Assembly: GCA_029959195.1 (NCBI GenBank)
Contig: CP114122.1
Span: 1,550,001 to 1,614,000, forward strand
Origin: Dictyophora rubrovolvata
Taxonomy: Eukaryota; Basidiomycota; Agaricomycetes; Phallales; Phallaceae
Direction of reading: 5' to 3'
Length of the DNA: 64,000 bases
Position 1 is the first letter of the stretch. Every line of letters begins with the position of its first letter. The notes beneath the pieces were generated by a model, which saw only the letters and a program-made list of their open reading frames with translations, ran no database searches and was not told the origin of the DNA. Of this stretch, positions 1 to 64,000 are shown piece after piece. The position numbers and the translations under genes were made by a program.

Positions 1-739
1 CTATAGTGCATTAGTATGTATATAGCATATATATCCTACCAAGACAAAGAAAGGATCATAAAAGAAAGAACTACATAAAGGAAAAAGGAGCACCATAAAG
101 CATATGTGTGCTACAAAGGAACACGGCACTCGACGTTTGTCCGAGTCTAAAGTGCCGGTTTACCGTTTACATGATCCAACTTATAGCCTTCTACCACGAC
201 AACAAGATCTACTCCCTGGAACTACCTTCTATACTTCGAGGTATTGAAATAGAACTGGAGAATATTACCAAACTCAAAGCACGAAAAAGGATCATCAGTG
301 CCCCGCTTGCGTTAGAAGAACTTCTAAACCCGGTGGAGCTGGTGATTGGCCAAGCTATTTCCGATGGAGATGACAAGATCGTAGTACAAGTAAACCAGAT
401 GGCTGTGAAGAAAGGAGAAATTTATTATCGAGGCTAGGACAATGATAATGGAGATGAACCTGTAGCACCGGCGATCACAATATCAGGGGCCTTTCGGATG
501 GGCGAATCGCTGGGGGATGGTACTATCCAACATGCTTCAAAAGTAGCCTCCCTGGAGCTGCGACAGTTGCGCTCCTATTTGAGGAAAAAGGAAGTGGACA
601 AGGTGACTCGGAAGACATTGGATTCCTGATTGACTGATAGGTAATGGTGGAGGTTTTTTGAAATCCAAGATCGCATAGTGAATTAGTCGTTCTCAAAACC
701 AAGCACTATGAGAACTGCATTCAGCAGATTAACAACACA
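1..739. other. No recognisable gene; possible decayed coding sequence
   Basis: An open frame at 108-437 on the plus strand (109 codons) and another short stretch after it (about 490-630, with residues such as ESLGDGTIQHASKVASLEL) look protein-like, but I recognise no family. No splice pattern joins them convincingly. They could be exons of a gene that begins left of the window, or a remnant. I see no tRNA and no obvious repeat here. Confidence 0.3.
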
Positions 740-2232
740 CTATATTTTCGATTTGTGATATAAACTATACGCTGTTAAAATTCCAAGAAGACAGAATGTA
801 ATCCAAGCTTTGCTGGAGCCCCATGAATACCGCTTCTGAAGATCTTCATATTGATTCTGCGGCTGGCGGGGAGGTAGAGCAACCTCGACAACCTCCTCCT
901 CTTCAGTCAAAGGTGGGTTTAAATGCGAGAGAGGTGTCGTATGAACGAAGGAAAGGTCTTCTACATACACTTCAGCGACTCCTCCGAAAAAATCCGTTAA
1001 CGGAGTTTCCTCCAGTGGTCTCTGGAAAAGGTCTGACCTGACACCCGGATGAGAACCTATTTTTTCGAAATCGTAGGTAGAGAACTGATTTAAGTGTTGA
1101 TAAGCATCCAAAACAACGGGAGTAAAAGCTACGAACTAAATCAGCCATAGTGGTTTTCGATGTTTTATTAATGCCTTCCAGATACTGTAACATGTAATGG
1201 GTATATCGATCAATTACCGAGACTCCGATATCTGTATCTGTCTCGTGCTGAACACAGTGAGGAAGCATGACAGTGTCAGTGTATTAAGACTTACTGCGTA
1301 TGAGTTTTCTCCCAGTCTAGATGAACCAGTGGCGAGGATATTGGGAGAATAAAACTTGGAATAAAGAGTGTTCGCTTGACAAGTATCTACCATGAAAAAC
1401 AGTTCTTTATATCTACACCAAAAAACATCAAGGATGTTGATAGCACGTATAACGACTAAGCCGACCTTTTCTTCTGCCACATTTGTTCAAATGCGTCGGC
1501 CAAGTCAAAAGCACTTATTTCTTCGTTGTCTTGAAATTTTAAAAATTCGTTGCCTCCGTGGCCCGTCATATATACAAAGACGTTAGAACGATCATCGGTA
1601 TTGAGACGTTTGGAAGGCGGGTAAGTTGGAGGAACTCGACCTGTCGCGATATATGGATGGTGAGTTTTGTATCTACTAGACTGTGGACGAAAATACCTGT
1701 TAACACACGAAGGAGATTCTCAACAGTAACATCATAACCTCTATAGTCAACTTCGATGTTATCGCCATAAAGATCTAAGTTACGTCTGGGGTTTGAAAAC
1801 ACAGCCCCAGGAAAACGGTTTCTTGAGTTACAGGCAACATCGTCAGCGAGCATCAAGATGATGTTCGAGTCGGGTATTCCCAGGCGTTTTACAGTACGAT
1901 ACCTGTTTGATAATCTTAAACCTAACATTATACTAATAAGAAAATGGCTCGTTCACTACATTCCCAAAGCATTGGCCATGTGCTGTTTGTTTGTGTATCA
2001 GATGGACTGTAAAGCTGACCAACACAAAATGGGAACCTACACGGTAGTTGAACCAATATCTACTAGCGCAGACAAGAACAGCCCAATTATTCGTATGACC
2101 TAAGGTATCATTTTTGAAAAACTGTTCCAGCTGGCTTTCATGACCTGCTTGACAATAAATTAAACGGAGACAGAAACAAAGTAGAAGGAACCATCGAAAC
2201 ATGGTGAAAGAGGAATTAGTAATCACTGGCAT
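740..2232 (-). CDS. GPI8: GPI-anchor transamidase catalytic subunit (GPI8/PIG-K)
   Basis: Catalytic subunit of the ER-lumenal GPI transamidase, a caspase-like C13-family cysteine protease that replaces the C-terminal signal of proteins with a GPI anchor. It starts at the ATG at 2230-2232; a hydrophobic leader ([20 protein letters not shown]) follows within 12 residues. Family blocks appear in order: [77 protein letters not shown] with the catalytic His, and [13 protein letters not shown] with the catalytic Cys, then [19 protein letters not shown]. Introns include one after SYA at about 1230-1300 and a 52-nt intron at about 1090-1143 that joins ADL to [15 protein letters not shown]. The C-terminus has a single membrane span ([18 protein letters not shown]), as the family requires. 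It looks intact. The upstream region (2233-2654) is shared with the divergent hydrolase gene. Confidence 0.93.
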
Positions 2233-2654
2233 CACGTAAAGTTGAAGTTGCTCTAAGATGAGAATCTCAAATCAGAGACTCGAAGTCTATAGTCTACTAT
2301 TTAATTGCGCATGTTAATTTACTTATTGAGACTATTTATAATCAAATCCCAGTATTAAACATACTTGACCCGTGCTTCCTCAACGACGACTTTTCGGACA
2401 AATCATAGCGGATAGATCCGAGTCATAGGATGATCTGTGGAGTAGTTCACAAGGTTGGATGAAATTTAGAGTCGATTGTCACTAGTCACTTGTCGTATTA
2501 GATTACTTTGTTTTTTAAACAGATCGGATTGCTTCCTTCAACAAGTTCCTCCGGCGCACGGAACGTTCACTCGAACAGATGACGTATGTAGTACAAATGA
2601 CGGCTTTGACATAGCCTAGCCTATTCCCGGGCCCTTTTGACATCTGCTTGATCT
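2233..2654. promoter_or_regulatory. Divergent intergenic region between GPI8 and the hydrolase
   Basis: About 420 bases lie between two divergently read genes, so both promoters must lie here. I see AT-rich stretches and a GGGCCC-containing segment near 2630 but no clear TATA box. No conserved small RNA or ORF was seen. Confidence 0.5.
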
Positions 2655-3906
2655 ATGCTCCCCCATCGTCAGCCATGGAAAACACTTCATTTGTCATATT
2701 TCATCGTCTCCCTCGTCGTAAAACTTCTTTTCTGGGTGTCGTATGCAATATTATTCCCTTCTTCAAGGCCCAACGGAACGTGGTCCGCGAAAAAGACCGT
2801 TTCGTTATACGTTACACGGCAATTTCTCTCTCAGTTTGCCAAACTTCACCTGGGATTTTTCGATAGCAATGTTGATATACCAGATGGCACATATAAAAAT
2901 ACAAAATTCGTATGGATCGAAAACGAGCGCGAAGAAAACGTTTATGGCCATATCAAGGAATACGCCAGAAGAGCGCATGTCGAGCCTTTGAGGACTTCTG
3001 CATTCTGGTACTACCGACCCGGCACTCTAACCAGAGCGATTGAGCAACCTAAGTCAGGAGAAAAAGTAATCTACTATATTCATGGTGGTGCATTTTTTGT
3101 AGGGATCTCTTTCCAAAATCTCATCTATGTACTAAGCATGCAATATCAAGCACGGGACTGCACATCCAAAGGGCACCTACGCTTGCATACCCAAAGGGAT
3201 TCTTCGGAACACCAAGGACTTGACGCGCATTTTAGCAATCGACTACCACCTGTGTTCCACAGCACCTTATGAACAGCGTCACCCGTTTCCAACAGCTATA
3301 CTTGACCTCATCGCTGGTTACAGATATCTTCTCGAGCTTGGATTCAGTTCCGAAAACATAGCTGTTACCGGTGATTCCGCCGGAGGAAATCTTGCGCTCG
3401 CTTTAATTCGCTATGTTAAGGAAACCGCCACTTTTCCCATGCCAGGTCGACTCCTACTTCTCTCTCCTTGGGGTGATGTTTCAGCTTCGAATAATGGTCC
3501 GGGCTCCTCTCTTCGACAAAATCTTGCCGATATATTTTCACAGACTCAGACGATAATGCAGGAAAGCTTTGCTGGATACGGTATCCGGTCGTATTTAGGT
3601 TCCGCATTCGATTTTGAGACAGACGCAAAAATGAATCCGTACATTTCTCCAGCGTCTTTACATATCAAGCCTGCTTATGGAGAATACCAAGGATACCCTA
3701 AAACGTTGATTATTGTCGGAAGTATGGAGAGAATTTTGGATGACTCGATGATTATGGCGGACCGTTTACGGAAAGACAATCCAGATTCCGATCGTGTTAC
3801 AGTTCATGTTGCCAATGCCGCCGTACATGACTTCCTGTTGTTCTCATGGGCTGAACCAGAGCGAGCTGAAACTTTCTTGCAGATAGCCAGATGGTTAGAG
3901 GAATAA
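2655..3906 (+). CDS. Alpha/beta hydrolase, HSL-type esterase/lipase
   Basis: Serine hydrolase of the alpha/beta-hydrolase-3 (hormone-sensitive-lipase-like) group, expected to cleave carboxyl esters; the natural substrate cannot be read from sequence. The ATG at 2655 opens with the fungal-type leader MLPHRQPWKTLHLSYFIV and a hydrophobic segment (about residues 13-32) that may anchor it to membrane. The oxyanion motif HGGAF lies at about 3081-3095. A 52-nt intron at 3099-3150 joins HGGAFF to HGTAHPKGTYACIPKGIL in phase 0. The nucleophile elbow GDSAGGN is at about 3371-3391, and the end carries the acid (ERILDDS) and His (VHDFLL) segments. The length of about 400 residues fits the family. The donor GTAGGG is weak, but without the splice the frame drifts away from the family pattern. 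Confidence 0.85.
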
Positions 3907-4078
3907 ACCCTGTCGTAATTTTCATTGGTTAGACATAAATTCTGACCCACTACAAGGATACGGATTCAATACAATCAGTCACTTCATGTTCTGGCGTTCC
4001 ATGAGAAGAAGCAAAATGATAGTGGGAGGGATTCGAAAGGGACCGTCAGGAAACGTGAGCCAGTTCGCTTCGCTGGCA

Positions 4079-4385
4079 TCTCAGAAGTATTTTGGCACTG
4101 CTTCCGTGGCCGCCCAGAGACATTTTGGCACTGTTTGTCGGTCGTTCCAAACTTCCGTGGTATCTCAGAAGCAGTTTGGCACCCTTTTCGTAACATATTG
4201 GCATACTGGCACTTCGCACGTTGGTGATTTCAGGAAAGACCACCCCGGAGTCCAACGTTTAACGTTAACCCAACAATGTATTGGTCAAAACATGCCAGTC
4301 AGAAATTCCAAGCGCCCATGACATCTCAGAAGCAGTTTGGCACCGATCTTCGGAAATTCTAGCACCTCAGAAGGGTTTTAGCAGT
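4079..4385 (+). repeat. Degenerate repeat of a TCTCAGAAGcagTTTGGCAC-type motif
   Basis: The motif TCTCAGAAG followed within 3-4 bases by TTTGGCAC recurs at about 4079, 4117, 4164, 4325 and 4366, with mismatches and irregular spacing of 35-160 bases. It is not a CRISPR array, because the repeats are divergent and the spacing is irregular. It is probably the remains of a minisatellite or of a repeat-bearing transposable element. No terminal repeats or transposase were seen. Confidence 0.6.
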
Positions 4386-4771
4386 GCTGAACGACGTTTC
4401 GGGACAGCATCAAGTGTATTGCAGGACGCCCGATAATCCCTTTTAAGGCCGGATGCAAATGGGAGTAAAATGAGCTGAGGCCGGAGGATCTTTTGGGCTC
4501 CAGAGGCCCCAAATGGGCAATCTCCCCGGATGCTTCATATTGGATTGGCTGTGAGGCTGGATCCAGCTTCAGGCCAGGATGTGAGTGCCGCGATGCCATA
4601 GTGATATTGTTGACCTTGGTTGTAATGCCCATCATGTGAGGGTTTAGAAGCACGATAAATTGAGTAGAGGTTGAAAAACCTTTGGAAACTTCTTTTTATA
4701 GCATAACCAAAGTGTAAACACTATTTCACTAATCATTTACCCCATCTACGGATTCAAAAGACGAGACAGGA

Positions 4772-4945
4772 GCAAAATTTCGGGCTAAAACGGCATTTCG
4801 GGCTGGTTGGCCCGGCGGGGGGGCCGAAGTCAGTTCTTCGGGTTTGTTTTTGCTAAAAATGGGGTATGCCAGACGATTTTACGGGCTGGGAGGGGCGAAA
4901 ATGCGAATTTTCTTTTCGGGCTGGAATGCTGGAATTCGGGAATTT
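4772..4945 (+). repeat. Dispersed TTTCGGGCT-type repeats
   Basis: TTTCGGGCT or close variants (TTTCGGGCT, TTACGGGCT, TTCGGG) occur at least five times in about 170 bases, interleaved with GC-rich palindromic bits such as TTGGCCCGGC. The clustering is visibly non-random. It may be an internal repeat of a non-autonomous element; I cannot assign a family. Confidence 0.5.
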
Positions 4946-5934
4946 TTGAGATCCGGCCTCGATAGGAATTATCAGGGGTCCTTGTATTGCATGTGCTCGA
5001 TTTAGTTTCAAATATCAATTGAAGAACATTCGAAGACGAAGCTCGAGGAGAATACGGTGGCACATACTTATGCCGAAGTATCATGCTTTCGACCGTGTTA
5101 CTCTTCCTCCATGACATGACAATCTGCGGTGGAGGTTCCGAGTGCCAGGATGCTCTCATCTTGACAAGCCGTCTGAGGGTATCATGAGTTAGATAGATTG
5201 ACACGGTGACAGTCCTACTCCAGGACATGACATACTGAATTATGCAGATTTGCTGGCAGCTCCGAAGATTGTTGAATGACCGTTTAGAGCGAAAAGAAAA
5301 ACTATAAGAGAATAAAGAGATTTAAATACAAAGATAAACTATTGCCCGCTGAGTCTAAAAGCCTTCCTTTGAAAAACTAACTCAGCGACATTCGAGTCGC
5401 GTAATCGTGTTTACTAAGCTTTAGCGCCTAACAAAGATACCCGAGGAACACGAATCCTGTCTCGTCTTGCCCTCTCTCTCCGAAGATGGCAGCTGTGGTA
5501 GGTTGGGGGAAGAGCAGAGCTCGGTATGCAGAACAGACGACCGGCGGGTGGGCGGGCCTTCTGTCCTACGGTTCAGATGCCAAATCCGGAGGATGTGTTC
5601 GAAGTATTACGGTGTATTAGCTTTGTTGTAATTTACTTTAACCAACTTATGTTCTGGGATGGGAAGGGAGGGAAAGCAAAAGATGGATGATAACTAATGT
5701 GAGTGAATGTGAAAAACTATTTAGTGAGATGATGATGGTGCGTGAAAGAACCGCGAGTGTCTCTAGCTCTCGCCACGCTCTGCAGGTGCCACTCCGGCAC
5801 CTTCCTACTTCTTTAGCTTGCACAAGAAGGTTTGATGTCTCTTATTCTATTAGTCACGACTCCAGAGGAACATAAAAGCCTCTTCAAACCCTGGACAAAT
5901 ACCTCAAGCTCAAGCTCAACCCCAATCGCCTGTC

Positions 5935-7065
5935 ATGTCAGCAAGGATGCAAGACATTCAATTCGTAACTCCCCCTGCCATGCAAAGTATCGTGCCCAGC
6001 GGTCAAACGTCCGCTCGCACCTTACCAGTAATAGCCGCACACACCGGTCCATTCACCGACTATCCCCCTCGATCCAAAGAAGGAGACGACTCGAAGCTCG
6101 TATACACATACAGTTCCTTCCACGAAGAACCAATCGCGGCACTCAGCATCAACACCCGCCACAGCGACACCTGGACACTTTGCATTCCCGTTGAGATACC
6201 TGAAATTCCCAATGCGACACTCCTCGCGCTCAACTACATGATCACGTACGCGACAACGGGAGACAACGGGAATTCGACCATCCAAACTGACGTGATTCTC
6301 ACCACCGAGACAGTCCCAGCGGGGGTACTCATCGAAGGTACAGATCTTGAAGTCTACATGAACAAGACGGGCTACGGACCACGTATGGTCGACCACGACG
6401 CAGCGCTTTGTCTCTCAACGACCCTTGCTGTCAAATGCAACGGGGGCAGTGAACAGCGGAGTCATTACGTGGATAGCCAGCACATCACTCCCAACGTGCG
6501 CATCATCGACAAAGAAGCTCGTCCTTATGTGGTGTTCCACGTCTGTGAGTACCCCACTGCAAGGACTATTAGGAGTCTCTCTGTGGAGGTCTCCGCCATG
6601 TGGCAAAAGGAGGAGGTTGAAAAGAAAGCGCAGCGGGAAGCAGCGGACAAGGCGGAGAGAGAGAGAGCCGAGGCAGAAGAGAAAGAGCGCCAGAGGAGCG
6701 TCAGACACGCGGAGGAGAAAGTGGCAAGGGAGGCAGCGGAAGCGTGGCGACGGGAGGAGAGACTGGCACGAGAGGAGGAGAAGGAGGCAAGAAAGGCGAC
6801 GGAAGACCAGAGAAAGGAGGAGGAGGCGGCAAGAAAGGCGGCGGAAGACCGGAGAAACGAGGAGAAACGAGCAAGGGTCTTTGCAGCTGCGCCCGACGAA
6901 GCGGACGCGAAAACGCAGGACCGGATAAAGGACATACTGGAGAAAAACCCGAGTCTCGCGGGGAAAGGTATATGCACCAACGGATACAAGTGGGAGAAGA
7001 CAGCGACGGGATACGAGTGTGGAGGAGAACACAAGTTAACGTTTGCTGACCTTGATATGATGTGA
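5935..7065 (+). CDS. Intronless charged coiled-coil protein with C-terminal Cys module
   Basis: 376 codons without an intron, which is unusual beside its neighbours. Residues 1-205 form a non-repetitive, probably globular region of unknown family. Residues about 218-322 are almost all E, A, R and K with heptad spacing (for example EEEKEARKATEDQRKEEEAA), a long single-helix or coiled coil. The last 35 residues contain CTNGYKWEKTATGYECGGEH, resembling a short cysteine-bearing tail I associate with many uncharacterised Agaricomycete proteins (recollection, not searched). The coding stretch is GC-rich and leaves long open frames on the opposite strand (6415-7070), which I take as shadows. The start is the first ATG in frame; another in-frame Met follows at residue 5. 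Function unknown. Confidence 0.75.
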   Translation: MSARMQDIQFVTPPAMQSIVPSGQTSARTLPVIAAHTGPFTDYPPRSKEGDDSKLVYTYSSFHEEPIAALSINTRHSDTWTLCIPVEIPEIPNATLLALNYMITYATTGDNGNSTIQTDVILTTETVPAGVLIEGTDLEVYMNKTGYGPRMVDHDAALCLSTTLAVKCNGGSEQRSHYVDSQHITPNVRIIDKEARPYVVFHVCEYPTARTIRSLSVEVSAMWQKEEVEKKAQREAADKAERERAEAEEKERQRSVRHAEEKVAREAAEAWRREERLAREEEKEARKATEDQRKEEEAARKAAEDRRNEEKRARVFAAAPDEADAKTQDRIKDILEKNPSLAGKGICTNGYKWEKTATGYECGGEHKLTFADLDMM

Positions 7066-7314
7066 TACAAGCTTTCTGAATATCACTACATATGGTAAGT
7101 TGGAATATAAAGTCTCAATTTCACTTACAATGAGATCTTGAGCGCGAGGGTTTTCTGAATTTGAACGTGGTTTCATGAGGCGCCCTACTAGTAAGAGTTT
7201 CTCGTCTCGGTAGCTGTAACTGCTACCGTAACTGAGCGCGTAACGTGTTGTCACAAATTTCCTCCATTTAATTCAAGGTTCAGCTTTAACCTTGCCATAC
7301 CATCTTCTCGTGTT
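7066..7314. other. Upstream flank of the decayed MSH6 copy
   Basis: Intergenic. It contains the 20-base block GCGCGTAACGTGTTGTCACA at 7236-7255, which also occurs, in the same plus orientation, upstream of the intact MSH6 at 58366-58385. Homology to the intact gene in the expected inverted orientation begins at about 7291. Confidence 0.6.
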
Positions 7315-10300
7315 ATGCCACCCATCAATACCAAACAAACACAGTTGAAACAGAAAACATTGATCGGCTTTTTCGCGAAACAACCTCCCATAGGTTCTGA
7401 AACACCAATTAAGAAGGGCATACCGGATACTTCAACTTCGTCGACCTCAGATGGCGTTGCTCGGAGTAGTGTCAAAAAATCTTCCGTAGCAGAAACGTCG
7501 CCCGCCATAAAAAATGGGAATGAAACGAAAAACGTGACAGATGACTTGAAGTGCGATGCAAATGGACATAAATTGGCTGGTTTTCCATCGTCGCCATTAG
7601 ACATGAAGAACACACCACCTACGAGCGATCAGATTGACGTTGATATGCTTTTTTCAGATGAAGATTCTCCTCCTAAAAAAATTGTAAATCGTATGTTCAA
7701 CTTTTGGATTATTGCAGTACTCAATGAGGTGCCCTAGATAAAGCGAAAAAAAATCATTATTGAAGATTCTGATGAAGAGATGATCCCGACGAACAATAAT
7801 CCACGCATATTGTCAATGCAATCGGATAAATCAATCAGTAAGTCACTTGATACGCTAGGTACGGTCTGCTCCATAGTTCAAATGTCTAGTGTCGTCGAAA
7901 AGGCTTCGTACTTCTTCTCCAGTAGAGGATACAGATGCACCCTCCAGTGATATCCATAGTTTTGGTTCAAAACTTGCCATGTTCAAGAATGAAAGAAGTA
8001 TGCGTAGCATAACTTGCTTTTAGTCCAAAGACCTCTCAGGAGCCTCTACTGGCAGTGCACGGTGTGATATTGCGGCCTCTGACTCTCATGCGTCTTCACG
8101 TGTTGCTACACGAAAAGGTTTGAATTTTCACAAGTTCCCTATTTTTGTTGACTATATTTTCTAGGAAGATCTCGAAGTGCTAGCAGTTCTCGTTCTAGTA
8201 GCCGAAGGTCAACCGATGATGACGACTTCATAGTGAACGATGAAGTCTCAGAGTCGGATGCCATGAAAGACGATTCAGAGCCAGAGCTTGAGCTCAAAAC
8301 GAAGAAGTCTAAGCACAAGCCCGAGGACGTCCCAAAACGTCCTAGATTGGAAACCGGCGTTCCGCCCTCGGGTGGGCCGCAAGACTTCTTGCTCACAGCT
8401 GCCGAACAGCGTACACGAGAGAAGAAGACGGATAAAGTTGAAAAAGAAGAACCGTTTTCCTTTTTGCTTGATATACGCGATGTAAGCAGCTTGTCTCGGT
8501 CCAAAATATCATTACTCATGCTCACAATATTTATGCTTTAGAAAGACCGGAATAGGCCTGGGGACGCTAATTAAGACCCGAAAACATTATACATCCCATC
8601 AAGTGCTTGGAAAGTGTTTACTCCGTTTGAGAAATAGGTAGTCATTTGTTCTAAAGGGCTTTCTAGATGCTGATTCTGCCTGCTTCAGTTTTGGGGGGTA
8701 AGCGTGCTCCGGGTCTTTTATGACAGTATTTTGGTAACATTCAGTGAAGATTAAGCAAATACACTTTGATACAGTGGGTGTTCGGTATCCTCAAGTGAAA
8801 AGGAATTAATTTATTGTAATTCTCTAGATTTTATTCTTCCAGAAAGGGTATTTCTCTTTATTATCATTGCGAGACAAACTGCTGACGGTCGGACAATAAT
8901 AAGCAAATTTTTGGAAGTAAGTTGATTCATATGTTATCGAATAAATTTTTATCGTGGTACAGCTCTGCGAAGAGGATGCACGAACTGGGCATCGTCTTTT
9001 TGATCTGAAGCCTACCCAAAGAGTCAAGATGTCTATGGTATGAGTTAAGGGACGGAACTCCATATAAATTTCTCACTGCAGTCCAGGTCGGCGTCCCAGA
9101 AATGTCCTTTAATTTTTGGGCAGCGTAAGTTTATGCATTATTTATTTTTAAAGTTATCCGACAACTCGCAGTTTCTTTAGAAAATTCCTCGCCAAAGGTT
9201 TAACTTGTTTGTATATATGAATCGTATTTACCTTCTAATAAAATGCAAGATTCAAAGTCGGCCGTGTTGATCAAGCAGAAACAGCCCTAGGAGCCGAGAT
9301 GCGTCGTACAGCAGACAAAGGCAAAGCATCGGGTGATAAACTTGTTCGACGGTATGATTATCATATAAACAACATATTTTGATTAGCTGATCACCGAATA
9401 GTGAACTGAATAAAGTTTATATCATCGGGACCCTGGTTGATGGGGAACTGCTTGTTGACGACGAAACCGTCCATTGTGTATCTATCTATGAAGATCCAGA
9501 AACAAATTCTTTTGGGATTTGTATCCTCGATAGCGCCACGTCTCAATTCGATTTGAGTGCTTTTAATGATGATGTTTGCCGAACCAGATTAGAAACGGTG
9601 ATACGACAATTGCGACCAAAGGAAATCGTATATACCAAGGTTTTGTGCTTTAATTTATATTTATTATGTTGCTCGCTGATCCTCAGTTCTAGGGAAACTT
9701 GTCTGTTTCGACTACACATCTTCTTAAGGGTATTTTACACGGGTCATGTCTTTGGACAATTCTCCGACCTAACGAAGGGTATGGATTCGAAGAAACCATT
9801 ACTCGGTTGAGAGAGATGTTCGGTGACAGCGATAATATAGACGAGAATATCGCATTACCATCGAGACATGATGGGTGATACTAATGTCGTCATCGCTTTG
9901 GGTCTTACCATGTGGTTAGTACAAAATACTTGGGTTTTCCGTCTATGCTTGAATAAGACATAGGTATCTCGGTCAATTGAATATTGACAAGGATATATTG
10001 AGCATGAAAAATTTCAATATCTATGACCCAATGAAGGCTGGCAAAGGGCTGATCTTAGACGGTCAAACTTTGGCTCACATAGAGGTTTGTGTTCACTTAT
10101 CAACTCGTTGAGCATAATTACTAATGAGCTTATTCTATAGGTTCTTGTAAATAACGAAGGCACCGCCGAGGGTTCATTACTAAGTCTACTAGGAAGATGT
10201 ATAACACCATTCGGTAACTTTTCCCGGTTGCTCCTTTCGAATTCTTTGAATTTGGTATATTTGTTTGATTACAGGTAAACGCCTATTCAGACTTTGGCTT

Positions 10301-12265
10301 TGCATGCCACTGCGAGACATCAACCAAATAAAAGCAAGGTAAAAACTATAAACTTTTTTGTCGATAATGATCACCAAGAGTTCGTTATTAGACAAGATGC
10401 TGTTCAAGATTTCATGGAGCACCCTGCCTTCGAAGCCAAGTTTTCAAAATTAGCTCGGGGTATGCCTGTCCTTGAACGTCTGGTCTCCCGTATTCATGCC
10501 AAGAACTGCAAGTGAAGGAGTTTTTGAAAGTGTTAAATGTGGGCCGCACTCATTCTAGCTGAGTTGCGTTATTCACTGACGCGTCCTCTAAATGCTTCAA
10601 AGCCAAGGTTTAGAAGACCTCGCCGAACTCGCTGATAGCTTATCCTCTAGTAGTATACGCGGTTTATTGAGGACGGCTCCTAATTTGACATCGAACATTG
10701 CCAATGTCGAGAGCATGTTTGAAAAGCCAGAAAACGGTATCTCACATGTTCTGGAACTAGTTGTTTTACTTCACACTTTCCTTAGAGAACGTAAATGAGC
10801 TTGTACCATGCGAAGGCACAGATGATGGAATACAATCGGAGAATAATGAGTTGGAGGATGAACTAGAAAGCCAACTGAAGACATTGCAGGAGAAATTAGG
10901 GTAATGCGCACGCATTAATGTTTTTCAAGCAGTTTTTACGCTGCTTGCAGGTTGCCATTGAAGTTTTGGCATAGTGCACAGGGAGCTAAGGTATGTATGT
11001 CAGTTTAGACATACCGTCAGTCGCTGACGTTGAACGCACACAATGTATTAGGAAATATATCAAGTGGAAGTAACAGCAAATATGGCAAGTAAAATTCCCA
11101 AATTGTGGTCCCAAACTGGAAGTACAAAAGCGGTGAACGATACTCTGTACCGACGCTCGAACCATTAATCAAAAAGTCAAAGGAAGGTCGTGAAAGAAGA
11201 AACGCAGCTGTTAAAGACTTCAAATATCGTTTATATCAGGAATTTGACACTGATCGGTCTGTTTGGCTGCATGCTGTTCGAGTGATGGCAGAATTAGACT
11301 GCCTGTTGAGTCTTGCCAAATCGTCCATGGCTCTCGGAGAACCAGTTTGTCGGCCCGAATTTGTTGAAGCTGATTCTGCTTTCCTGAATTTCGAGGAACT
11401 ACGCCATCCAGCTTTATGTTTGAAAACTGACTTTACACCTAATGACATTCGAGTGGGCGGTGAAGTCGGTCGTATTGCATTGCTTACAGGACCTAACATG
11501 GCGTAAGTTCTTCCTTTTCTCAAATGTATCAATGCTTATGGGTGTATTAGAGGCAAGTCCACCGTGATGCGCATGACAGCAGCCGGTGTGATCATGGCCC
11601 AATTGGGGATGCTTGTTCCCGCTAAAGATGCACAGTAAATAATTCTAATGCGATTACTTTTGTACCTGCTGAAGGGCTATGTCTAGATTGGTGCCTCTTG
11701 ATTCTATTCTGACTCGCATGGGTGCATACGATAATATGTTTGGTAACGCCAGTACCTTCAAAGTTGAACTTGATGAATGGCACGTATCTTTATTTCATGG
11801 GTGTTCAGTTTATTAATTTGATATTAGCTGCAAAATTCTTCGAAATGCCACCTCGAGATCGCTTGTAATTCTTGGAGACTCTTGTCGATGACGAGAAGAA
11901 AGAGGTCCGTATTTAACGTGACGTCTAGATTTAAAAAAAATAGAGTGGTGCTAATTTGAGACCATTAGCTTATTTTCCTTTACAAGCTCATCGACGGAGT
12001 GGCTACCGGCTCGTTTGGCACACATGTGGCCAACTTAGCGGGTGTCCCTGCCGAAATCGTTTTTCGTGCTGAAGCTGTGTCGCAAGATTACGCCAAGCAG
12101 TTCAAAGAGAAACTCTCTAAGCGAAGTAACATAGGATTGCCTTTGACCCTTCAAGCCGATTTTGCGTATCTATGGAAGCTTTCTACTGGACTGATGACTC
12201 CGAATGAGAACACGAAGAATACTCTTGACGTTTCGAGGAATTTTATCAAAAAGCAAAGCTTATAA
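7315..12265 (+). pseudogene. MSH6: MSH6 pseudogene (decayed duplicate)
   Basis: Collinear with the intact MSH6 at 53012-58292 and retaining its PIP box (QKTLIGFFAK), Walker A (TGPNMA, intron, GKSTVMRM) and C-terminal exon. It is broken as a gene. Compared with the intact copy it has an 8-nt deletion near 9859-9870, a 1-nt deletion near 10511 that creates a stop after AKNCK, a 7-nt deletion near 10594, and a deletion of about 320 nt near 11875 that removes Walker B (LDELGRGTSTF) and the following helix. The encoded ATPase could not hydrolyse ATP even if the frame were kept. Many exon-intron borders survive, and the two copies differ at scattered sites, so decay has gone on for some time. A truncated N-terminal product carrying the PIP box remains conceivable. 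Confidence 0.9.
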
Positions 12266-12361
12266 AGAACTGTCCAAATCTGCCTGCCTGTATTCATAGC
12301 TGGTTTTACCTCTATTCGCTGCTTTCGATATTTCAGTCTATTATTCACTACGCATCGTGCT

Positions 12362-12449
12362 GCATTATTTTATTTGTTTATAATTGAGCGCAATCTTAAT
12401 ATTATACCGTTATGCAAACCGTCCGGACGGACTCCATTCCAAAAATCCA
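12362..12449 (-). pseudogene. FMT1: 3' fragment of FMT carried with the MSH6 duplicate
   Basis: The reverse complement repeats the last coding bases of the FMT gene (from the FWNGVRPDGLHNG region through the stop and beyond, compare 52838-52925). Nothing of the rest of FMT is present. It marks the duplication breakpoint and shows that this locus is the derived one. Confidence 0.85.
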
Positions 12450-12974
12450 CTGTTTCAGTATCCAGAGTGTCCAGAGTATAAGGTGGTTTTCTATTAATGT
12501 CCAACCTATGTAGATAACACCTCAATTTTTGCTTCTTTTTGTTTTTCATCCATGTCGCTTCATCTGTGTATTAAGAAGTTGTCAGGTGAATTGAAACCAC
12601 GTTTGCATACTCCGCCTTTAGTTGTTGATTCAACAAGAATCAACATAGGTCTCTGCTCTCCGTGCAGAATTCAATTTACATGAACGCCGCCCTCATTAGA
12701 TTGCAATTTACTTAACACAACGCCGCTTGTCGAAGCGGTTGGGCAACATTGAATTATTCGGGCGAGTCCACAGTACATTCCCAGACGGGTCCCCAAAACG
12801 TTCGATATTACATGGTTGACCTGGGGGGGAACTGGGTAAGTACTCGTCGGCAGGCTTTCACTTGAAGATACGCATGTGTGTACGTATATGTGGAGTTTGG
12901 AAATAAATTACATGATAAAAATTGCTTTGATATGTATTTACGTGTATGAAATGATCAAATTACGAGAGACTGAA
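12450..12974. other. Intergenic, nothing recognised
   Basis: About 525 bases between the duplication breakpoint and the 3' end of YVH1. No open frame, tRNA or repeat was recognised; it includes the YVH1 3' untranslated region. Confidence 0.5.
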
Positions 12975-14928
12975 TCATATCACTACTTCGTCCACTTTTG
13001 ACTTGTGTATACAGAAGCCCTAGCAAAGGGAAGCAAAGGGATGTTAGCGAAGATAGGTTCTATCCACTTTGTAGACGACTAAATGCTTACGGGAACGACC
13101 CATTGTTTGCAGCTACATTCCACACCAGCCCAATCATAATTTCCCAACTTAGCATTACACTTTTTATTCGGACATATGATTTTTCCAGCTATGTTTCCAG
13201 TTTCAAGGAACGGATCCATCCATTTCATCTATCGTAACGTGACATCTCAGCCAGTTCAAAAAATACATGCAGTTAGAATGAAAGACGTACAGGCTCTACA
13301 AAATAACCCGAGCACTTCGCATGGGGCAAAAGAAGCGGGGGACTACTTGCTGAGATACTGATTAATTGTTTATTACCGCTTGCATTCTCCTGCTTGACGG
13401 AAATTGCTGTTGCAGGTCCAGCAGAACGCAAAGCAGACAATGCAGGATGAATCTGAGCAGCCAAATCTCGTGGCGACGAAAAGGAGTTATTTGTAGATAT
13501 ATTTAGTTTAGAGGCCGGTTGGGAACCAGTAGCCAGCCTGTCTGTTCCTTCTTCTTCATCCGATTCAATGGCCGAAGTGGAGTATCGATCTATTTTCCCT
13601 TTAGAAAGGGATCCCTTTCTTGTCAATCGTTCCTCGTTGTTAGAATCCGACGAGACATCAGGAGGAGAATCAGATAATGGGGTCATGGATAATCCGGCAA
13701 AAGGTCTCCTTAATTTCTGTCCAGCCTCAGAGAAAGAACTTCTTTGTTCTACCTGAGGCTTGTCGGCAGCATGGATAGGGGTCATAGGAGCAAGAGCAGA
13801 ACCGAACGACGGTCGTCTAACGCCCTCCGAGTTTGAAGGTCGTCGAATGACAGTAACTGTGGTTTGCTCCCCGCTTTCAGTACTTTTAGAAACAACAATT
13901 GTTTCACCCATCGAAGATCGCCTCGAATTAGCTGGGGATAAAGCCGTCGCAGTTCCTGGAGTTGACGGTCCTACTTGGCCATGATCAATCATGTGTTCAC
14001 GTGTTGCGAGTTCTTGTCTACACATTTTACAGCGAATACGACGACGACGTTGCGGATACGGTGTAGTAGGAACAGAATCACTCGGCGTTCGGGGGTACTT
14101 GGCAAACATTTCTGTCTCGATGGCAGAACCGTCTCCGTCTAGTATCCAAATTGAATGTACAGCAGAGCGGTTAAAGTTAAACAATAATTAACATACTAAG
14201 CACTTCTTTTACGGCACGTTCGACATAAAAAGCACGAATTTCTTTATTGCGGCGATTTGTCTTGAAATTGGCGGAGTGGAACAGTACTAGCTGGGACATG
14301 AAACTCTCGTTCGGTCTATCCCAAAGAAGTTTAGTAGAGATGGTAATACCCGGAGACGAATCGATACTAACTGTGTGATTGGACGCGCTTTTTTTATGAT
14401 ATTTAAAGCGGCTTCTGCATTGATACGATTTGTATACATCAAGTATGCTGCAACAATCGCTGCGCTTCGACCTGGAAATAATTTCATCGGACCAAGTAGA
14501 AGACAATGAAGTAAAAAAACGAACTCATTCCAGCCTAGATATAGAGAATTACTTTAAGGGAGGAAAAGGCATAATGGCAGGGGAACTACTTACCTGACAA
14601 TGAACTAGTACGCCTCTCTTTTTCTGGAGTTCGGAGCTAATCCAATCCACACACTTGGGAATGTGAACGAGCACATCCTCGTCGTCGGTATCATCTAAAG
14701 GAACTTGGTATCGTATAAAAGTCTTTAAAGGATGTCATGTAATGGGACCACGGATATCGAAAATGTGATAAGAGGTACCTTTGGAATGGAAAGTCTCCCT
14801 CTCATGACGCTCATAATGCTTTTGATGCCATTTGCTTGCAACGACTCCAAATTCAAGGCGGCTTTGAGACTTCCAATCCATAAGTTGTCGATGATCATAT
14901 CCATTTCATGATAATTGCTGTCAGACAT
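12975..14928 (-). CDS. YVH1: Dual-specificity phosphatase YVH1/DUSP12
   Basis: Dual-specificity protein phosphatase with a C-terminal zinc-binding domain. In yeast Yvh1 acts in late 60S ribosome maturation (release of Mrt4); that role is inferred by homology. Start ATG at 14926-14928 (MSDSNYHEMDMIIDNLWIGS). Exons: 14779-14928; 14594-14722, ending in VLVHCQ; a 10-nt microexon at 14525-14534; then from 14471 (RSAAIVAAYLM). Together they give the P-loop HCQAGMSRS. Later splices join ITQ to PNESFMSQL and EVL to NGDGSAIETEMFAKYPRTPS. The tail has CKMC, a Ser-rich linker, CSGYFVEP, intron, MKWMDPFLETGNIAGKIICP, CNAKLGNYDWAGVECSC, then a final intron and GFCIHKSKVDEVVI. All family landmarks and zinc-ligand cysteines are present. 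Stop at 12975-12977. Confidence 0.93.
14525..14534 (-). other. 10-nt microexon in the YVH1 catalytic loop
   Basis: Read on the minus strand, GCTGGAATGA lies between an acceptor TAG (intron 14535-14593, donor GTAAGT) and a donor GTTCGT (intron 14472-14524, acceptor CAG). It supplies A-G-M and part of the Ser codon of HCQAGMSRS. Skipping it would delete the phosphate-binding loop and shift the frame. Confidence 0.88.
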
Positions 14929-15943
14929 GGCGGTGCAGCGGATGGCTCAAGGAGACAATGACGAGAGTTTAGTACGTTTAGTATGGGTACAGCCAGTGCG
15001 GGCCGGAACTCGGCTCCAGCGACAAGTGGCACTCCGAGACTAGTAGTGGTTCGGTGCGCTCGGATGTATTGCAGCTTACGAGTCGTTAAATAAAACCCCT
15101 TCGTGTCGGACAAGAGATATGATAAAAATACGAGACCCCACACTGCAGGTGGCGGCAAGTGCATGATTACCAAATCCTATTGTGATTCGGATGTCCGATG
15201 AACTGAGACATGTCCTTGGGCCACGCTCAGCCAACGTGGGGGACAACGGGAGAGGAGTTCCAGCCATGAGTAAGTCTCGAGCCGTTCGGACTTCAAGGGC
15301 AAAACGTTAAACGAACATCGGAATGCCACATAATATTTAGGTACATAATTACTAATTTTAAGCCGAGGCCGGCAGTTTTAACTTACTTTTGAAGATGGTT
15401 ATGTACAGCTTTCGCGGAATATTGAAGAGAAGCGTCCCCGATTATTGAAACTAAACATGATGTTGGTTCATTCTGTCCCTCAACGTTGTTGAATGGATGA
15501 TAGTACTAGACAATCCGAGCATCGAGTCTTGATTTTTGAACTCTAAAAACATCCGAATTACGTCACGCGCCCCGATCGCGTCCGACTGCACAGTGCACAG
15601 TGCCAAGTACAGGCAGTAAGCTGCAGTACGTATCGCGTAGTGTGAACCACTATGCTACATTGTCGTCAACTTTGAATGCAATGCTCCAGGCTGTATTAAA
15701 TAAAACCTTTAAATAACTCCATGAGTCACTGATGCCTTGTCCGCTAGATGTCCAGATTGAGTGTCGAAAGTGTTTTCGGAAAATAAACAAATGGCTACTG
15801 CCGTATGTAAGATAAGTATCTACATGACATAAAATAACACAAGTATCAATCGTAGCATCCAACTTTGTCGCAAAACTACAACGTCACTCCTTCAATACTA
15901 AACATACAAACGCAATGTCCAATCGTAGATTCTCAAGAGGCTT
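14929..15943. other. Intergenic, nothing firm
   Basis: About 1 kb between YVH1 and the membrane-protein gene. Short minus-strand frames (14895-15267) overlap the YVH1 promoter and start codon and carry no family signature. The YVH1 promoter must lie in the left part. Confidence 0.5.
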
Positions 15944-16660
15944 TCAGAAATATTGGTATGTGATCTGAAGTAAAACTAACGACGAGAACATGACCAAAAG
16001 CCACAACTGTCGAGAAAATCCATCCCATACTGTCCACCCGATCATTGCGGAACCGAGCGATGATGCAGCCGCAACTGCATAACAAAAATCCTTGACCCAA
16101 GGTTGTGTGACTATTTGTCCTAGAATTTCCTGCGGAACCAAAAATACACAAATTTCTCTCCAAGCTAGCACGAGATAGGCCGCGTACAGGACATGGAATA
16201 TTTTTGAACGTGGATCGCTCATGAGGCCAACGAACGGAAGCGGCTCGAGGATGATTACCAACGTGATCACAAGTCCCAACTGTAACGCAACAAGCAAGAA
16301 CCGTTCGTTAGACACGAGGGAAATTAGCCACAGTGGACTGGCAATAAATAGTCCCCAGAAGACTGTTAAACTTAATAGTCCTACTAAGAACCAATATTTG
16401 AGCAACCAATATGAATCCACCACATACACGAACTTACATCGCAGAAGCATAAAACAAACGAAAACAGGTCCCCCAAGTCGTTCTAGTTCGTCAAGCCATC
16501 CATCGTTCAATGCCTCCGCATGGGCTTGACAGATTCTTTCGAATTCATTGAACGAACGCCTAATTCTCCAGCTAAAAGACTGGGAAATCGCTTCAGTTTC
16601 ATCACCGCTCGAAAGTGATTCCGGATCAGTTGTCGGCAGTAACTGGTATCTTATTGACAT
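15944..16660 (-). CDS. Multi-spanning membrane protein, family unknown
   Basis: 238 codons from ATG 16658-16660 to the stop at 15944-15946. The N-terminal 70 residues are polar and acidic (ATDPESLSSGDETEAI-like region), followed by five or six hydrophobic helices, for example about residues 90-116, 120-136 and 170-185, ending ITYQYF. I do not recognise the family. One internal stretch of 54 bases looks like an intron: on the minus strand GTAAGTTCG to TTCTTAG at about 16383-16436, in frame and free of stops. The protein is either 238 or 220 residues depending on splicing; removal would delete YVVDSYWLLKYWF-type sequence. Confidence 0.6.
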   Translation of the reverse strand: MSIRYQLLPTTDPESLSSGDETEAISQSFSWRIRRSFNEFERICQAHAEALNDGWLDELERLGGPVFVCFMLLRCKFVYVVDSYWLLKYWFLVGLLSLTVFWGLFIASPLWLISLVSNERFLLVALQLGLVITLVIILEPLPFVGLMSDPRSKIFHVLYAAYLVLAWREICVFLVPQEILGQIVTQPWVKDFCYAVAAASSLGSAMIGWTVWDGFSRQLWLLVMFSSLVLLQITYQYF

Positions 16661-16796
16661 GTGTAAACGGTGGAGGCAGTGGAAGAGTGTGCTAATCGCC
16701 CGTTGAAAACCGAATAGAACGATATGCTGCGTGCGGCGGCGTCACTGCGTAAGAGCCGCAAAGCTGTGATCTGTGACGCTGGGCGCCTAGTAAGGG

Positions 16797-16805
16797 TATA
16801 TATAA
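16797..16805 (+). promoter_or_regulatory. TATA box of the cofilin gene
   Basis: TATATATAA lies 55-63 bases before the cofilin ATG, a normal position for a strongly expressed fungal gene. Position-based inference. Confidence 0.6.
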
Positions 16806-16859
16806 CAATTCGGTAAAGGCCACCATCACTGTATCTATCCATCGTTTCTACATCTCACA

Positions 16860-17445
16860 ATGGTAAGCGCGTTTGAACGTCAGATATAATCGTGAACACA
16901 TCTAATGGTCACGTCAAGTCTTCAGGAATCGGAATCAGTGACAAATGCATCCCCACATTCCAAGAGCTTAAGCTAGGGAAGAAGCACAAATACATTGTAT
17001 ACGGTATCAACGACTCTAAAACGGAGATTATTCCTTTGGAGACCTCAACTAGCACAGAATATCAAGAATTCCTTGACCACCTTCCTAGTAATGATTGTAG
17101 ATGGGCTGTTTATGATGTTGAGTACGATCTAGGGGAGGGAAAGCGCACCAAGCTAGTTTTTGTCTCTTGGTATGATTAACCGCCTTTCTTCTTCTTAGAG
17201 AGCTCTGGCTGAATGAAGGTGGACAACAGGTCTCCGGAACATGCTTCGATCAAGAGTAAGATGATGTACGCATCGTCCAAAGATGTAATACGACGGGCTC
17301 TCGTCGGCATAGGATCCGAGATACAGGCCACAGAAGCCGATGAGATCTCTCATGAAGCAGGTGTGTAAAATGCTTTTATTAAGGACAAACATTCATAACG
17401 ACTCATTTGATTGTAGTCGTAGACAAGGTTTCTCGCGGAAAATAA
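16860..17445 (+). CDS. COF1: Cofilin/actin-depolymerising factor
   Basis: ADF/cofilin, which severs and depolymerises actin filaments in the cytosol and is essential in fungi. Four coding exons: 16860-16862 (the ATG alone), 16919-17169, 17230-17360 and 17417-17445, giving 137 residues, the usual length. Translation: start MSSGIGISDKCIPTFQELKL, then KYIVYGINDSKTEIIPLE, CRWAVYDVEYDLGEGKRTKL, FVSW joined to SPEHASIKSKMMYASSKD, the actin-binding long helix (VIRRALVGIGSEIQATEADE) and the end VVDKVSRGK. The Ser after Met is the usual regulatory phosphorylation site in this family. The first coding exon contains only the start codon, an arrangement I recall from fungal cofilin genes. Intact. Confidence 0.95.
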
Positions 17446-18321
17446 ACGTGTCTCATTAAATTCGTGATTACAACGCTCGGCGCTGTCCTCTTTTTGAGGC
17501 GATTAATATTGTATGATTCGGCATCGCTACACAGGCGAAAAGAAATATATTATCGTGATTGTCTATATGGAAGCTCTACGCGTCCGCGTTAGTATTACCA
17601 GCGCCTTTGATTCCTATCGATGAACATTCCGATGACTGTGGCTGTGACTGTGACTGTGACCAATAATAGGAAAAGGATTTGACCCCGAGTCAGAATTTGA
17701 CCAAGTTTTCTCTCGGTGAAGTATAGGTTTGGAAATCTTCAAAATCTCATCACTTGTTACATCTCATGCACAATTCGAATGCTGGAGAAAAAGAGCTTGT
17801 GAAGATGGCAGGGGACCGTTTGACTCGACAGTTCTGCTGTGCTGTGCATAGTCTGAATCCGGACTGACTGTCCGAAGCCTGCTTGTAGGCTGACATAATT
17901 TGGACATGGCCCCCAGTTTTCGTGAGTTTTCGTGGGCGTGATCTACCAGCAAACAATAGACTTGAACTATTATCTAGATAATTACAACTACCTAAATATT
18001 ATTATTTATTTTAGTCAGAAGACGTTGAGAAGACGCGTTTGGTAGCGATCGATTTACGTCATCTCAAGTTCTCAGTTTACAACTTTGCTTCTGGTGTGTG
18101 GCGCTGCATATGCACATTATATATCTCCCAGTTCGAATTCGTTTTTACGCGAAGTTGCAAGTCGGATGGAACGTTTCGTACCATGCAGTTCGAAGATTTC
18201 GCTGAGGTCAGTTGATACTTTGGCTTCCTAAGCTCAGATTATTTATTACCTCACCACCCTGTCTCCAGGTCGCTAAAGCTAAAGCTCTAAAGCCCCAACA
18301 GCTCAGCTAGCGGTGCCCTAA
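17446..18321. other. Intergenic between cofilin and the rhamnosidase
   Basis: About 875 bases without a supported gene. It contains a short imperfect TGTGAC tandem repeat at about 17637-17660 (GGCTGTGACTGTGACTGTGA). The right part should hold the promoter of the secreted hydrolase. Confidence 0.55.
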
Positions 18322-20747
18322 ATGAAACCTCTACCTCTACTTTTTCTATTTTTCAAAGCATGTTTGTCTGTGAAGTTTTCAGAATATATTCTTGCACCTT
18401 CGTCACGTACAGTTCTTCCTCGCTCAGTAAACGCGATCCGGGGAAACGTCACAGATCCGGAAAATATTCTACGCGATACTACTGAAGCTACCCATTTCGT
18501 TGGTCAAAACGCTTCCATTACCCTTGATTTTGGGGTTAATGTGGCAGGACGGATCAGCTTTCTCGTCGATAGTGTTTCCACGGAGGATCGCGCCGACGCT
18601 CCCTCTGTTGGCCTGACCTACAGTGAGAGTTCTCTGTGGATCAGCCCGGAGGTTAGTGACGGCACGGGAAATACAGTAGATGTAAGAGGGAATATCCTGA
18701 TACGATACATAACATCAGTAATATTTGGTTTAGGACCTTCCCTATGTTTTTGATATAACGAACTCTGGCACATTCACCGTTCCTCAAGAATTTCTCCGTG
18801 GAGCTTTTCGATACCTCACGGTTACTCTAAACTCTCCGGGAAAAGTTGGGATTTCCAACGTTCAATTGAATTTCACTGCCATGCCTCATTTCCAAAATAT
18901 GAAAGCCTACACCGGGTATTTCCATTCCAACGATGAGCTTCTAAACAGGTATCTTCCTCCCCACTCAAAACACTCCTAAGTCTTCATTCGTATTGCCTTA
19001 GGATATGGTACGCAGGAGCATACACAAACCAACTTTGCACAATCTCTCCTTCGGAGGGCGATGCGCTAGTTCAGTCAGGTATTGTGCCTCCCGGAGAAAA
19101 CGCCTCACCCCCTGGAATTACGTTTCTTAATACGACGCTCACGAAAGGAACAAGCACAGTGGTAGACGGTGCTAAGCGTGATCGATTAGTCTGGCCAGGC
19201 GATTATGTCAGTCAATGTTTTCCTACTAGTGCCTCGCAACTTACTAACGTTATTCACAACTGATCCAAAACAGGTGGTAGCATTTCCCGCAATAGTAGTA
19301 TCCACGTATGACTTGATATCAATAGCTAACGGATTGGATTCCTTATTTGCGGAGCAGACACCTGCGGGTCAATTGCCTTATGCAGGATTTCCCTTTTCCA
19401 CACCTCCTGGAACCTTTTCTTTTACGTACCACATGCACACGTTGATCGATGTTTTCAATTACTATCTTTGGTCTGGAGACCTTGAGTACCTTAAAGGTAA
19501 ATGGGATGGGTGGAAAAGAGGAATGGCTTGGAGTTTGGGAACTGTAGACCAGACTGGTCTGATGAATGTAACCAGTTCGTCGGTGAGTGGTTTTTTTTTT
19601 GAAAGTCAGTCGTGTCCCTCATCAGTATAAATCAGGACTGGCTTCGTTATTATCTGGGTGGTCATGCCATTGAGGTATTGATGATTTGATTCGATGTAAA
19701 CATTTAGTAACGTTTCTCGTGAACCCTTTCAGGCAAATGCCATCCTATATGCTACAATCCAACGCGGGATTACATTGGCCGAAGCGGTGGACGATCGTTC
19801 CGTCCTTGAGGACTACGAGAATAACATGACTGTTATCAAAGCCGCTGCAAATGAACGACTCTGGGACGCAAGTGTTGGCATGTTTAGAGACAATGATACG
19901 TCCACGCTCCTTCCCCAAGATGGAAATGTCTGGTCAATCTTATCTCAAATCGTTCAAAACACGTCGCAAGCGCTTTCCATTGCTAGTTATTTAGAAAGTA
20001 GGTGGACTCCTTATGGAGCTGTTGCTGTTGAGGTATGTCTCGTGTATTTCACAAACGTGACAAATAATCCCATCGTGCAACTTCAAGGCGGGTGATGCAA
20101 TTTCACCTTTCATTACAAGTCTTGAGCTTGAAGCACATTTTTCTCTTAATAATTCTGCAGCTGGATTAGAATTGTTAAGAAGGCAATGGGGCTTCATGCT
20201 GGACGATCCGCGCATGACTAATTCCACGTTCATTGAGGGATACAGCGCGGACGGTGTGCTGCACTATCCTCCATATTCCAACGATGCAAGGATTAGCTAT
20301 GCTCATGGGTGGGCTACAGGTCCAACTTATACCCTGACTGTGGGTTCATGCTGTTTATAATTTTTTTCAAGGCTGATACCGGCCAACGTTCTCCTATAGA
20401 CCTACGTAACTGGTATTCAGATAACGGGTCCCGCCGGAAAGCGGTGGGTGATACAGCCTCAGCCAGGCAATTTGACAGAAGTACAAGGGGGTCTGTCGAC
20501 GAATCTCGGAGAATTTGCTGTGGCATACAGTGTCCGTCCGAATACTTTTTCCATGCAGTTTCAAACGCCCGTCGGGACATCTGGAAGCGTGATGATACCA
20601 ACATTTGGCAGAAAAGTATCGTACTCCATCGAACGTTTGGACAGAAATACGACGGTGGGAAATGGAAATAAACGGATCGATCCACTATTTGTTGGGCAGG
20701 ACGGCTTGGAAGGTGGATCATACCGCGTGGAAGCGGGGTATTTCTGA
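18322..20747 (+). CDS. Secreted alpha-L-rhamnosidase-like glycoside hydrolase (GH78 type)
   Basis: Predicted extracellular hydrolase of the six-hairpin (alpha/alpha)6 class that removes terminal L-rhamnose from plant or fungal glycans; the exact substrate is inferred. A signal peptide is evident (MKPLPLLFLFFKACLSV). The N-terminal half is beta-rich. The catalytic part opens with IWYAGAYTNQLCTI and has the family block DGAKRDRLVWPGD at about 19165-19205, containing acidic residues expected in the active site. Further blocks are YLWSGDLEYLKGKWDGW, DGNVWSILSQIV, GYSADGVLHYPPYSND and AHGWATGPTYTLT. Frame-consistent introns lie at about 18682-18733, 18950-19003, 19207-19274, 19582-19632, 19675-19735, 20032-20089 and 20340-20399. 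Several NxS/T sites suggest N-glycosylation. Stop TGA at 20745-20747. No break seen. Confidence 0.83.
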
Positions 20748-20799
20748 ATTAGTCGCTCCATTCATTATTTCTTTGCATACGACATAGTCTCGGATAAAA

Positions 20800-20807
20800 T
20801 ATATAAA
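20800..20807 (+). promoter_or_regulatory. TATA box of small paralogue A
   Basis: TATATAAA sits 110 bases before the ATG at 20917. Weak, position-based call. Confidence 0.4.
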
Positions 20808-20916
20808 CTCGGTGGCCACTCATGATATCACCTGATATCACATCTGTGACAAAGTTGATAAGATCCTCCTCGTCTTTTCAAAGATCAACCGCTTGCACCA
20901 AACCCGTTGAACTGCT

Positions 20917-21452
20917 ATGTCTAACAGTGCGTGGCTGCAGAATACACTTTCTGAGCTCTTAAAATCTCCATACATACATTTCAACCACCATCCTCGTGGT
21001 ATTAGAATGGGACCCGGGCCGATAGATTTGTTCAGCACCCGGTTCAACAATACTTTCCGTGAAGATGTACAAGCTACGGTTGCAGGGGAATCTGTCAATC
21101 GTGAACAATTGAAACGACGATTACTCGGATTGCAAAGACATTACAAACCGGATAGCACGCAATTTACTCCGTCGGATGACGTTGTTGTATGCCCTTTCTT
21201 TCCATAGTTCCATAACTCCCGTTTTGCTTATTTTTACAAGTCTGGTGACCAAGCCAAGATTGCGATGATCGGCAGCGAAAGTACTGCCAGTGTAGGGCCC
21301 TACGAGATAGGAGTAACAGCTGTGTCCGCTATTTTCCGTTTCATCTTTCTGGCAAACGACATTAAAAAAAGTCCGATTATAGCGTGAACAATAACCGAAT
21401 ATCTAAGATCGATTTTGATGGCCCGGTAGAGCTCTTTCAGCAAAATAATTAA
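20917..21452 (+). CDS. Small conserved protein A (possible NTF2-like fold), first of a tandem pair
   Basis: Three exons: 20917-21186, 21241-21323 and 21383-21452, giving 140 residues. Translation starts MSNSAWLQNTLSELLKSPYI and carries GPGPIDLFSTRFNNTF, VAGESVNREQLKRRLLGLQR, GPYEIGVTAVV and ends KIDFDGPVELFQQNN. Every one of these blocks is matched in the next gene (21843-22400), and both introns fall at equivalent places, so the two are tandem duplicates. The second donor (GTCCGC) is weak but its position is fixed by the paralogue. The layout (predicted helix, then a beta-rich half with GPYE.. and a C-terminal strand) recalls NTF2/SnoaL-like small proteins; this is a guess. Function unknown. 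Confidence 0.75.
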
Positions 21453-21798
21453 CTAGCAATTTCGAATTTGTGTGGACATATGTGTACTGATTTTTGATTC
21501 GTTTTTGAATATAGTATGCAATTTTTCATTCGTGCAAACTTGATTATGAAATGAAACGTCTATGTGCTCCAATGAAGTGCCTAAAGGAGCTGTCTGAACT
21601 AGACGGGCATGATGGGCTCAGTTGGAAAACCCTGATTGTACGGAGTTTTCTGCGCTAGTCAACGGACGTTGGCGAATAAGAGAACAGCAAGGAGAGGACG
21701 CCCGTTCATGGACATCCGAACGCCAAGATCGATAGTTTCACTCGGAATTGAGCTCACACCTGCCCGCGTCATTGTTTGTTTGGCGAGGACCATAAGTC

Positions 21799-21805
21799 TA
21801 TAAAA
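21799..21805 (+). promoter_or_regulatory. TATA box of small paralogue B
   Basis: TATAAAA lies 38-44 bases before the ATG at 21843. The spacing is tight but plausible for a fungal promoter with a short leader. Confidence 0.5.
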
Positions 21806-21842
21806 TGAGGGGAAAAGAGCGAAGTCTGCAAGTAAGACAAAC

Positions 21843-22400
21843 ATGACCACTCCAGCAGACTGGGTACAACAAGCAATCTCAAAGCTCCTCACCGACAGCC
21901 ATATTCACTTCCCAAACCTACCCGGGATCTCTCTGGGACCAGGTCCCATTGACCAATTCAGTACCGATTTCGACAACACCTTCCCCAATAACGTGACAGC
22001 TGTGGTAGCTGGTGAAAAAGAGAATTTCGATGGTTTGAAGAAGAAATTCCTTGCACTTCGTCAGCATTACGATCCCAAGAACTCGCAATTCGTTCAGCTC
22101 GACGGTGATTCTTCTCCGGAAGTCAATGGCTCCATAGTGAGTAAATTTTCAATCACCATGAGTCGGGAATGGCTCGATAACTTTTCCTTCTCTAGGTTAA
22201 GTTATTGCTGAAAGGAGTGTCGAAAGACCTCGGTCCGTACGACCTTTTCATACTTACTGTGTGAGTGGACAGGACGTGGCTTTTTTGATAAATGAATTAA
22301 CGCACTAATTCGTCGTTTTTGCAGCGTTGTCGTAATTGATGGGGAGAATAAAATCGCCGACATAGATATGCAAGGTCCTGCGGACTTGTTCAAACAGTGA
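21843..22400 (+). CDS. Small conserved protein B (possible NTF2-like fold), second of a tandem pair
   Basis: Three exons: 21843-22136, 22196-22260 and 22325-22400, giving 144 residues. It starts MTTPADWVQQAISKLLTDSH and has GPGPIDQFSTDFDNTF, VAGEKENFDGLKKKFLALRQ, LLLKGVSKDLGPYDLFILTV and an end with DGENKIADIDMQGPADLFKQ. It is clearly paralogous to gene A, roughly 45-50% identical over the conserved blocks, so the duplication is not recent. The 390 bases between the genes hold its own promoter. The high conservation of GPGPID..ST.F..TF suggests a binding or structural core. No catalytic signature known to me is present. Confidence 0.78.
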
Positions 22401-22793
22401 ACGCGCGTCCACCCTCATGTATTTTATATTATCACTAGTAGTCCATGAACTTGAGCTTTTGTTATGTTTTCAAGTAGCACAAGGGTTTGACGGGGGTGCT
22501 CCAGCGGACCGATACCTTGCAAATATGGACCTGTATTCCGAATACCGAATCATATGCATTTCATTAATGTCTGATTGTTTGATTGTTTCGTGAGGGCCAT
22601 GAACCACTCGTAATTCTGTTGGCAAGGGAATTGAAGGGAACCCAATGCAGAACGTTAGGCTGATTACGTCACTCGGCTTACGTTATCTTAGTTTCTTATC
22701 CAACGCCCAGGCCACGCTTTTCTATCCTTCACACTTTTTTCTTCTTCGAAACATATACCACTATACCTCTGTGGCTATCTATCACCAGAGGTG
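22401..22793. other. Intergenic; NUM1 promoter region
   Basis: About 390 bases. A pyrimidine-rich stretch with several CTTTT/CTTCTT runs (22720-22750) directly precedes the NUM1 start, as is common at fungal transcription starts. Nothing else recognised. Confidence 0.5.
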
Positions 22794-25700
22794 ATGGCTA
22801 CCTTCTCAGACGGCCACAATGGGTCTCATGCCATTGAACACTCTGATTCAGCCTCTGCAATAACCAATGCGTCTGGTCCGGGAACTTTGCGGATTCAGCT
22901 CCAAGCCTTACTAGATGATAAAGAAAGACAGCTTAAATTAGCGGGAACACTCGGTCAGCGCGTCCTTGCTCAGCAAGTAGAACTTGAAGAGAGAATTTCC
23001 CAGCTGAATGATCTGGAGGCGGTTAAGCCGAACGCGTCAGATGAAGAGGCTGTCGAGCTCGACATCAGAGAGAAACTTCGCGAATTGAGGGATACTATGA
23101 ATGTATGGGAGACAGAAAATCAGGAGATTTTTGATTTTTTGGGAAATAAGGTGTCAAATATTTCGTTACTTTGTCAACTTCTTTACGGCTGAGCTGATTG
23201 GCATTTTCAAAGGCCAACGATGTGCCTCCTACTCCTGTTTCAACCCTTCATCCTTTGGGTGGAGATGACATTACTCCTGTTTCTCCAGCATCCGGTCCAT
23301 CTGCGGCGCAATCCTCACGACGGGCCAAGAATGCCGCCCATCGAGCACACGACGTTGGCAAGTACTTTTATCCAATCTTCAATCTCGATAACTCACGATT
23401 ATAATTCAACAGAATTCGCGTTCGAAATCGGCAGTAGCTTGTTGACGGAAGTTCGAAGACTGCAGAGTCTCATCGCAGAGCGAGATAAAGCTATTCAAGA
23501 CCTAAACGAAGAGAACCAAGATTTGCGTCAAGCTGTCGAGGACCTAAAGTCTGGCTTGGAGACTCAAAAATCCACTGCAGGTTAAATTTTAATTTCCACC
23601 TTTTTTAAAAGGTGATCTCGAACTGACGGACACTTTAGAGAAATACAAAGAAGAGAATTGGAATTTGGAGGTTTCCCAACAAGAACTTCGAACACAGCTT
23701 CATAATGTGCAAAAAGAGCTCGAGTCATCCGAAATGGAACGCAAACGGACTGCCAGAGAGCTACTTCGGGCTAAGGATTCTATTGATCAACATAAAACTG
23801 AGGCGGAGCGTTTGACAACTGCTCTAGCCGAGTTCAAGGCCAAACATGAAACGGATATTGCTCAAATGCGCAAGCATGCTGCTGGACTGCAACGAGACAA
23901 ATCCGACCTTCAAAGCGCATTAGAAGCCCTCAAATCTGACATGGCCAAAAAAGAGCGATCCATCAAGCGTTTCGGTAGCCCCCTCACGCCAAACGGTCTG
24001 TCCCCTTATACTCCTACACCTGGTGCGGATGGGGAAGATGAGGAAGATGTCTTTGGTGGTACCGGTGGTGCTTCTAACCGTCGAAAACATGATGTTGGCG
24101 GTCTAAACGAAAACCTTGCTTCTGATTTCGTCGATTCAAGCCCAGATCCCAGCCCCTCTCGTCCTCATCTAGGCTTGAATCACCCTAATAACGAAATCGA
24201 AGTTTTGAGGCAAAGTTTGGCTCACTCGCAACGCCAAGTCAATATGCTCCGTGGCACCGTACAAAGAGAAAAGGAATTACGGATGGAATACCGCCGTAAA
24301 TTGGCCGAAGCCGAAGGCAAAATCATAGTAGAGGCGGAGATAGACGACGAGGAAGAAGAAAACATTGATCCTAAAAGACCTCGACCTCCCAGAGTGTCAC
24401 GAGGTCGTGGCCGTGGGCGAGGAATCACTCATCGTAATAAAGGGGGTCGTTCTCTTGGTCAAAGGCCACCATCTACACCAGATATCATTGAAATGGATTC
24501 TGACGAGGAAGACGTTGATCCAGCTTCGGACCCAGTTTTAGACCCTAAACCGGTGGTTGCAGTGGATGATCTTGAGAAACTCGAAGACATCAATGAGGTT
24601 CCTTACGGTCATGAACGACATGTCAGTGTAGATGGTTTAGACCCAGCGTTTGCCAATGTGTTGCGCCCCACGCCACCATCTCCCACTCCAACCCATAGGT
24701 CTAGTCCTGTCAAAGAACCGGTTCCTAGAGGAGGGCGTAGAACGAGAGGCGGTGCTCCTCGTAATGCCGAACCTCGTCCCCCATCTGTTGTTGAACCGGC
24801 GGGTGCCCTGGCGGCTGAGCTTGGAATGTCCGACGAAGTTTTGAATCCTGAACTAATACTCAGTCACCATGTCGATACAGCTGAGGCCTCTTGTCAAACA
24901 GATCCCGAGCCAACCCCTGAACCCGTCATTATCACGGTCGCACCCCCGGAGACAGAGAAGAGCGAAATTGGTATTCAGGCCGAAATTGTCACTGAAACGG
25001 TCGAAGTGGGACTGCAAACTACACCTGAGGTTGCAGACATTGGAACGAGTCCTAATGTTCCCATCGCTATAGAGATTGAGATTCAAACTATCCCCGAACC
25101 AGAAAAGGTTGACGTCGATGTTCAAACTCTTCCTACGCATGAACCATCAGTGGAACTCCCTGTCGGGTCCGCTTCTCCTACCCTTCCAGCGAACGCTGGC
25201 ATTGCAATTACCCGCCGCGGAACTATCATTGGTTCGTCTAGTTTACGTGCGATTGAGACTGAAGACGATGGGCCTGAAACTGACGTAGGAACAGAGACCG
25301 AAGGGGAATACACCGATGCTCCAGAATATCCTGCCTCAGGCTCAGTCTCTGACTTTTACTCCGCACGTACAGGTCCTCAGTCGGTTATTGATAACGCATC
25401 CACGCGACCTCAAGAGTCTGCTACAGATTTCTATTATTCCGTTCCTGAGTCCGATGCAGATGATAGCGATCAAGAAAGTATAAAAGCGTCTACGTTATCA
25501 CGAGCTAGGACTATAAGTCGCATGGCAGCGGGTAGTATTGGTCTTGGATATGCTACTTACGACACACGCACCCCCAAAGCGTCCCTACCCCCTCCGCCTG
25601 TCCTAAAATCTTTCTCTGATGAGTCAATACAAGTCGATGTTCCTTCTGTTGAAGTGAAGGAAACGTCCATTCAGACAGATGAATGGACACCACCGGCAAC

Positions 25701-27786
25701 AGTACCTGTGTTCCATCAGCCACCACTACCACTACTACCACCACCACCACCACCACCACCACCTATTCCTCCTCCTCCTTCATCCCCCTCCCCCACTCCT
25801 TCTTTTACTTTGCTACGTGTCGGTCCGCATGCCCAACAATTCCAATATGTTTCATCACCTTCGGGATCACCTTCACCATCGCCAAATACTTCCGTAGCAA
25901 ATGCATCAAAAGACTCAGCTGCAACTATAATCGCCGCACCCCGTCGAACATCATCTCTAGTCTCAAGAGAAACCGACAGACGTCCATCTATTGAGGCGGC
26001 CCTTGCAAATGACGAAGTTTCACGAGCTAGAACACAGAGCACACAGAGCACACAATCGTTACTTCCGCCACCAACACTGTTTTCACCTCCGGATAAGACA
26101 CGTCCTCCGACGATGATGTTACCTCCCCCACCTAGAATGCCCCCACCTCCTGAAAAGAAAATATCGACAGGAAGTAGTAGAGATATGCTACCTCCTCCGC
26201 GAGATCCTCAACCCCCTCGACCGACTTCTCCGCCTCCTGCGGAACTTATCCAACGAGCAACTACCCCAATATTTGGGAATCAAGGTCTTCTCGTTCCTTC
26301 TCGAAGCGGTATTCGTCAACATGGCGCAAGCATGCCACCCCTCCAATCTGCTCTTGGCAATCGTCCGTCTACCAATAGTTTCAGATCCGCTGTCAATGCC
26401 GCCTCTTACGCTAATGCTTCTGGTCAATCTGGAACATCAGTTGCTGATGCTACCAGTACTAAGAAGCAGCAATCTACCACTTCCCTTGTCTCTAGTCGAC
26501 ACTCTAGTCTTTCGCGAAGATCTTCCCTGTCGTCTGATAAACACGAAGCTCACGTTCCGGGTATTCCAAATCTTCCTAAGCCCAGCAGCTTTTTACCCCC
26601 TAATCGCCCGTCCCAGCAATCCAACGAGGGGTCCACAGATCCTACTATCATTCATGCTATTACACAAACGATGATTGGAGAATTTTTGTACAAGTATACC
26701 AGAAAGGTTGTTGGGAAAGGACATGGAGATAGACGACACAAGCGTTTCTTCTGGGTGCATCCGTATACCAAAACCTTGTATTGGAGCTCGGCCGATCCGG
26801 GCTCCTCCAACGTCAGCGAATCTAGTGCAAAGAGCGGTAATTTACTTGACATCTTCAGAGGTACTTGTATTGATTTGTTTTAGCATATATCGAATCGGTT
26901 AGGTCGGTATTGGATCCGAATCCTCTCCCTCCTGGAATCTGTCAATACAGCGTTGTAGTGTCAACACCCCAGCGAGAAATGAAGTTCACAGCGCCAACAA
27001 AAGAACGTCATGATATATGGTTCAATGTACTTCTTCTTACTTTCATATTATAACCGACATGACGCTCATAATTCATAGGCACTGAACTATCTGCTGGGTC
27101 GCCCTGGTGGTAATGGACCTGGAGGCCTTCCTGCAGATCAAGGAAGTAACGCACCCATTCCGCCCCCGGCATCTGCTCCCATGTATGGTTCTATGCGACT
27201 TCCGCGAGACGAACGCACCCGTAAGGAAGTTTTAGCTAGCCCAAGAAGTGCGAAAAGTTTTGGTTCTGCCGTTTCTGGAGATTCATGGAATATAACACCC
27301 CGTGCACAGCGCAGCCAATCTCGTTTATCGGCGAGTGGTTCCGTAGGCAAACGTTCGGATACTCCTGCGGCAGAATACCTTCGTTTAGCTGGTCCCGAAG
27401 GTATAGGCAGTCCCAGTAAAGACTACGAGTATATTCCTGGACGTGCCGACGACGAGGAGTTAGATTTTGAGATTCATGATGATAGTAGGAACAACGAAGC
27501 TTTTGAGGGTTTGGAAAATGTACGTGCGTGCTGCGACGGAAGGCATGACCTCGGCACTCTCACAAACTCCCGGAAGCATCATCACCATCACCATCATTAT
27601 CACCACCACCACCAAGGCCAACACGTAGAAGGCGAAGAACCTACGTCCCGCCCTGTTTCCCCGGCATGGTCATTTCGTTCGCGCGCTGGTAGCACTGCAT
27701 CGCGGGGTGCGGATGCAGCTAGTATCTGGTCCAGGTTTGGAACGAGACGTTCAAAAGCAGCCCCACCTATTCCATCGTCACCATAA
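22794..27786 (+). CDS. NUM1: NUM1/Mcp5-like cortical PH-domain protein
   Basis: Cortical anchor of the Num1/ApsA/Mcp5 type, which holds dynein and mitochondria at the plasma membrane (role from the family). The ATG is 22794, since 22791 is GTG. The N-terminal 300 residues are coiled coil (LQALLDDKERQLKLAGTLGQ; LLTEVRRLQSLIAERDKAIQ). The middle of about 900 residues is low-complexity, with acidic patches, 'SxQTD' repeats (ASCQTDPE, GIQAE, SIQTDEW), and a poly-Pro run at 25735-25760. The PH domain starts at about 26670 (IGEFLYKYTRKVVGKGHGDR, RFFWVHPYTKTLYWSS) and continues after an intron as AYIESVRSVLDPNPLPPG and QREMKFTAPTKERHDIWFN. The C-terminal tail has a poly-His run at about 27577-27612. 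Introns: about 23151-23213, a GC-AG intron at about 23356-23413, a 31-nt intron at about 23582-23612, a 47-nt intron 26837-26883, and about 27027-27078. It looks whole. Confidence 0.9.
23356..23413 (+). other. GC-AG intron in NUM1
   Basis: The donor reads GTTG|GCAAGT and the acceptor CAACAG|AATTC. Splicing joins RAHDV to EFAFEIGSSLLTEVRRLQ in frame, and no GT donor nearby gives an open frame. GCAAGT is the usual form of the rare GC donors. Confidence 0.75.
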
Positions 27787-28187
27787 TTCATACCCCCTAC
27801 AACGGAATCTCTTGTTCTTTATGTCTGTATCTTTTCTTGATCCACGGTCACCCATGTTAGCACTCTCCTTGACCCTATTCCATTATTACTAATACCACAT
27901 TTATTTGTGCATACGTTCATTTTGCTTTTCCTTTTTTCTTTTTCCTTGTTTCGCATTTGCCGAGTTGTATTAAATGTGAGAGTACACTCCTTTCTACCCT
28001 AGGTATTCCTTAACTCGACTCGGCTCGATTTGCTTCAATAGCATCGAGTAATATTGTTTTTATGACTTTGTAACGAGATATTATTGATAACATTAAGCTT
28101 GCAACCAATATTCTTGAAGTCTGCTAGAGCTGGCGCTTAATCATTCGCAAGTGACGTTGCCACGAGGGTTGCCAGCGCTGTTTGTAT
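27787..28187. other. Intergenic; NUM1 3' end and SEC24 promoter
   Basis: 400 bases, AT-rich, with T-rich runs after the NUM1 stop (27895-27960). No gene or repeat seen. Confidence 0.5.
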
Positions 28188-31100
28188 ATGGACCGTCGCA
28201 TTCGACAACCACCACATAGCGCAGGACAGTCTTTCAAAGGTAGACTAAGTTTTATGATTGCTTCAAAGAGATTAATGGAAGTTGCACCACTTCACAACTC
28301 CAGGTCTTCGATCCAGATTAGATCCTGCGCAAATACCTTCTCCCACAGCAGTTGCTGAGGCAAGCCAGGAGTTATGGTCAGACCAACCTTACATGTCGTG
28401 TGGACCAATTCTTCCACCACCACCATCTAGTTCTAATTTCACTGCTCTTGACCAAGGTAATAAATTGGCCAACCTGAATTTGAGACGTTTTTAACAAAAG
28501 CCTCTTCAAGGCAATTCAACACCACAATTCATACGTGTTACAACCTATAACTTTCCATATTCCTCAGCTTTGGCTTCTTCATGTTCAATACCCTTGGCTG
28601 CTTGTATACAGCCTTTCGTAGAGCTATTGCCAAACGAAGAACCAGTCCCCGCCATTGACTTTGGTGAAAACGGACCCCCAAGATGTTCTCAACCGTGGTG
28701 TAGGGCCTATATAAATCCTTGGTGTTTTTTTACGCAAAGCGGATCAAAGTGGAGGTGCAACCTTTGTGAGAAAGAGACAGAAGGTAAGGTGCGATCTGTT
28801 TCATGTCATGTGAGATTCGGTACGTTTAACAAAGAGCGCTCATTTTCTCTAGTTTTCCCCGAGTACTTTTGTTCGCTGGACGCAAACCTCCGTAGATTGG
28901 ACCATCTGGAGAGGGTAGAGTTAAATCGTGGAACTATTGATTTTGTGGTCCCGGAACAATACTGGGCAGTTCAACCAGAATCACGTCTTGTGCCTTCTTA
29001 CCATTCGACAACTCCCTTTACTCCTAACTCACGCCGTCCGCCGATGTCCCTGCGACATGTTTTTGCTATAGATGTTAGTTCCGACGCAGTATCATCCGGT
29101 TTCCTCCAGTCCACATGCAACGTCTTGCAGGACTTTCTTCTCGATCCACAGGCTGAGCCCTTAGTGTCTGAAATTGCCCTAATCACCTTCGACTCAAGCA
29201 TACATTTCTATCGTTTTTCGGTGGGTATGGCTATATTTCCTTGAATAAACAGATCATCTCTGACTCGATTTTCACAGGTAAAATCGGAAAGTGTGTCCAT
29301 GCATATTCTTGCTGATCTCGACGATCCTTTCGTCCCTTTATATCATGATGAACTATTCGTTCAACTGCATGAATCACGGTATGTTGAAAAGTAATTAATA
29401 ATTGCATAAAAGTATAAATCATGCTGCAGACACGCCATTGCATGTTTTTTAGAAAGATTACCGCGACGGTTTATGGACTCAAGTATCCGCGGTGGTGCTA
29501 TAGGATCTGCTCTATGCTGCTCTTTAGCTTCTTTAGTAAGTTGGAATAATTCTTAATTTCTAAACCGGATGCCTGAGACTATTGCCTGCTCAGTCAGGTC
29601 GTGGTGGCCGTGTCACAGCATTTATAGCTTCGTCGTTGACATATGGTCAAGGAGTTGTTCCCCCGCGAGAGCAGCCGGAGTCAACGCTACATGGTATCGA
29701 CAAAGAAAAAATGCTATTCATGCCTTCAACAGATTTCTGGAAAGATCTGGGTGAGGAGTGCGCCGAAGAAGGCGTGAGCATCAACCTCTTCTTGGCGCCA
29801 AGTCAACCTATTGACATTGGCTCTCTCAGTGAGACTCATAATTCATAACGGTCTTCGTATACAGAATGGTACCGATACTTGATATCTAGAAACTTCTGTG
29901 ACCCTCACCGGGGGGGAAATGTTCCACTTTCCGCGATATAGACCATCCATGGACGAATATATCTTCTCGTCACAGCTAAAGCGCTCGATATTTCGAGATT
30001 GTGCATATAACTGTACAATGCGAGTCCGCTGTTCTAAAGGTAAATGTTATTCGGTTTTTGCTGGGCGTTTCAATTGACGTATTCTTAGGTTTACGAGTAA
30101 GCGAATATGTCGGAGGTCTTCACCCCTCCGCATCTTTGGATGTCATCCTAGCATCGTGTGATCCTGAGAAGGCTATTTTTGCTGTTCTAAATCATTCGGG
30201 AATACAACTGGACGAACGCTCGAATGTCTACCTCCAGGCGGCAATACTATATACTACTGTTTTTGGTCAACGCCGTGTTAGGGTCTGTAATCTTGCACTT
30301 CCTATTAGTGCCATGGCAGGGAATGTCTTCAAGTTCGCGGATCAAGAAGCCGTGGTTTCACTATGGATAAAGCAAGGTATGACGAGTGGCCATCTTACAA
30401 ACATGTTCACGTAACACATCTTCCAGCTGTCGCATCTATGTCAAACACGTCTCTTCATAACATACGGGGTCGTATAATTGATAAAACCGTGTCGACATTG
30501 ATCGCATATCGGAAAAATTGTGCGGCTGCTACTGCACCATCTCAGGTTTGTTTACATTCAGCAATCATGCCTAGTTGCTAACATCGCACAGCTCATTTTA
30601 CCGGAACAATTTAAGTTACTACCTATTTATTCATTGTGTATATTGAAAAGTCGTGCGTTGAAAGGTGATTAAATTTTATGTTAAGCACAATAAAGGTGTA
30701 CTTATTTCCGTCTAGGGCGAACTGTCATCTCAGATGTTAGAAACTATCATGCACATAAAATAACTGTGTTTGGTATCTCTGCTATGATACAGTATCTATA
30801 TCCGAAATTAATGGCTTTACATGATTTAACGAACGACGTATGCATTCCTGATCCTGCTGGAACTCAGATGCGCCTACCCTCCCTGATGAGGTGTAGTTAT
30901 ATTTGGATGGAAAACAATGGTATATATATGATAGGTTCGTGTGTCTTGATTGGCGTTATTAGGTTGAGTCTAATTTCCCCGTTTAGACAACGGCGAAGAG
31001 ATGTTTCTATGGATCGGCGCCTCTGTTTCGCCGCAGTTGTTATTGGACTTATATGGCGTTGAAACGATTCACGATCTCGATGTCACTGTGGTTTGTCGAT

Positions 31101-31434
31101 CCTGAAATCTGATTCTATCCATGAAACTGAATTTGACAATCCTAGCCAGCTATCCCAACCCAAACAACAACTCATTTTGCCATGCAAGTCGATAATTTGC
31201 TGTCACATCGAGAGAGCCGGCGGGGGCGTAAAGTAAAGTTGAGATTTGCACGTCAAGATCTGGACGCGGCGGAGATAGACTTTAGTGATTTGCTGGTGGA
31301 AGACCAAAACAATGATGCCATGTCGTATGTGGACCGTATGTCTGATCCCCATTTCGTTACTGCACGCATTGTTTAACGTAATCAATATAGACCTTTGTTT
31401 TCTTCACAAACAGATCAATACGGCAGTAGGTTAA
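28188..31434 (+). CDS. SFB3: COPII coat protein Sec24 family, SFB3/LST1 (Sec24C/D) type
   Basis: Cargo adaptor of the COPII coat at ER exit sites. The first exon (28188-28236) gives [17 protein letters not shown] and joins to [20 protein letters not shown], a start I recognise as typical of fungal SFB3-type Sec24. Then come [16 protein letters not shown], the zinc-ribbon ([20 protein letters not shown] to [11 protein letters not shown]), [20 protein letters not shown], the vWA-like trunk ([31 protein letters not shown]), [40 protein letters not shown], and the helical and gelsolin-like parts ([30 protein letters not shown]), ending [19 protein letters not shown]. About a dozen introns were placed in frame. 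One oddity is that the first zinc-ligand pair is C-x4-C instead of the usual C-x2-C. Stop at 31432-31434. Intact otherwise. Confidence 0.92.
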
Positions 31435-31632
31435 GTTAATTTTCAGAGTTTCAAATGGTGTTGATAGTGTTTTTCGTGTACAGCTTACTAGTGGTGTGCT
31501 TTCGTCCTATAGTCAAACGCCATGGTGACAACATGATTATTGTTCCGTAATGTTTAACCACTGCATCCTATTTTTGCTTCGTGATGACGAGAAAGCAGTT
31601 ATCCATCACAAGTACATAACTGTATAACATTG
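31435..31632. other. Short convergent gap
   Basis: About 200 bases between the convergent SEC24 and Nudix genes, so the two 3' untranslated regions must abut or overlap. Nothing else seen. Confidence 0.5.
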
Positions 31633-32764
31633 CTATATCCCTCCTCCCTCCGACAGAGCACTGAAGTGATAACCCATAGCAAAGTGAGCCAGCCTGGCAT
31701 CGACCACAAATCCCTAAAAATGAATATTAGCGACTTCACCGTTACCACTGCTTGCGAAGGCACTGACCCTTTTGGCATAATCTCGAATTCGGTTTGAAAC
31801 TATCAACAAGTGAATATAAGATTAAGATTCTTACCATTCAAAACTTGATGGAGTTCAATTAATTTGACTGTCTTGCAAACAATATGCTCTCCTGGTTCTA
31901 ACGATTGATCTGGAAGATGAAGAGTATTTTCGTCTTTTACAGAAACCCGAAGAGCAACTAGTTTCATATTAGCAGTACTCATCCCTGATTCCAAGATTGG
32001 TCTAGTGGGTCAGGAAAATAAAGGAATAGCGGACCGGGATCGTTGACCATTATATTGGATGACTCGATAATCTCCTCCGCTTCAAAACCGGTCTCCTCTT
32101 TCAGCTCCCTGATTGCAGCGTGCTCGGGCGTTTCTCCTGCATCTACAAGACCTTTCATGATATGACAACGGAATAAGTACTAGTGAGGTTAATGTCAGAT
32201 ATAAGGAGTTTACCTGCGGGTAGTTCTATGCAAACACTGGTTGAACGACTTCAGGCTGGAATAGGACATAACGAACATACCGACGACGAATTTATTAACT
32301 GGAGGACGGTATTGCTCAATAATCACCGTAGCAGGAGGCGATTTATCTTTAGGCTGGATGATTGCCAAAATAGCCACACCTTAAGTTGTCATTTAGTCGA
32401 GACGTTAAACTAGCTAAGACATAATCGGACGCGAATAGCATACCGTCGACACCAGATTCTTTTCGCGTTTTTCGCGTCGCAGTTTCCCAAAGACGCTGTT
32501 TTTCAAAAATTCAGCAAAATAATCAAAGCATGTAACCAATCTCTCCTTCACTTCTTTGCCATCCTGATCTCGGTACCTGATTTTTTCCAACGTGACCCAT
32601 TTCGCCTCTGAGGCGGGTAATTCTTCCCTTGAAATGACGTGAGGTAGTACGGTCGACATGCTGATCGATGAAGAGAGAGGCTTCAAGTTCGACGTATTTG
32701 ATATATGTCTGCGAGAGTAAGGCAACAATTTAATGGGGAACGTAGTTTTAGGAACGGATCGCAT
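31633..32764 (-). CDS. YSA1: Nudix hydrolase, ADP-ribose pyrophosphatase (YSA1 type)
   Basis: Hydrolyses ADP-ribose and related nucleoside diphosphate sugars to AMP and sugar phosphate. Two in-frame starts are possible. The ATG at 32657-32659 gives a cytosolic form (MSTVLPHVISREELPASEAK). The ATG at 32762-32764 adds 35 residues rich in S, R and K and poor in acids (MRSVPKTTFPIKLLPYSRRH...), which looks like a mitochondrial presequence. Exons joined in frame: DQDGKE to RLWETATRKTRKESGVD (intron 32496-32551), to GVAILAIIQPKDKSPPATVI (intron 32380-32443), EQYRPPVNKFVV, a 12-nt microexon at 32214-32225 giving ELPAG, then LVDAGETPEHAAIRELKEET, a complete Nudix box (G..AGE..REL.EETG). Further downstream are IMVNDPG, an intron-split region at about 31800-31990, and the end FVVDARLAHFAMGYHFSALSE. 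Stop TAG at 31633-31635. Confidence 0.9.
32214..32225 (-). other. 12-nt microexon at the head of the Nudix box
   Basis: On the minus strand AACTACCCGCAG lies between the acceptor ..TTGCATAG and the donor GTAAAC. With the flanking split codons it encodes E-L-P-A-G, the conserved run just before the Nudix signature. Both neighbouring introns are of ordinary size (about 55-65 nt), and the frame holds only if this exon is included. Confidence 0.85.
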
Positions 32765-32909
32765 GGATACGAAGACTACATGACGCAATTATATCAAGAA
32801 CGTAAGCCTTGAATTATGTCACCGTGGCGTTCAAGTTCAACTTTGATCATGCAAAATGATATACAATATGAAAAGTCCCTATAAAATGACCAATACAATA
32901 ATGTTATTT

Positions 32910-34322
32910 TTAAACAAAAGTAATATCTTCGCTGTTCTTCTCGTCCGCCAATCGTAGCGCTGCAATCTGAGTGCTGAGACTAGAATACCCGTTGCCAATA
33001 AATACCGTTGCTCTTCTTGCTAATTCAACATCAACACAAACACCCCAATCGTGTTCAAACCATCCGATGGAGCCATCGATAGTCAAAACTTTTCGCATAG
33101 TCCCATTCTGCCACCCTTGCTGTGTCGTCCAAGTTTCAGACGTCACCGCATTCCGAATTTTATAGAGATCTAGATATACGAGGGGATGATCCCATGTGCC
33201 ATCGTGAAGAATGAGTAATTTCCGCGCCTCCGGATGTCGCTTTGCCTGAAAGCTGATTGCGGCAAGGATCCGGGAAATGGTTGGATAGCAATGTTCAATT
33301 ACCGAAGATGCATTTGTAGAAATCAATGCAGGCGGGAACACGGATGGCTGTAATATAGGAAGTGTTGCCCATGTTGTAAATCCCGATTTTTTAGAAGCAA
33401 GATATTTACAATGATCCTCAAAGTCACCTGAAACGACAGTTGAAATACCAAATCAGGAAGCAAAGAATGTTGATAGAATTGGAATCACCTCGACGAAGGT
33501 GTAGGGCAATGTATGGCTGACTTTGACCTGTTGCAACTTCGGGGCTTAATTCCAACTTCTCCTGTATTCTCTCCGCTATAGAGAGAACCGGCGTTGACCA
33601 GACATAATTCGCTTTCAAATACGATTTGAAACCCGACCAAAGAGGCCAAATACCGGGAGATACGAGATAACTTTCGCGCGAGTATCAGCTAAAACGAAAT
33701 GACAGAATGAGCTTTGATGACTCCATACGAACTTCCAATCAAAAATCCAGTCATCGACCATAACGCATCTCTCATTTCCTTTCAATGCATCTGTGACAAG
33801 CTGCCATCTCTCAGGCCAGTTCCGGGATGTCAGCTGGACGTGCGATATCTCTTCCTTTGGACAAATTTTATCGAAAATAGCTGAACTGAGGGATTCACGG
33901 GTAATTCCTGGTACAAACGCGGATAGAGGAGCTTCGGCGTCTTCTCCACGCGGTCTCCATACCAGAGATTGATAAACATATACTCGGGATGTCTCCAAGG
34001 CAAGATGATGAAAAAGTAGAATTTCTTGCACCTAGGCCTGCATAAGACATTGACTATTTTTACAGAGAAAATATATAGACCGAACTTGGTTGTTGAACCC
34101 CGCCCCTTGCAATTGCCTGAATTTTACGAACCTGAGGTTTCCTTCGCGGTGCTTTTCCAAGAGATCGACAGAATTTTCTTCTTCAGCAATAAATAGCGCT
34201 TCATAAAGTTTATCAGGAGGGCGAGACTTTAAAAACCAATAAAAAATCGACAAAGTTATCGAAACCAAGGAGATAAGAAGTAAACGAATACATCCCCGCC
34301 GTCCAGGACGTATGCCAAGCAT
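32910..34322 (-). CDS. Type II membrane O-fucosyltransferase-like protein
   Basis: Predicted Golgi glycosyltransferase of the GDP-fucose O-fucosyltransferase-like superfamily found in Agaricomycetes; donor and acceptor are unproven. The ATG at 34320-34322 gives MLGIRPGRRGCIRLLLISLV, a short basic tail then one signal-anchor helix to about residue 30. Following blocks are LRFVKFRQLQGAGFNNQ (the glycine-rich nucleotide-site loop typical of the family), joined by an intron at 34031-34085 to VQEILLFHHLALETSRVYVY, then SLVWRPRGEDAEAPLSAFVP, WPLWSGFKSYLKANYVWSTP, and YIALHLRRGD (the H-x-R-R-G-D motif that contacts GDP-fucose). The last exon (32910-33341) holds TVFIGNGYSSLSTQIAALRL, matching the acceptor-side S-S motif of the fold. 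Four exons or more; no break seen. Gene name not assigned. Confidence 0.78.
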
Positions 34323-34460
34323 GCAGAAGACTAGAAGAACCTTAAGTAAGATGTTTGCGTTAGGTAAGCCACACACACTCCATTCCCCATCCCATTCATT
34401 TTCATGTTCATGCTACAGTGACCGGATTCACGCCGTTTCCCATACATATATATATATATA
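34323..34460. promoter_or_regulatory. Divergent promoter with TA microsatellite
   Basis: Only 138 bases separate the divergent O-FucT-like gene and the coiled-coil gene. A run of about eight TA units (34445-34460) ends directly at the ATG of the latter and may serve as TATA element or initiator. Confidence 0.5.
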
Positions 34461-35213
34461 ATGGCCTTAAATGCCGAAACTCGCATACGGAAAGCAACTG
34501 AAACTGTTATGAATATGTTTCATAATGCCTACGATCAGTACATAAACCATCTCGTTAAGGAGAGAGATGCGGCGCTCCACCAAATGTCGGAAGCTAAAGC
34601 AGAAACAGAACGGGTGAAAGAGGAAGCTCTCAAACTGAAGCAAGAAAATGAATGTATTAAAGGAGAGATGCAGCGGTGGAAGCGGGAAGCGGAAGAGTCG
34701 AGACGTCAGTTAGCGAGCACGGGGGTGAGGATGTCACTTACCATCGTCCCTTTGGGAGACCCTGGTACGTCTGGCTCCCCACCAAAACCAGACAGTCCGT
34801 TTCTATCAATGTCACTCGTTTTTATTTTTATTATGGTTGGTGATAAAACAGCTAACAGACTATTTTTTTCGCCAGTCCTACATAACGACGGTCCAGTTTC
34901 ATATTGTAGTTTGGATCAGATTTTCTCTGGTATCTTCACGTTTTCTTTGATCTTGTGCGCTTATTTACTTACCGTATGTTGCAGATGATTCTCCGAAATC
35001 AAAGCGACAGAGGCAAATGGTTGAGGTTAGGACCATTACGCTGGAGGAGTCAATGCCGACTTGTCTGTTTTATTTCTTCCCACTTTCTCATCTAATGTGC
35101 TAATTTCAAAAGTCTCTGAGCTTGATGAGATAACGCAAGAAGTTAAAATCCCTCAAACTATTGAAGAACTTACCCCATGGTCAGGCACTCCACCAGAGAA
35201 ATTAACAACATAG
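34461..35213 (+). CDS. Small coiled-coil protein, unknown function
   Basis: The ATG at 34461 opens a frame with a charged helix from residue 5 to about 95 (AYDQYINHLVKERDAALHQM, AKAETERVKEEALKLKQENE, MQRWKREAEESRRQL), clearly coiled coil. A Pro/Ser-rich linker (SGSPPKPDSP) follows, then introns. Further exons appear at about 34985-35020 (DDSPKSKRQRQMVE, a possible nuclear localisation signal) and 35112-35213 (SLSELDEITQEVKIPQTIEE, ending SGTPPEKLTT, stop TAG at 35211-35213). The exact joints between 34740 and 35110 are uncertain. It resembles short Agaricomycete coiled-coil proteins; no domain recognised. Confidence 0.6.
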
Positions 35214-35586
35214 GTGGAAAATATCGTATCACCGCTATAAGATATCGAACTGGAAAGGCAGAATTTACCGTCTGTCTTGTGTTTATTCCCTTTTCATGTG
35301 CATTAAGGTACGCACAAATTTGTCTCCGGTACTACATATGGAAATAAAACTGATTCTTGGGACTTGCAGTCTTATGTATTTCGTCATGAATTCAATCATA
35401 CCCCTAGGTACTTGGTTTTGTCACAATTGACTCTTTTCGAGCACGACTTCAATCAATCCCCCCATAAATGTTTGAATTCCATGTATTCCATGTTTCGTTT
35501 AAAATATTATTATATACAATCTAGAATGATACGGAATCTCAAAGTATTATATATCCACCTGCGATGAATATAAACAATGCATAAAA
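35214..35586. other. Convergent gap, AT-rich
   Basis: About 370 AT-rich bases between the ends of two convergent genes. No supported gene. Confidence 0.5.
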
Positions 35587-38500
35587 TCATGTTTCTAATG
35601 CCGAAATACCCGCCATTCGTTTTAGAGTGGCGAATTCAGTTTTTCCAGTTGCCTTACACAATGTGTAGAAGCGCGAGTTGGGATCAGAGAGAAGCTTCGC
35701 TGGTGAATCGAATTCAATGATACGACCTTCGTCAAGAAGCATCACCTAAGGAGAAAGCGAGGTCTTTAAAAGGGCCCGGCGTCTGGCTCTAATATTGGTT
35801 GCTTACCCTGTCATAATCGACGACAGTTCGTAAACGATGGGCGATCGTAATGATTGTGCTGTTCGAGAACTCTCTGTAGGAGGCATTAAAAAGATGTATG
35901 AACCTATGGATGATTCACGTACTGTCGTATTGTTTTACCAATGAGCTCGTCCGTAGCATAATCAACACTAAACAATACTGTCAGTGTTTGCCTCTTTCAA
36001 ACCAGAATGTGTTTACCTCGCAGTAGCCTCAACAATCGCATCTCAGTACATTGCATTGACAAACAAGAGCAGTAACTTACTTCATCCATCACTAAAACTT
36101 TAGCTCTTTTGAGTATGGCCCGAGCCATACATATCAGTTGCTTTTCACTGCCGCGTCGATGAGTACGGTTTCACACAGCATACGCACAAAAATTACCCAG
36201 TGGAGAAATTTTCACCACCTTCCATCACCGGCGAATCCAAATTACGGAACACATTCTCATTTATGCCATCTTCGATCTCTTGCGTATCTTCCTCAGAGCG
36301 AATCAAGTGTACTCTACGCAGAGCCTCGAACTAATAATAAAAAGAAGACTGATCAATTTTATACTTCTGAATGCCCGCGGGATTGACTGACGATTTCGGC
36401 ATCATCATATTCTTCGAAGACGTCTAAGGTAGAACGAAGGGTACCACTCAAAATGGTTGGGTCCTCTGTGAAGAACATTACACCCTGAAAGGCCGTTTCG
36501 GAAAGCTAAATACACCCACGAGGAATAATTGTCAATCGACTTCGTAGATCTGTTAGGCCAATGGTTGATATGTCAATTCCATCGATAATGATTTGACCCT
36601 TTGAAGGCTCAACAAATCGGAAGAAAGATAGGGCTGTAACAGGTTAATATCGGGGTTCCAGGAAAATTTGTCGTCTTACCCAATGTACTTTTCCCGCAAC
36701 CAGTGCGTCCCAAGATACCAACACGCTCTCCAGATTTGATTGTAAACGTTAAATCGTGTAAAACGTCAGGTAGGTCTGGCTATAGTTGGATTAAATTTTC
36801 GGGTCTGCCGCCGTTGACAAAGTTGGTAGTTACTTACAGCATAACGGATACAAAGATCTTGAACCACACATTCGCCTGCAACGATCTGAGAGAGAGGCTA
36901 AAAGGCTAAATGACCGCCTACATACCTTTAGTAGGCCAATCTGCTGAAGGCCTCGGCTCAACGAATTCCGGGGATTCACGATCGAGCTCTGAGAACTCTT
37001 TGACACGTTCCACAGCAACCTATTAGGAGTGAGGAATCAAAGGCTTCAAAAGCATGAGCTCCCATCTCAAGCTTACCAAACTCTGTTCGAGACTAACAAA
37101 ACGGCGGACCATGAACAAGAGCTACACGATGATTAGACCAATCATCATTATATAAATCAAAACGTCGTACATCACCCGTTACATTCGAAACAAACGCAAG
37201 TGCGAATCCAGCTAGTGCAGCATCGATACCGGGAGTAAGCAGGACAACAACACCTGTTATACCGACGACAGCTGCACTTGTGAGATTGAAACGCACAGAC
37301 AACCATCTATTAACACCCCACCTAGAAACAAAATACATCATTGGAAGAATCATAAATGCAAACGAATTTACTAACATCCAGAAATAGGGATTGGCGTTGG
37401 TGTCTACGTTTCGCAGCATATCACGAAGGAATTTGGAACCTGCACCGAATGCGCGAATAATTGTAACCCCAGCTATTGTTTCTCCGTATATTGAATACAA
37501 AGGTGAGCGTGTTACTGAGTCTAGACGACGCATGTCACGAGAAGTTTGCCCGTATACTTTGGCAACTATTTTCGAGAAGAGTTAGGCTAGTTTAAGTTGT
37601 TCTGTGGAAAATCTCATACCACTGTAGTAAATATATCCCAATATCAATACCGCGATGAAAAATGGAAGGCCTCCGACAGATGTAACGGCGACAATAGTAG
37701 TAATGACCGAAAGTGCATTGATGAAGCTACGTCCAAAGTTATCTGACAACGAACTGTCGATACCTAGATCGATGAGATGGCTAAACTTGGTCATGGTCTT
37801 GAGAAACTAAAAATGAATGTACCTTCAAAATCTTTTCCGAAACGATTAAGCAGACGCCCTCGAGAAATGGTATCATGGAAGCGAATTTTGGCGAAGAGAA
37901 CGGTCTCGAGTAGACCTAGAAAGTTTCGCTTTTAGAGAGAAAAAGAAAAACCGGGACGAGTAGCATACGTTTGTAAAGGACGGTGGACGCCTGAATAGAA
38001 CCATAATCTACAAGGTATTGACAACTATTCATAGTCGAAGGCGCATATAAAACTCACAAAGAACAAACCACCTGAAGGTCGAAAAGACAAGACCTTAACG
38101 TTGACGGCATTAGAATTATTAATGTGTGAGTAAATAAATAACCACGAAAGCCGTACCAATACCAGTTACACCGGCGTATATACTGATGTAGAAAACAGTC
38201 GAATATTGCATGTCGCCCTTCTCCACCGCACCGGACCAAATTCTATGATAAATTCGAGCGTCACATGACCAAATATCCAGCTAAAGAAAAACGCATTGAC
38301 AAACCTCAACCATCCATTCTCAAAAACAGGTGATGCGGCTGCTAATAACATAGAGGCAACAAACAAAATCCAGTACTTGCTCCCACCACAGGCAAGAATG
38401 TAAGCTTTCCAAACATCTCTTTCAATCCGACCGACAGCTCTTTTTTCCTCTTCAATGAGTTTTCTAGGCACTTTCTTTTTCTCCGGGGGAGGTGATTCCT

Positions 38501-41500
38501 CCTCCGTGGTAGGGACAATAGTGGAACTCGATTCAGACTGTGAATCATGCTCGCCTACAACTTTGAACTGACTATCTTGAACTTCGGGCTCGGTAGTCTC
38601 TTTTGTTTCAGCATTGTCGGACTGGATCAATCTGTCCATTACGTTGGATGTTCGGAATGTTTGACTGTCACCAGAATATATCACCCGGCCGTTATCCAGC
38701 GCAACGACATAATTAGCGCCTGGCGAACAGAGTTGGACGTGGTGCGAAACAAGGATGACAGTTCGTCCGCGCAATAGATCGCCTTTAAGACACTTCTCGT
38801 ACAAGTGATGAGCCGTATGTGCATCAACGGCAGATAAGACATCGTCTAATAACAATATCGAAGCACGGGAGTAGACAGCGCGGGCGAGTGAAACTACGGA
38901 TATCAGCTATGCATATATATACTCGTATCGGGGCACGAAACCCCGCGAAAAAAAACGTACCACGAGCTTTTTGACCGCCCGAAAGGTTTACACCCCTCTC
39001 TCCAATTTCAGCTTCGTCTCCATCTTCCAAGATTTTCAAATCATTGACCAAGGCGCAGGCCTTGACAAAAAAGATGTCAAACAACTTCCTTATGCTTTCA
39101 AAAGATATAGAACAATATCTTACCTCGAGCGTCTTCTTGTATCTGTCTTCGACATAAGGCAAGTTGAAAAGGATGTTGTCTTTGATTGAAGCGTTTCTCA
39201 ACCAAGCGGCCTGTGGAACATATGCGCACAGCCCAGAGACTATCCATTCTTCAGGAGGGGGTATGACTTTCTCAAAAGAGGCAATAGCGTTCGGAGGAGA
39301 GCGAGGGCAGCATATTTGCCCGCTTAGAAGATCTGCTTCACCGAGTAGAGCTGATGGAATATTAGACAAAACAATGTACGATTTCTCGGAAACTACTTAC
39401 AGAGAAGTAACAGTGATTTACCGGATCCGAGCTGCAAACCAAATTGATGATCAGGGAAAGCGTTAGAGAGAGGGAAAGGGAGAGGCAAACACACCCGTCC
39501 GCAAATCAAAGACAGTTCTCCTTCCGGGAATTTCAAATTCAAATCAATAAGGATGAATTTGTGTCTAGGAGTGGAGGATGCACTGGGGTTGGCACTGCCA
39601 CTTCCACGATCTTGAGGCCAAGTGACAGTAGCGTTGTTGAACGCTATGGTCATATCTTGGTCCTTCAACGGTGGAACAGAACCAACTTCCGCAGAACCAA
39701 GATATTTTTCGATTCGACGAACAGAGACAAGCGACTATTAAGAGTGACAGTGATAAGGATGGAAGGGCTGGCTAAAATGGGATGTACGCACCTGGAGCGT
39801 ATTAATGAACGTTTCGGGCAACGCGTTGAGAGCAAATTTCATCTCGGTAAACACTTAAAAAAGCAACCTCATGGTAAGATTGGAGCTGCTAGTTCAAAAT
39901 GGAGCCAAACATACCAGCAATCTATGCAACGATTATTTTGATAAAAAACTTGACTGAAACTCTTTAGAAAGGCACATACCGATGTGAAAGCGATAGATGG
40001 GGTTAATGTTTGCTGACGGATGACGGCAAAATGCCAGAATGAGACAAGGGTGACAACTATCGGGGATGCATTCCTGTGAACATTTTGAGTATTCGCTCTA
40101 AAAGACAGATCTCGAACTGAGTCGTTACCAGATGATATTGAAAAGTGTCTGGGGACGAATGTGATTATATCCCGCACCCAATGAAAAAATTTGTTATTTA
40201 CCTCAATGATGTAATTTCTTCTTTGAAAATACAATTCCTTGTCTCGAATTTTTAAAACTTTCTTTTCAAAGCTGCGTTCCCATGCCATGAACTAAAACCC
40301 AAGAAATTATTTTGAAAAAAGGGCATATAATCTCCACCAAAAAAAAAAAAAAAGATCAGTAAAAAAGCACACCTTGAGCATGCGGATACCCCCGAGAATT
40401 TCATTCATCAATGAAACACGTTCATCTCGAGCTTTCATCAAGCTATCCTGGGCCTTCACGACAACCTTTCCAGCCCAATGGTTCATAGGCAAGAAAAGAC
40501 ATGTCACAGCCAGACCGATAAAGCACGAAATGCCCAGTAGCGTGTATAAGAAATAAGATCCAATCAGAATCTCAATAGGAGAATCTAGCACGTGATTGAT
40601 GAGAATTCAAAAGAAAGAAAATCACGTTGATATACATACCGACGAGAGAGAACAAGTGCCACGAGAAGTCGCTGACACGGTCTACGTCTGTAGTCATAAG
40701 TGTCATGATCTGGGCTTTACTCGAAAAGTCGTCTTCTTCATCTTTCTTCTCTACTACGGGATTGGGAAGGGGTGTAGGGGTCGTCGGCGTAGTTGGAGTT
40801 TCTGCTTGAGTGGGAGTTGATGGATTCGACGATGAAGACGAAGATGACGCCACGTCTTTGCGCACGAGCGTTTTGGCAAAGAGAACAGAGTTCAGTTGAA
40901 TTCGCATTCGAACCTGCATATATGTGGGAGGTAATGAAGGAGAAGAGAAGCATTGCGAGACTAACCTGTAATGTGGTAGTACTAAGACTCCACTTTATGT
41001 ATTACACTTCAATAGATGGATAGTTTGGCCGAGGGTTACAACTTACCAGTTGACCGGTTACTTTGAAGATAATACATTAGGGAACAAAAAGGTTGAGAGA
41101 AAAAAGTGGAGAAAACGTACTTAGGAAACAAATTGCATTCGACAAAAAGAGGCCGAGACAATAGACCCATCCCCAGCGTATATTCTTCTCTTCACCAGTC
41201 TTACTACGCTCCAAAAAGGCCACAAGCTCTTGCAAAAAAAAGGCAGGAGCATAGAAGAGCAACGCGCTAACTACCGCGAGGAAAATCTGAGCAGTAAGTG
41301 GGACGATGTTCACTTTGGCGAGTTTATACATAAGTATCCAGCCTGACCCAGGAGTCGGCTTCCATTCCCAACGTGTACCAGTTAAGAAACAGGGGGATAG
41401 TGTGGTAGATTTAGTGCGTCGTAGGGCTGTTCGCATGCGGTAAAATGCTGTCGTTGCCCGCATATTAGCTGTTACGACCGGTAAATCACCGATTTCCAAA

Positions 41501-42417
41501 GACTCTCTCGTGACACCTAAAAGGATGACTTTGGTGGTATATGAAAACAAGACGAAATCCAATACGGATGCATCTGACATGATTCGGAAGGCATTATTAG
41601 TCAAAAGAGCATATACTTTGTGTATAACTAACCTGAGATGCCGCAAACGTTTTCGTGAGAATGAGTGGTTGATGTCTCCAACGTTTTTTCTGAGTATATA
41701 TTTTCAGATGGAAAATGCAACTTTGGGCCTCTTGGGATGGTGATGACAATGATAGTGGCGATGAATGTCAAAGCAAGATCAATATACCACAACGCGTCCA
41801 ACAAGACGGGGCTTTCTTCTCCGGAGATGATAACATCCGGTATATCCGGGAGGATAGTTTCAATAGCCGAAATGAAGAAAGAAAGGGCAATCAAAGAAGA
41901 CAGATGAACAATGCTGACCCAGTGATGTGGAACGTCGACATCTTGTACTGTAAGTGAAACAAGAAGAACCAGGTAAATATCGAAAACGATACGGATCGCG
42001 TAGGAAATGATGGTTTCTCGTGGTACTTCGGTAGCAATTGAGAATCCTAAAGCAACGGTATCTACGGCGACAAGAAACGAGAGAACCCCAAAAAGCACCA
42101 GTTTTTTTATCCTTGCCTGGCAAGAAGAGAAAAAGATTAGAAAAGTAAAATTGAGAGGAAGGATGGTTCGTGTATCCTACTCTGGCCCAGAATCGATCTT
42201 CGTTGACAGGAGTGCCATCGACGAAATCCTCGGGTTTTGTGACAAGGAAGGGGTCGGTATCATCTGAGAGCTGCTGCTGAAAGGCATCGTCTTCAATAGC
42301 GGTCGGTAGGACTATTTTTCCAGTCCGATTTGGAGGAGAGAGCCAGAAAAAGAGAGCAGCGCTGCAAAGAACAACAGTGGCAAGAACAATGGCGACAATG
42401 AGTTGGAATTGAAGCAT
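35587..42417 (-). CDS. ABC transporter, ABCC/MRP subfamily
   Basis: Full-length multidrug-resistance-type exporter with an N-terminal TMD0, usually vacuolar or plasma-membrane and moving conjugates. The ATG at 42415-42417 ([20 protein letters not shown]) is preferred; an upstream GTG in frame is not a start. Order of parts: TMD0 (about 41.6-42.4 kb), TMD1 (about 39.9-41.6 kb), NBD1 with the Walker A end [25 protein letters not shown], the signature [10 protein letters not shown] and Walker [20 protein letters not shown], and H-loop [14 protein letters not shown]. Then a charged linker (about 38.4-38.6 kb), TMD2 (about 37.1-38.4 kb) and NBD2 ([16 protein letters not shown] near 36.7 kb; [20 protein letters not shown] near 36.0-36.1 kb), ending [20 protein letters not shown]. 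At least fifteen introns. It appears intact, though not every joint was checked. Stop at 35587-35589. Confidence 0.88.
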
Positions 42418-42758
42418 CGCAGCAAACTCTGTTGTTGCTGGCTTTTCCACAAAGCAAATCCGAGTCTGGTGAAGAGTATGTAATTCGTGATTCGGTAACG
42501 AGACCGGCTACGCCATTAAAAGAGTATTCACCGAGGACTTCACACACTTATCGCTCGTGTCACATGTCACATCAACTTCGGCTTCGAGTCTTTAAGCTTT
42601 ATGACTTGAATGAGCCGAAACTGAATTGGTTGAATTGATTGAATTGCTTTGACGCGATCGAATTCAAATACTTAGGCAGCCGACTTCAAATGCATTTGAC
42701 AGTGCATGTGTTGAGCTGGTTAGAAATTGCAGTTATTATATAGGGTTCGTGTGATTCA
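42418..42758. other. Upstream region of the ABC transporter
   Basis: About 340 bases, including a run of short GAATT/TTGAATTG repeats (42615-42665). The ABC transporter promoter should be here. No gene supported. Confidence 0.45.
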
Positions 42759-43056
42759 GGTGAAACAGTCAAACGCCTCCGGAGTCATTTCACGAACGTA
42801 TTCACGTACTTCATCGGGCGGAAATTGTGTTTTCGGACCCTCTCCTGGAGACTTTGGTTTCAACCGCATTTCAGCCCAAGCAAACAGAACATATCCATGA
42901 CTCCGAAGCACACCCGAAATGATCTTGGAACGGTTTACTCTGACATTGCTTAACATAACATATGAAATGTGTAATGATTATAAATCCCACGCCAATGAAT
43001 GATTGACAACATGCTCCAGAATCCGCACTAGGATGACAACAATCGTACATGAACAC
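42756..43056 (-). CDS. Hypothetical protein fragment
   Basis: A minus-strand frame ending at 42756 reads KIISGVLRSHGYVLFAWAEM, then a Pro-rich KPKSPGEGPKTQFPPDEV and VREYVREMTPEAFDCF. The composition is protein-like. Read from ATG 42954-42956 it has 66 residues. A possible upstream exon in 42960-43060 would need an intron GTGGGA to CAG at about 42956-43006. No family recognised, and I cannot tell a small gene from the last exon of a larger one. Confidence 0.35.
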
Positions 43057-43207
43057 CTCTTCCTTCTTCTGTTAAAGTATACAGGTAGTGTCCTTGTGGG
43101 AAAGCCAAAGGTATGGTATGTATGATGATAATGATAACAAATGTAATTGCCAAAAAAAAGGAAGAGGAAGGGGAAGGGAGAGGGGGGAATAGGTGTTTGT
43201 CTTTATG

Positions 43208-43992
43208 CTATATTCGACGTTCCCGTACAATGCGGTAAGGATGCATTCTGACGGAGCTTTTACGTGCGTGGGCAGATATGGCGGGACCGATGAGAAGTAA
43301 AGCTCGTGCTTCTGAGGGCTTGCATGGTCGAAAAACAGGTGGTGTGGAGTAGGATGGTCGCGATATTGGCGACGTCATCTTCGGAGAGTTAGTGTTCTTG
43401 CTTTCTGGACGATTTGGAACTATAACAATGGCATTCGCGCGCTCCATAGGGCAAGGAACTAAGAGGAAAGGCTCTGGTGATGCTGACCGAGTTGGGGAAG
43501 GAGACGGTGAAGGCGAAGGAGAATACGTAAGAGAAGGTGCCGAAGATGTCGAGCATGTCGAGACACGTCTCACATGTCCGATCTGAATATCTTTCGGAGC
43601 GAGGAGCGGGATGTGAAGAGAGGGAAGATCATGAGCATTGATCTATGAATACCTGGTAAATCTACGGTGGTACATGTTACAGATGAGAATAATGACATAC
43701 GGATTTGGCAGGTGACGAAGGACAGGACTCCTCGACGTCCTCCTCCCTTGACGAGGGATCTCTGAACAATAGATGGCTGATTGAAGGAAGGCTGACTGTC
43801 ATAACTTATATGGACTGATACTAATGCGAGGACAACGATGAGGAGGGGAGAGGAAAGAAATCCGCCAGGGAAGAAACAAAGATTGGTGATTTTATGTTTA
43901 TGAATGGAGCCTGCCGGAAGAGAAATAGGGGAGTAGTTGTGTGCGGAATAAACTGAGGCGGTGGTGATAATGCCAGTTGTGTCCGGATCCAA
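43208..43992 (-). CDS. Hypothetical secreted or membrane protein, low complexity
   Basis: Two minus-strand frames probably belong to one gene. The first (about 43570-43992) starts MDPDTTGIITTASVYSAHNY and has one hydrophobic span (FLSSPLLIVVLALVSVHISY). The second (43208-43573) is rich in S, P and R (YSPSPSPSPSPTRSASPEPF) and ends RMHPYRIVRERRI. An intron between them, at about 43560-43700, was not fixed. The single span after a polar N-terminus suggests a membrane protein with a disordered cytoplasmic tail. No family recognised; it could also be noise in simple-sequence DNA. Confidence 0.35.
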
Positions 43993-44221
43993 TTTGTGTT
44001 TTTTTATAGGAGGACGTCAATAAAGTATAGTCCCAGCGAATAAATTGGTTCCTTAGCAGGTTTGTCCATTTCTGGCGATAATGGCCAAAAAACACAACAA
44101 TAAGAAAGTACCAGCTGAGCACAGACACTTTGCAATTACCGGCGCTTAGACCCGTTCCAGCTTACCTAAACATACATATAATAAGCGCGCATCCCTCGTT
44201 CTCTTTTTGTTCACGCCCGAA

Positions 44222-44843
44222 ATGGAGAGTGGCACTCAGCCTACGTCTGCAAGTCTTCTTCCTAAAGTGTCTATTGTGCGTGTTTTTTATTTGTTGCTAC
44301 TGTTCATCATTGTCTTATCTAAGGCATTGACTCACTCGTTTCAGCTTAAAAATGCCTCACCCGACTTGTCGGCAGCCACGTATATCATTCGGAACGAGAC
44401 ACATACCCTCGGAAATGCTTTGCGCTGGATGATAATGAAAGAGTCGGTCTTTTTATTCATCCCCTAATTTCTCGCTGACTAAATCTCCTTTTAATTAGCC
44501 CCGAAGTCGAATTTTGCGGTTACAGGTGCCACTCGCCGCTTGACAATTCTTTATTCGTCCCCACACCCTCCTCACGTCTCTTCTTTAGTGTCCCTCATCC
44601 ATCCGAAGACAACATCCATATTCGGATACAGATGTATGGTACGCGACACCATCTGTCCATTATCCCTTGCTATTGTTTGCTTACAGTATCATTCATTCTT
44701 ATGTAAATACAGATGGCAAATCCTCACTCAATGCTCTCCTAAAGGCTTTGGCTAATCTCGACGACGTATTTGCTGTCATCCACGAAAAGTACAAAGAAGA
44801 CATGGCTAAGAAGCAATACGAGCGCTTTCACGAAGAATCCTAA
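44222..44843 (+). CDS. RPC19: RNA polymerase I/III subunit AC19 (RPC19)
   Basis: Small subunit shared by RNA polymerases I and III, an RPB11/alpha-like assembly partner of AC40. The ATG at 44222-44224 gives MESGTQPTSASLLPKVSI, then intron. LKNASPDLSAATYIIRNETH and TLGNALRWMIMK carry the family H-T-L-G-N motif. After the next introns come PEVEFCGYSVPHPSED, NIHIRIQMY and DGKSSLNALLKALANLDDVF, ending DMAKKQYERFHEES. Splices give these joints in frame: about 44276-44344, 44442-44499, 44525-44588 and 44639-44711. Stop TAA at 44841-44843. Complete and of normal size, about 120 residues. Confidence 0.93.
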
Positions 44844-45653
44844 TCACCTACAGCCACACCTGTGCCTCAAACAACCAGCAGTCCGTTCCTTTTCTCTACT
44901 TTAGGATGGGAAACGCCGTCGGCAAGATATGATATAACAATAAACCAAAAGGCTGGGATCATTCAGTGACAATGACCGAACAACGTATCCTCGTCCGATC
45001 GTCCTAATTTTTGGTTTATTATTCCGGACGAAGCAGTTGTTATTACTATTCACCACGATACACATACTTTGACTGATATAACAAGCGCTCCATATCACAA
45101 TTTTATCAATGGGACAACTTTTCCTCTTAACAAAGAGACAACATGTATCGGGCGATGACTGCTAAATATATAATAATGGTGTATCGTTGAGTCCACGAAC
45201 AAAAACATGTCTCTTGGCAAAGATCATTCGGGCATTGCCTATTTACTTATAAGCGAAATTCCTGCCCATAGCCGTTCATTGTCCTATCAAACAAAAGACC
45301 TTTATTATCCACTTTCTAGTGAATAATAGATAAACCTTGTGGGGATGAATCATCTCATTAAGAGATCTGAACAAAAATTTTCTCCAGGGACCTATCAGTG
45401 AAGCTAGTGACTTAAGCTGACTTTTTTATATACTCGAGGAAGAGAACAGCCGACTTCTGAGTATCGGTAATGAGTCTTTTTCCAATTTCTCTTTCATATA
45501 TGCGTATTATACAGGATATCTCAAATCACACAATCAGTTTCATACATCCACAAGAGTTTACCACGATATGTCTTCTAAGACAAAATTAGACAGCGCAATA
45601 TGACACAAAAAGAAAATTAAAACACACTGTTTTTTCTTTTTTCTAGTCGTTTG
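44844..45653. other. Convergent intergenic region
   Basis: About 800 AT-rich bases between the ends of RPC19 and PRI1. Short open frames (such as 44901-45098 minus) have no family features. No tRNA or repeat recognised. Confidence 0.5.
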
Positions 45654-47352
45654 TCATTCATCAAAGTAGCGACCAGACGGTCCATTATATTGACGTATGG
45701 TTTTAACGACGTCTTCTCCCAATCTGAGTATAATTGAACATTAAAACGGAAATCATCTTGGCAACATATTTACCCGAATGATGTGTTTCCCCGCCAATCT
45801 GGTCTAGTTCCTTGATTAATTGTTCTACCGTTGGCACCTTTTCAGGATCGAAATCAAAGACATGATCAGGCTCAATTGGAACACAAACGCGTCCTGCCTC
45901 CCTATTTAAACACCTGAAACAACAACGCGGTCATGCGACTTACCTGTACTCGGGTGAACACAAAAAGGTGCTTTTAGAAGATGGTTCCGATGTTTTGTTA
46001 CTTCAGAGTCCAGTCGGGGATACGTAAATTCCAATATAATATCTTCCATGGCTGCCGTATACCGGTCCTGAATAAATTGCCATATTTAATATTTTATTGA
46101 CGAACATGTTATATAATTACCATTGTCGAAAAACTGATTTCGTTGGAATCTTTCTGGGTCTCAAGTCTTCCGGTGTGGCTCTTTTTATCCTACTCAAAAG
46201 AGTCGACCGCTTTGAGAAACAGACTACGCAATCGCTTTGTGCAAATACCTTTTGTCTTACGGCTACGATGGCCTTTCTTAAGTTGTCCCATTTCTCTTCT
46301 GAAGCGCGGTTGAGATCTGCAGCCCAATCTTCTCGTAATTTTCTTTTCACATCTGTATGTTAAGTGAGTGAAAAAGCAGATGCATGGAGTGAGGGGGCAC
46401 ACCTGAATCTGGCAAGTACTCTAATATAACCTTCCAGTTATCTTCTTCGCTAAATGAATCTTGATCTTGTAACACTAGCCCATGGAAGGAGGTTTTTAGA
46501 CGTTGCAATGCTGCGCTATGGGATAAACGTCAAACAAAATCTAATAGTCGTCCTCGAAAACGCACTTGAGAGCGGGATGAAGCGGTGACACAGTTTTTGC
46601 AGATCGCACATTTACTTTCTTAAGCTGTTCTTTCCCTCCCTTGACAACTTCTAACCAACCCATGAGGGATTTTCGTTGATCATCTGTTAAAAGCAGAGCT
46701 TCTTCGTCCGAAATCCACAAGTGAATACCACGCCGACCAGAGTATACCCAAAGAAGATTCCGGTAACCAAATTGATTCCGTAATGCGGAATCGAGGACTT
46801 GAACAGCTGCGGCAATAAATTTCCAGCAGCGTTTGCAGATTCCTTTACCAGAGCAACACGTGCGGATCGAGTCATAATCTGTCATATCAATATCGAAAAC
46901 CAATTCACGCATTGTTGGTTGGAGTATTCCAGGTCTGAGCGTTTTTTTATCTTTGGGCTAGAACAGATATCAGGTTTGAAATAGATAAATGGTGAGGGCG
47001 GCTGAGTCGCACCATTGCTGAGTAAACCGCCCCGATTTCAAATCGCGAAGGTAACAGCTTCAAAACTTGTTTCTTAAAATCTTCCACGGTCATAAACGAG
47101 TTATAACGCAAATAAATATCTCCAGGTAGGGTAAAAGCAAATTCACGATGCGTGAACATCCTTGAAGGGGCATGTTCATGGTTTAACCATTGGAAAACCG
47201 TTTTAAAGGGGTAGAGCCGTTCGTAGAATACTCTCATGACGTCTCCCGGGGGTGGTTCTCTGTCCTGCATTTGAATCCTTTTTCTACAGTTCAGCTGAGA
47301 TTATTTAATCAATGCGGCAGACTTACGCGTTTTGTGCGCTGGTGGACGTCAT
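45654..47352 (-). CDS. PRI1: DNA primase small (catalytic) subunit PRI1
   Basis: Catalytic subunit of the DNA polymerase alpha-primase complex; makes RNA primers for nuclear replication. The ATG at 47350-47352 is in a short first exon (MTSTSAQN), joined through the acceptor TGTAG at about 47287 to KRIQMQDREPPPGDVMRVFY. Key blocks are FKTVFQWLNHEHAPSRMFTH, REFAFTLPGDIYLRYNSFM, the catalytic acids in RELVFDIDMTDYDSIRTCC, the zinc site CCSGKGICKRCW, and the S-G-R-R-G-H motif region (LLWVYSGRRGIHLWISDEEA). The C-terminus reads GEDVVKTIRQYNGPSGRYFDE with stop at 45654-45656. Six or more introns. Intact as far as read. Confidence 0.93.
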
Positions 47353-47632
47353 AGTTAGATCGAAAACACGAAGTGTCACCGATGTCACACTGGCGTCGAT
47401 AAGACCCCAAGATAACGATTATTTAAGAAAATAATTAGTTAAATCCGCGCGAGCGAAAAATGACTTATAACAGGCACTTCAAAACAACAACAAATAATTG
47501 TTAAGAGTCTATAAGCGTTACTAGGTGTCGGTCAAGAGTTATAGTGAAGTGGTCATTTAGGCATGATGTTGTGGCACTGTCATATTTCAAGGCAGGTACT
47601 TTAAAAATTGGACGGCTTTTGGAAACAAAAGT
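47353..47632. other. PRI1 upstream region
   Basis: 280 bases between the PRI1 start and the tRNA gene. No element was identified with confidence. Confidence 0.45.
47627..47630 (-). terminator. RNA polymerase III terminator of tRNA-Ser
   Basis: Four T residues on the minus strand directly after the 3' end of the tRNA, the usual Pol III stop. Confidence 0.7.
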
Positions 47633-47726
47633 CGACAACAGCAGGATTTGAACCTGCGCCCTCATAGAGGATCAGATGGTTTGATAGAGTTCAAGTCTGA
47701 CACCTTAACCACTCGGTCATGTTGCC
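47633..47726 (-). tRNA. tRNA-Ser(UGA) with a 12-nt intron
   Basis: Read on the minus strand the gene starts GGCAACATGACCGAGTGGTT and ends ..TGTTGTC plus discriminator G. The acceptor stem pairs GGCAACA with TGTTGTC. The anticodon stem is TCAGA/TCTGA and the loop CTTGAA..A carries anticodon TGA; a 12-nt insert (CTCTATCAAACC) follows base 37 at the canonical intron position. A long variable arm (CCTC..GAGG) and B box GGTTCAAATCC fit tRNA-Ser. A T-run follows at 47627-47630 (on the minus strand TTTT), a Pol III terminator. Mature length is about 82 without CCA. Confidence 0.9.
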
Positions 47727-47842
47727 TGCAAAGCGTCGCCAAAATTGACATATACGGGTAGAAATGACTAATTCGCAAAACTATGCTTTGAATTATCTAC
47801 ATAACAATAACAGAACAAATGATTAATATACAATGTAGTAAA

Positions 47843-50800
47843 TCACGCTGACAAGACCTGAAGAAAACGTGTATAGATAGTGTTATGAATATGTTGAAGA
47901 CGATCGGCTTCATTAACAAGGTCAGACTCGAAGTCAATCTGCTAAAAATGAATCAGTGAGGATGGCATGTAGCAGTTTGGAATACAAACTTCATTTGTAT
48001 TTTCTTGAATGCTATCAAAGCTAGATAACAGTTTACTCAACATTTCCGAAAGGACAGCCTGATGTCGTGGATCCGTGCGATCCCGCAGAGCGTCTGGGAT
48101 CATGCGAATGAGCTGAGGTATGAGGTTTTTTACTCTATTGAGTTCGGCTGCTTCAACTACGTCATGAACAGCAGCTCCTTGAACTGAAGCAATGAGCATA
48201 GGCAGTCGTTCCATGACATCCGCATAATCCAAGAATAGCTATCGATATTCAAGTCAGTTAATGACTCATGTACGTATGAAGTCAATTTAAGAGGCGGACC
48301 TTGCCCCTGAAGGACCAATCATCCACAGCTTGGGGATCGAACGGATGGAACAAGGCACGAATGAGTGCCATATCACCTTTAATAACAGCTTCGGGACCCA
48401 ATTCGTACATAGCTATATCGTGGGCTATCTTCTGTTCATCTGCTTTAAGAAAATGTTCGTATGCATCGAACGCCCGTCCCTCGAATTGTGCCAAACAGCC
48501 CTATTCATGACATTAGACAGCGCCTAGCCAGTTACAATACACAACCCACTAATGCATATTCGATCCAGGTGTTGGGTATACTCATCGATTGTAAACCCAT
48601 TATTTGCCAATCTTCAAGATCATGGGCCCGCCTACAAAGTAAATCTTGTATGGCTTTCTTTCGGCTGTACATTACATTAATTACTATAAGTGAGTTTTTT
48701 TAAGTTAACGGCTTACCCGTTGTGCCCTTCCAGATGTAACAAAACAAAGACGGCCTTTTGTAGTTGTCCTAACGTTTCCAATTGAGCGGCATATGCACAA
48801 GTTACATTATCAGCGATATTGCTATGACCTTCTACTCCTGATTCTGCCGAAATGGTATCTTCGTCCAAATTCTGTCGATCGGAAAAGTCTTTGATACGCA
48901 TAGCACGAGAAAGAAGGATATACAAATGCCAAGTTATCCGATAGTCGAGACGCGAGGATGAAAAGGCACGTGGATATATTGCTCGCTCAAGAGGAATCTG
49001 TCCTGCCGCTAGACGGAGTAGCTCAAACGAGCCATCTGCCTCATCCAATGCAACAGTCTGGGAATCAAGACCCGCTACAGAGCTTGATGGTGCCTTTCTC
49101 AGAGCATTCACTTTTTGATACGGGAGCAAAGGGAACGGAGTTTCATTATGGCCTATATTTTTCTCGAAGCGTTCGAGGGCGCCTTCAAACCCTTCCATGT
49201 GTTCACTGCCGGGTCCATACCACAACATCAACCCAAAAGCTCGTTTCCAATCTAATCCATTGACAACATTTATCTCGCTTGCGCGATAGGTGTTGTTACC
49301 ATTCCGTGACGGTCGCCATAAACACGTTATACCGGCCAACACCGCCATACATTTGCGATAGCTCTCGTGAACGAGTTTATCAACGCCTTCACTGGACCAA
49401 ATGGCAAGCTGATTTTCGACATCGCCTCGAAATTCCGCGTCTCCTCCTGCTTGCGAAATCAACATCGCGAGATGAACGTCTCCCTCCGCCGCTGCCGCAT
49501 CAGTTGCTTCTTCAATCTGACGACCAGTCAACCTAATGAAGGCTCTCTCCGCGGGGGTCAAACTTGATTTCTCACGGAGAGAGGTTGTGACAGTGGGTGC
49601 TACCGTAGTTGCTAACCAATCTGCCAATGCCGTGCGCCGTTGAAGTGCAATAAGGCGTTGTTTCGTAAGGGAAGGAATGGAGGACAATACGTGACTGACA
49701 GGGTCAAACAATGCAATTCCCTGGCGCCATATTTGGGCTTCATGAGAGTGTTCGTTATCAGGCAGTAAAGATGAAAAAAGGGAGAATGTAAGGGCCCGAT
49801 TAGGGAATGCAATGGGAGTTCCTTCATCGTTCAACTCTATTGTCGAATGACTGATTTGAGTCTCCAAAAGTTGTGAAGCGCGGGATTTTTCGGTTTCCTG
49901 AGAAAAGTCCGATGAATACGTAAACGTGGTTTTCTAGAAACGCCGACTTACTTCATCACCAGCTATCACTGTGATATTTTGTATGTACACAGTCGAACTA
50001 ATGATAAATCGCAATTTAATAGAAGCTAGGATGATGTTGGATGAACATACCTTGACGTTGCTCCAACTCGTGCTAACATTCCACCTGGCCCCCAGCTGAC
50101 ACGCGTCGACCGACCTAATGCCAGCCCGGCATCTACATATGCTCCTTCCATGCCAGCTGTAACAAATTCAACACCTTGCATTCGAACAATTTTTCGACTA
50201 AGACGATAGGGTTCAGGATCCATTGACTTGTCAAATGTCGTGCGCTAAAAGGCGAAAAAGTTAATAATCATAAGCGCAAGGAAAACGACGACAAGAGACA
50301 TTCCTCTAATCGATCCAGTCGAGATCCGTCCCCTTCTGAACTACGACTGTGTTTCCGTAAAAGCTTCGAAGATGCGCTGAATAGCTTTTCCATGTGCTCC
50401 CGAGGTTCTAGTCCAGACATTTTTATCCCAGATGATTTTAACTTTAGTTTTTTTACCGACGACTTGTTGACATGGGTATCAGTCTTGGTATTCTTTTCGT
50501 GTTCCTTCGCTTCTGGTGCTCGGAAGAGCGATGCCTGCATGACATGCACTCGATAAGGCTCCAATCCAAGTTGTTCAGGCCACGAAGGTGGGGGCGCACT
50601 AGTTCTGCGCCGTTGAAAGACTTCTTCTTCCTCGTCATAATCATTATAGTCGTAATCCAATTCATCTTCAGTTGTTTCCCCAGAGACAGCACGAACGGGC
50701 TGCTTTGATTCTGCACGATCAGTCGCGACATGCCTCGAATGTCCCTCAGATGAAAACTTGGCTGCCGCACTCCTGTCTTCTAAAACCGCATTGAATATGA

Positions 50801-51047
50801 GCTTTGAAGGTTTTTCAGACTCCGGCGCAGTGACATTATTCGCGTTTATACGAGTGTCCCGAGTTTTAGCAGCTACCCCATTGCGGCCGCTGAGGTCAGT
50901 CTCAGGATCCTGCGAGTTCGTCGCACGCGCTTTTCCTTTATTTGACGTAGACGGGATCGAATTTGTCCTTACTTCCTTTGTTCTTGAAGCAGCTCGAGTA
51001 GGAAGAACCTCGTCGTCACTGTCTTCCGTCAATCCAAAGCGTGCCAT
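47843..51047 (-). CDS. NUP96: Nucleoporin Nup96 (Nup145C), free-standing
   Basis: Scaffold nucleoporin of the Nup84/Y-complex. ATG at 51045-51047 (MARFGLTEDSDDEVLPTRAA). The first 260 residues are charged and disordered, with an acidic run (DELDYDYNDYDEEEEVF). Exon 2 has SMDPEPYRLSRKIVRMQGVE and STRVSWGPGGML, the V-x-W-G-P motif of the Nup96 start. The long exon 48713-49867 is helical and contains the family block YRITWHLYILLSRAM (about residue 690 onward). Later exons are VKAYEHFLKADEQKI-like and DYADVMERLPMLIASVQGAA, and the last exon after an intron at about 47945-47992 reads QIDFESDLVNEADRLQHIHN, ending FLQVLSA. No Nup98 FG-repeat or autoproteolysis (HFS) domain precedes it, so Nup96 is a separate gene here. 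Confidence 0.87.
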
Positions 51048-51505
51048 GCTGAGACTTTGGTTGTGTCAGTATCGGTAATTGTGACGAGGGCCGTGACCTC
51101 AGGACACCTTGTTCTCATACGCGCGCCTGGACCCTGCGGAAAGAATCTTTACTTTACGTCTACTGCCTATTGTGACAATAACAATTTCTAGTAAATGCTG
51201 CTAAAAAATGGTGTTCAGCAATTGCAATTGATAATTGAGTCTTGTGGACGAATAAGCATTTTTAGTCTTTTCTTTACCATTACATAACAGAACTAAATGG
51301 AGCTGTAACGCTCATCTTGTGAGACTAGAACTTCTGGTCTACATACAAACTTCTTAAAGGTATTTATCAACTCGCACATGATCAAAGGATAGCGCTTAGT
51401 TTCATTTGATAAGGAGCTTTATTGAGCCCCGGGTTGTGCGTTTGGTATTGGATAATTGTGGCCGCGTCACGCTCGCGGCGCGCCAGCCGAGTAGAGTAAA
51501 GTCTT
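51048..51505. promoter_or_regulatory. Divergent promoter of NUP96 and FMT
   Basis: About 460 bases between two divergent genes. It includes a GC-rich palindromic patch at about 51462-51490 (GGCCGCGTCACGCTCGCGGC). No standard TATA near either ATG. Confidence 0.5.
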
Positions 51506-52910
51506 ATGGTTCTCGTGAACCAATGCTCCCGCTATTTGTCGACAATTGCGGATAGCTCTGCTTCAAAATGCAACATCCTATTTCTCGGACAAGATCGTTT
51601 TTCTTGTACAGTATTCAAATATCTATATCAAGAAACAGGTTCGTGGCCTCACCTAGTCTTGCCAGTTCCGAGTCCAGTCTTCCGACGCTACAAAAGATTT
51701 GTGGGACAATTTTTGCGTAGTGACAAACCCCGATGCTAAAACTGGCCGAAGAGGAAAAAATCTCTCCGCCTGTCAGTGTAAAGTCTCTTGTGAAGGATAT
51801 TCTATTCACAGTGTTGTCGATAGCACCATTGAGGCTTTTAGCTCGCTCACTCAACATTCTCGCAACAACCGTACCCCCCAAAGATGTCGGAATGAAATCT
51901 TGGGAGGTCAGTGTGGATCATGAAAAATTCGACAATATCTAATTTCTTATTGTTAGGTTCCCTCACTCTTTCAAAGCGACTCCTCTCGTGAAAACATCCT
52001 CATAACAGCTTCTTTTGGCCGTATCATACCTGCATCAATTTTACGCTTGTTCCGTAAAAGTCATCGATTGAACGTTCATCCCTCTCTGTTACCCTTATAC
52101 CGAGGACCGGCCCCTATTCAACATGCAATCGCAGATGGTGCGAGTATAACGGGTGTATCGATTTCAACTATAAATCCATTCACATATGGCGTCGATTCAG
52201 GTGACATATGGGCCAATCAATCAATGGTATCTCATACACTACTCTGGTAATCACATCCTGGATTCTAACACATTTTACAGAAATTAACTCCAGATATGAC
52301 TTTTGATTCCCTCAGTCGGACATTAGCAGATGTCGGCGGCCAATTATTAGTACATACTCTCCGGGAAATATTAGCTGACAAGGTAGGTAGCAGAGTGTCT
52401 GCTCATTAATCGCCAATTCCATGTAAGCTAGGCACGATCCACCAAACAAGATCATTCAAAAGCTACCTCGGCGCCATTTATAAAGAGGAATTTTATGGAA
52501 ATTGACTGGAATACATGGGACGCCTTCAAACTAGACCGACACCACAGAGCAGCCCATCATCAAGTAGGACATTAGAATCTCTATGAATGTTTTCTCATTC
52601 TGATTTGACATTACAGTACGCATTACGAACACTCTTGCCTTACGGGCTCAGCTTGCAATTAAAACGAGTATCAATTCAGTCACCTTTTAGACCCAAACAA
52701 CCAACATTATCGGATCCCGGTGATGCCACTTTTGATCCTTCAAGCCAAGCTATCATAATTCGATGTGCGAATGACACCGAGATTAGCGTGACACATCTAC
52801 AACAAGAAAACAAACGAGTACTCGGAGCTTTGGATTTTTGGAATGGGGTCCGTCCGGATGGTTTGCATAATGGTATAATATTAAAATTGCGCTCAATTAT
52901 AAACAAATAA
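51506..52910 (+). CDS. FMT1: Mitochondrial methionyl-tRNA formyltransferase
   Basis: Formylates initiator Met-tRNA in mitochondria using 10-formyl-THF. The ATG at 51506 starts a short Ser/Arg-rich leader (MVLVNQCSRYLSTIADSSAS), then the Rossmann part NILFLGQDRFSCTVFKYLYQ. After an intron comes LWDNFCVVTNPDAKTGRRG. Further on are KDVGMKSWEVP and the signature NVHPSLLPLYRGPAPIQHAI, with the H of the formyl-transfer site and SGDIW (the catalytic D in V-D-S-G-D). The last exon ends GALDFWNGVRPDGLHNGIIL. Stop at 52908-52910, 101 bases from the stop of the convergent MSH6. The final 70 bases are duplicated at 12362-12449. Confidence 0.9.
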
Positions 52911-55900
52911 AACAATGCAGCATGATGTGGAATGAATAGACTGAAATATCGAAAGCAGGGAATAGAAGTAAAACCAGCTATGAATACAGACAAGCAGATT
53001 CGAGCAGTCCTTTATAAGCTTTGGTTTGTGATAAAGTTCCTCAAAACGTCAAGGGTATTCTTCGTGTTCTCATTCGGAGCCATCTGTCCAGTAGAAAGCT
53101 TCCATAGATACGCAAAATCGGCTTGAAGGGTCAAGGGCAATCCTATGTTACTTCGCTTAGAGAGTTTCTCTTTGAACTGCTTTGCGTAATCTTGCGATAT
53201 AGCTTCAGCACGAAAAACGACTTCAGCAGGGACACCCGCTAAGTTGGCCACATGTGTGCCAAACGAGCCGGTAGCCACTCCGTCGATGAGCTTGTAAAGG
53301 AAGATAAGCTGATGGTCTCAAATTAGCACCACTCTATTTTTTTTAAATCTAGACGTCACGTTAAATACGGACCTCTTTCTTCTCGTCATCGACCAGAGTC
53401 TCCATGTGCATATTTCTGATATTCGGATGATTAGCAAAATCATCCGTTAGTGAGGAGTAATGTGTTGCAAAGCAGCATAAGGGAAGTGTATGCGTGGCCA
53501 AATGATGAAGTACAGCCTAATAACATCAGTAACCCGATACATATATCAAAAGAATCGTTATACTCACTCCAGCTATTGCCATACCATCCTAACATTTGTC
53601 AGTGTCGAAAATGACTAAATCAACAGCAAGACATACAAAAGTGGAAGTTCCTCGGCCAAGTTCTTACACGACCCGTTAGGCTAAATGGGAGAGAAAAGGA
53701 AAAGGGAATAAACGTACCGTCTAGAATCACAAGCGATTTCGAGGTGGCATTCCGAAGAATCTTGCAGCTAATATCAAATTAATAAATTGAACACCAATGA
53801 GATAAAGATGCGTGCCATTCATCAAGTTCAACTTTGAAGGTACTAGCGTTACCAAACATATTATCGTATGCACCCATGCGAGTCAGAATGGAATCAAGAG
53901 GCACCAATCTAGACATAGCTCTTTAGCAAATACCAAAGTGATTGCATTATAATTATTTACTGTGCATTTTTAGCGGGAACAAGCATCCCCAATTGGGCCA
54001 TGATCACACCGGCTGCCGTCATGCGCATCACGGTGGACTTGCCTCTAATACACCCATAAGCATTGATACATTTGAGAAAAGGAAGAACTTACGCCATGTT
54101 AGGTCCTGTAAGCAATGCAATACGACCGACTTCACCGCCCACTCGAATGTCATTAGGTATAAAGTCGTTTTTCAAACACATAGCTGGATGGCGCAGTTCC
54201 TCAAAATTCACGAAAGCAGAATCAGCTTCAACAAATTCGGGCCGACAAACTGGTTCTCCGAGAGCCATGGACGATTTGGCAAGACTCAACAGGCAGTCTA
54301 ATTCTGCCATCACTCGAACAGCATGCAGCCAAACAGACCGATCAGTGTCAAATTCCTGATATAAACGATATTTGAAGTCTTTGACAGCTGTGTTTCTTCT
54401 TTCACGGCCTTCCTTCAACTTTTTGATCAATGGCTCGAGCGTCGGTACAGAGTATCGTTTCACCGCTTTTGTACTTCCAGTTTGGGACCACAATTTGGGA
54501 GTTTTACTTGCCATATTCGCAGCTACTTCCACTTGATATATTTCCTAATACGTTTTGTGCGTCAAATATCAGCGACTGATGGCATGTCTAAACCGACATA
54601 CATACCTTAGTTCCCTGTGCACTGTGCCAAAACTTCAACGGCAATCTGCAAGCAACATAAAAATTGCTCGAGAAACAATGCAAAAAAAATGCGCCTTACC
54701 CTAGTTTCTTCTGCAATGTTTTCAGTTGGCTTTCTAGTTCATCCTCCAACTCATTATTCTCAGATTGTATCCCATCGTAAAGATCATCTTTGCCTTCGCA
54801 TGGTACAAGCTCATTCACATTCTCTAACAAAAGTGTGAAGTAAAACAACTAGTTTTAGAACATGTGACATACCATTTTCTGGCTTTTCAAACATGCTCTC
54901 GACATTGGTAATATTCGACGTCAAATTAGGAGCTGTCCTCAATAAACCGCGTATACTACTAAAGGATAAGCTATCGGCAAGTTCGGCGAGGCTTTCTAGG
55001 CCTTGGCTCAATTTTTTGAAGCACTTAAAGGACCCGTCAGTGAATAACGCAATTCAGCTAAAATAAATGCGGCCCACATTTAACACTTTCAAAAATTCCC
55101 TCACTTTGCAGTTCTTGGCATGAATGCGGGAGACCAGACGTTCAAGGTCAGGCATACCCCGAGCTAATTTTGAAAACTCGGCTTCGAAGGCGGGGTGCTC
55201 CATGAAATCTTGAACAGCATCTTGTCTAATAACGAACTCTTGATGATCAATTATCGACAAAAAAGTTTATAGTTTCTACCTTGCTTTTATTTGGTTGATG
55301 TCTCGCAGTGGCATGCAAAGCCAAAGTCTGAATAGGCGTTTACCTGTAATCAAACAAATATACCAAATTCAAAGAATTCGAAAGGAGCAACCAGGAAAGG
55401 TTACCGAATGGTGTTATACATCTTCCTAGTAGACTTAGTAATGAACCCTCGGCGGTGCCTTCGTTATTTACAAGAACCTATAGAATAAGCCCATTAGTAA
55501 TTATGCTCAACGAGTTGATAAGTGAACACAAACCTCTATGTGAGCTAAAGTTTGACCGTCTAAGATCAGCCCTTTGCCAGCCTTCATTGGGTCATAGATA
55601 TTGAAATTTTTCATGCTCAATATGTCCTTGTCAATATTCAATTGACCGAGATACCTATGTCTTATTCAAGCATAGACGGAAAACCCAAGTATTTTGTACT
55701 AACCACATGGTAAGACCCAAAGCGATGATGACATTAGTATCACCCATCATGTCTCGAATCGCATCTGGTATCCCGCTATTCTCGTCCATATTATCGTTGT
55801 CACCGAACATCTCTCTCAACCGAGTAATGGTTTCTTCGAATCCATACCCTTCGTTAGGTCGGAGAATTGTCCAAAGACATGACCCGTGTAAAATACCCTT

Positions 55901-58316
55901 AAGAAGACGTGTAGTCGAAACAGACAAGTTTCCCTAGAATTGAGGATCAGCGAGCAACAAAATAAATATAAATTAAAGCACAAAACCTTGGTATATACGA
56001 TTTCCTTTGGTCGCAATTGTCGTATCACCGTTTCTAACCTGGTTCGGCAAACATCATCATTAAAAGCACTCAAATCGAATTGAGACGTGGCGCTATCGAG
56101 GATACAAATCCCAAAAGAATTTGTTTCTGGATCTTCATAGATAGATACACAATGGACAGCTTCGTCATCAACAAGCAGTTCCCCATCAACCAGGGTCCCG
56201 ATGGTATAGACCTTATTCAGTTCGCTATTTGGTGATCAGCTTATCAAAATATGTTGTTTATATGATAATCATACCGTCGAACAAGTTTATCACCCGATGC
56301 TTTGCCTTTGTCTGCTGTACGACGCATCTCGGCTCCTAGGGCTGTTTCTGCTTGATCGACACGGCCGACTTTGAATCCTGCATTTCATTAGAAGGTAAGT
56401 ACGACTCATACAAGCAAGTTAAACCTTTAGCGAGGAATTTTCTAAAGAAATTGTGAATCGCCGGATAGCTTTGTAGGAATAATGCATAAACTTACGCTGC
56501 CCAAAAATTAAAGGACATTTCCGGGACGCCGACCTGGACTGCAGTGAGAAATTTATATGAGGTTCCGTCCCTTAACTCATACCATAGACATCTTGACTCT
56601 GTGGGTAAGCTTCAGATCAAAAAGACGATGCCCAGTTCGTGCATCCTCTTCGTAGAGCTGTGCCACGATAAAAATTTTATTCGATAACATATGAATCAAC
56701 TTACTTCCAAAAATTTGCTTATCATTGTCGGACCGTCAGCAATTTGTCTCGCAATGATAATAAAGAGAAATACCCTTTCTGGAAGAATAAAATCTAGAGA
56801 ATTACAATAAATTAATTCCTTTTCACTTGAGGATACCGAACACCCACTGTATCAAAGTGTATTTGTTTAATCTTCACTGAATGTTACCAAAATACCGTCA
56901 TAAAAAGACCCGGAGCACGCTTACCTCCCAAAACTGAAGCAGACATAATCAGCGTCTAAAAAGCCCTTTAGAACAAATGACTACCTGTTTCTCAAACGGA
57001 GTAAACACTTTCCAAGCACTTGGTGGGATGTATAATGTTTTCGGGTCATAATTAGCATCCCCAGGCCTATTCTGGTCTTTCTAAAGCATATTGTGAGCAT
57101 GAGTAATGATATTTTGGGCCGAGACAAGCCGCCTACATCATGTATATCAAGTAAAAAGGAAAACGGTTCTTCTTTTTCAACTTTATCTGTCTTCTTCTCT
57201 CGTGTACGCTGTTCGGCAGCTGTGAGCAAGAAGTCTTGCGGCCCACCCGAGGGCGGAACGCCGATTTTCAATCTGGGACGTTTTGGGACGCCCTCAGGTT
57301 TGTACTTAGACTTCTTCGTTTCGAGCTCAAGCTCTGGCTCTGAATCATCTTTCATGACATCTGACTCTGAGGCTTCATCGTTCACTATGAAGTCGTCATC
57401 ATCGGTTGACCTTCGGCTAGAACGAGAACTGCTAGCACTTCGAGATCTTCCTAGAAAATACATTCAACATAAATAGGGAACTTGTAAAAATTCCGACCTT
57501 TTCGCGTGGAGGACGCATGAGAGTCAGAGGCTCCAATATCACATCGTGCACTGCCAGTAGAGGCTCCTGAGAGATCTTTTAATACATGACTAACAACAAG
57601 TTATGCTAAGCATACTTCTTTTATTCTTGAACAGGGCAAGTTTTGACCCAAAACTATGGATATCACTGGAGGGTGCATCTGTATCCTCTACTGGAGAAGA
57701 AGTACGCAGCCTTTTCGATGACACTAGACATTTGAACTATGGAGCAGACTGTACATGGAGTATCAAGTGACTTACAGATTGATTTATCTGATTGCATTGA
57801 CGATATGCGTGCATTATTGTTCGTCTGGATCATCTCTTCATCAGAATCTTCAATAATGATTTTTTTTCGTTTTGTCTAGGACACCTCATTGAGTGGTGCA
57901 ATAATCCAAAAGTTGAACATACGATTTACAATTTTTTTAGGAGGAAAATCTTCATCTGAAGAAAGCATATCAACGTCAATCTGATCGCTCGTAGGTGGTG
58001 TGTTCTTCATGTCTAATGGAGACGATGGAAAACCAGCCAATTTATCTCCATTTGCGTCGCACTTAAAGTCATCTGTCACATTTTTCGTTCCGTTCCCACT
58101 TTTTATGGCGAGCGACGTTTCTGTTACGGAAGATTTTATGACACTACTCCGAGCCGCGCCATCTGAAATCGACGAAATATCCCCTATGCTCTTCTTAATT
58201 GGTGTTTTAGAATCTACGGAAGGTCGTTTCGCGAAAAAGCTGATCAAAGTTTTCTGTTTCAGCTGGGTTTGCTTGGTATTGACGGGTGGCATAATACGAG
58301 AAGATGATATGGCAAG
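52838..58316 (-). repeat. Right arm of the inverted segmental duplication (source copy)
   Basis: Matches the reverse complement of 7291-12449. It is longer (about 5.48 versus 5.16 kb) because the left arm suffered deletions. It contains the intact MSH6 and the last codons of a whole FMT gene, so this locus is the parent. Confidence 0.9.
53012..58292 (-). CDS. MSH6: DNA mismatch repair protein MSH6
   Basis: Partner of MSH2 in MutS-alpha, which recognises base-base mismatches in the nucleus. ATG at 58290-58292 (MPPVNTKQTQLKQKTLISFF) carries the PCNA-binding PIP box QKTLISFF at residues 13-20. Then a disordered acidic linker (to about 57100) leads to the MutS domains: mismatch-binding, connector (INTKILDSATSQFDLSAFND-like), lever (VIRQDAVQDFMEHPAFEAEF, GMPDLERLVSRIHAKNCK, with an intron to CFKKLSQGLESLAELADS) and ATPase. 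The Walker A TGPNMA|GKST is split by an intron near 54080, Walker B reads VILDELGRGTSTF across an intron at about 53664-53718, and DGMAIAG and FATHYSSLTDDF follow. The end reads LWKLSTGQMAPNENTKNTLD. No frame break found in the blocks checked. At least twenty introns. Confidence 0.92.
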
Positions 58317-58359
58317 TGGGACGGGCAGAAAAAGAATCGTATTACTGAAAAAAAGAACC

Positions 58360-58373
58360 TTACGCGCGCGTAA
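58360..58373. promoter_or_regulatory. TTACGCGCGCGTAA palindrome upstream of MSH6
   Basis: A perfect 14-bp palindrome 68-81 bases upstream of the MSH6 ATG, containing overlapping ACGCG cores. ACGCG is the core of the MluI cell-cycle box bound by MBF-type factors, which in yeasts drive replication and repair genes in G1/S. Seen in sequence; function inferred. Confidence 0.5.
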
Positions 58374-58385
58374 CGTGTTGTCACA

Positions 58386-58934
58386 TTCAATTCAAGGCCA
58401 ATTCAACTTTGGGTTTCTAGCGGTGAACTGTCGATTCATCCGATTCGGCACGCCGGCATAAGATCTATCAAAAAAATGTACCGATTGGGCCTGTAGACCC
58501 CGGTGACCTCAGGCGTTCTCCGGTCATTGTAGATAGACAAAATTAAAATAGATTTTGATCCAACGGCACTGAATCTGTCGTTCCCCAGACATTATAGATA
58601 GAGAAAACTTGTATTAAATGTGGATTTCCTGGGAAGAATGAAAGTAAAGATGGCTAGGGAGCATATTTTCAAAGGAAAACAAGCAAAAGAATGACGGATA
58701 ATCTAGTAACAGAGGAAAAAGAAAAAAGCATTGTCACTATAGACTAAAAAGAAGGAAAAGTAGCGAAATTAACTGTAGAACAATGAGGAAGAACTCGAGT
58801 TTTTGAATAGAATAGAAAAGAATGATAATACACTGACGTGTAAATGATCAGTGATTTTTTTAATGAAAATTGTATTACGCATGAACACGATGTGTGAGGG
58901 TGTCAGCAAGGCTGTTTTTTCAAGTCAACCACGT
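58386..58934. other. Intergenic, nothing recognised
   Basis: About 550 AT-rich bases between the MSH6 upstream region and the end of the cysteine-rich gene. A purine-rich stretch (58635-58790, GAAAA/AAGAAG type) is visible. No gene. Confidence 0.5.
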
Positions 58935-59883
58935 TCAATCTCGTTCTATAAATGCACATTCCCTCTCATGGTCAAGAAGATCCAACACATCCATTCCTAT
59001 CTCGCAGTAACGACAGAATTGGAAGATATCGGGTTTAGAGCTCGAGGGGCCAGCAGAGGAGGGACTGGCGGTAGGGAAAGAGAGTCCAGGGAAGGCCTCC
59101 GTTGGTGAGCTTTCCTGTTTTACTTTTACCTTGTCTATCGCATCTGGTTTGGAGTTGACTAAACCAAATTCCCTTCGCAGTTGCCGTTCAGAGATGGGGC
59201 TTGAGTTTCTGTTGAACTGAAGAGAAGTACCTTGGAGTCTAGTGAGGACGTCCATTGCTGGTGAGCTTTCTCGCTTTACCGTTACATTTGGCTTAGAATC
59301 GTCCAATTCCCTTCACAGCTCCCACTCAGAGATAGGAGTTGAGCTTCGGTTGAACTGGTAACCAGTACTGCGCTGACCGCGATAAGTCATGTATGCTACA
59401 TATATCAATAAGAAATGTCATAAAAAATTCGAAATTGATATCGCAAAACTTACGGGGAGCAGAAACCCTGCGATGAGAGCGACGGTGGTTGCGTTCAGGC
59501 ATTGTGATCCTCCGAGAAGACAGGGTTACCGGAAAAATCTCTAAAATCAGAAATACAGGTTAACCATGTCATTGAAAACAATATGGAAGCCAATATCGCC
59601 TTACCTCCATCAGGATCTCCATGATTATAAATGGTGGTGGAATCAGCCATGACAAAAACAGTTTCCAAGCATACTGCAAATAATAGTATAAAAGTGTCAA
59701 ACTCGTTGAAAACATGTAATACTCACCATATAGCTGGCATTCATTGCAATGTATGAAATGTTCATAAATACCTCTTTGAACATTGACAAATTTGAGGCGA
59801 CTTTCTTTCAGACCACAGAAACACTCAAAGCGAAGTCTTTTGCTATTGAAGTATCGCTTGAATCCGCTAGGCAGAATTTGCAT
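58935..59883 (-). CDS. Cysteine-rich, internally repeated protein; possibly broken
   Basis: A family I only vaguely recognise. ATG 59881-59883 (MQILPSGFKRYFNSKRLRFE) leads into a zinc-finger-like block FECFCGLKESRLKFVNVQRG, then YEHFIHCNECQLY. Introns then join to VCLETVFVMADSTTIYNHGD and, further, RITMPERNHRRSHRRVSAP. After another intron YMTYRGQRSTGYQFNRSSTP begins a repeat unit (N-R-S-S-P-I-S-E...L-x-R-E) found again at about 59180-59240 (NRNSSPISERQLRREFGLVN). Each unit ends in KVKQESSP- or VTVKRESSP-type sequence. The last exon has a C-x2-C...H-x3-C motif (FCRYCEIGMDVLDLLDHERE). A TGA at 59313-59315 stands where the sister repeat has an Arg codon, so this allele may be a pseudogene or need an unseen splice. 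Function unknown. Confidence 0.5.
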
Positions 59884-61295
59884 GCTTTGGTGTTTGGGAC
59901 TGCAAAGTAGGTTAGTCTCATATCAAATTTAATAATCTAAACAGTAACTTACTATGGGAATTCAGTGACTTCGCCACGAATACGGTGTAATGATCTGAAG
60001 ATAATAGCTAAATGTCGTAGCTATATATACAATTGGAAAAACTACAAAGATATTTGTTTGAGGCCATCTAGTCTCTGTGGAGCGGGTCCTGGTGCTGATT
60101 TCGTGATGAGGAAGTGGTGGGGGAATAAATGATATAGCGAGTGTGCGAGCGTTGATAATAAACCAAACAACAACAACAAATAAAATAATCCTAAGATCTT
60201 GTGTGTGTGAGGGGGACGATAAATGTGGATTCGCAATAAAATGGTATGACAATATGCTGATGATAAAACAGCGATAGAAATCTGTTAAAGTTAGTAAGGC
60301 TTCAATGACAATATGAATCATTGAGTTTATACTTCAAGGCCTCACTCAGAGTAATCCAAAGAAATAGATGTGAGCGTAGAAATAGACTAGAGACGAAACT
60401 TGACTTGAACTTGGCTTGACTTAGACTAAACTGTGAGACAACCGTTCCGGTAGATTGCTGCTGTTACAATTATTTACATGCAGTATATATACCATTTGGA
60501 AACATAGAGGAAAGCGGAATGATCACTCGTCATTCGCCATGATAACAAAAAGAAAAACAAAAAGAGAACAAAGAAACAAAAGAAAAGGAGCATCGTGAGA
60601 GGATGACAGGGAGTACAATTACAGAAAAGGGGAATCACATATGTAGTTAAGGGGAATAGGAGAAATATGTTGAAAGAAAAGAGAAACAAAAGAGAACAAA
60701 AGGAAAAACAAAAAGAGATCAAAAAGAAACAACGAAACCGGACTCCCAGCATAGCTTTACCAAAATCACCATCTTGCACTTCTTGCGCTGCCTCTTACTT
60801 AAAACTATAACTTTACCATCCCAAACTTCTTACTGATCTGGTTCTTGTTGACGAGATCTTCTTCTTCATGGCTGTGGCATAACAATAAAAGCCATGGCGA
60901 TGCTTAATAATATCAGATCTTGAATGAGATTGGATTGGAGATCGGAATAGGAAGGGAGGATTTGATTTCCAATGGTGTAGTCGGGAGGGAATGGGATAGC
61001 AGATAGAGGTGCGTCTATGAATAGGAATTGAATATAACTTTGAAATTGGTGACAAAAAACTAGTCTCCAGATTGATTCTTCTTGATGGTTCGTTGAAAGG
61101 AACTTGACAAACTCGTACAATTTGTCCATGACATTGATGTTAGTTCATTCATACAGGGTCAAAGCTTGTGGATATCCTATCTCCAGATTGTCATAAGGAA
61201 TAGTAATCTCCATTAGTGGCAGTGGAGTAATCGGAAGCATTGTGGAGGGATCGACATTGATTTTGGAGATGAGAGTATTGTAAACGCGAAGTCGT
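59884..61295. other. Gene-poor region with purine-rich tract
   Basis: No convincing gene. The minus frames 59962-60321 and 60813-61129 are hydrophobic or basic but match nothing known. The plus strand at about 60540-60740 is nearly all A and G (runs such as AACAAAAAGAGAACAAAGAA), a strong purine/pyrimidine strand bias typical of simple-sequence drift. Confidence 0.55.
60540..60740 (+). repeat. Purine-rich low-complexity tract
   Basis: Two stretches of A/G-rich sequence (about 60541-60600 and 60665-60740) built from AACAAAA and GAGAAACAAA variants, separated by ordinary DNA. Simple sequence, no gene. Confidence 0.6.
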
Positions 61296-62232
61296 GAGTG
61301 TCAGGGTACGCTAGCGTCGTCCCCTTATTTTCCTTTGTTTATCTTCAGTTCTGGTTTATCTTATTCATTTCCTTATTTCTCGTATTTTATCCCATTTCCT
61401 GTATTCCCCCTTCCTTCCGTATTCCCTTCTTTCCCTCCAATGGGCGCTGAGCGCCCGTTCCCATCAGAGCCATGGCCTAGGCCCTGGCTAAAGGTCTGGG
61501 ACTGGCGTGTATCCGTGCCCAGTCCATGAACTGAAGGCCGCGTGTGGCCTTTGCCATTTTTTCATAGTATATAGTTAGTAGCCCTAGAGGAGGGATCTCT
61601 AAGTTTGTTCTCTTAGGATCCCCTCCCTCTAGGTGAGTTAGTATTTTTCCAAAATATCACGCTCCGCGTGCCACACCTTCCTTATTTGGAAGTCCGATCC
61701 CATTCCACTTATTTCCGTACTCACCCCGCATCTCCGTAGCAATCCCATCCTGTACTTGTCAGTACTCTGTCCAGACTTCAAGTCCATCACCTTCCTTATG
61801 GGGAAACCGGCTCCTGACTCTTAGTAATAAGGAACGAAGATTTTATAATCATCACCCCTAGCTGTGTACAACCATATGCTACCTTTCCTTATTTATTCTT
61901 ATTCCCATTCCCGTAGTTCCGTTCCCTCTTGTATTTAAACCCCCAGTTTCCAGCTGTGGATCCCTAGTCTGAATATCAGCTTTATTAGTCTCATCTCGTA
62001 CTCTCTAAGTCCCTGCCACTCCGAAATTGAGGGATATATAAAGCTGGGTGAGTGGGCACAGCTTATAAGCTGAAGCCGAGTCCCTCGTCCTGTACTTCCG
62101 TACTCTGTCTTCCATCCGCCCCTGGCAGTCTGGACTTTCTCGGAGACATCCGGGATAGTCCCGGACCACCGTACATAACACAAAATACATTTTGCTTAGG
62201 ATCCCCTCCCTCTAGTCTGAGTGAGTAGCCCT
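61291..62232 (+). mobile_element. LTR-like repeat (fossil), TG..CA ends
   Basis: The unit opens TGTCAGGGTACGCTAGC and closes TAGCCCTGACA, a TG..CA pair with inverted TGTCAGGG/CCCTGACA ends, about 940 bases long. It holds a hairpin GGGCGCTGAGCGCCC near 61441-61456 and another arm pair CCCTAGAGGAGG..CCTCTAGG near 61580-61640. These are features of a long terminal repeat left by an LTR retroelement, probably a solo copy. No clear target-site duplication was seen. Family not assigned; age uncertain. Treated as a fossil. Confidence 0.4.
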
Positions 62233-62592
62233 GACAGTATGCTAGCAACACTTTCCGTTTTCCTGTTTTCCTGTATTCATGCTCTTTCTGTGTTCATTCC
62301 ACCTTTTCTCACTTTCTCATATTCCTGACTATTTCTTGTTTTTAACTTGTTCTCTCGAATTTGGTCTTTGACCGAATTCTCGTTTTCGTTCATTATCACC
62401 GTGGATCCCATGGGGATCAACCGAGCGCCTGTACTCATAGATATATAGTCGTTTTCCCTAGAGGAGGATCCCTAAGCTTTTTCTCTTAGGTTTTCCCTCT
62501 TCTAGGTGAGTAGCTAGTCGCTTTCCATGAATAGATCTTAGGTTTTCCCTCCTCTAGGTGTGTGCCCTGAGTTGCCCTAACAGCTTTCATAA
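62226..62592 (+). mobile_element. Second, shorter LTR-like unit (fossil)
   Basis: It begins near TGACAGTATGCTAGC, resembling the opening of the previous unit, repeats the CCCTAGAGGAGG...CCTCTAGG arm pair (62456-62520), and ends GCCCTAACAG. Probably a truncated or diverged copy of the same repeat lying beside it. Fossil; no coding part. Confidence 0.35.
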
Positions 62593-63359
62593 AGGGGTCA
62601 TACATACATACTGTAAAGTTGCTAGAAATAATTAGTTAAATAATAGTCAACTTTGTTGAATTTGAGAGCTTTGAAATTGGTAGATTTTAAGCTTAGAGTG
62701 ATATGAGAGTTTTAATCTTCATTAATTCGAAGTCTAAGGAAGAGAGTAGCAACAGAAGGGGTTTTTATATGTTTTAATGAGTTTACAAAAAAGGAAAAAG
62801 GAAGAGTCATAATAGAGAAATATGATTCAGGGAGATATCTATGTTTAGTCTATGACTCATTAATGAGTAAGTCACAGCATGGTCTGGTAAGCCGACCCTT
62901 ATACATACATTGATTATGAATTTCCTCTAGAGACAGAGCACTGAGTATTTTTTTCATGTTGGACCATAGAAGTTTCTTGGCTGTTTTGACAGAAGACATA
63001 GCCTTATACCCAACTTCTCATTAGATGTATGTGCAACACTTTACACCAAATAATTTCAACCTACAGCTGTTTCATTAGTGTTTAAACAGTATCGTTTACT
63101 ACAGTCTAATCAGCAGTCAGAGCGCCCGTCACATGACACCCCCACTCGTGCTGAGGCTGCGGCCATTCGCAGAGATTTAGGGGCCATGTCTTAGACATTG
63201 TCAGCAATGTCTCAGCTCGATGAGGTTGATATAACCTCGAATAGTGAGGACTCAGCTCCTGATCCATTTCTCTTCCTGGCTATCACAAGGTAGTAACACC
63301 GTTGTTTTTTTCGTCACACACACTCTTTGACATCACGAATACTGCGTCTCTGTTTCATG
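62593..63359. other. AT-rich spacer before the retroelement fragment
   Basis: About 770 AT-rich bases, no gene seen. The direct repeats CATACATACA (62603 and 62904) are minor. It may be the untranslated leader of the retroelement that follows, which I cannot prove. Confidence 0.4.
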
Positions 63360-64000
63360 ACTAATTTAGGAGAGAGTACACTAGGAGGAGACGGTCAGTC
63401 TCTGCCGGAAGGGGGAACTGGTGTTGGGATCCTTGAGAGCAACATAGCCGAAGCATGCTTGCAATATTGTGCGAGGCACAGAAACGGAGAAATCAGTCGC
63501 GTCGATGCCACCATGCAGGTCGTGACAGCATTGCAGAAAACGACCGCGACTAACCCTGCGATTCGTAACGATGCTCTCTTGAACTACCTGAGGGTTCTTG
63601 ACAAGAATGAGGAAGACTTGCGGCGCGATTTGGAGGCCGGGATTGCAGATGTCAGGATACCTGCACAGGGAGATGGGGTCAGGTCCGCTCCGGGACCACC
63701 AGTGGGTGGACTTGTCCCAGATGATGAGCTGGATGAGTTAGATGGAACATCCGACCAGGCCACGGTTTTGAAGAAGCGCAGGAGGAAGGACGAGAGCAGT
63801 GATAGCGACGAGGATGGGGACAAGTTTGATGAGAAGGGCATGCCCTGGTTTGATGGGAACAAGCAGAGGGAGGGCTGTCTCCCACCCAAGGTTGTTGAAA
63901 TGAGGAAGAGAGCACTTCAAGGCCCGAATTCCCCGAATCAGAGTGGGATAACTTACTTTGAAACCGGGCTGTCAACCTCGATAAAGTCCTGTCCCATTTC
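63360..64000 (+). mobile_element. Retroelement gag-like region, fossil, continuing past the right edge
   Basis: Plus-strand coding of a kind recurrent in Agaricomycete retroelements, which I associate with DIRS-like or LTR-type elements (recollection, not searched): a helical first part (TMQVVTALQKTTATNPAIRN region), an acidic nuclear-signal-like stretch (KKRRRKDESSDSDEDGDKFD) and a family block near 63930-63998. It shows signs of being broken (about one to two breaks in the visible part) and is cut by the window edge. The two LTR-like repeats at 61.3-62.6 kb might belong to it or to another element. Age not estimated. Confidence 0.5.

Follow-up and report, generated by a model that had tools for sequence, protein, structure and literature searches.

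An inverted pair of MSH6 copies

The window analysed here is a stretch of 64,000 nucleotides from Dictyophora rubrovolvata (GenBank assembly GCA_029959195.1, contig CP114122.1, positions 1,550,001 to 1,614,000 of the forward strand), and all coordinates are counted from its first letter. It contains two copies of the mismatch-repair gene MSH6 in inverted orientation, together with an FMT gene and a nest of dispersed repeats:

7291-12449, plus strand: left MSH6 copy, a pseudogene, with the start codon at 7315 and the former stop position at 12263-12265
12370-12449, minus strand: copied FMT tail within the left copy, 25 codons and the stop
51957-52910, plus strand: FMT gene (formyltransferase; exons 51957-52247 and 52587-52907, stop 52908-52910), convergent with MSH6 and spanning the boundary at 52831
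52831-58316, minus strand: right MSH6 copy, the source of the duplication
53012-58292, minus strand: intact MSH6 gene, a hand-built model of 31 exons, 1237 amino acids and 30 introns of 40-64 nt
58420-62585, unstranded: nest of dispersed repeats, starting 128 bp from the start codon of the intact MSH6, on its upstream side

When the window was compared with itself by BLAST, the copies aligned in two inverted segments, 7291-11872 against 58316-53723 (93.0% identity) and 11873-12449 against 53404-52831 (93.8% identity), between which 318 bp are absent from the left copy. The inner ends of the copies are separated by 40381 bp. Over the whole duplicated block, 289 mismatches were counted in 5128 aligned bases, a mean divergence of 5.6%; the block ends are sharp, and the flanks of the two copies do not align in gene orientation. 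A genome-wide DNA search recovered only these two copies of MSH6. A preliminary description had claimed an inverted, single-gene segmental duplication with collinear regions of 5.2-5.5 kb lying about 40 kb apart. Its geometry is confirmed by the inverted pair, the measured lengths are 5159 bp (left) and 5486 bp (right), and the duplication of a single gene is supported.

The direction of the duplication can be read from FMT. The two copies have in common the FMT C-terminal peptide DFWNGVRPDGLHNGIIL[K/R]LRSIINK-stop, and the right locus is the source because the left copy bears the last 25 codons of FMT, a gene that is unbroken across the right boundary. Both the end of the left copy inside the last FMT codons and its derivation from the right locus, as originally proposed, are thereby upheld.

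In the right-copy model, the Pfam MutS domains I, II, III, IV and V are all present in order, and the Walker A (GPNMAGKST) and Walker B (DELGRGTST) motifs are intact. The protein is nearest to MSH6 (E-values of 1.7e-129 for human MSH6, 2e-89 for MSH3 and 3.6e-67 for MSH2), and human MSH6 was also its top solved match. Intron 26 of the model requires a GC donor. The possibility that the right copy is also dead was rejected: its Walker B region looked scrambled at first, and the acceptor GTGTAAG yields ELGRGTSTF. The right copy is the sole intact MSH6 found by the genome-wide DNA search and, judging from homology, presumably forms MutS-alpha with MSH2 and recognises base mismatches.

As for the other MutS genes of the genome, MSH2 and MSH3 were supported by one-exon searches, and MSH1-, MSH4- and MSH5-like genes were assigned by eye only. 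The best match of the MSH1-like exon was bacterial MutS, the MSH4-like exon matched only MutS-type proteins in general, and the MSH5-like exon gave no match at E 0.01 in a one-exon search.

Lesions and probable past constraint in the left copy

Comparison with the right copy revealed the following lesions in the left copy:

8572-8574, plus strand: premature stop TAA in exon 6 (right-copy codon 332 is TAT)
8635-8637, plus strand: premature stop TAG in exon 6 (right-copy codon 353 is CAG)
9246-9248, plus strand: acceptor of intron 13 lost (CAA in the left copy, CAG in the right)
9860-9861, plus strand: 8-bp deletion and frameshift in exon 16, from the alignment of the copies
10509-10510, plus strand: 1-bp deletion and frameshift in exon 20, from the same alignment
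10590-10592, plus strand: acceptor of intron 20 lost (AAA in the left copy, AAG in the right)
10600-10601, plus strand: 7-bp deletion and frameshift in exon 21, from the same alignment
11135-11136, plus strand: 1-bp deletion and frameshift in exon 24, from the same alignment
11872-11873, plus strand: 318-bp deletion removing exons 28 and 29, parts of exons 27 and 30, and Walker B (ELGRGTSTF)

There are at least nine lesions (two stops, four frameshifts, two lost acceptors and one large deletion). Introns are retained: 27 of the 30 align, and the remaining three fall inside the 318-bp deletion. The left copy is an unprocessed pseudogene at present. The small deletions that break the frame and the missing Walker B exon had already been described and were found again here; the two nonsense codons and the two lost acceptors are additions.

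Several other origins for the left copy or its differences were considered and rejected. It is not a retrocopy, as introns are present, the 3' end carries no poly(A) and the flanks share only 5-base words. Carriage by a mobile element was not supported, since the repeated stretch on the 5' side stops at 7066, 225 bp short of the copy, and the 3' flank matches only itself. Repeat-induced point mutation (RIP), in which the C-to-T changes of duplicated DNA gather at CpA, was likewise discarded as the source of the differences: among the 208 C/T-type differences having a readable neighbour, 45 (22%) were at CpA, against a background of 31.5%, and 62 were at CpG.

The diverged exons show signs of past constraint. 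Omega in exons 20-31 is 0.25, whereas a copy that had been neutral since it arose should give at least 0.5 (one-sided P about 0.001-0.003); this is a pairwise value between the copies, from which selection on a single branch is not readable. Among residues common to the right copy and human MSH6, the left copy has altered 5 of 147, while 15.9 changes were expected (P 0.0015). The maximum-likelihood estimate for the whole gene is 0.369, a weaker test (2dlnL 3.5 against 0.5); a value of 0.251, computed without transition bias, overstated the constraint. In exons 1-5, omega is 0.505. Exons chosen by diverged introns gave 0.19 and low-divergence exons 0.52, with a class difference of P 0.056 between classes that were defined after intron divergence was seen. 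Introns are less diverged than synonymous sites; with introns as the reference, the left copy is near neutral throughout. Because too few amino acids have changed in the diverged exons for an always-neutral copy, the left copy was probably under constraint at first and worked for a while before dying. The earlier statement that one copy is dead is thus correct for the present and probably not for the time of its birth, and simple decay after insertion is doubtful.

Patchwork divergence and the 5' junction

Intron divergence between the copies is patchy, with segments of about 15% beside segments of about 3%. Two tracts illustrate this pattern:

9480-10482, plus strand: low-divergence tract, read as a conversion tract (13 of 517 intron, UTR and third-position sites differ)
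10485-11227, plus strand: high-divergence tract (differences at 56 of 391 such sites), interpreted as an older segment that escaped conversion

Intron divergence differs among blocks (chi-square P 9e-10), and third-position divergence tracks that of adjacent introns (rho 0.60, P 0.005); on silent sites alone, a two-state model gained just 4.5 BIC units. The patchwork appears best explained as an older duplication that was partly re-homogenised by gene conversion, a reading drawn from two copies in one genome, from which the direction of conversion is not readable. The age given in the preliminary description, which called the duplication young, is doubtful because the mean of 5.6% conceals these intron segments of about 3% and 15%, which fit an older, partly converted pair.

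The 5' junction of the left copy preserves a trace of sequence from upstream of the right copy:

7236-7287, plus strand: flipped piece from upstream of the right copy, located at the left 5' junction; the match is exact over the first 20 bases
58366-58410, plus strand: counterpart of that piece, upstream of the right copy, on the same chromosome strand and hence opposite relative to the gene

The fragment measures 45-52 bp and sits just outside the left boundary at 7291. Exact matches to the 20-base word occur in the genome at these two sites only, in flipped gene orientation, and significant similarity extends past it on one side. An ACGCG in the flipped block might be read as a cell-cycle promoter box, a reading for which a literature search gave no papers. 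Template-switch duplications of the FoSTeS/MMBIR type leave short templated near-source segments at their junctions. The present pair shares with them a dispersed inverted copy and a short flipped near-source segment, but the signature is seen at the 5' junction only (no templated fragment was noted at the 3' junction), and a micro-inversion in the promoter would resemble it. The fragment is probably a product of replicative template switching. That it arose instead by a later promoter micro-inversion in one copy is possible, though we lean against it: a flipped block is expected from either event, but a simple flip of the whole promoter would also move the bases to the left of the 20-base word, where the two sites show no similarity (P 0.52).

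Competing explanations and significance

Our favoured account, to which we assign a probability of about 0.65, combines these elements. The whole of MSH6 with the FMT tail was copied from the right locus and placed, as is observed, in inverted orientation 40 kb away, probably by a replicative template switch that left the flipped MSH6 upstream fragment at the 5' junction. For some time afterwards selection would have preserved the coding sequence of both copies, as the statistics suggest without proving it; several tracts appear to have been re-homogenised by gene conversion between the copies, and the left copy later died via many lesions.

The left copy may instead never have functioned, decaying neutrally while conversion from the right copy kept parts of it similar. 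The omega values of 0.505 in exons 1-5 and about 0.5 in low-divergence exons are those expected for one neutral and one constrained copy, and the near-neutrality by the intron yardstick and the lesion count agree with this; the low omega of exons 20-31 and the shortage of changes at conserved residues, however, make it unlikely. Less likely again is a left copy made from, or arriving together with, a diverged MSH6 allele that belonged to another lineage, in which case much of the divergence and constraint would predate the duplication. Such a donor also predicts low omega in the diverged exons and neutral decay afterwards, but it needs an extra step, and the FMT tail and the junction fragment are explained without one. 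An assembly artefact or a haplotype duplicate is hardly credible, given inverted copies with so many differences and distinct flanks on one 2.7-Mb contig; moreover, the 8.8 kb adjoining the right copy match elsewhere in short repeats only, and the 3' flank of the left copy is without any other match.

Unprocessed pseudogenes generally share with the left copy the retained introns, the tail of a flanking gene and multiple disabling lesions; the signature of past constraint in diverged exons and the patchwork identity set it apart. In the literature on fungi, no MSH6 pseudogene or paralogue with conversion was found among the titles and abstract beginnings covered. Among known systems, human PMS2/PMS2CL comes closest. 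PMS2CL is an inverted-duplication pseudogene of the mismatch-repair gene PMS2 on the same chromosome, lacks one exon through deletion, contains the 3' exons only and lies in a 100-kb duplicon 0.7 Mb off; the two exchange sequence through both conversion and crossover, the latter flipping the interval between them (PMC3398144). Both pairs consist of inverted copies of a mismatch-repair gene on one chromosome, with an exon deletion in the pseudogene and patchwork identity from exchange. The MSH6 pair differs in comprising one whole gene, 5.2-5.5 kb in length and 40 kb apart, and its exchange is read from a single assembly, whereas that of PMS2 was seen in patients. Moreover, PMS2 is a MutL gene and MSH6 a MutS gene.

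When a core repair gene shares its chromosome with a broken copy that can convert it, the pair would constitute a built-in route to inactivation, as in human PMS2. Loss of mismatch repair makes mutators, and one normal role of MutS-alpha is to keep diverged sequences from recombining. It is conceivable, though very improbable, that the pair acts as a slow mutation-rate switch, in which the only MSH6 could be disabled by conversion from the pseudogene. If so, exchange with the inverted partner would become more frequent once MSH6 was lost, because the block by MutS-alpha would be gone; this would favour further exchange, repair in places where the partner remains intact, and inversion of the intervening 40 kb. 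If conversion crossed a divergence of about 15%, the pair would also be informative about how stringently MSH6 prevents its own diverged copies from recombining; if not, it would be a well-kept record of a duplicate on its way from function to decay.

The MSH6 pair and the direction of duplication

Comparison of the window with itself by BLAST revealed a single large inverted pair with inner ends 40381 bp apart, in agreement with the preliminary description of an inverted MSH6 duplication about 40 kb apart:

7291-12449 (+), left copy, MSH6 pseudogene
52831-58316 (-), right copy, MSH6 modelled as intact
51957-52910 (+), FMT, formyltransferase gene convergent with the right copy

The alignment of both copies proposed there was run and omega, the non-synonymous/synonymous rate ratio, was computed; the shared block contains 289 mismatches in 5128 aligned bases (228 transitions, 61 transversions). 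A whole-genome DNA search with an 1851-base query found right-copy DNA at two places, both within the window, which lies on a 2.7 Mb contig of a 28.2 Mb genome (11 contigs). The host genome is probably fungal, judging from the Mcp5_PH, Nup96 and Say1/Mug180-type genes of the window and its short, dense introns.

The right-copy model, hand-built under the guidance of frames and human MSH6 and with predicted splice sites, comprises 31 exons (3714 bases including the stop, 1237 residues) and 30 introns of 40-64 nt, 29 starting with GT and intron 26 with GC. MutS I-V are all present (Pfam), human MSH6 is the top solved match (1.7e-129, against 2e-89 for MSH3), and the three exon gaps on this side of the alignment to the left copy (6, 9 and 3 bp) are every one in frame. 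As modelled, the right copy is intact. Its intron 26 (53768-53815) apparently uses a GC donor, and GC stands at the same place in the left copy.

Left-copy lesions, called by alignment to the right copy
8572, stop
8635, stop
Exon 16, frame-breaking deletion, 8 bp
Exon 20, frame-breaking deletion, 1 bp
Exon 21, frame-breaking deletion, 7 bp
Exon 24, frame-breaking deletion, 1 bp
Exon 22, in-frame deletion, 9 bp
Exons 28 and 29, parts of 27 and 30, 318-bp deletion including Walker B
Introns 13 and 20, lost acceptors

The earlier claims that one copy is dead, with small frame-breaking deletions and its Walker B exon lost, thus held. The copies differ by five single-base gaps (8715, 8942, 10367, 10509, 11135), and in every case the base is missing from the left copy, never from the right. 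An open frame is kept through exons 1-5; if expressed, the left copy could, speculatively, yield ~337 residues including an N-terminal sequence that we take to be PCNA-box-like.

Because FMT spans the boundary at 52831 and the left copy holds its final 25 codons and stop (one K/R difference), the right locus was the source, as had been proposed from a left copy ending inside the last FMT codons.

The 5' junction and the surroundings of both copies

The duplicated block starts 24 bp upstream of the ATG. Just beyond its edge, the fragment 7236-7287 has its counterpart at 58366-58410, both on one chromosome strand, and is thus flipped relative to the genes. The core of this match is 20 exact bases; gapped similarity extends to its right (P 0.0017, shuffles), while to its left the same comparison found none (P 0.52). 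The exact 20-base word occurs twice genome-wide, and with up to three mismatches at six places versus two for a reversed control pattern. The simplest reading would be a replicative template switch, with a promoter micro-inversion as an alternative that would also account for the flipped fragment.

Dispersed repeats start at 58420, 128 bp upstream of the right-copy ATG, which leaves the only intact MSH6 with a short stretch of native sequence in front of it. With 58317-64000 as query, scoring 40 candidates out of 553 gave at least 118 genomic matches, the query itself among them. The repeat nest spans 58420-62585: 58420-59986 has two further copies (~97%), 59980-61298 matches at many places (85-93%), and six open frames tried in the nest gave no Pfam match. 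The 8.8 kb on the opposite side of the right copy has short matches alone elsewhere (five places); within 47398-47727, two short stretches (~57 and ~100 bp) have 86-93% matches at five other genomic places. Colinear relatives of 3976-7066, a gene or gene-like segment beside the left copy, lie on contig C8 (86%) and on C1 (89%, in part). An open frame of 403 aa at 5854-7062 is without a Pfam match, and 5454-5808 is a dispersed repeat of ~300-350 bp with copies on C5 (96%), C9 (93%) and C6 (78%).

Patchwork identity and probable past constraint

Intron mismatches between the copies
Introns 1-6, 24/293
Introns 7-11, 7/257
Introns 12-13, 15/101
Introns 14-19, 9/322
Introns 20-23, 32/214
Intron 24, 0/48
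Introns 25-26, 12/100
Intron 30, 1/64

Divergence is uneven among these blocks (chi-square P 9e-10, with limits chosen after inspection), and also among the 27 introns with aligned bases in a block-free test (P 2e-4). Across the 20 exons that have 20 or more third-position sites, divergence at those sites tracks that of the neighbouring introns (rho 0.60, P 0.005). A two-state model is favoured by 32.4 BIC units for all sites and by only 4.5 for intron, UTR and third-position sites, for which window variance lay above 5000/5000 shuffles; the longest identical run, 171 bases (permutation P 0.013), is less striking taken alone. Gene conversion, possibly in either direction, would best explain this patchwork.

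Had the left copy been neutral since birth, a pairwise omega of ~0.5 or more would be expected. By maximum likelihood, omega is 0.369 for the whole gene (1168 codons; 2dlnL 3.5 versus 0.5). Taken by region, exons 1-5 give 0.505, exons 6-31 give 0.306 (2dlnL 5.5) and exons 20-31 give 0.25 (one-sided P 0.001-0.003); omega is 0.19 in exons adjoining diverged introns (226 codons) versus 0.52 in low-divergence exons (320 codons), a difference with P 0.056. Where the right copy and human share a residue, the left copy changed at 8/269 versus a neutral expectation of 21.0 (P 0.001), at 5/147 in exons 20-31 (15.9 expected) and at 3/106 in low-divergence exons (4.1 expected), these expectations assigning half of silent divergence to the left copy; in the mirror count, the right copy changed at 5/266 residues where left equals human. 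These values suggest that the left copy was likely under past constraint. Raw intron divergence (7.1%) is below that of synonymous sites, and, judged against introns, the evidence for constraint is weak; a donor allele that was already diverged would leave similar signs.

Other MutS genes and a human parallel

A genome-wide family search gave 17 MutS_V matches, and those outside the window fall at five loci that, by eye, may represent MSH1-5. Single-exon searches, one exon each, backed the MSH3 and MSH2 assignments; the MSH1, MSH4 and MSH5 labels are tentative, and for the MSH4-like and MSH1-like exons the nearest match was not MSH6.

The closest case found is human PMS2/PMS2CL, likewise inverted, nearby and partly deleted, with sequence exchanged between copies (PMC3398144). 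The MSH6 pair appears to be the same kind of arrangement, but it involves a MutS gene, is known from one genome, and its exchange is inferred.
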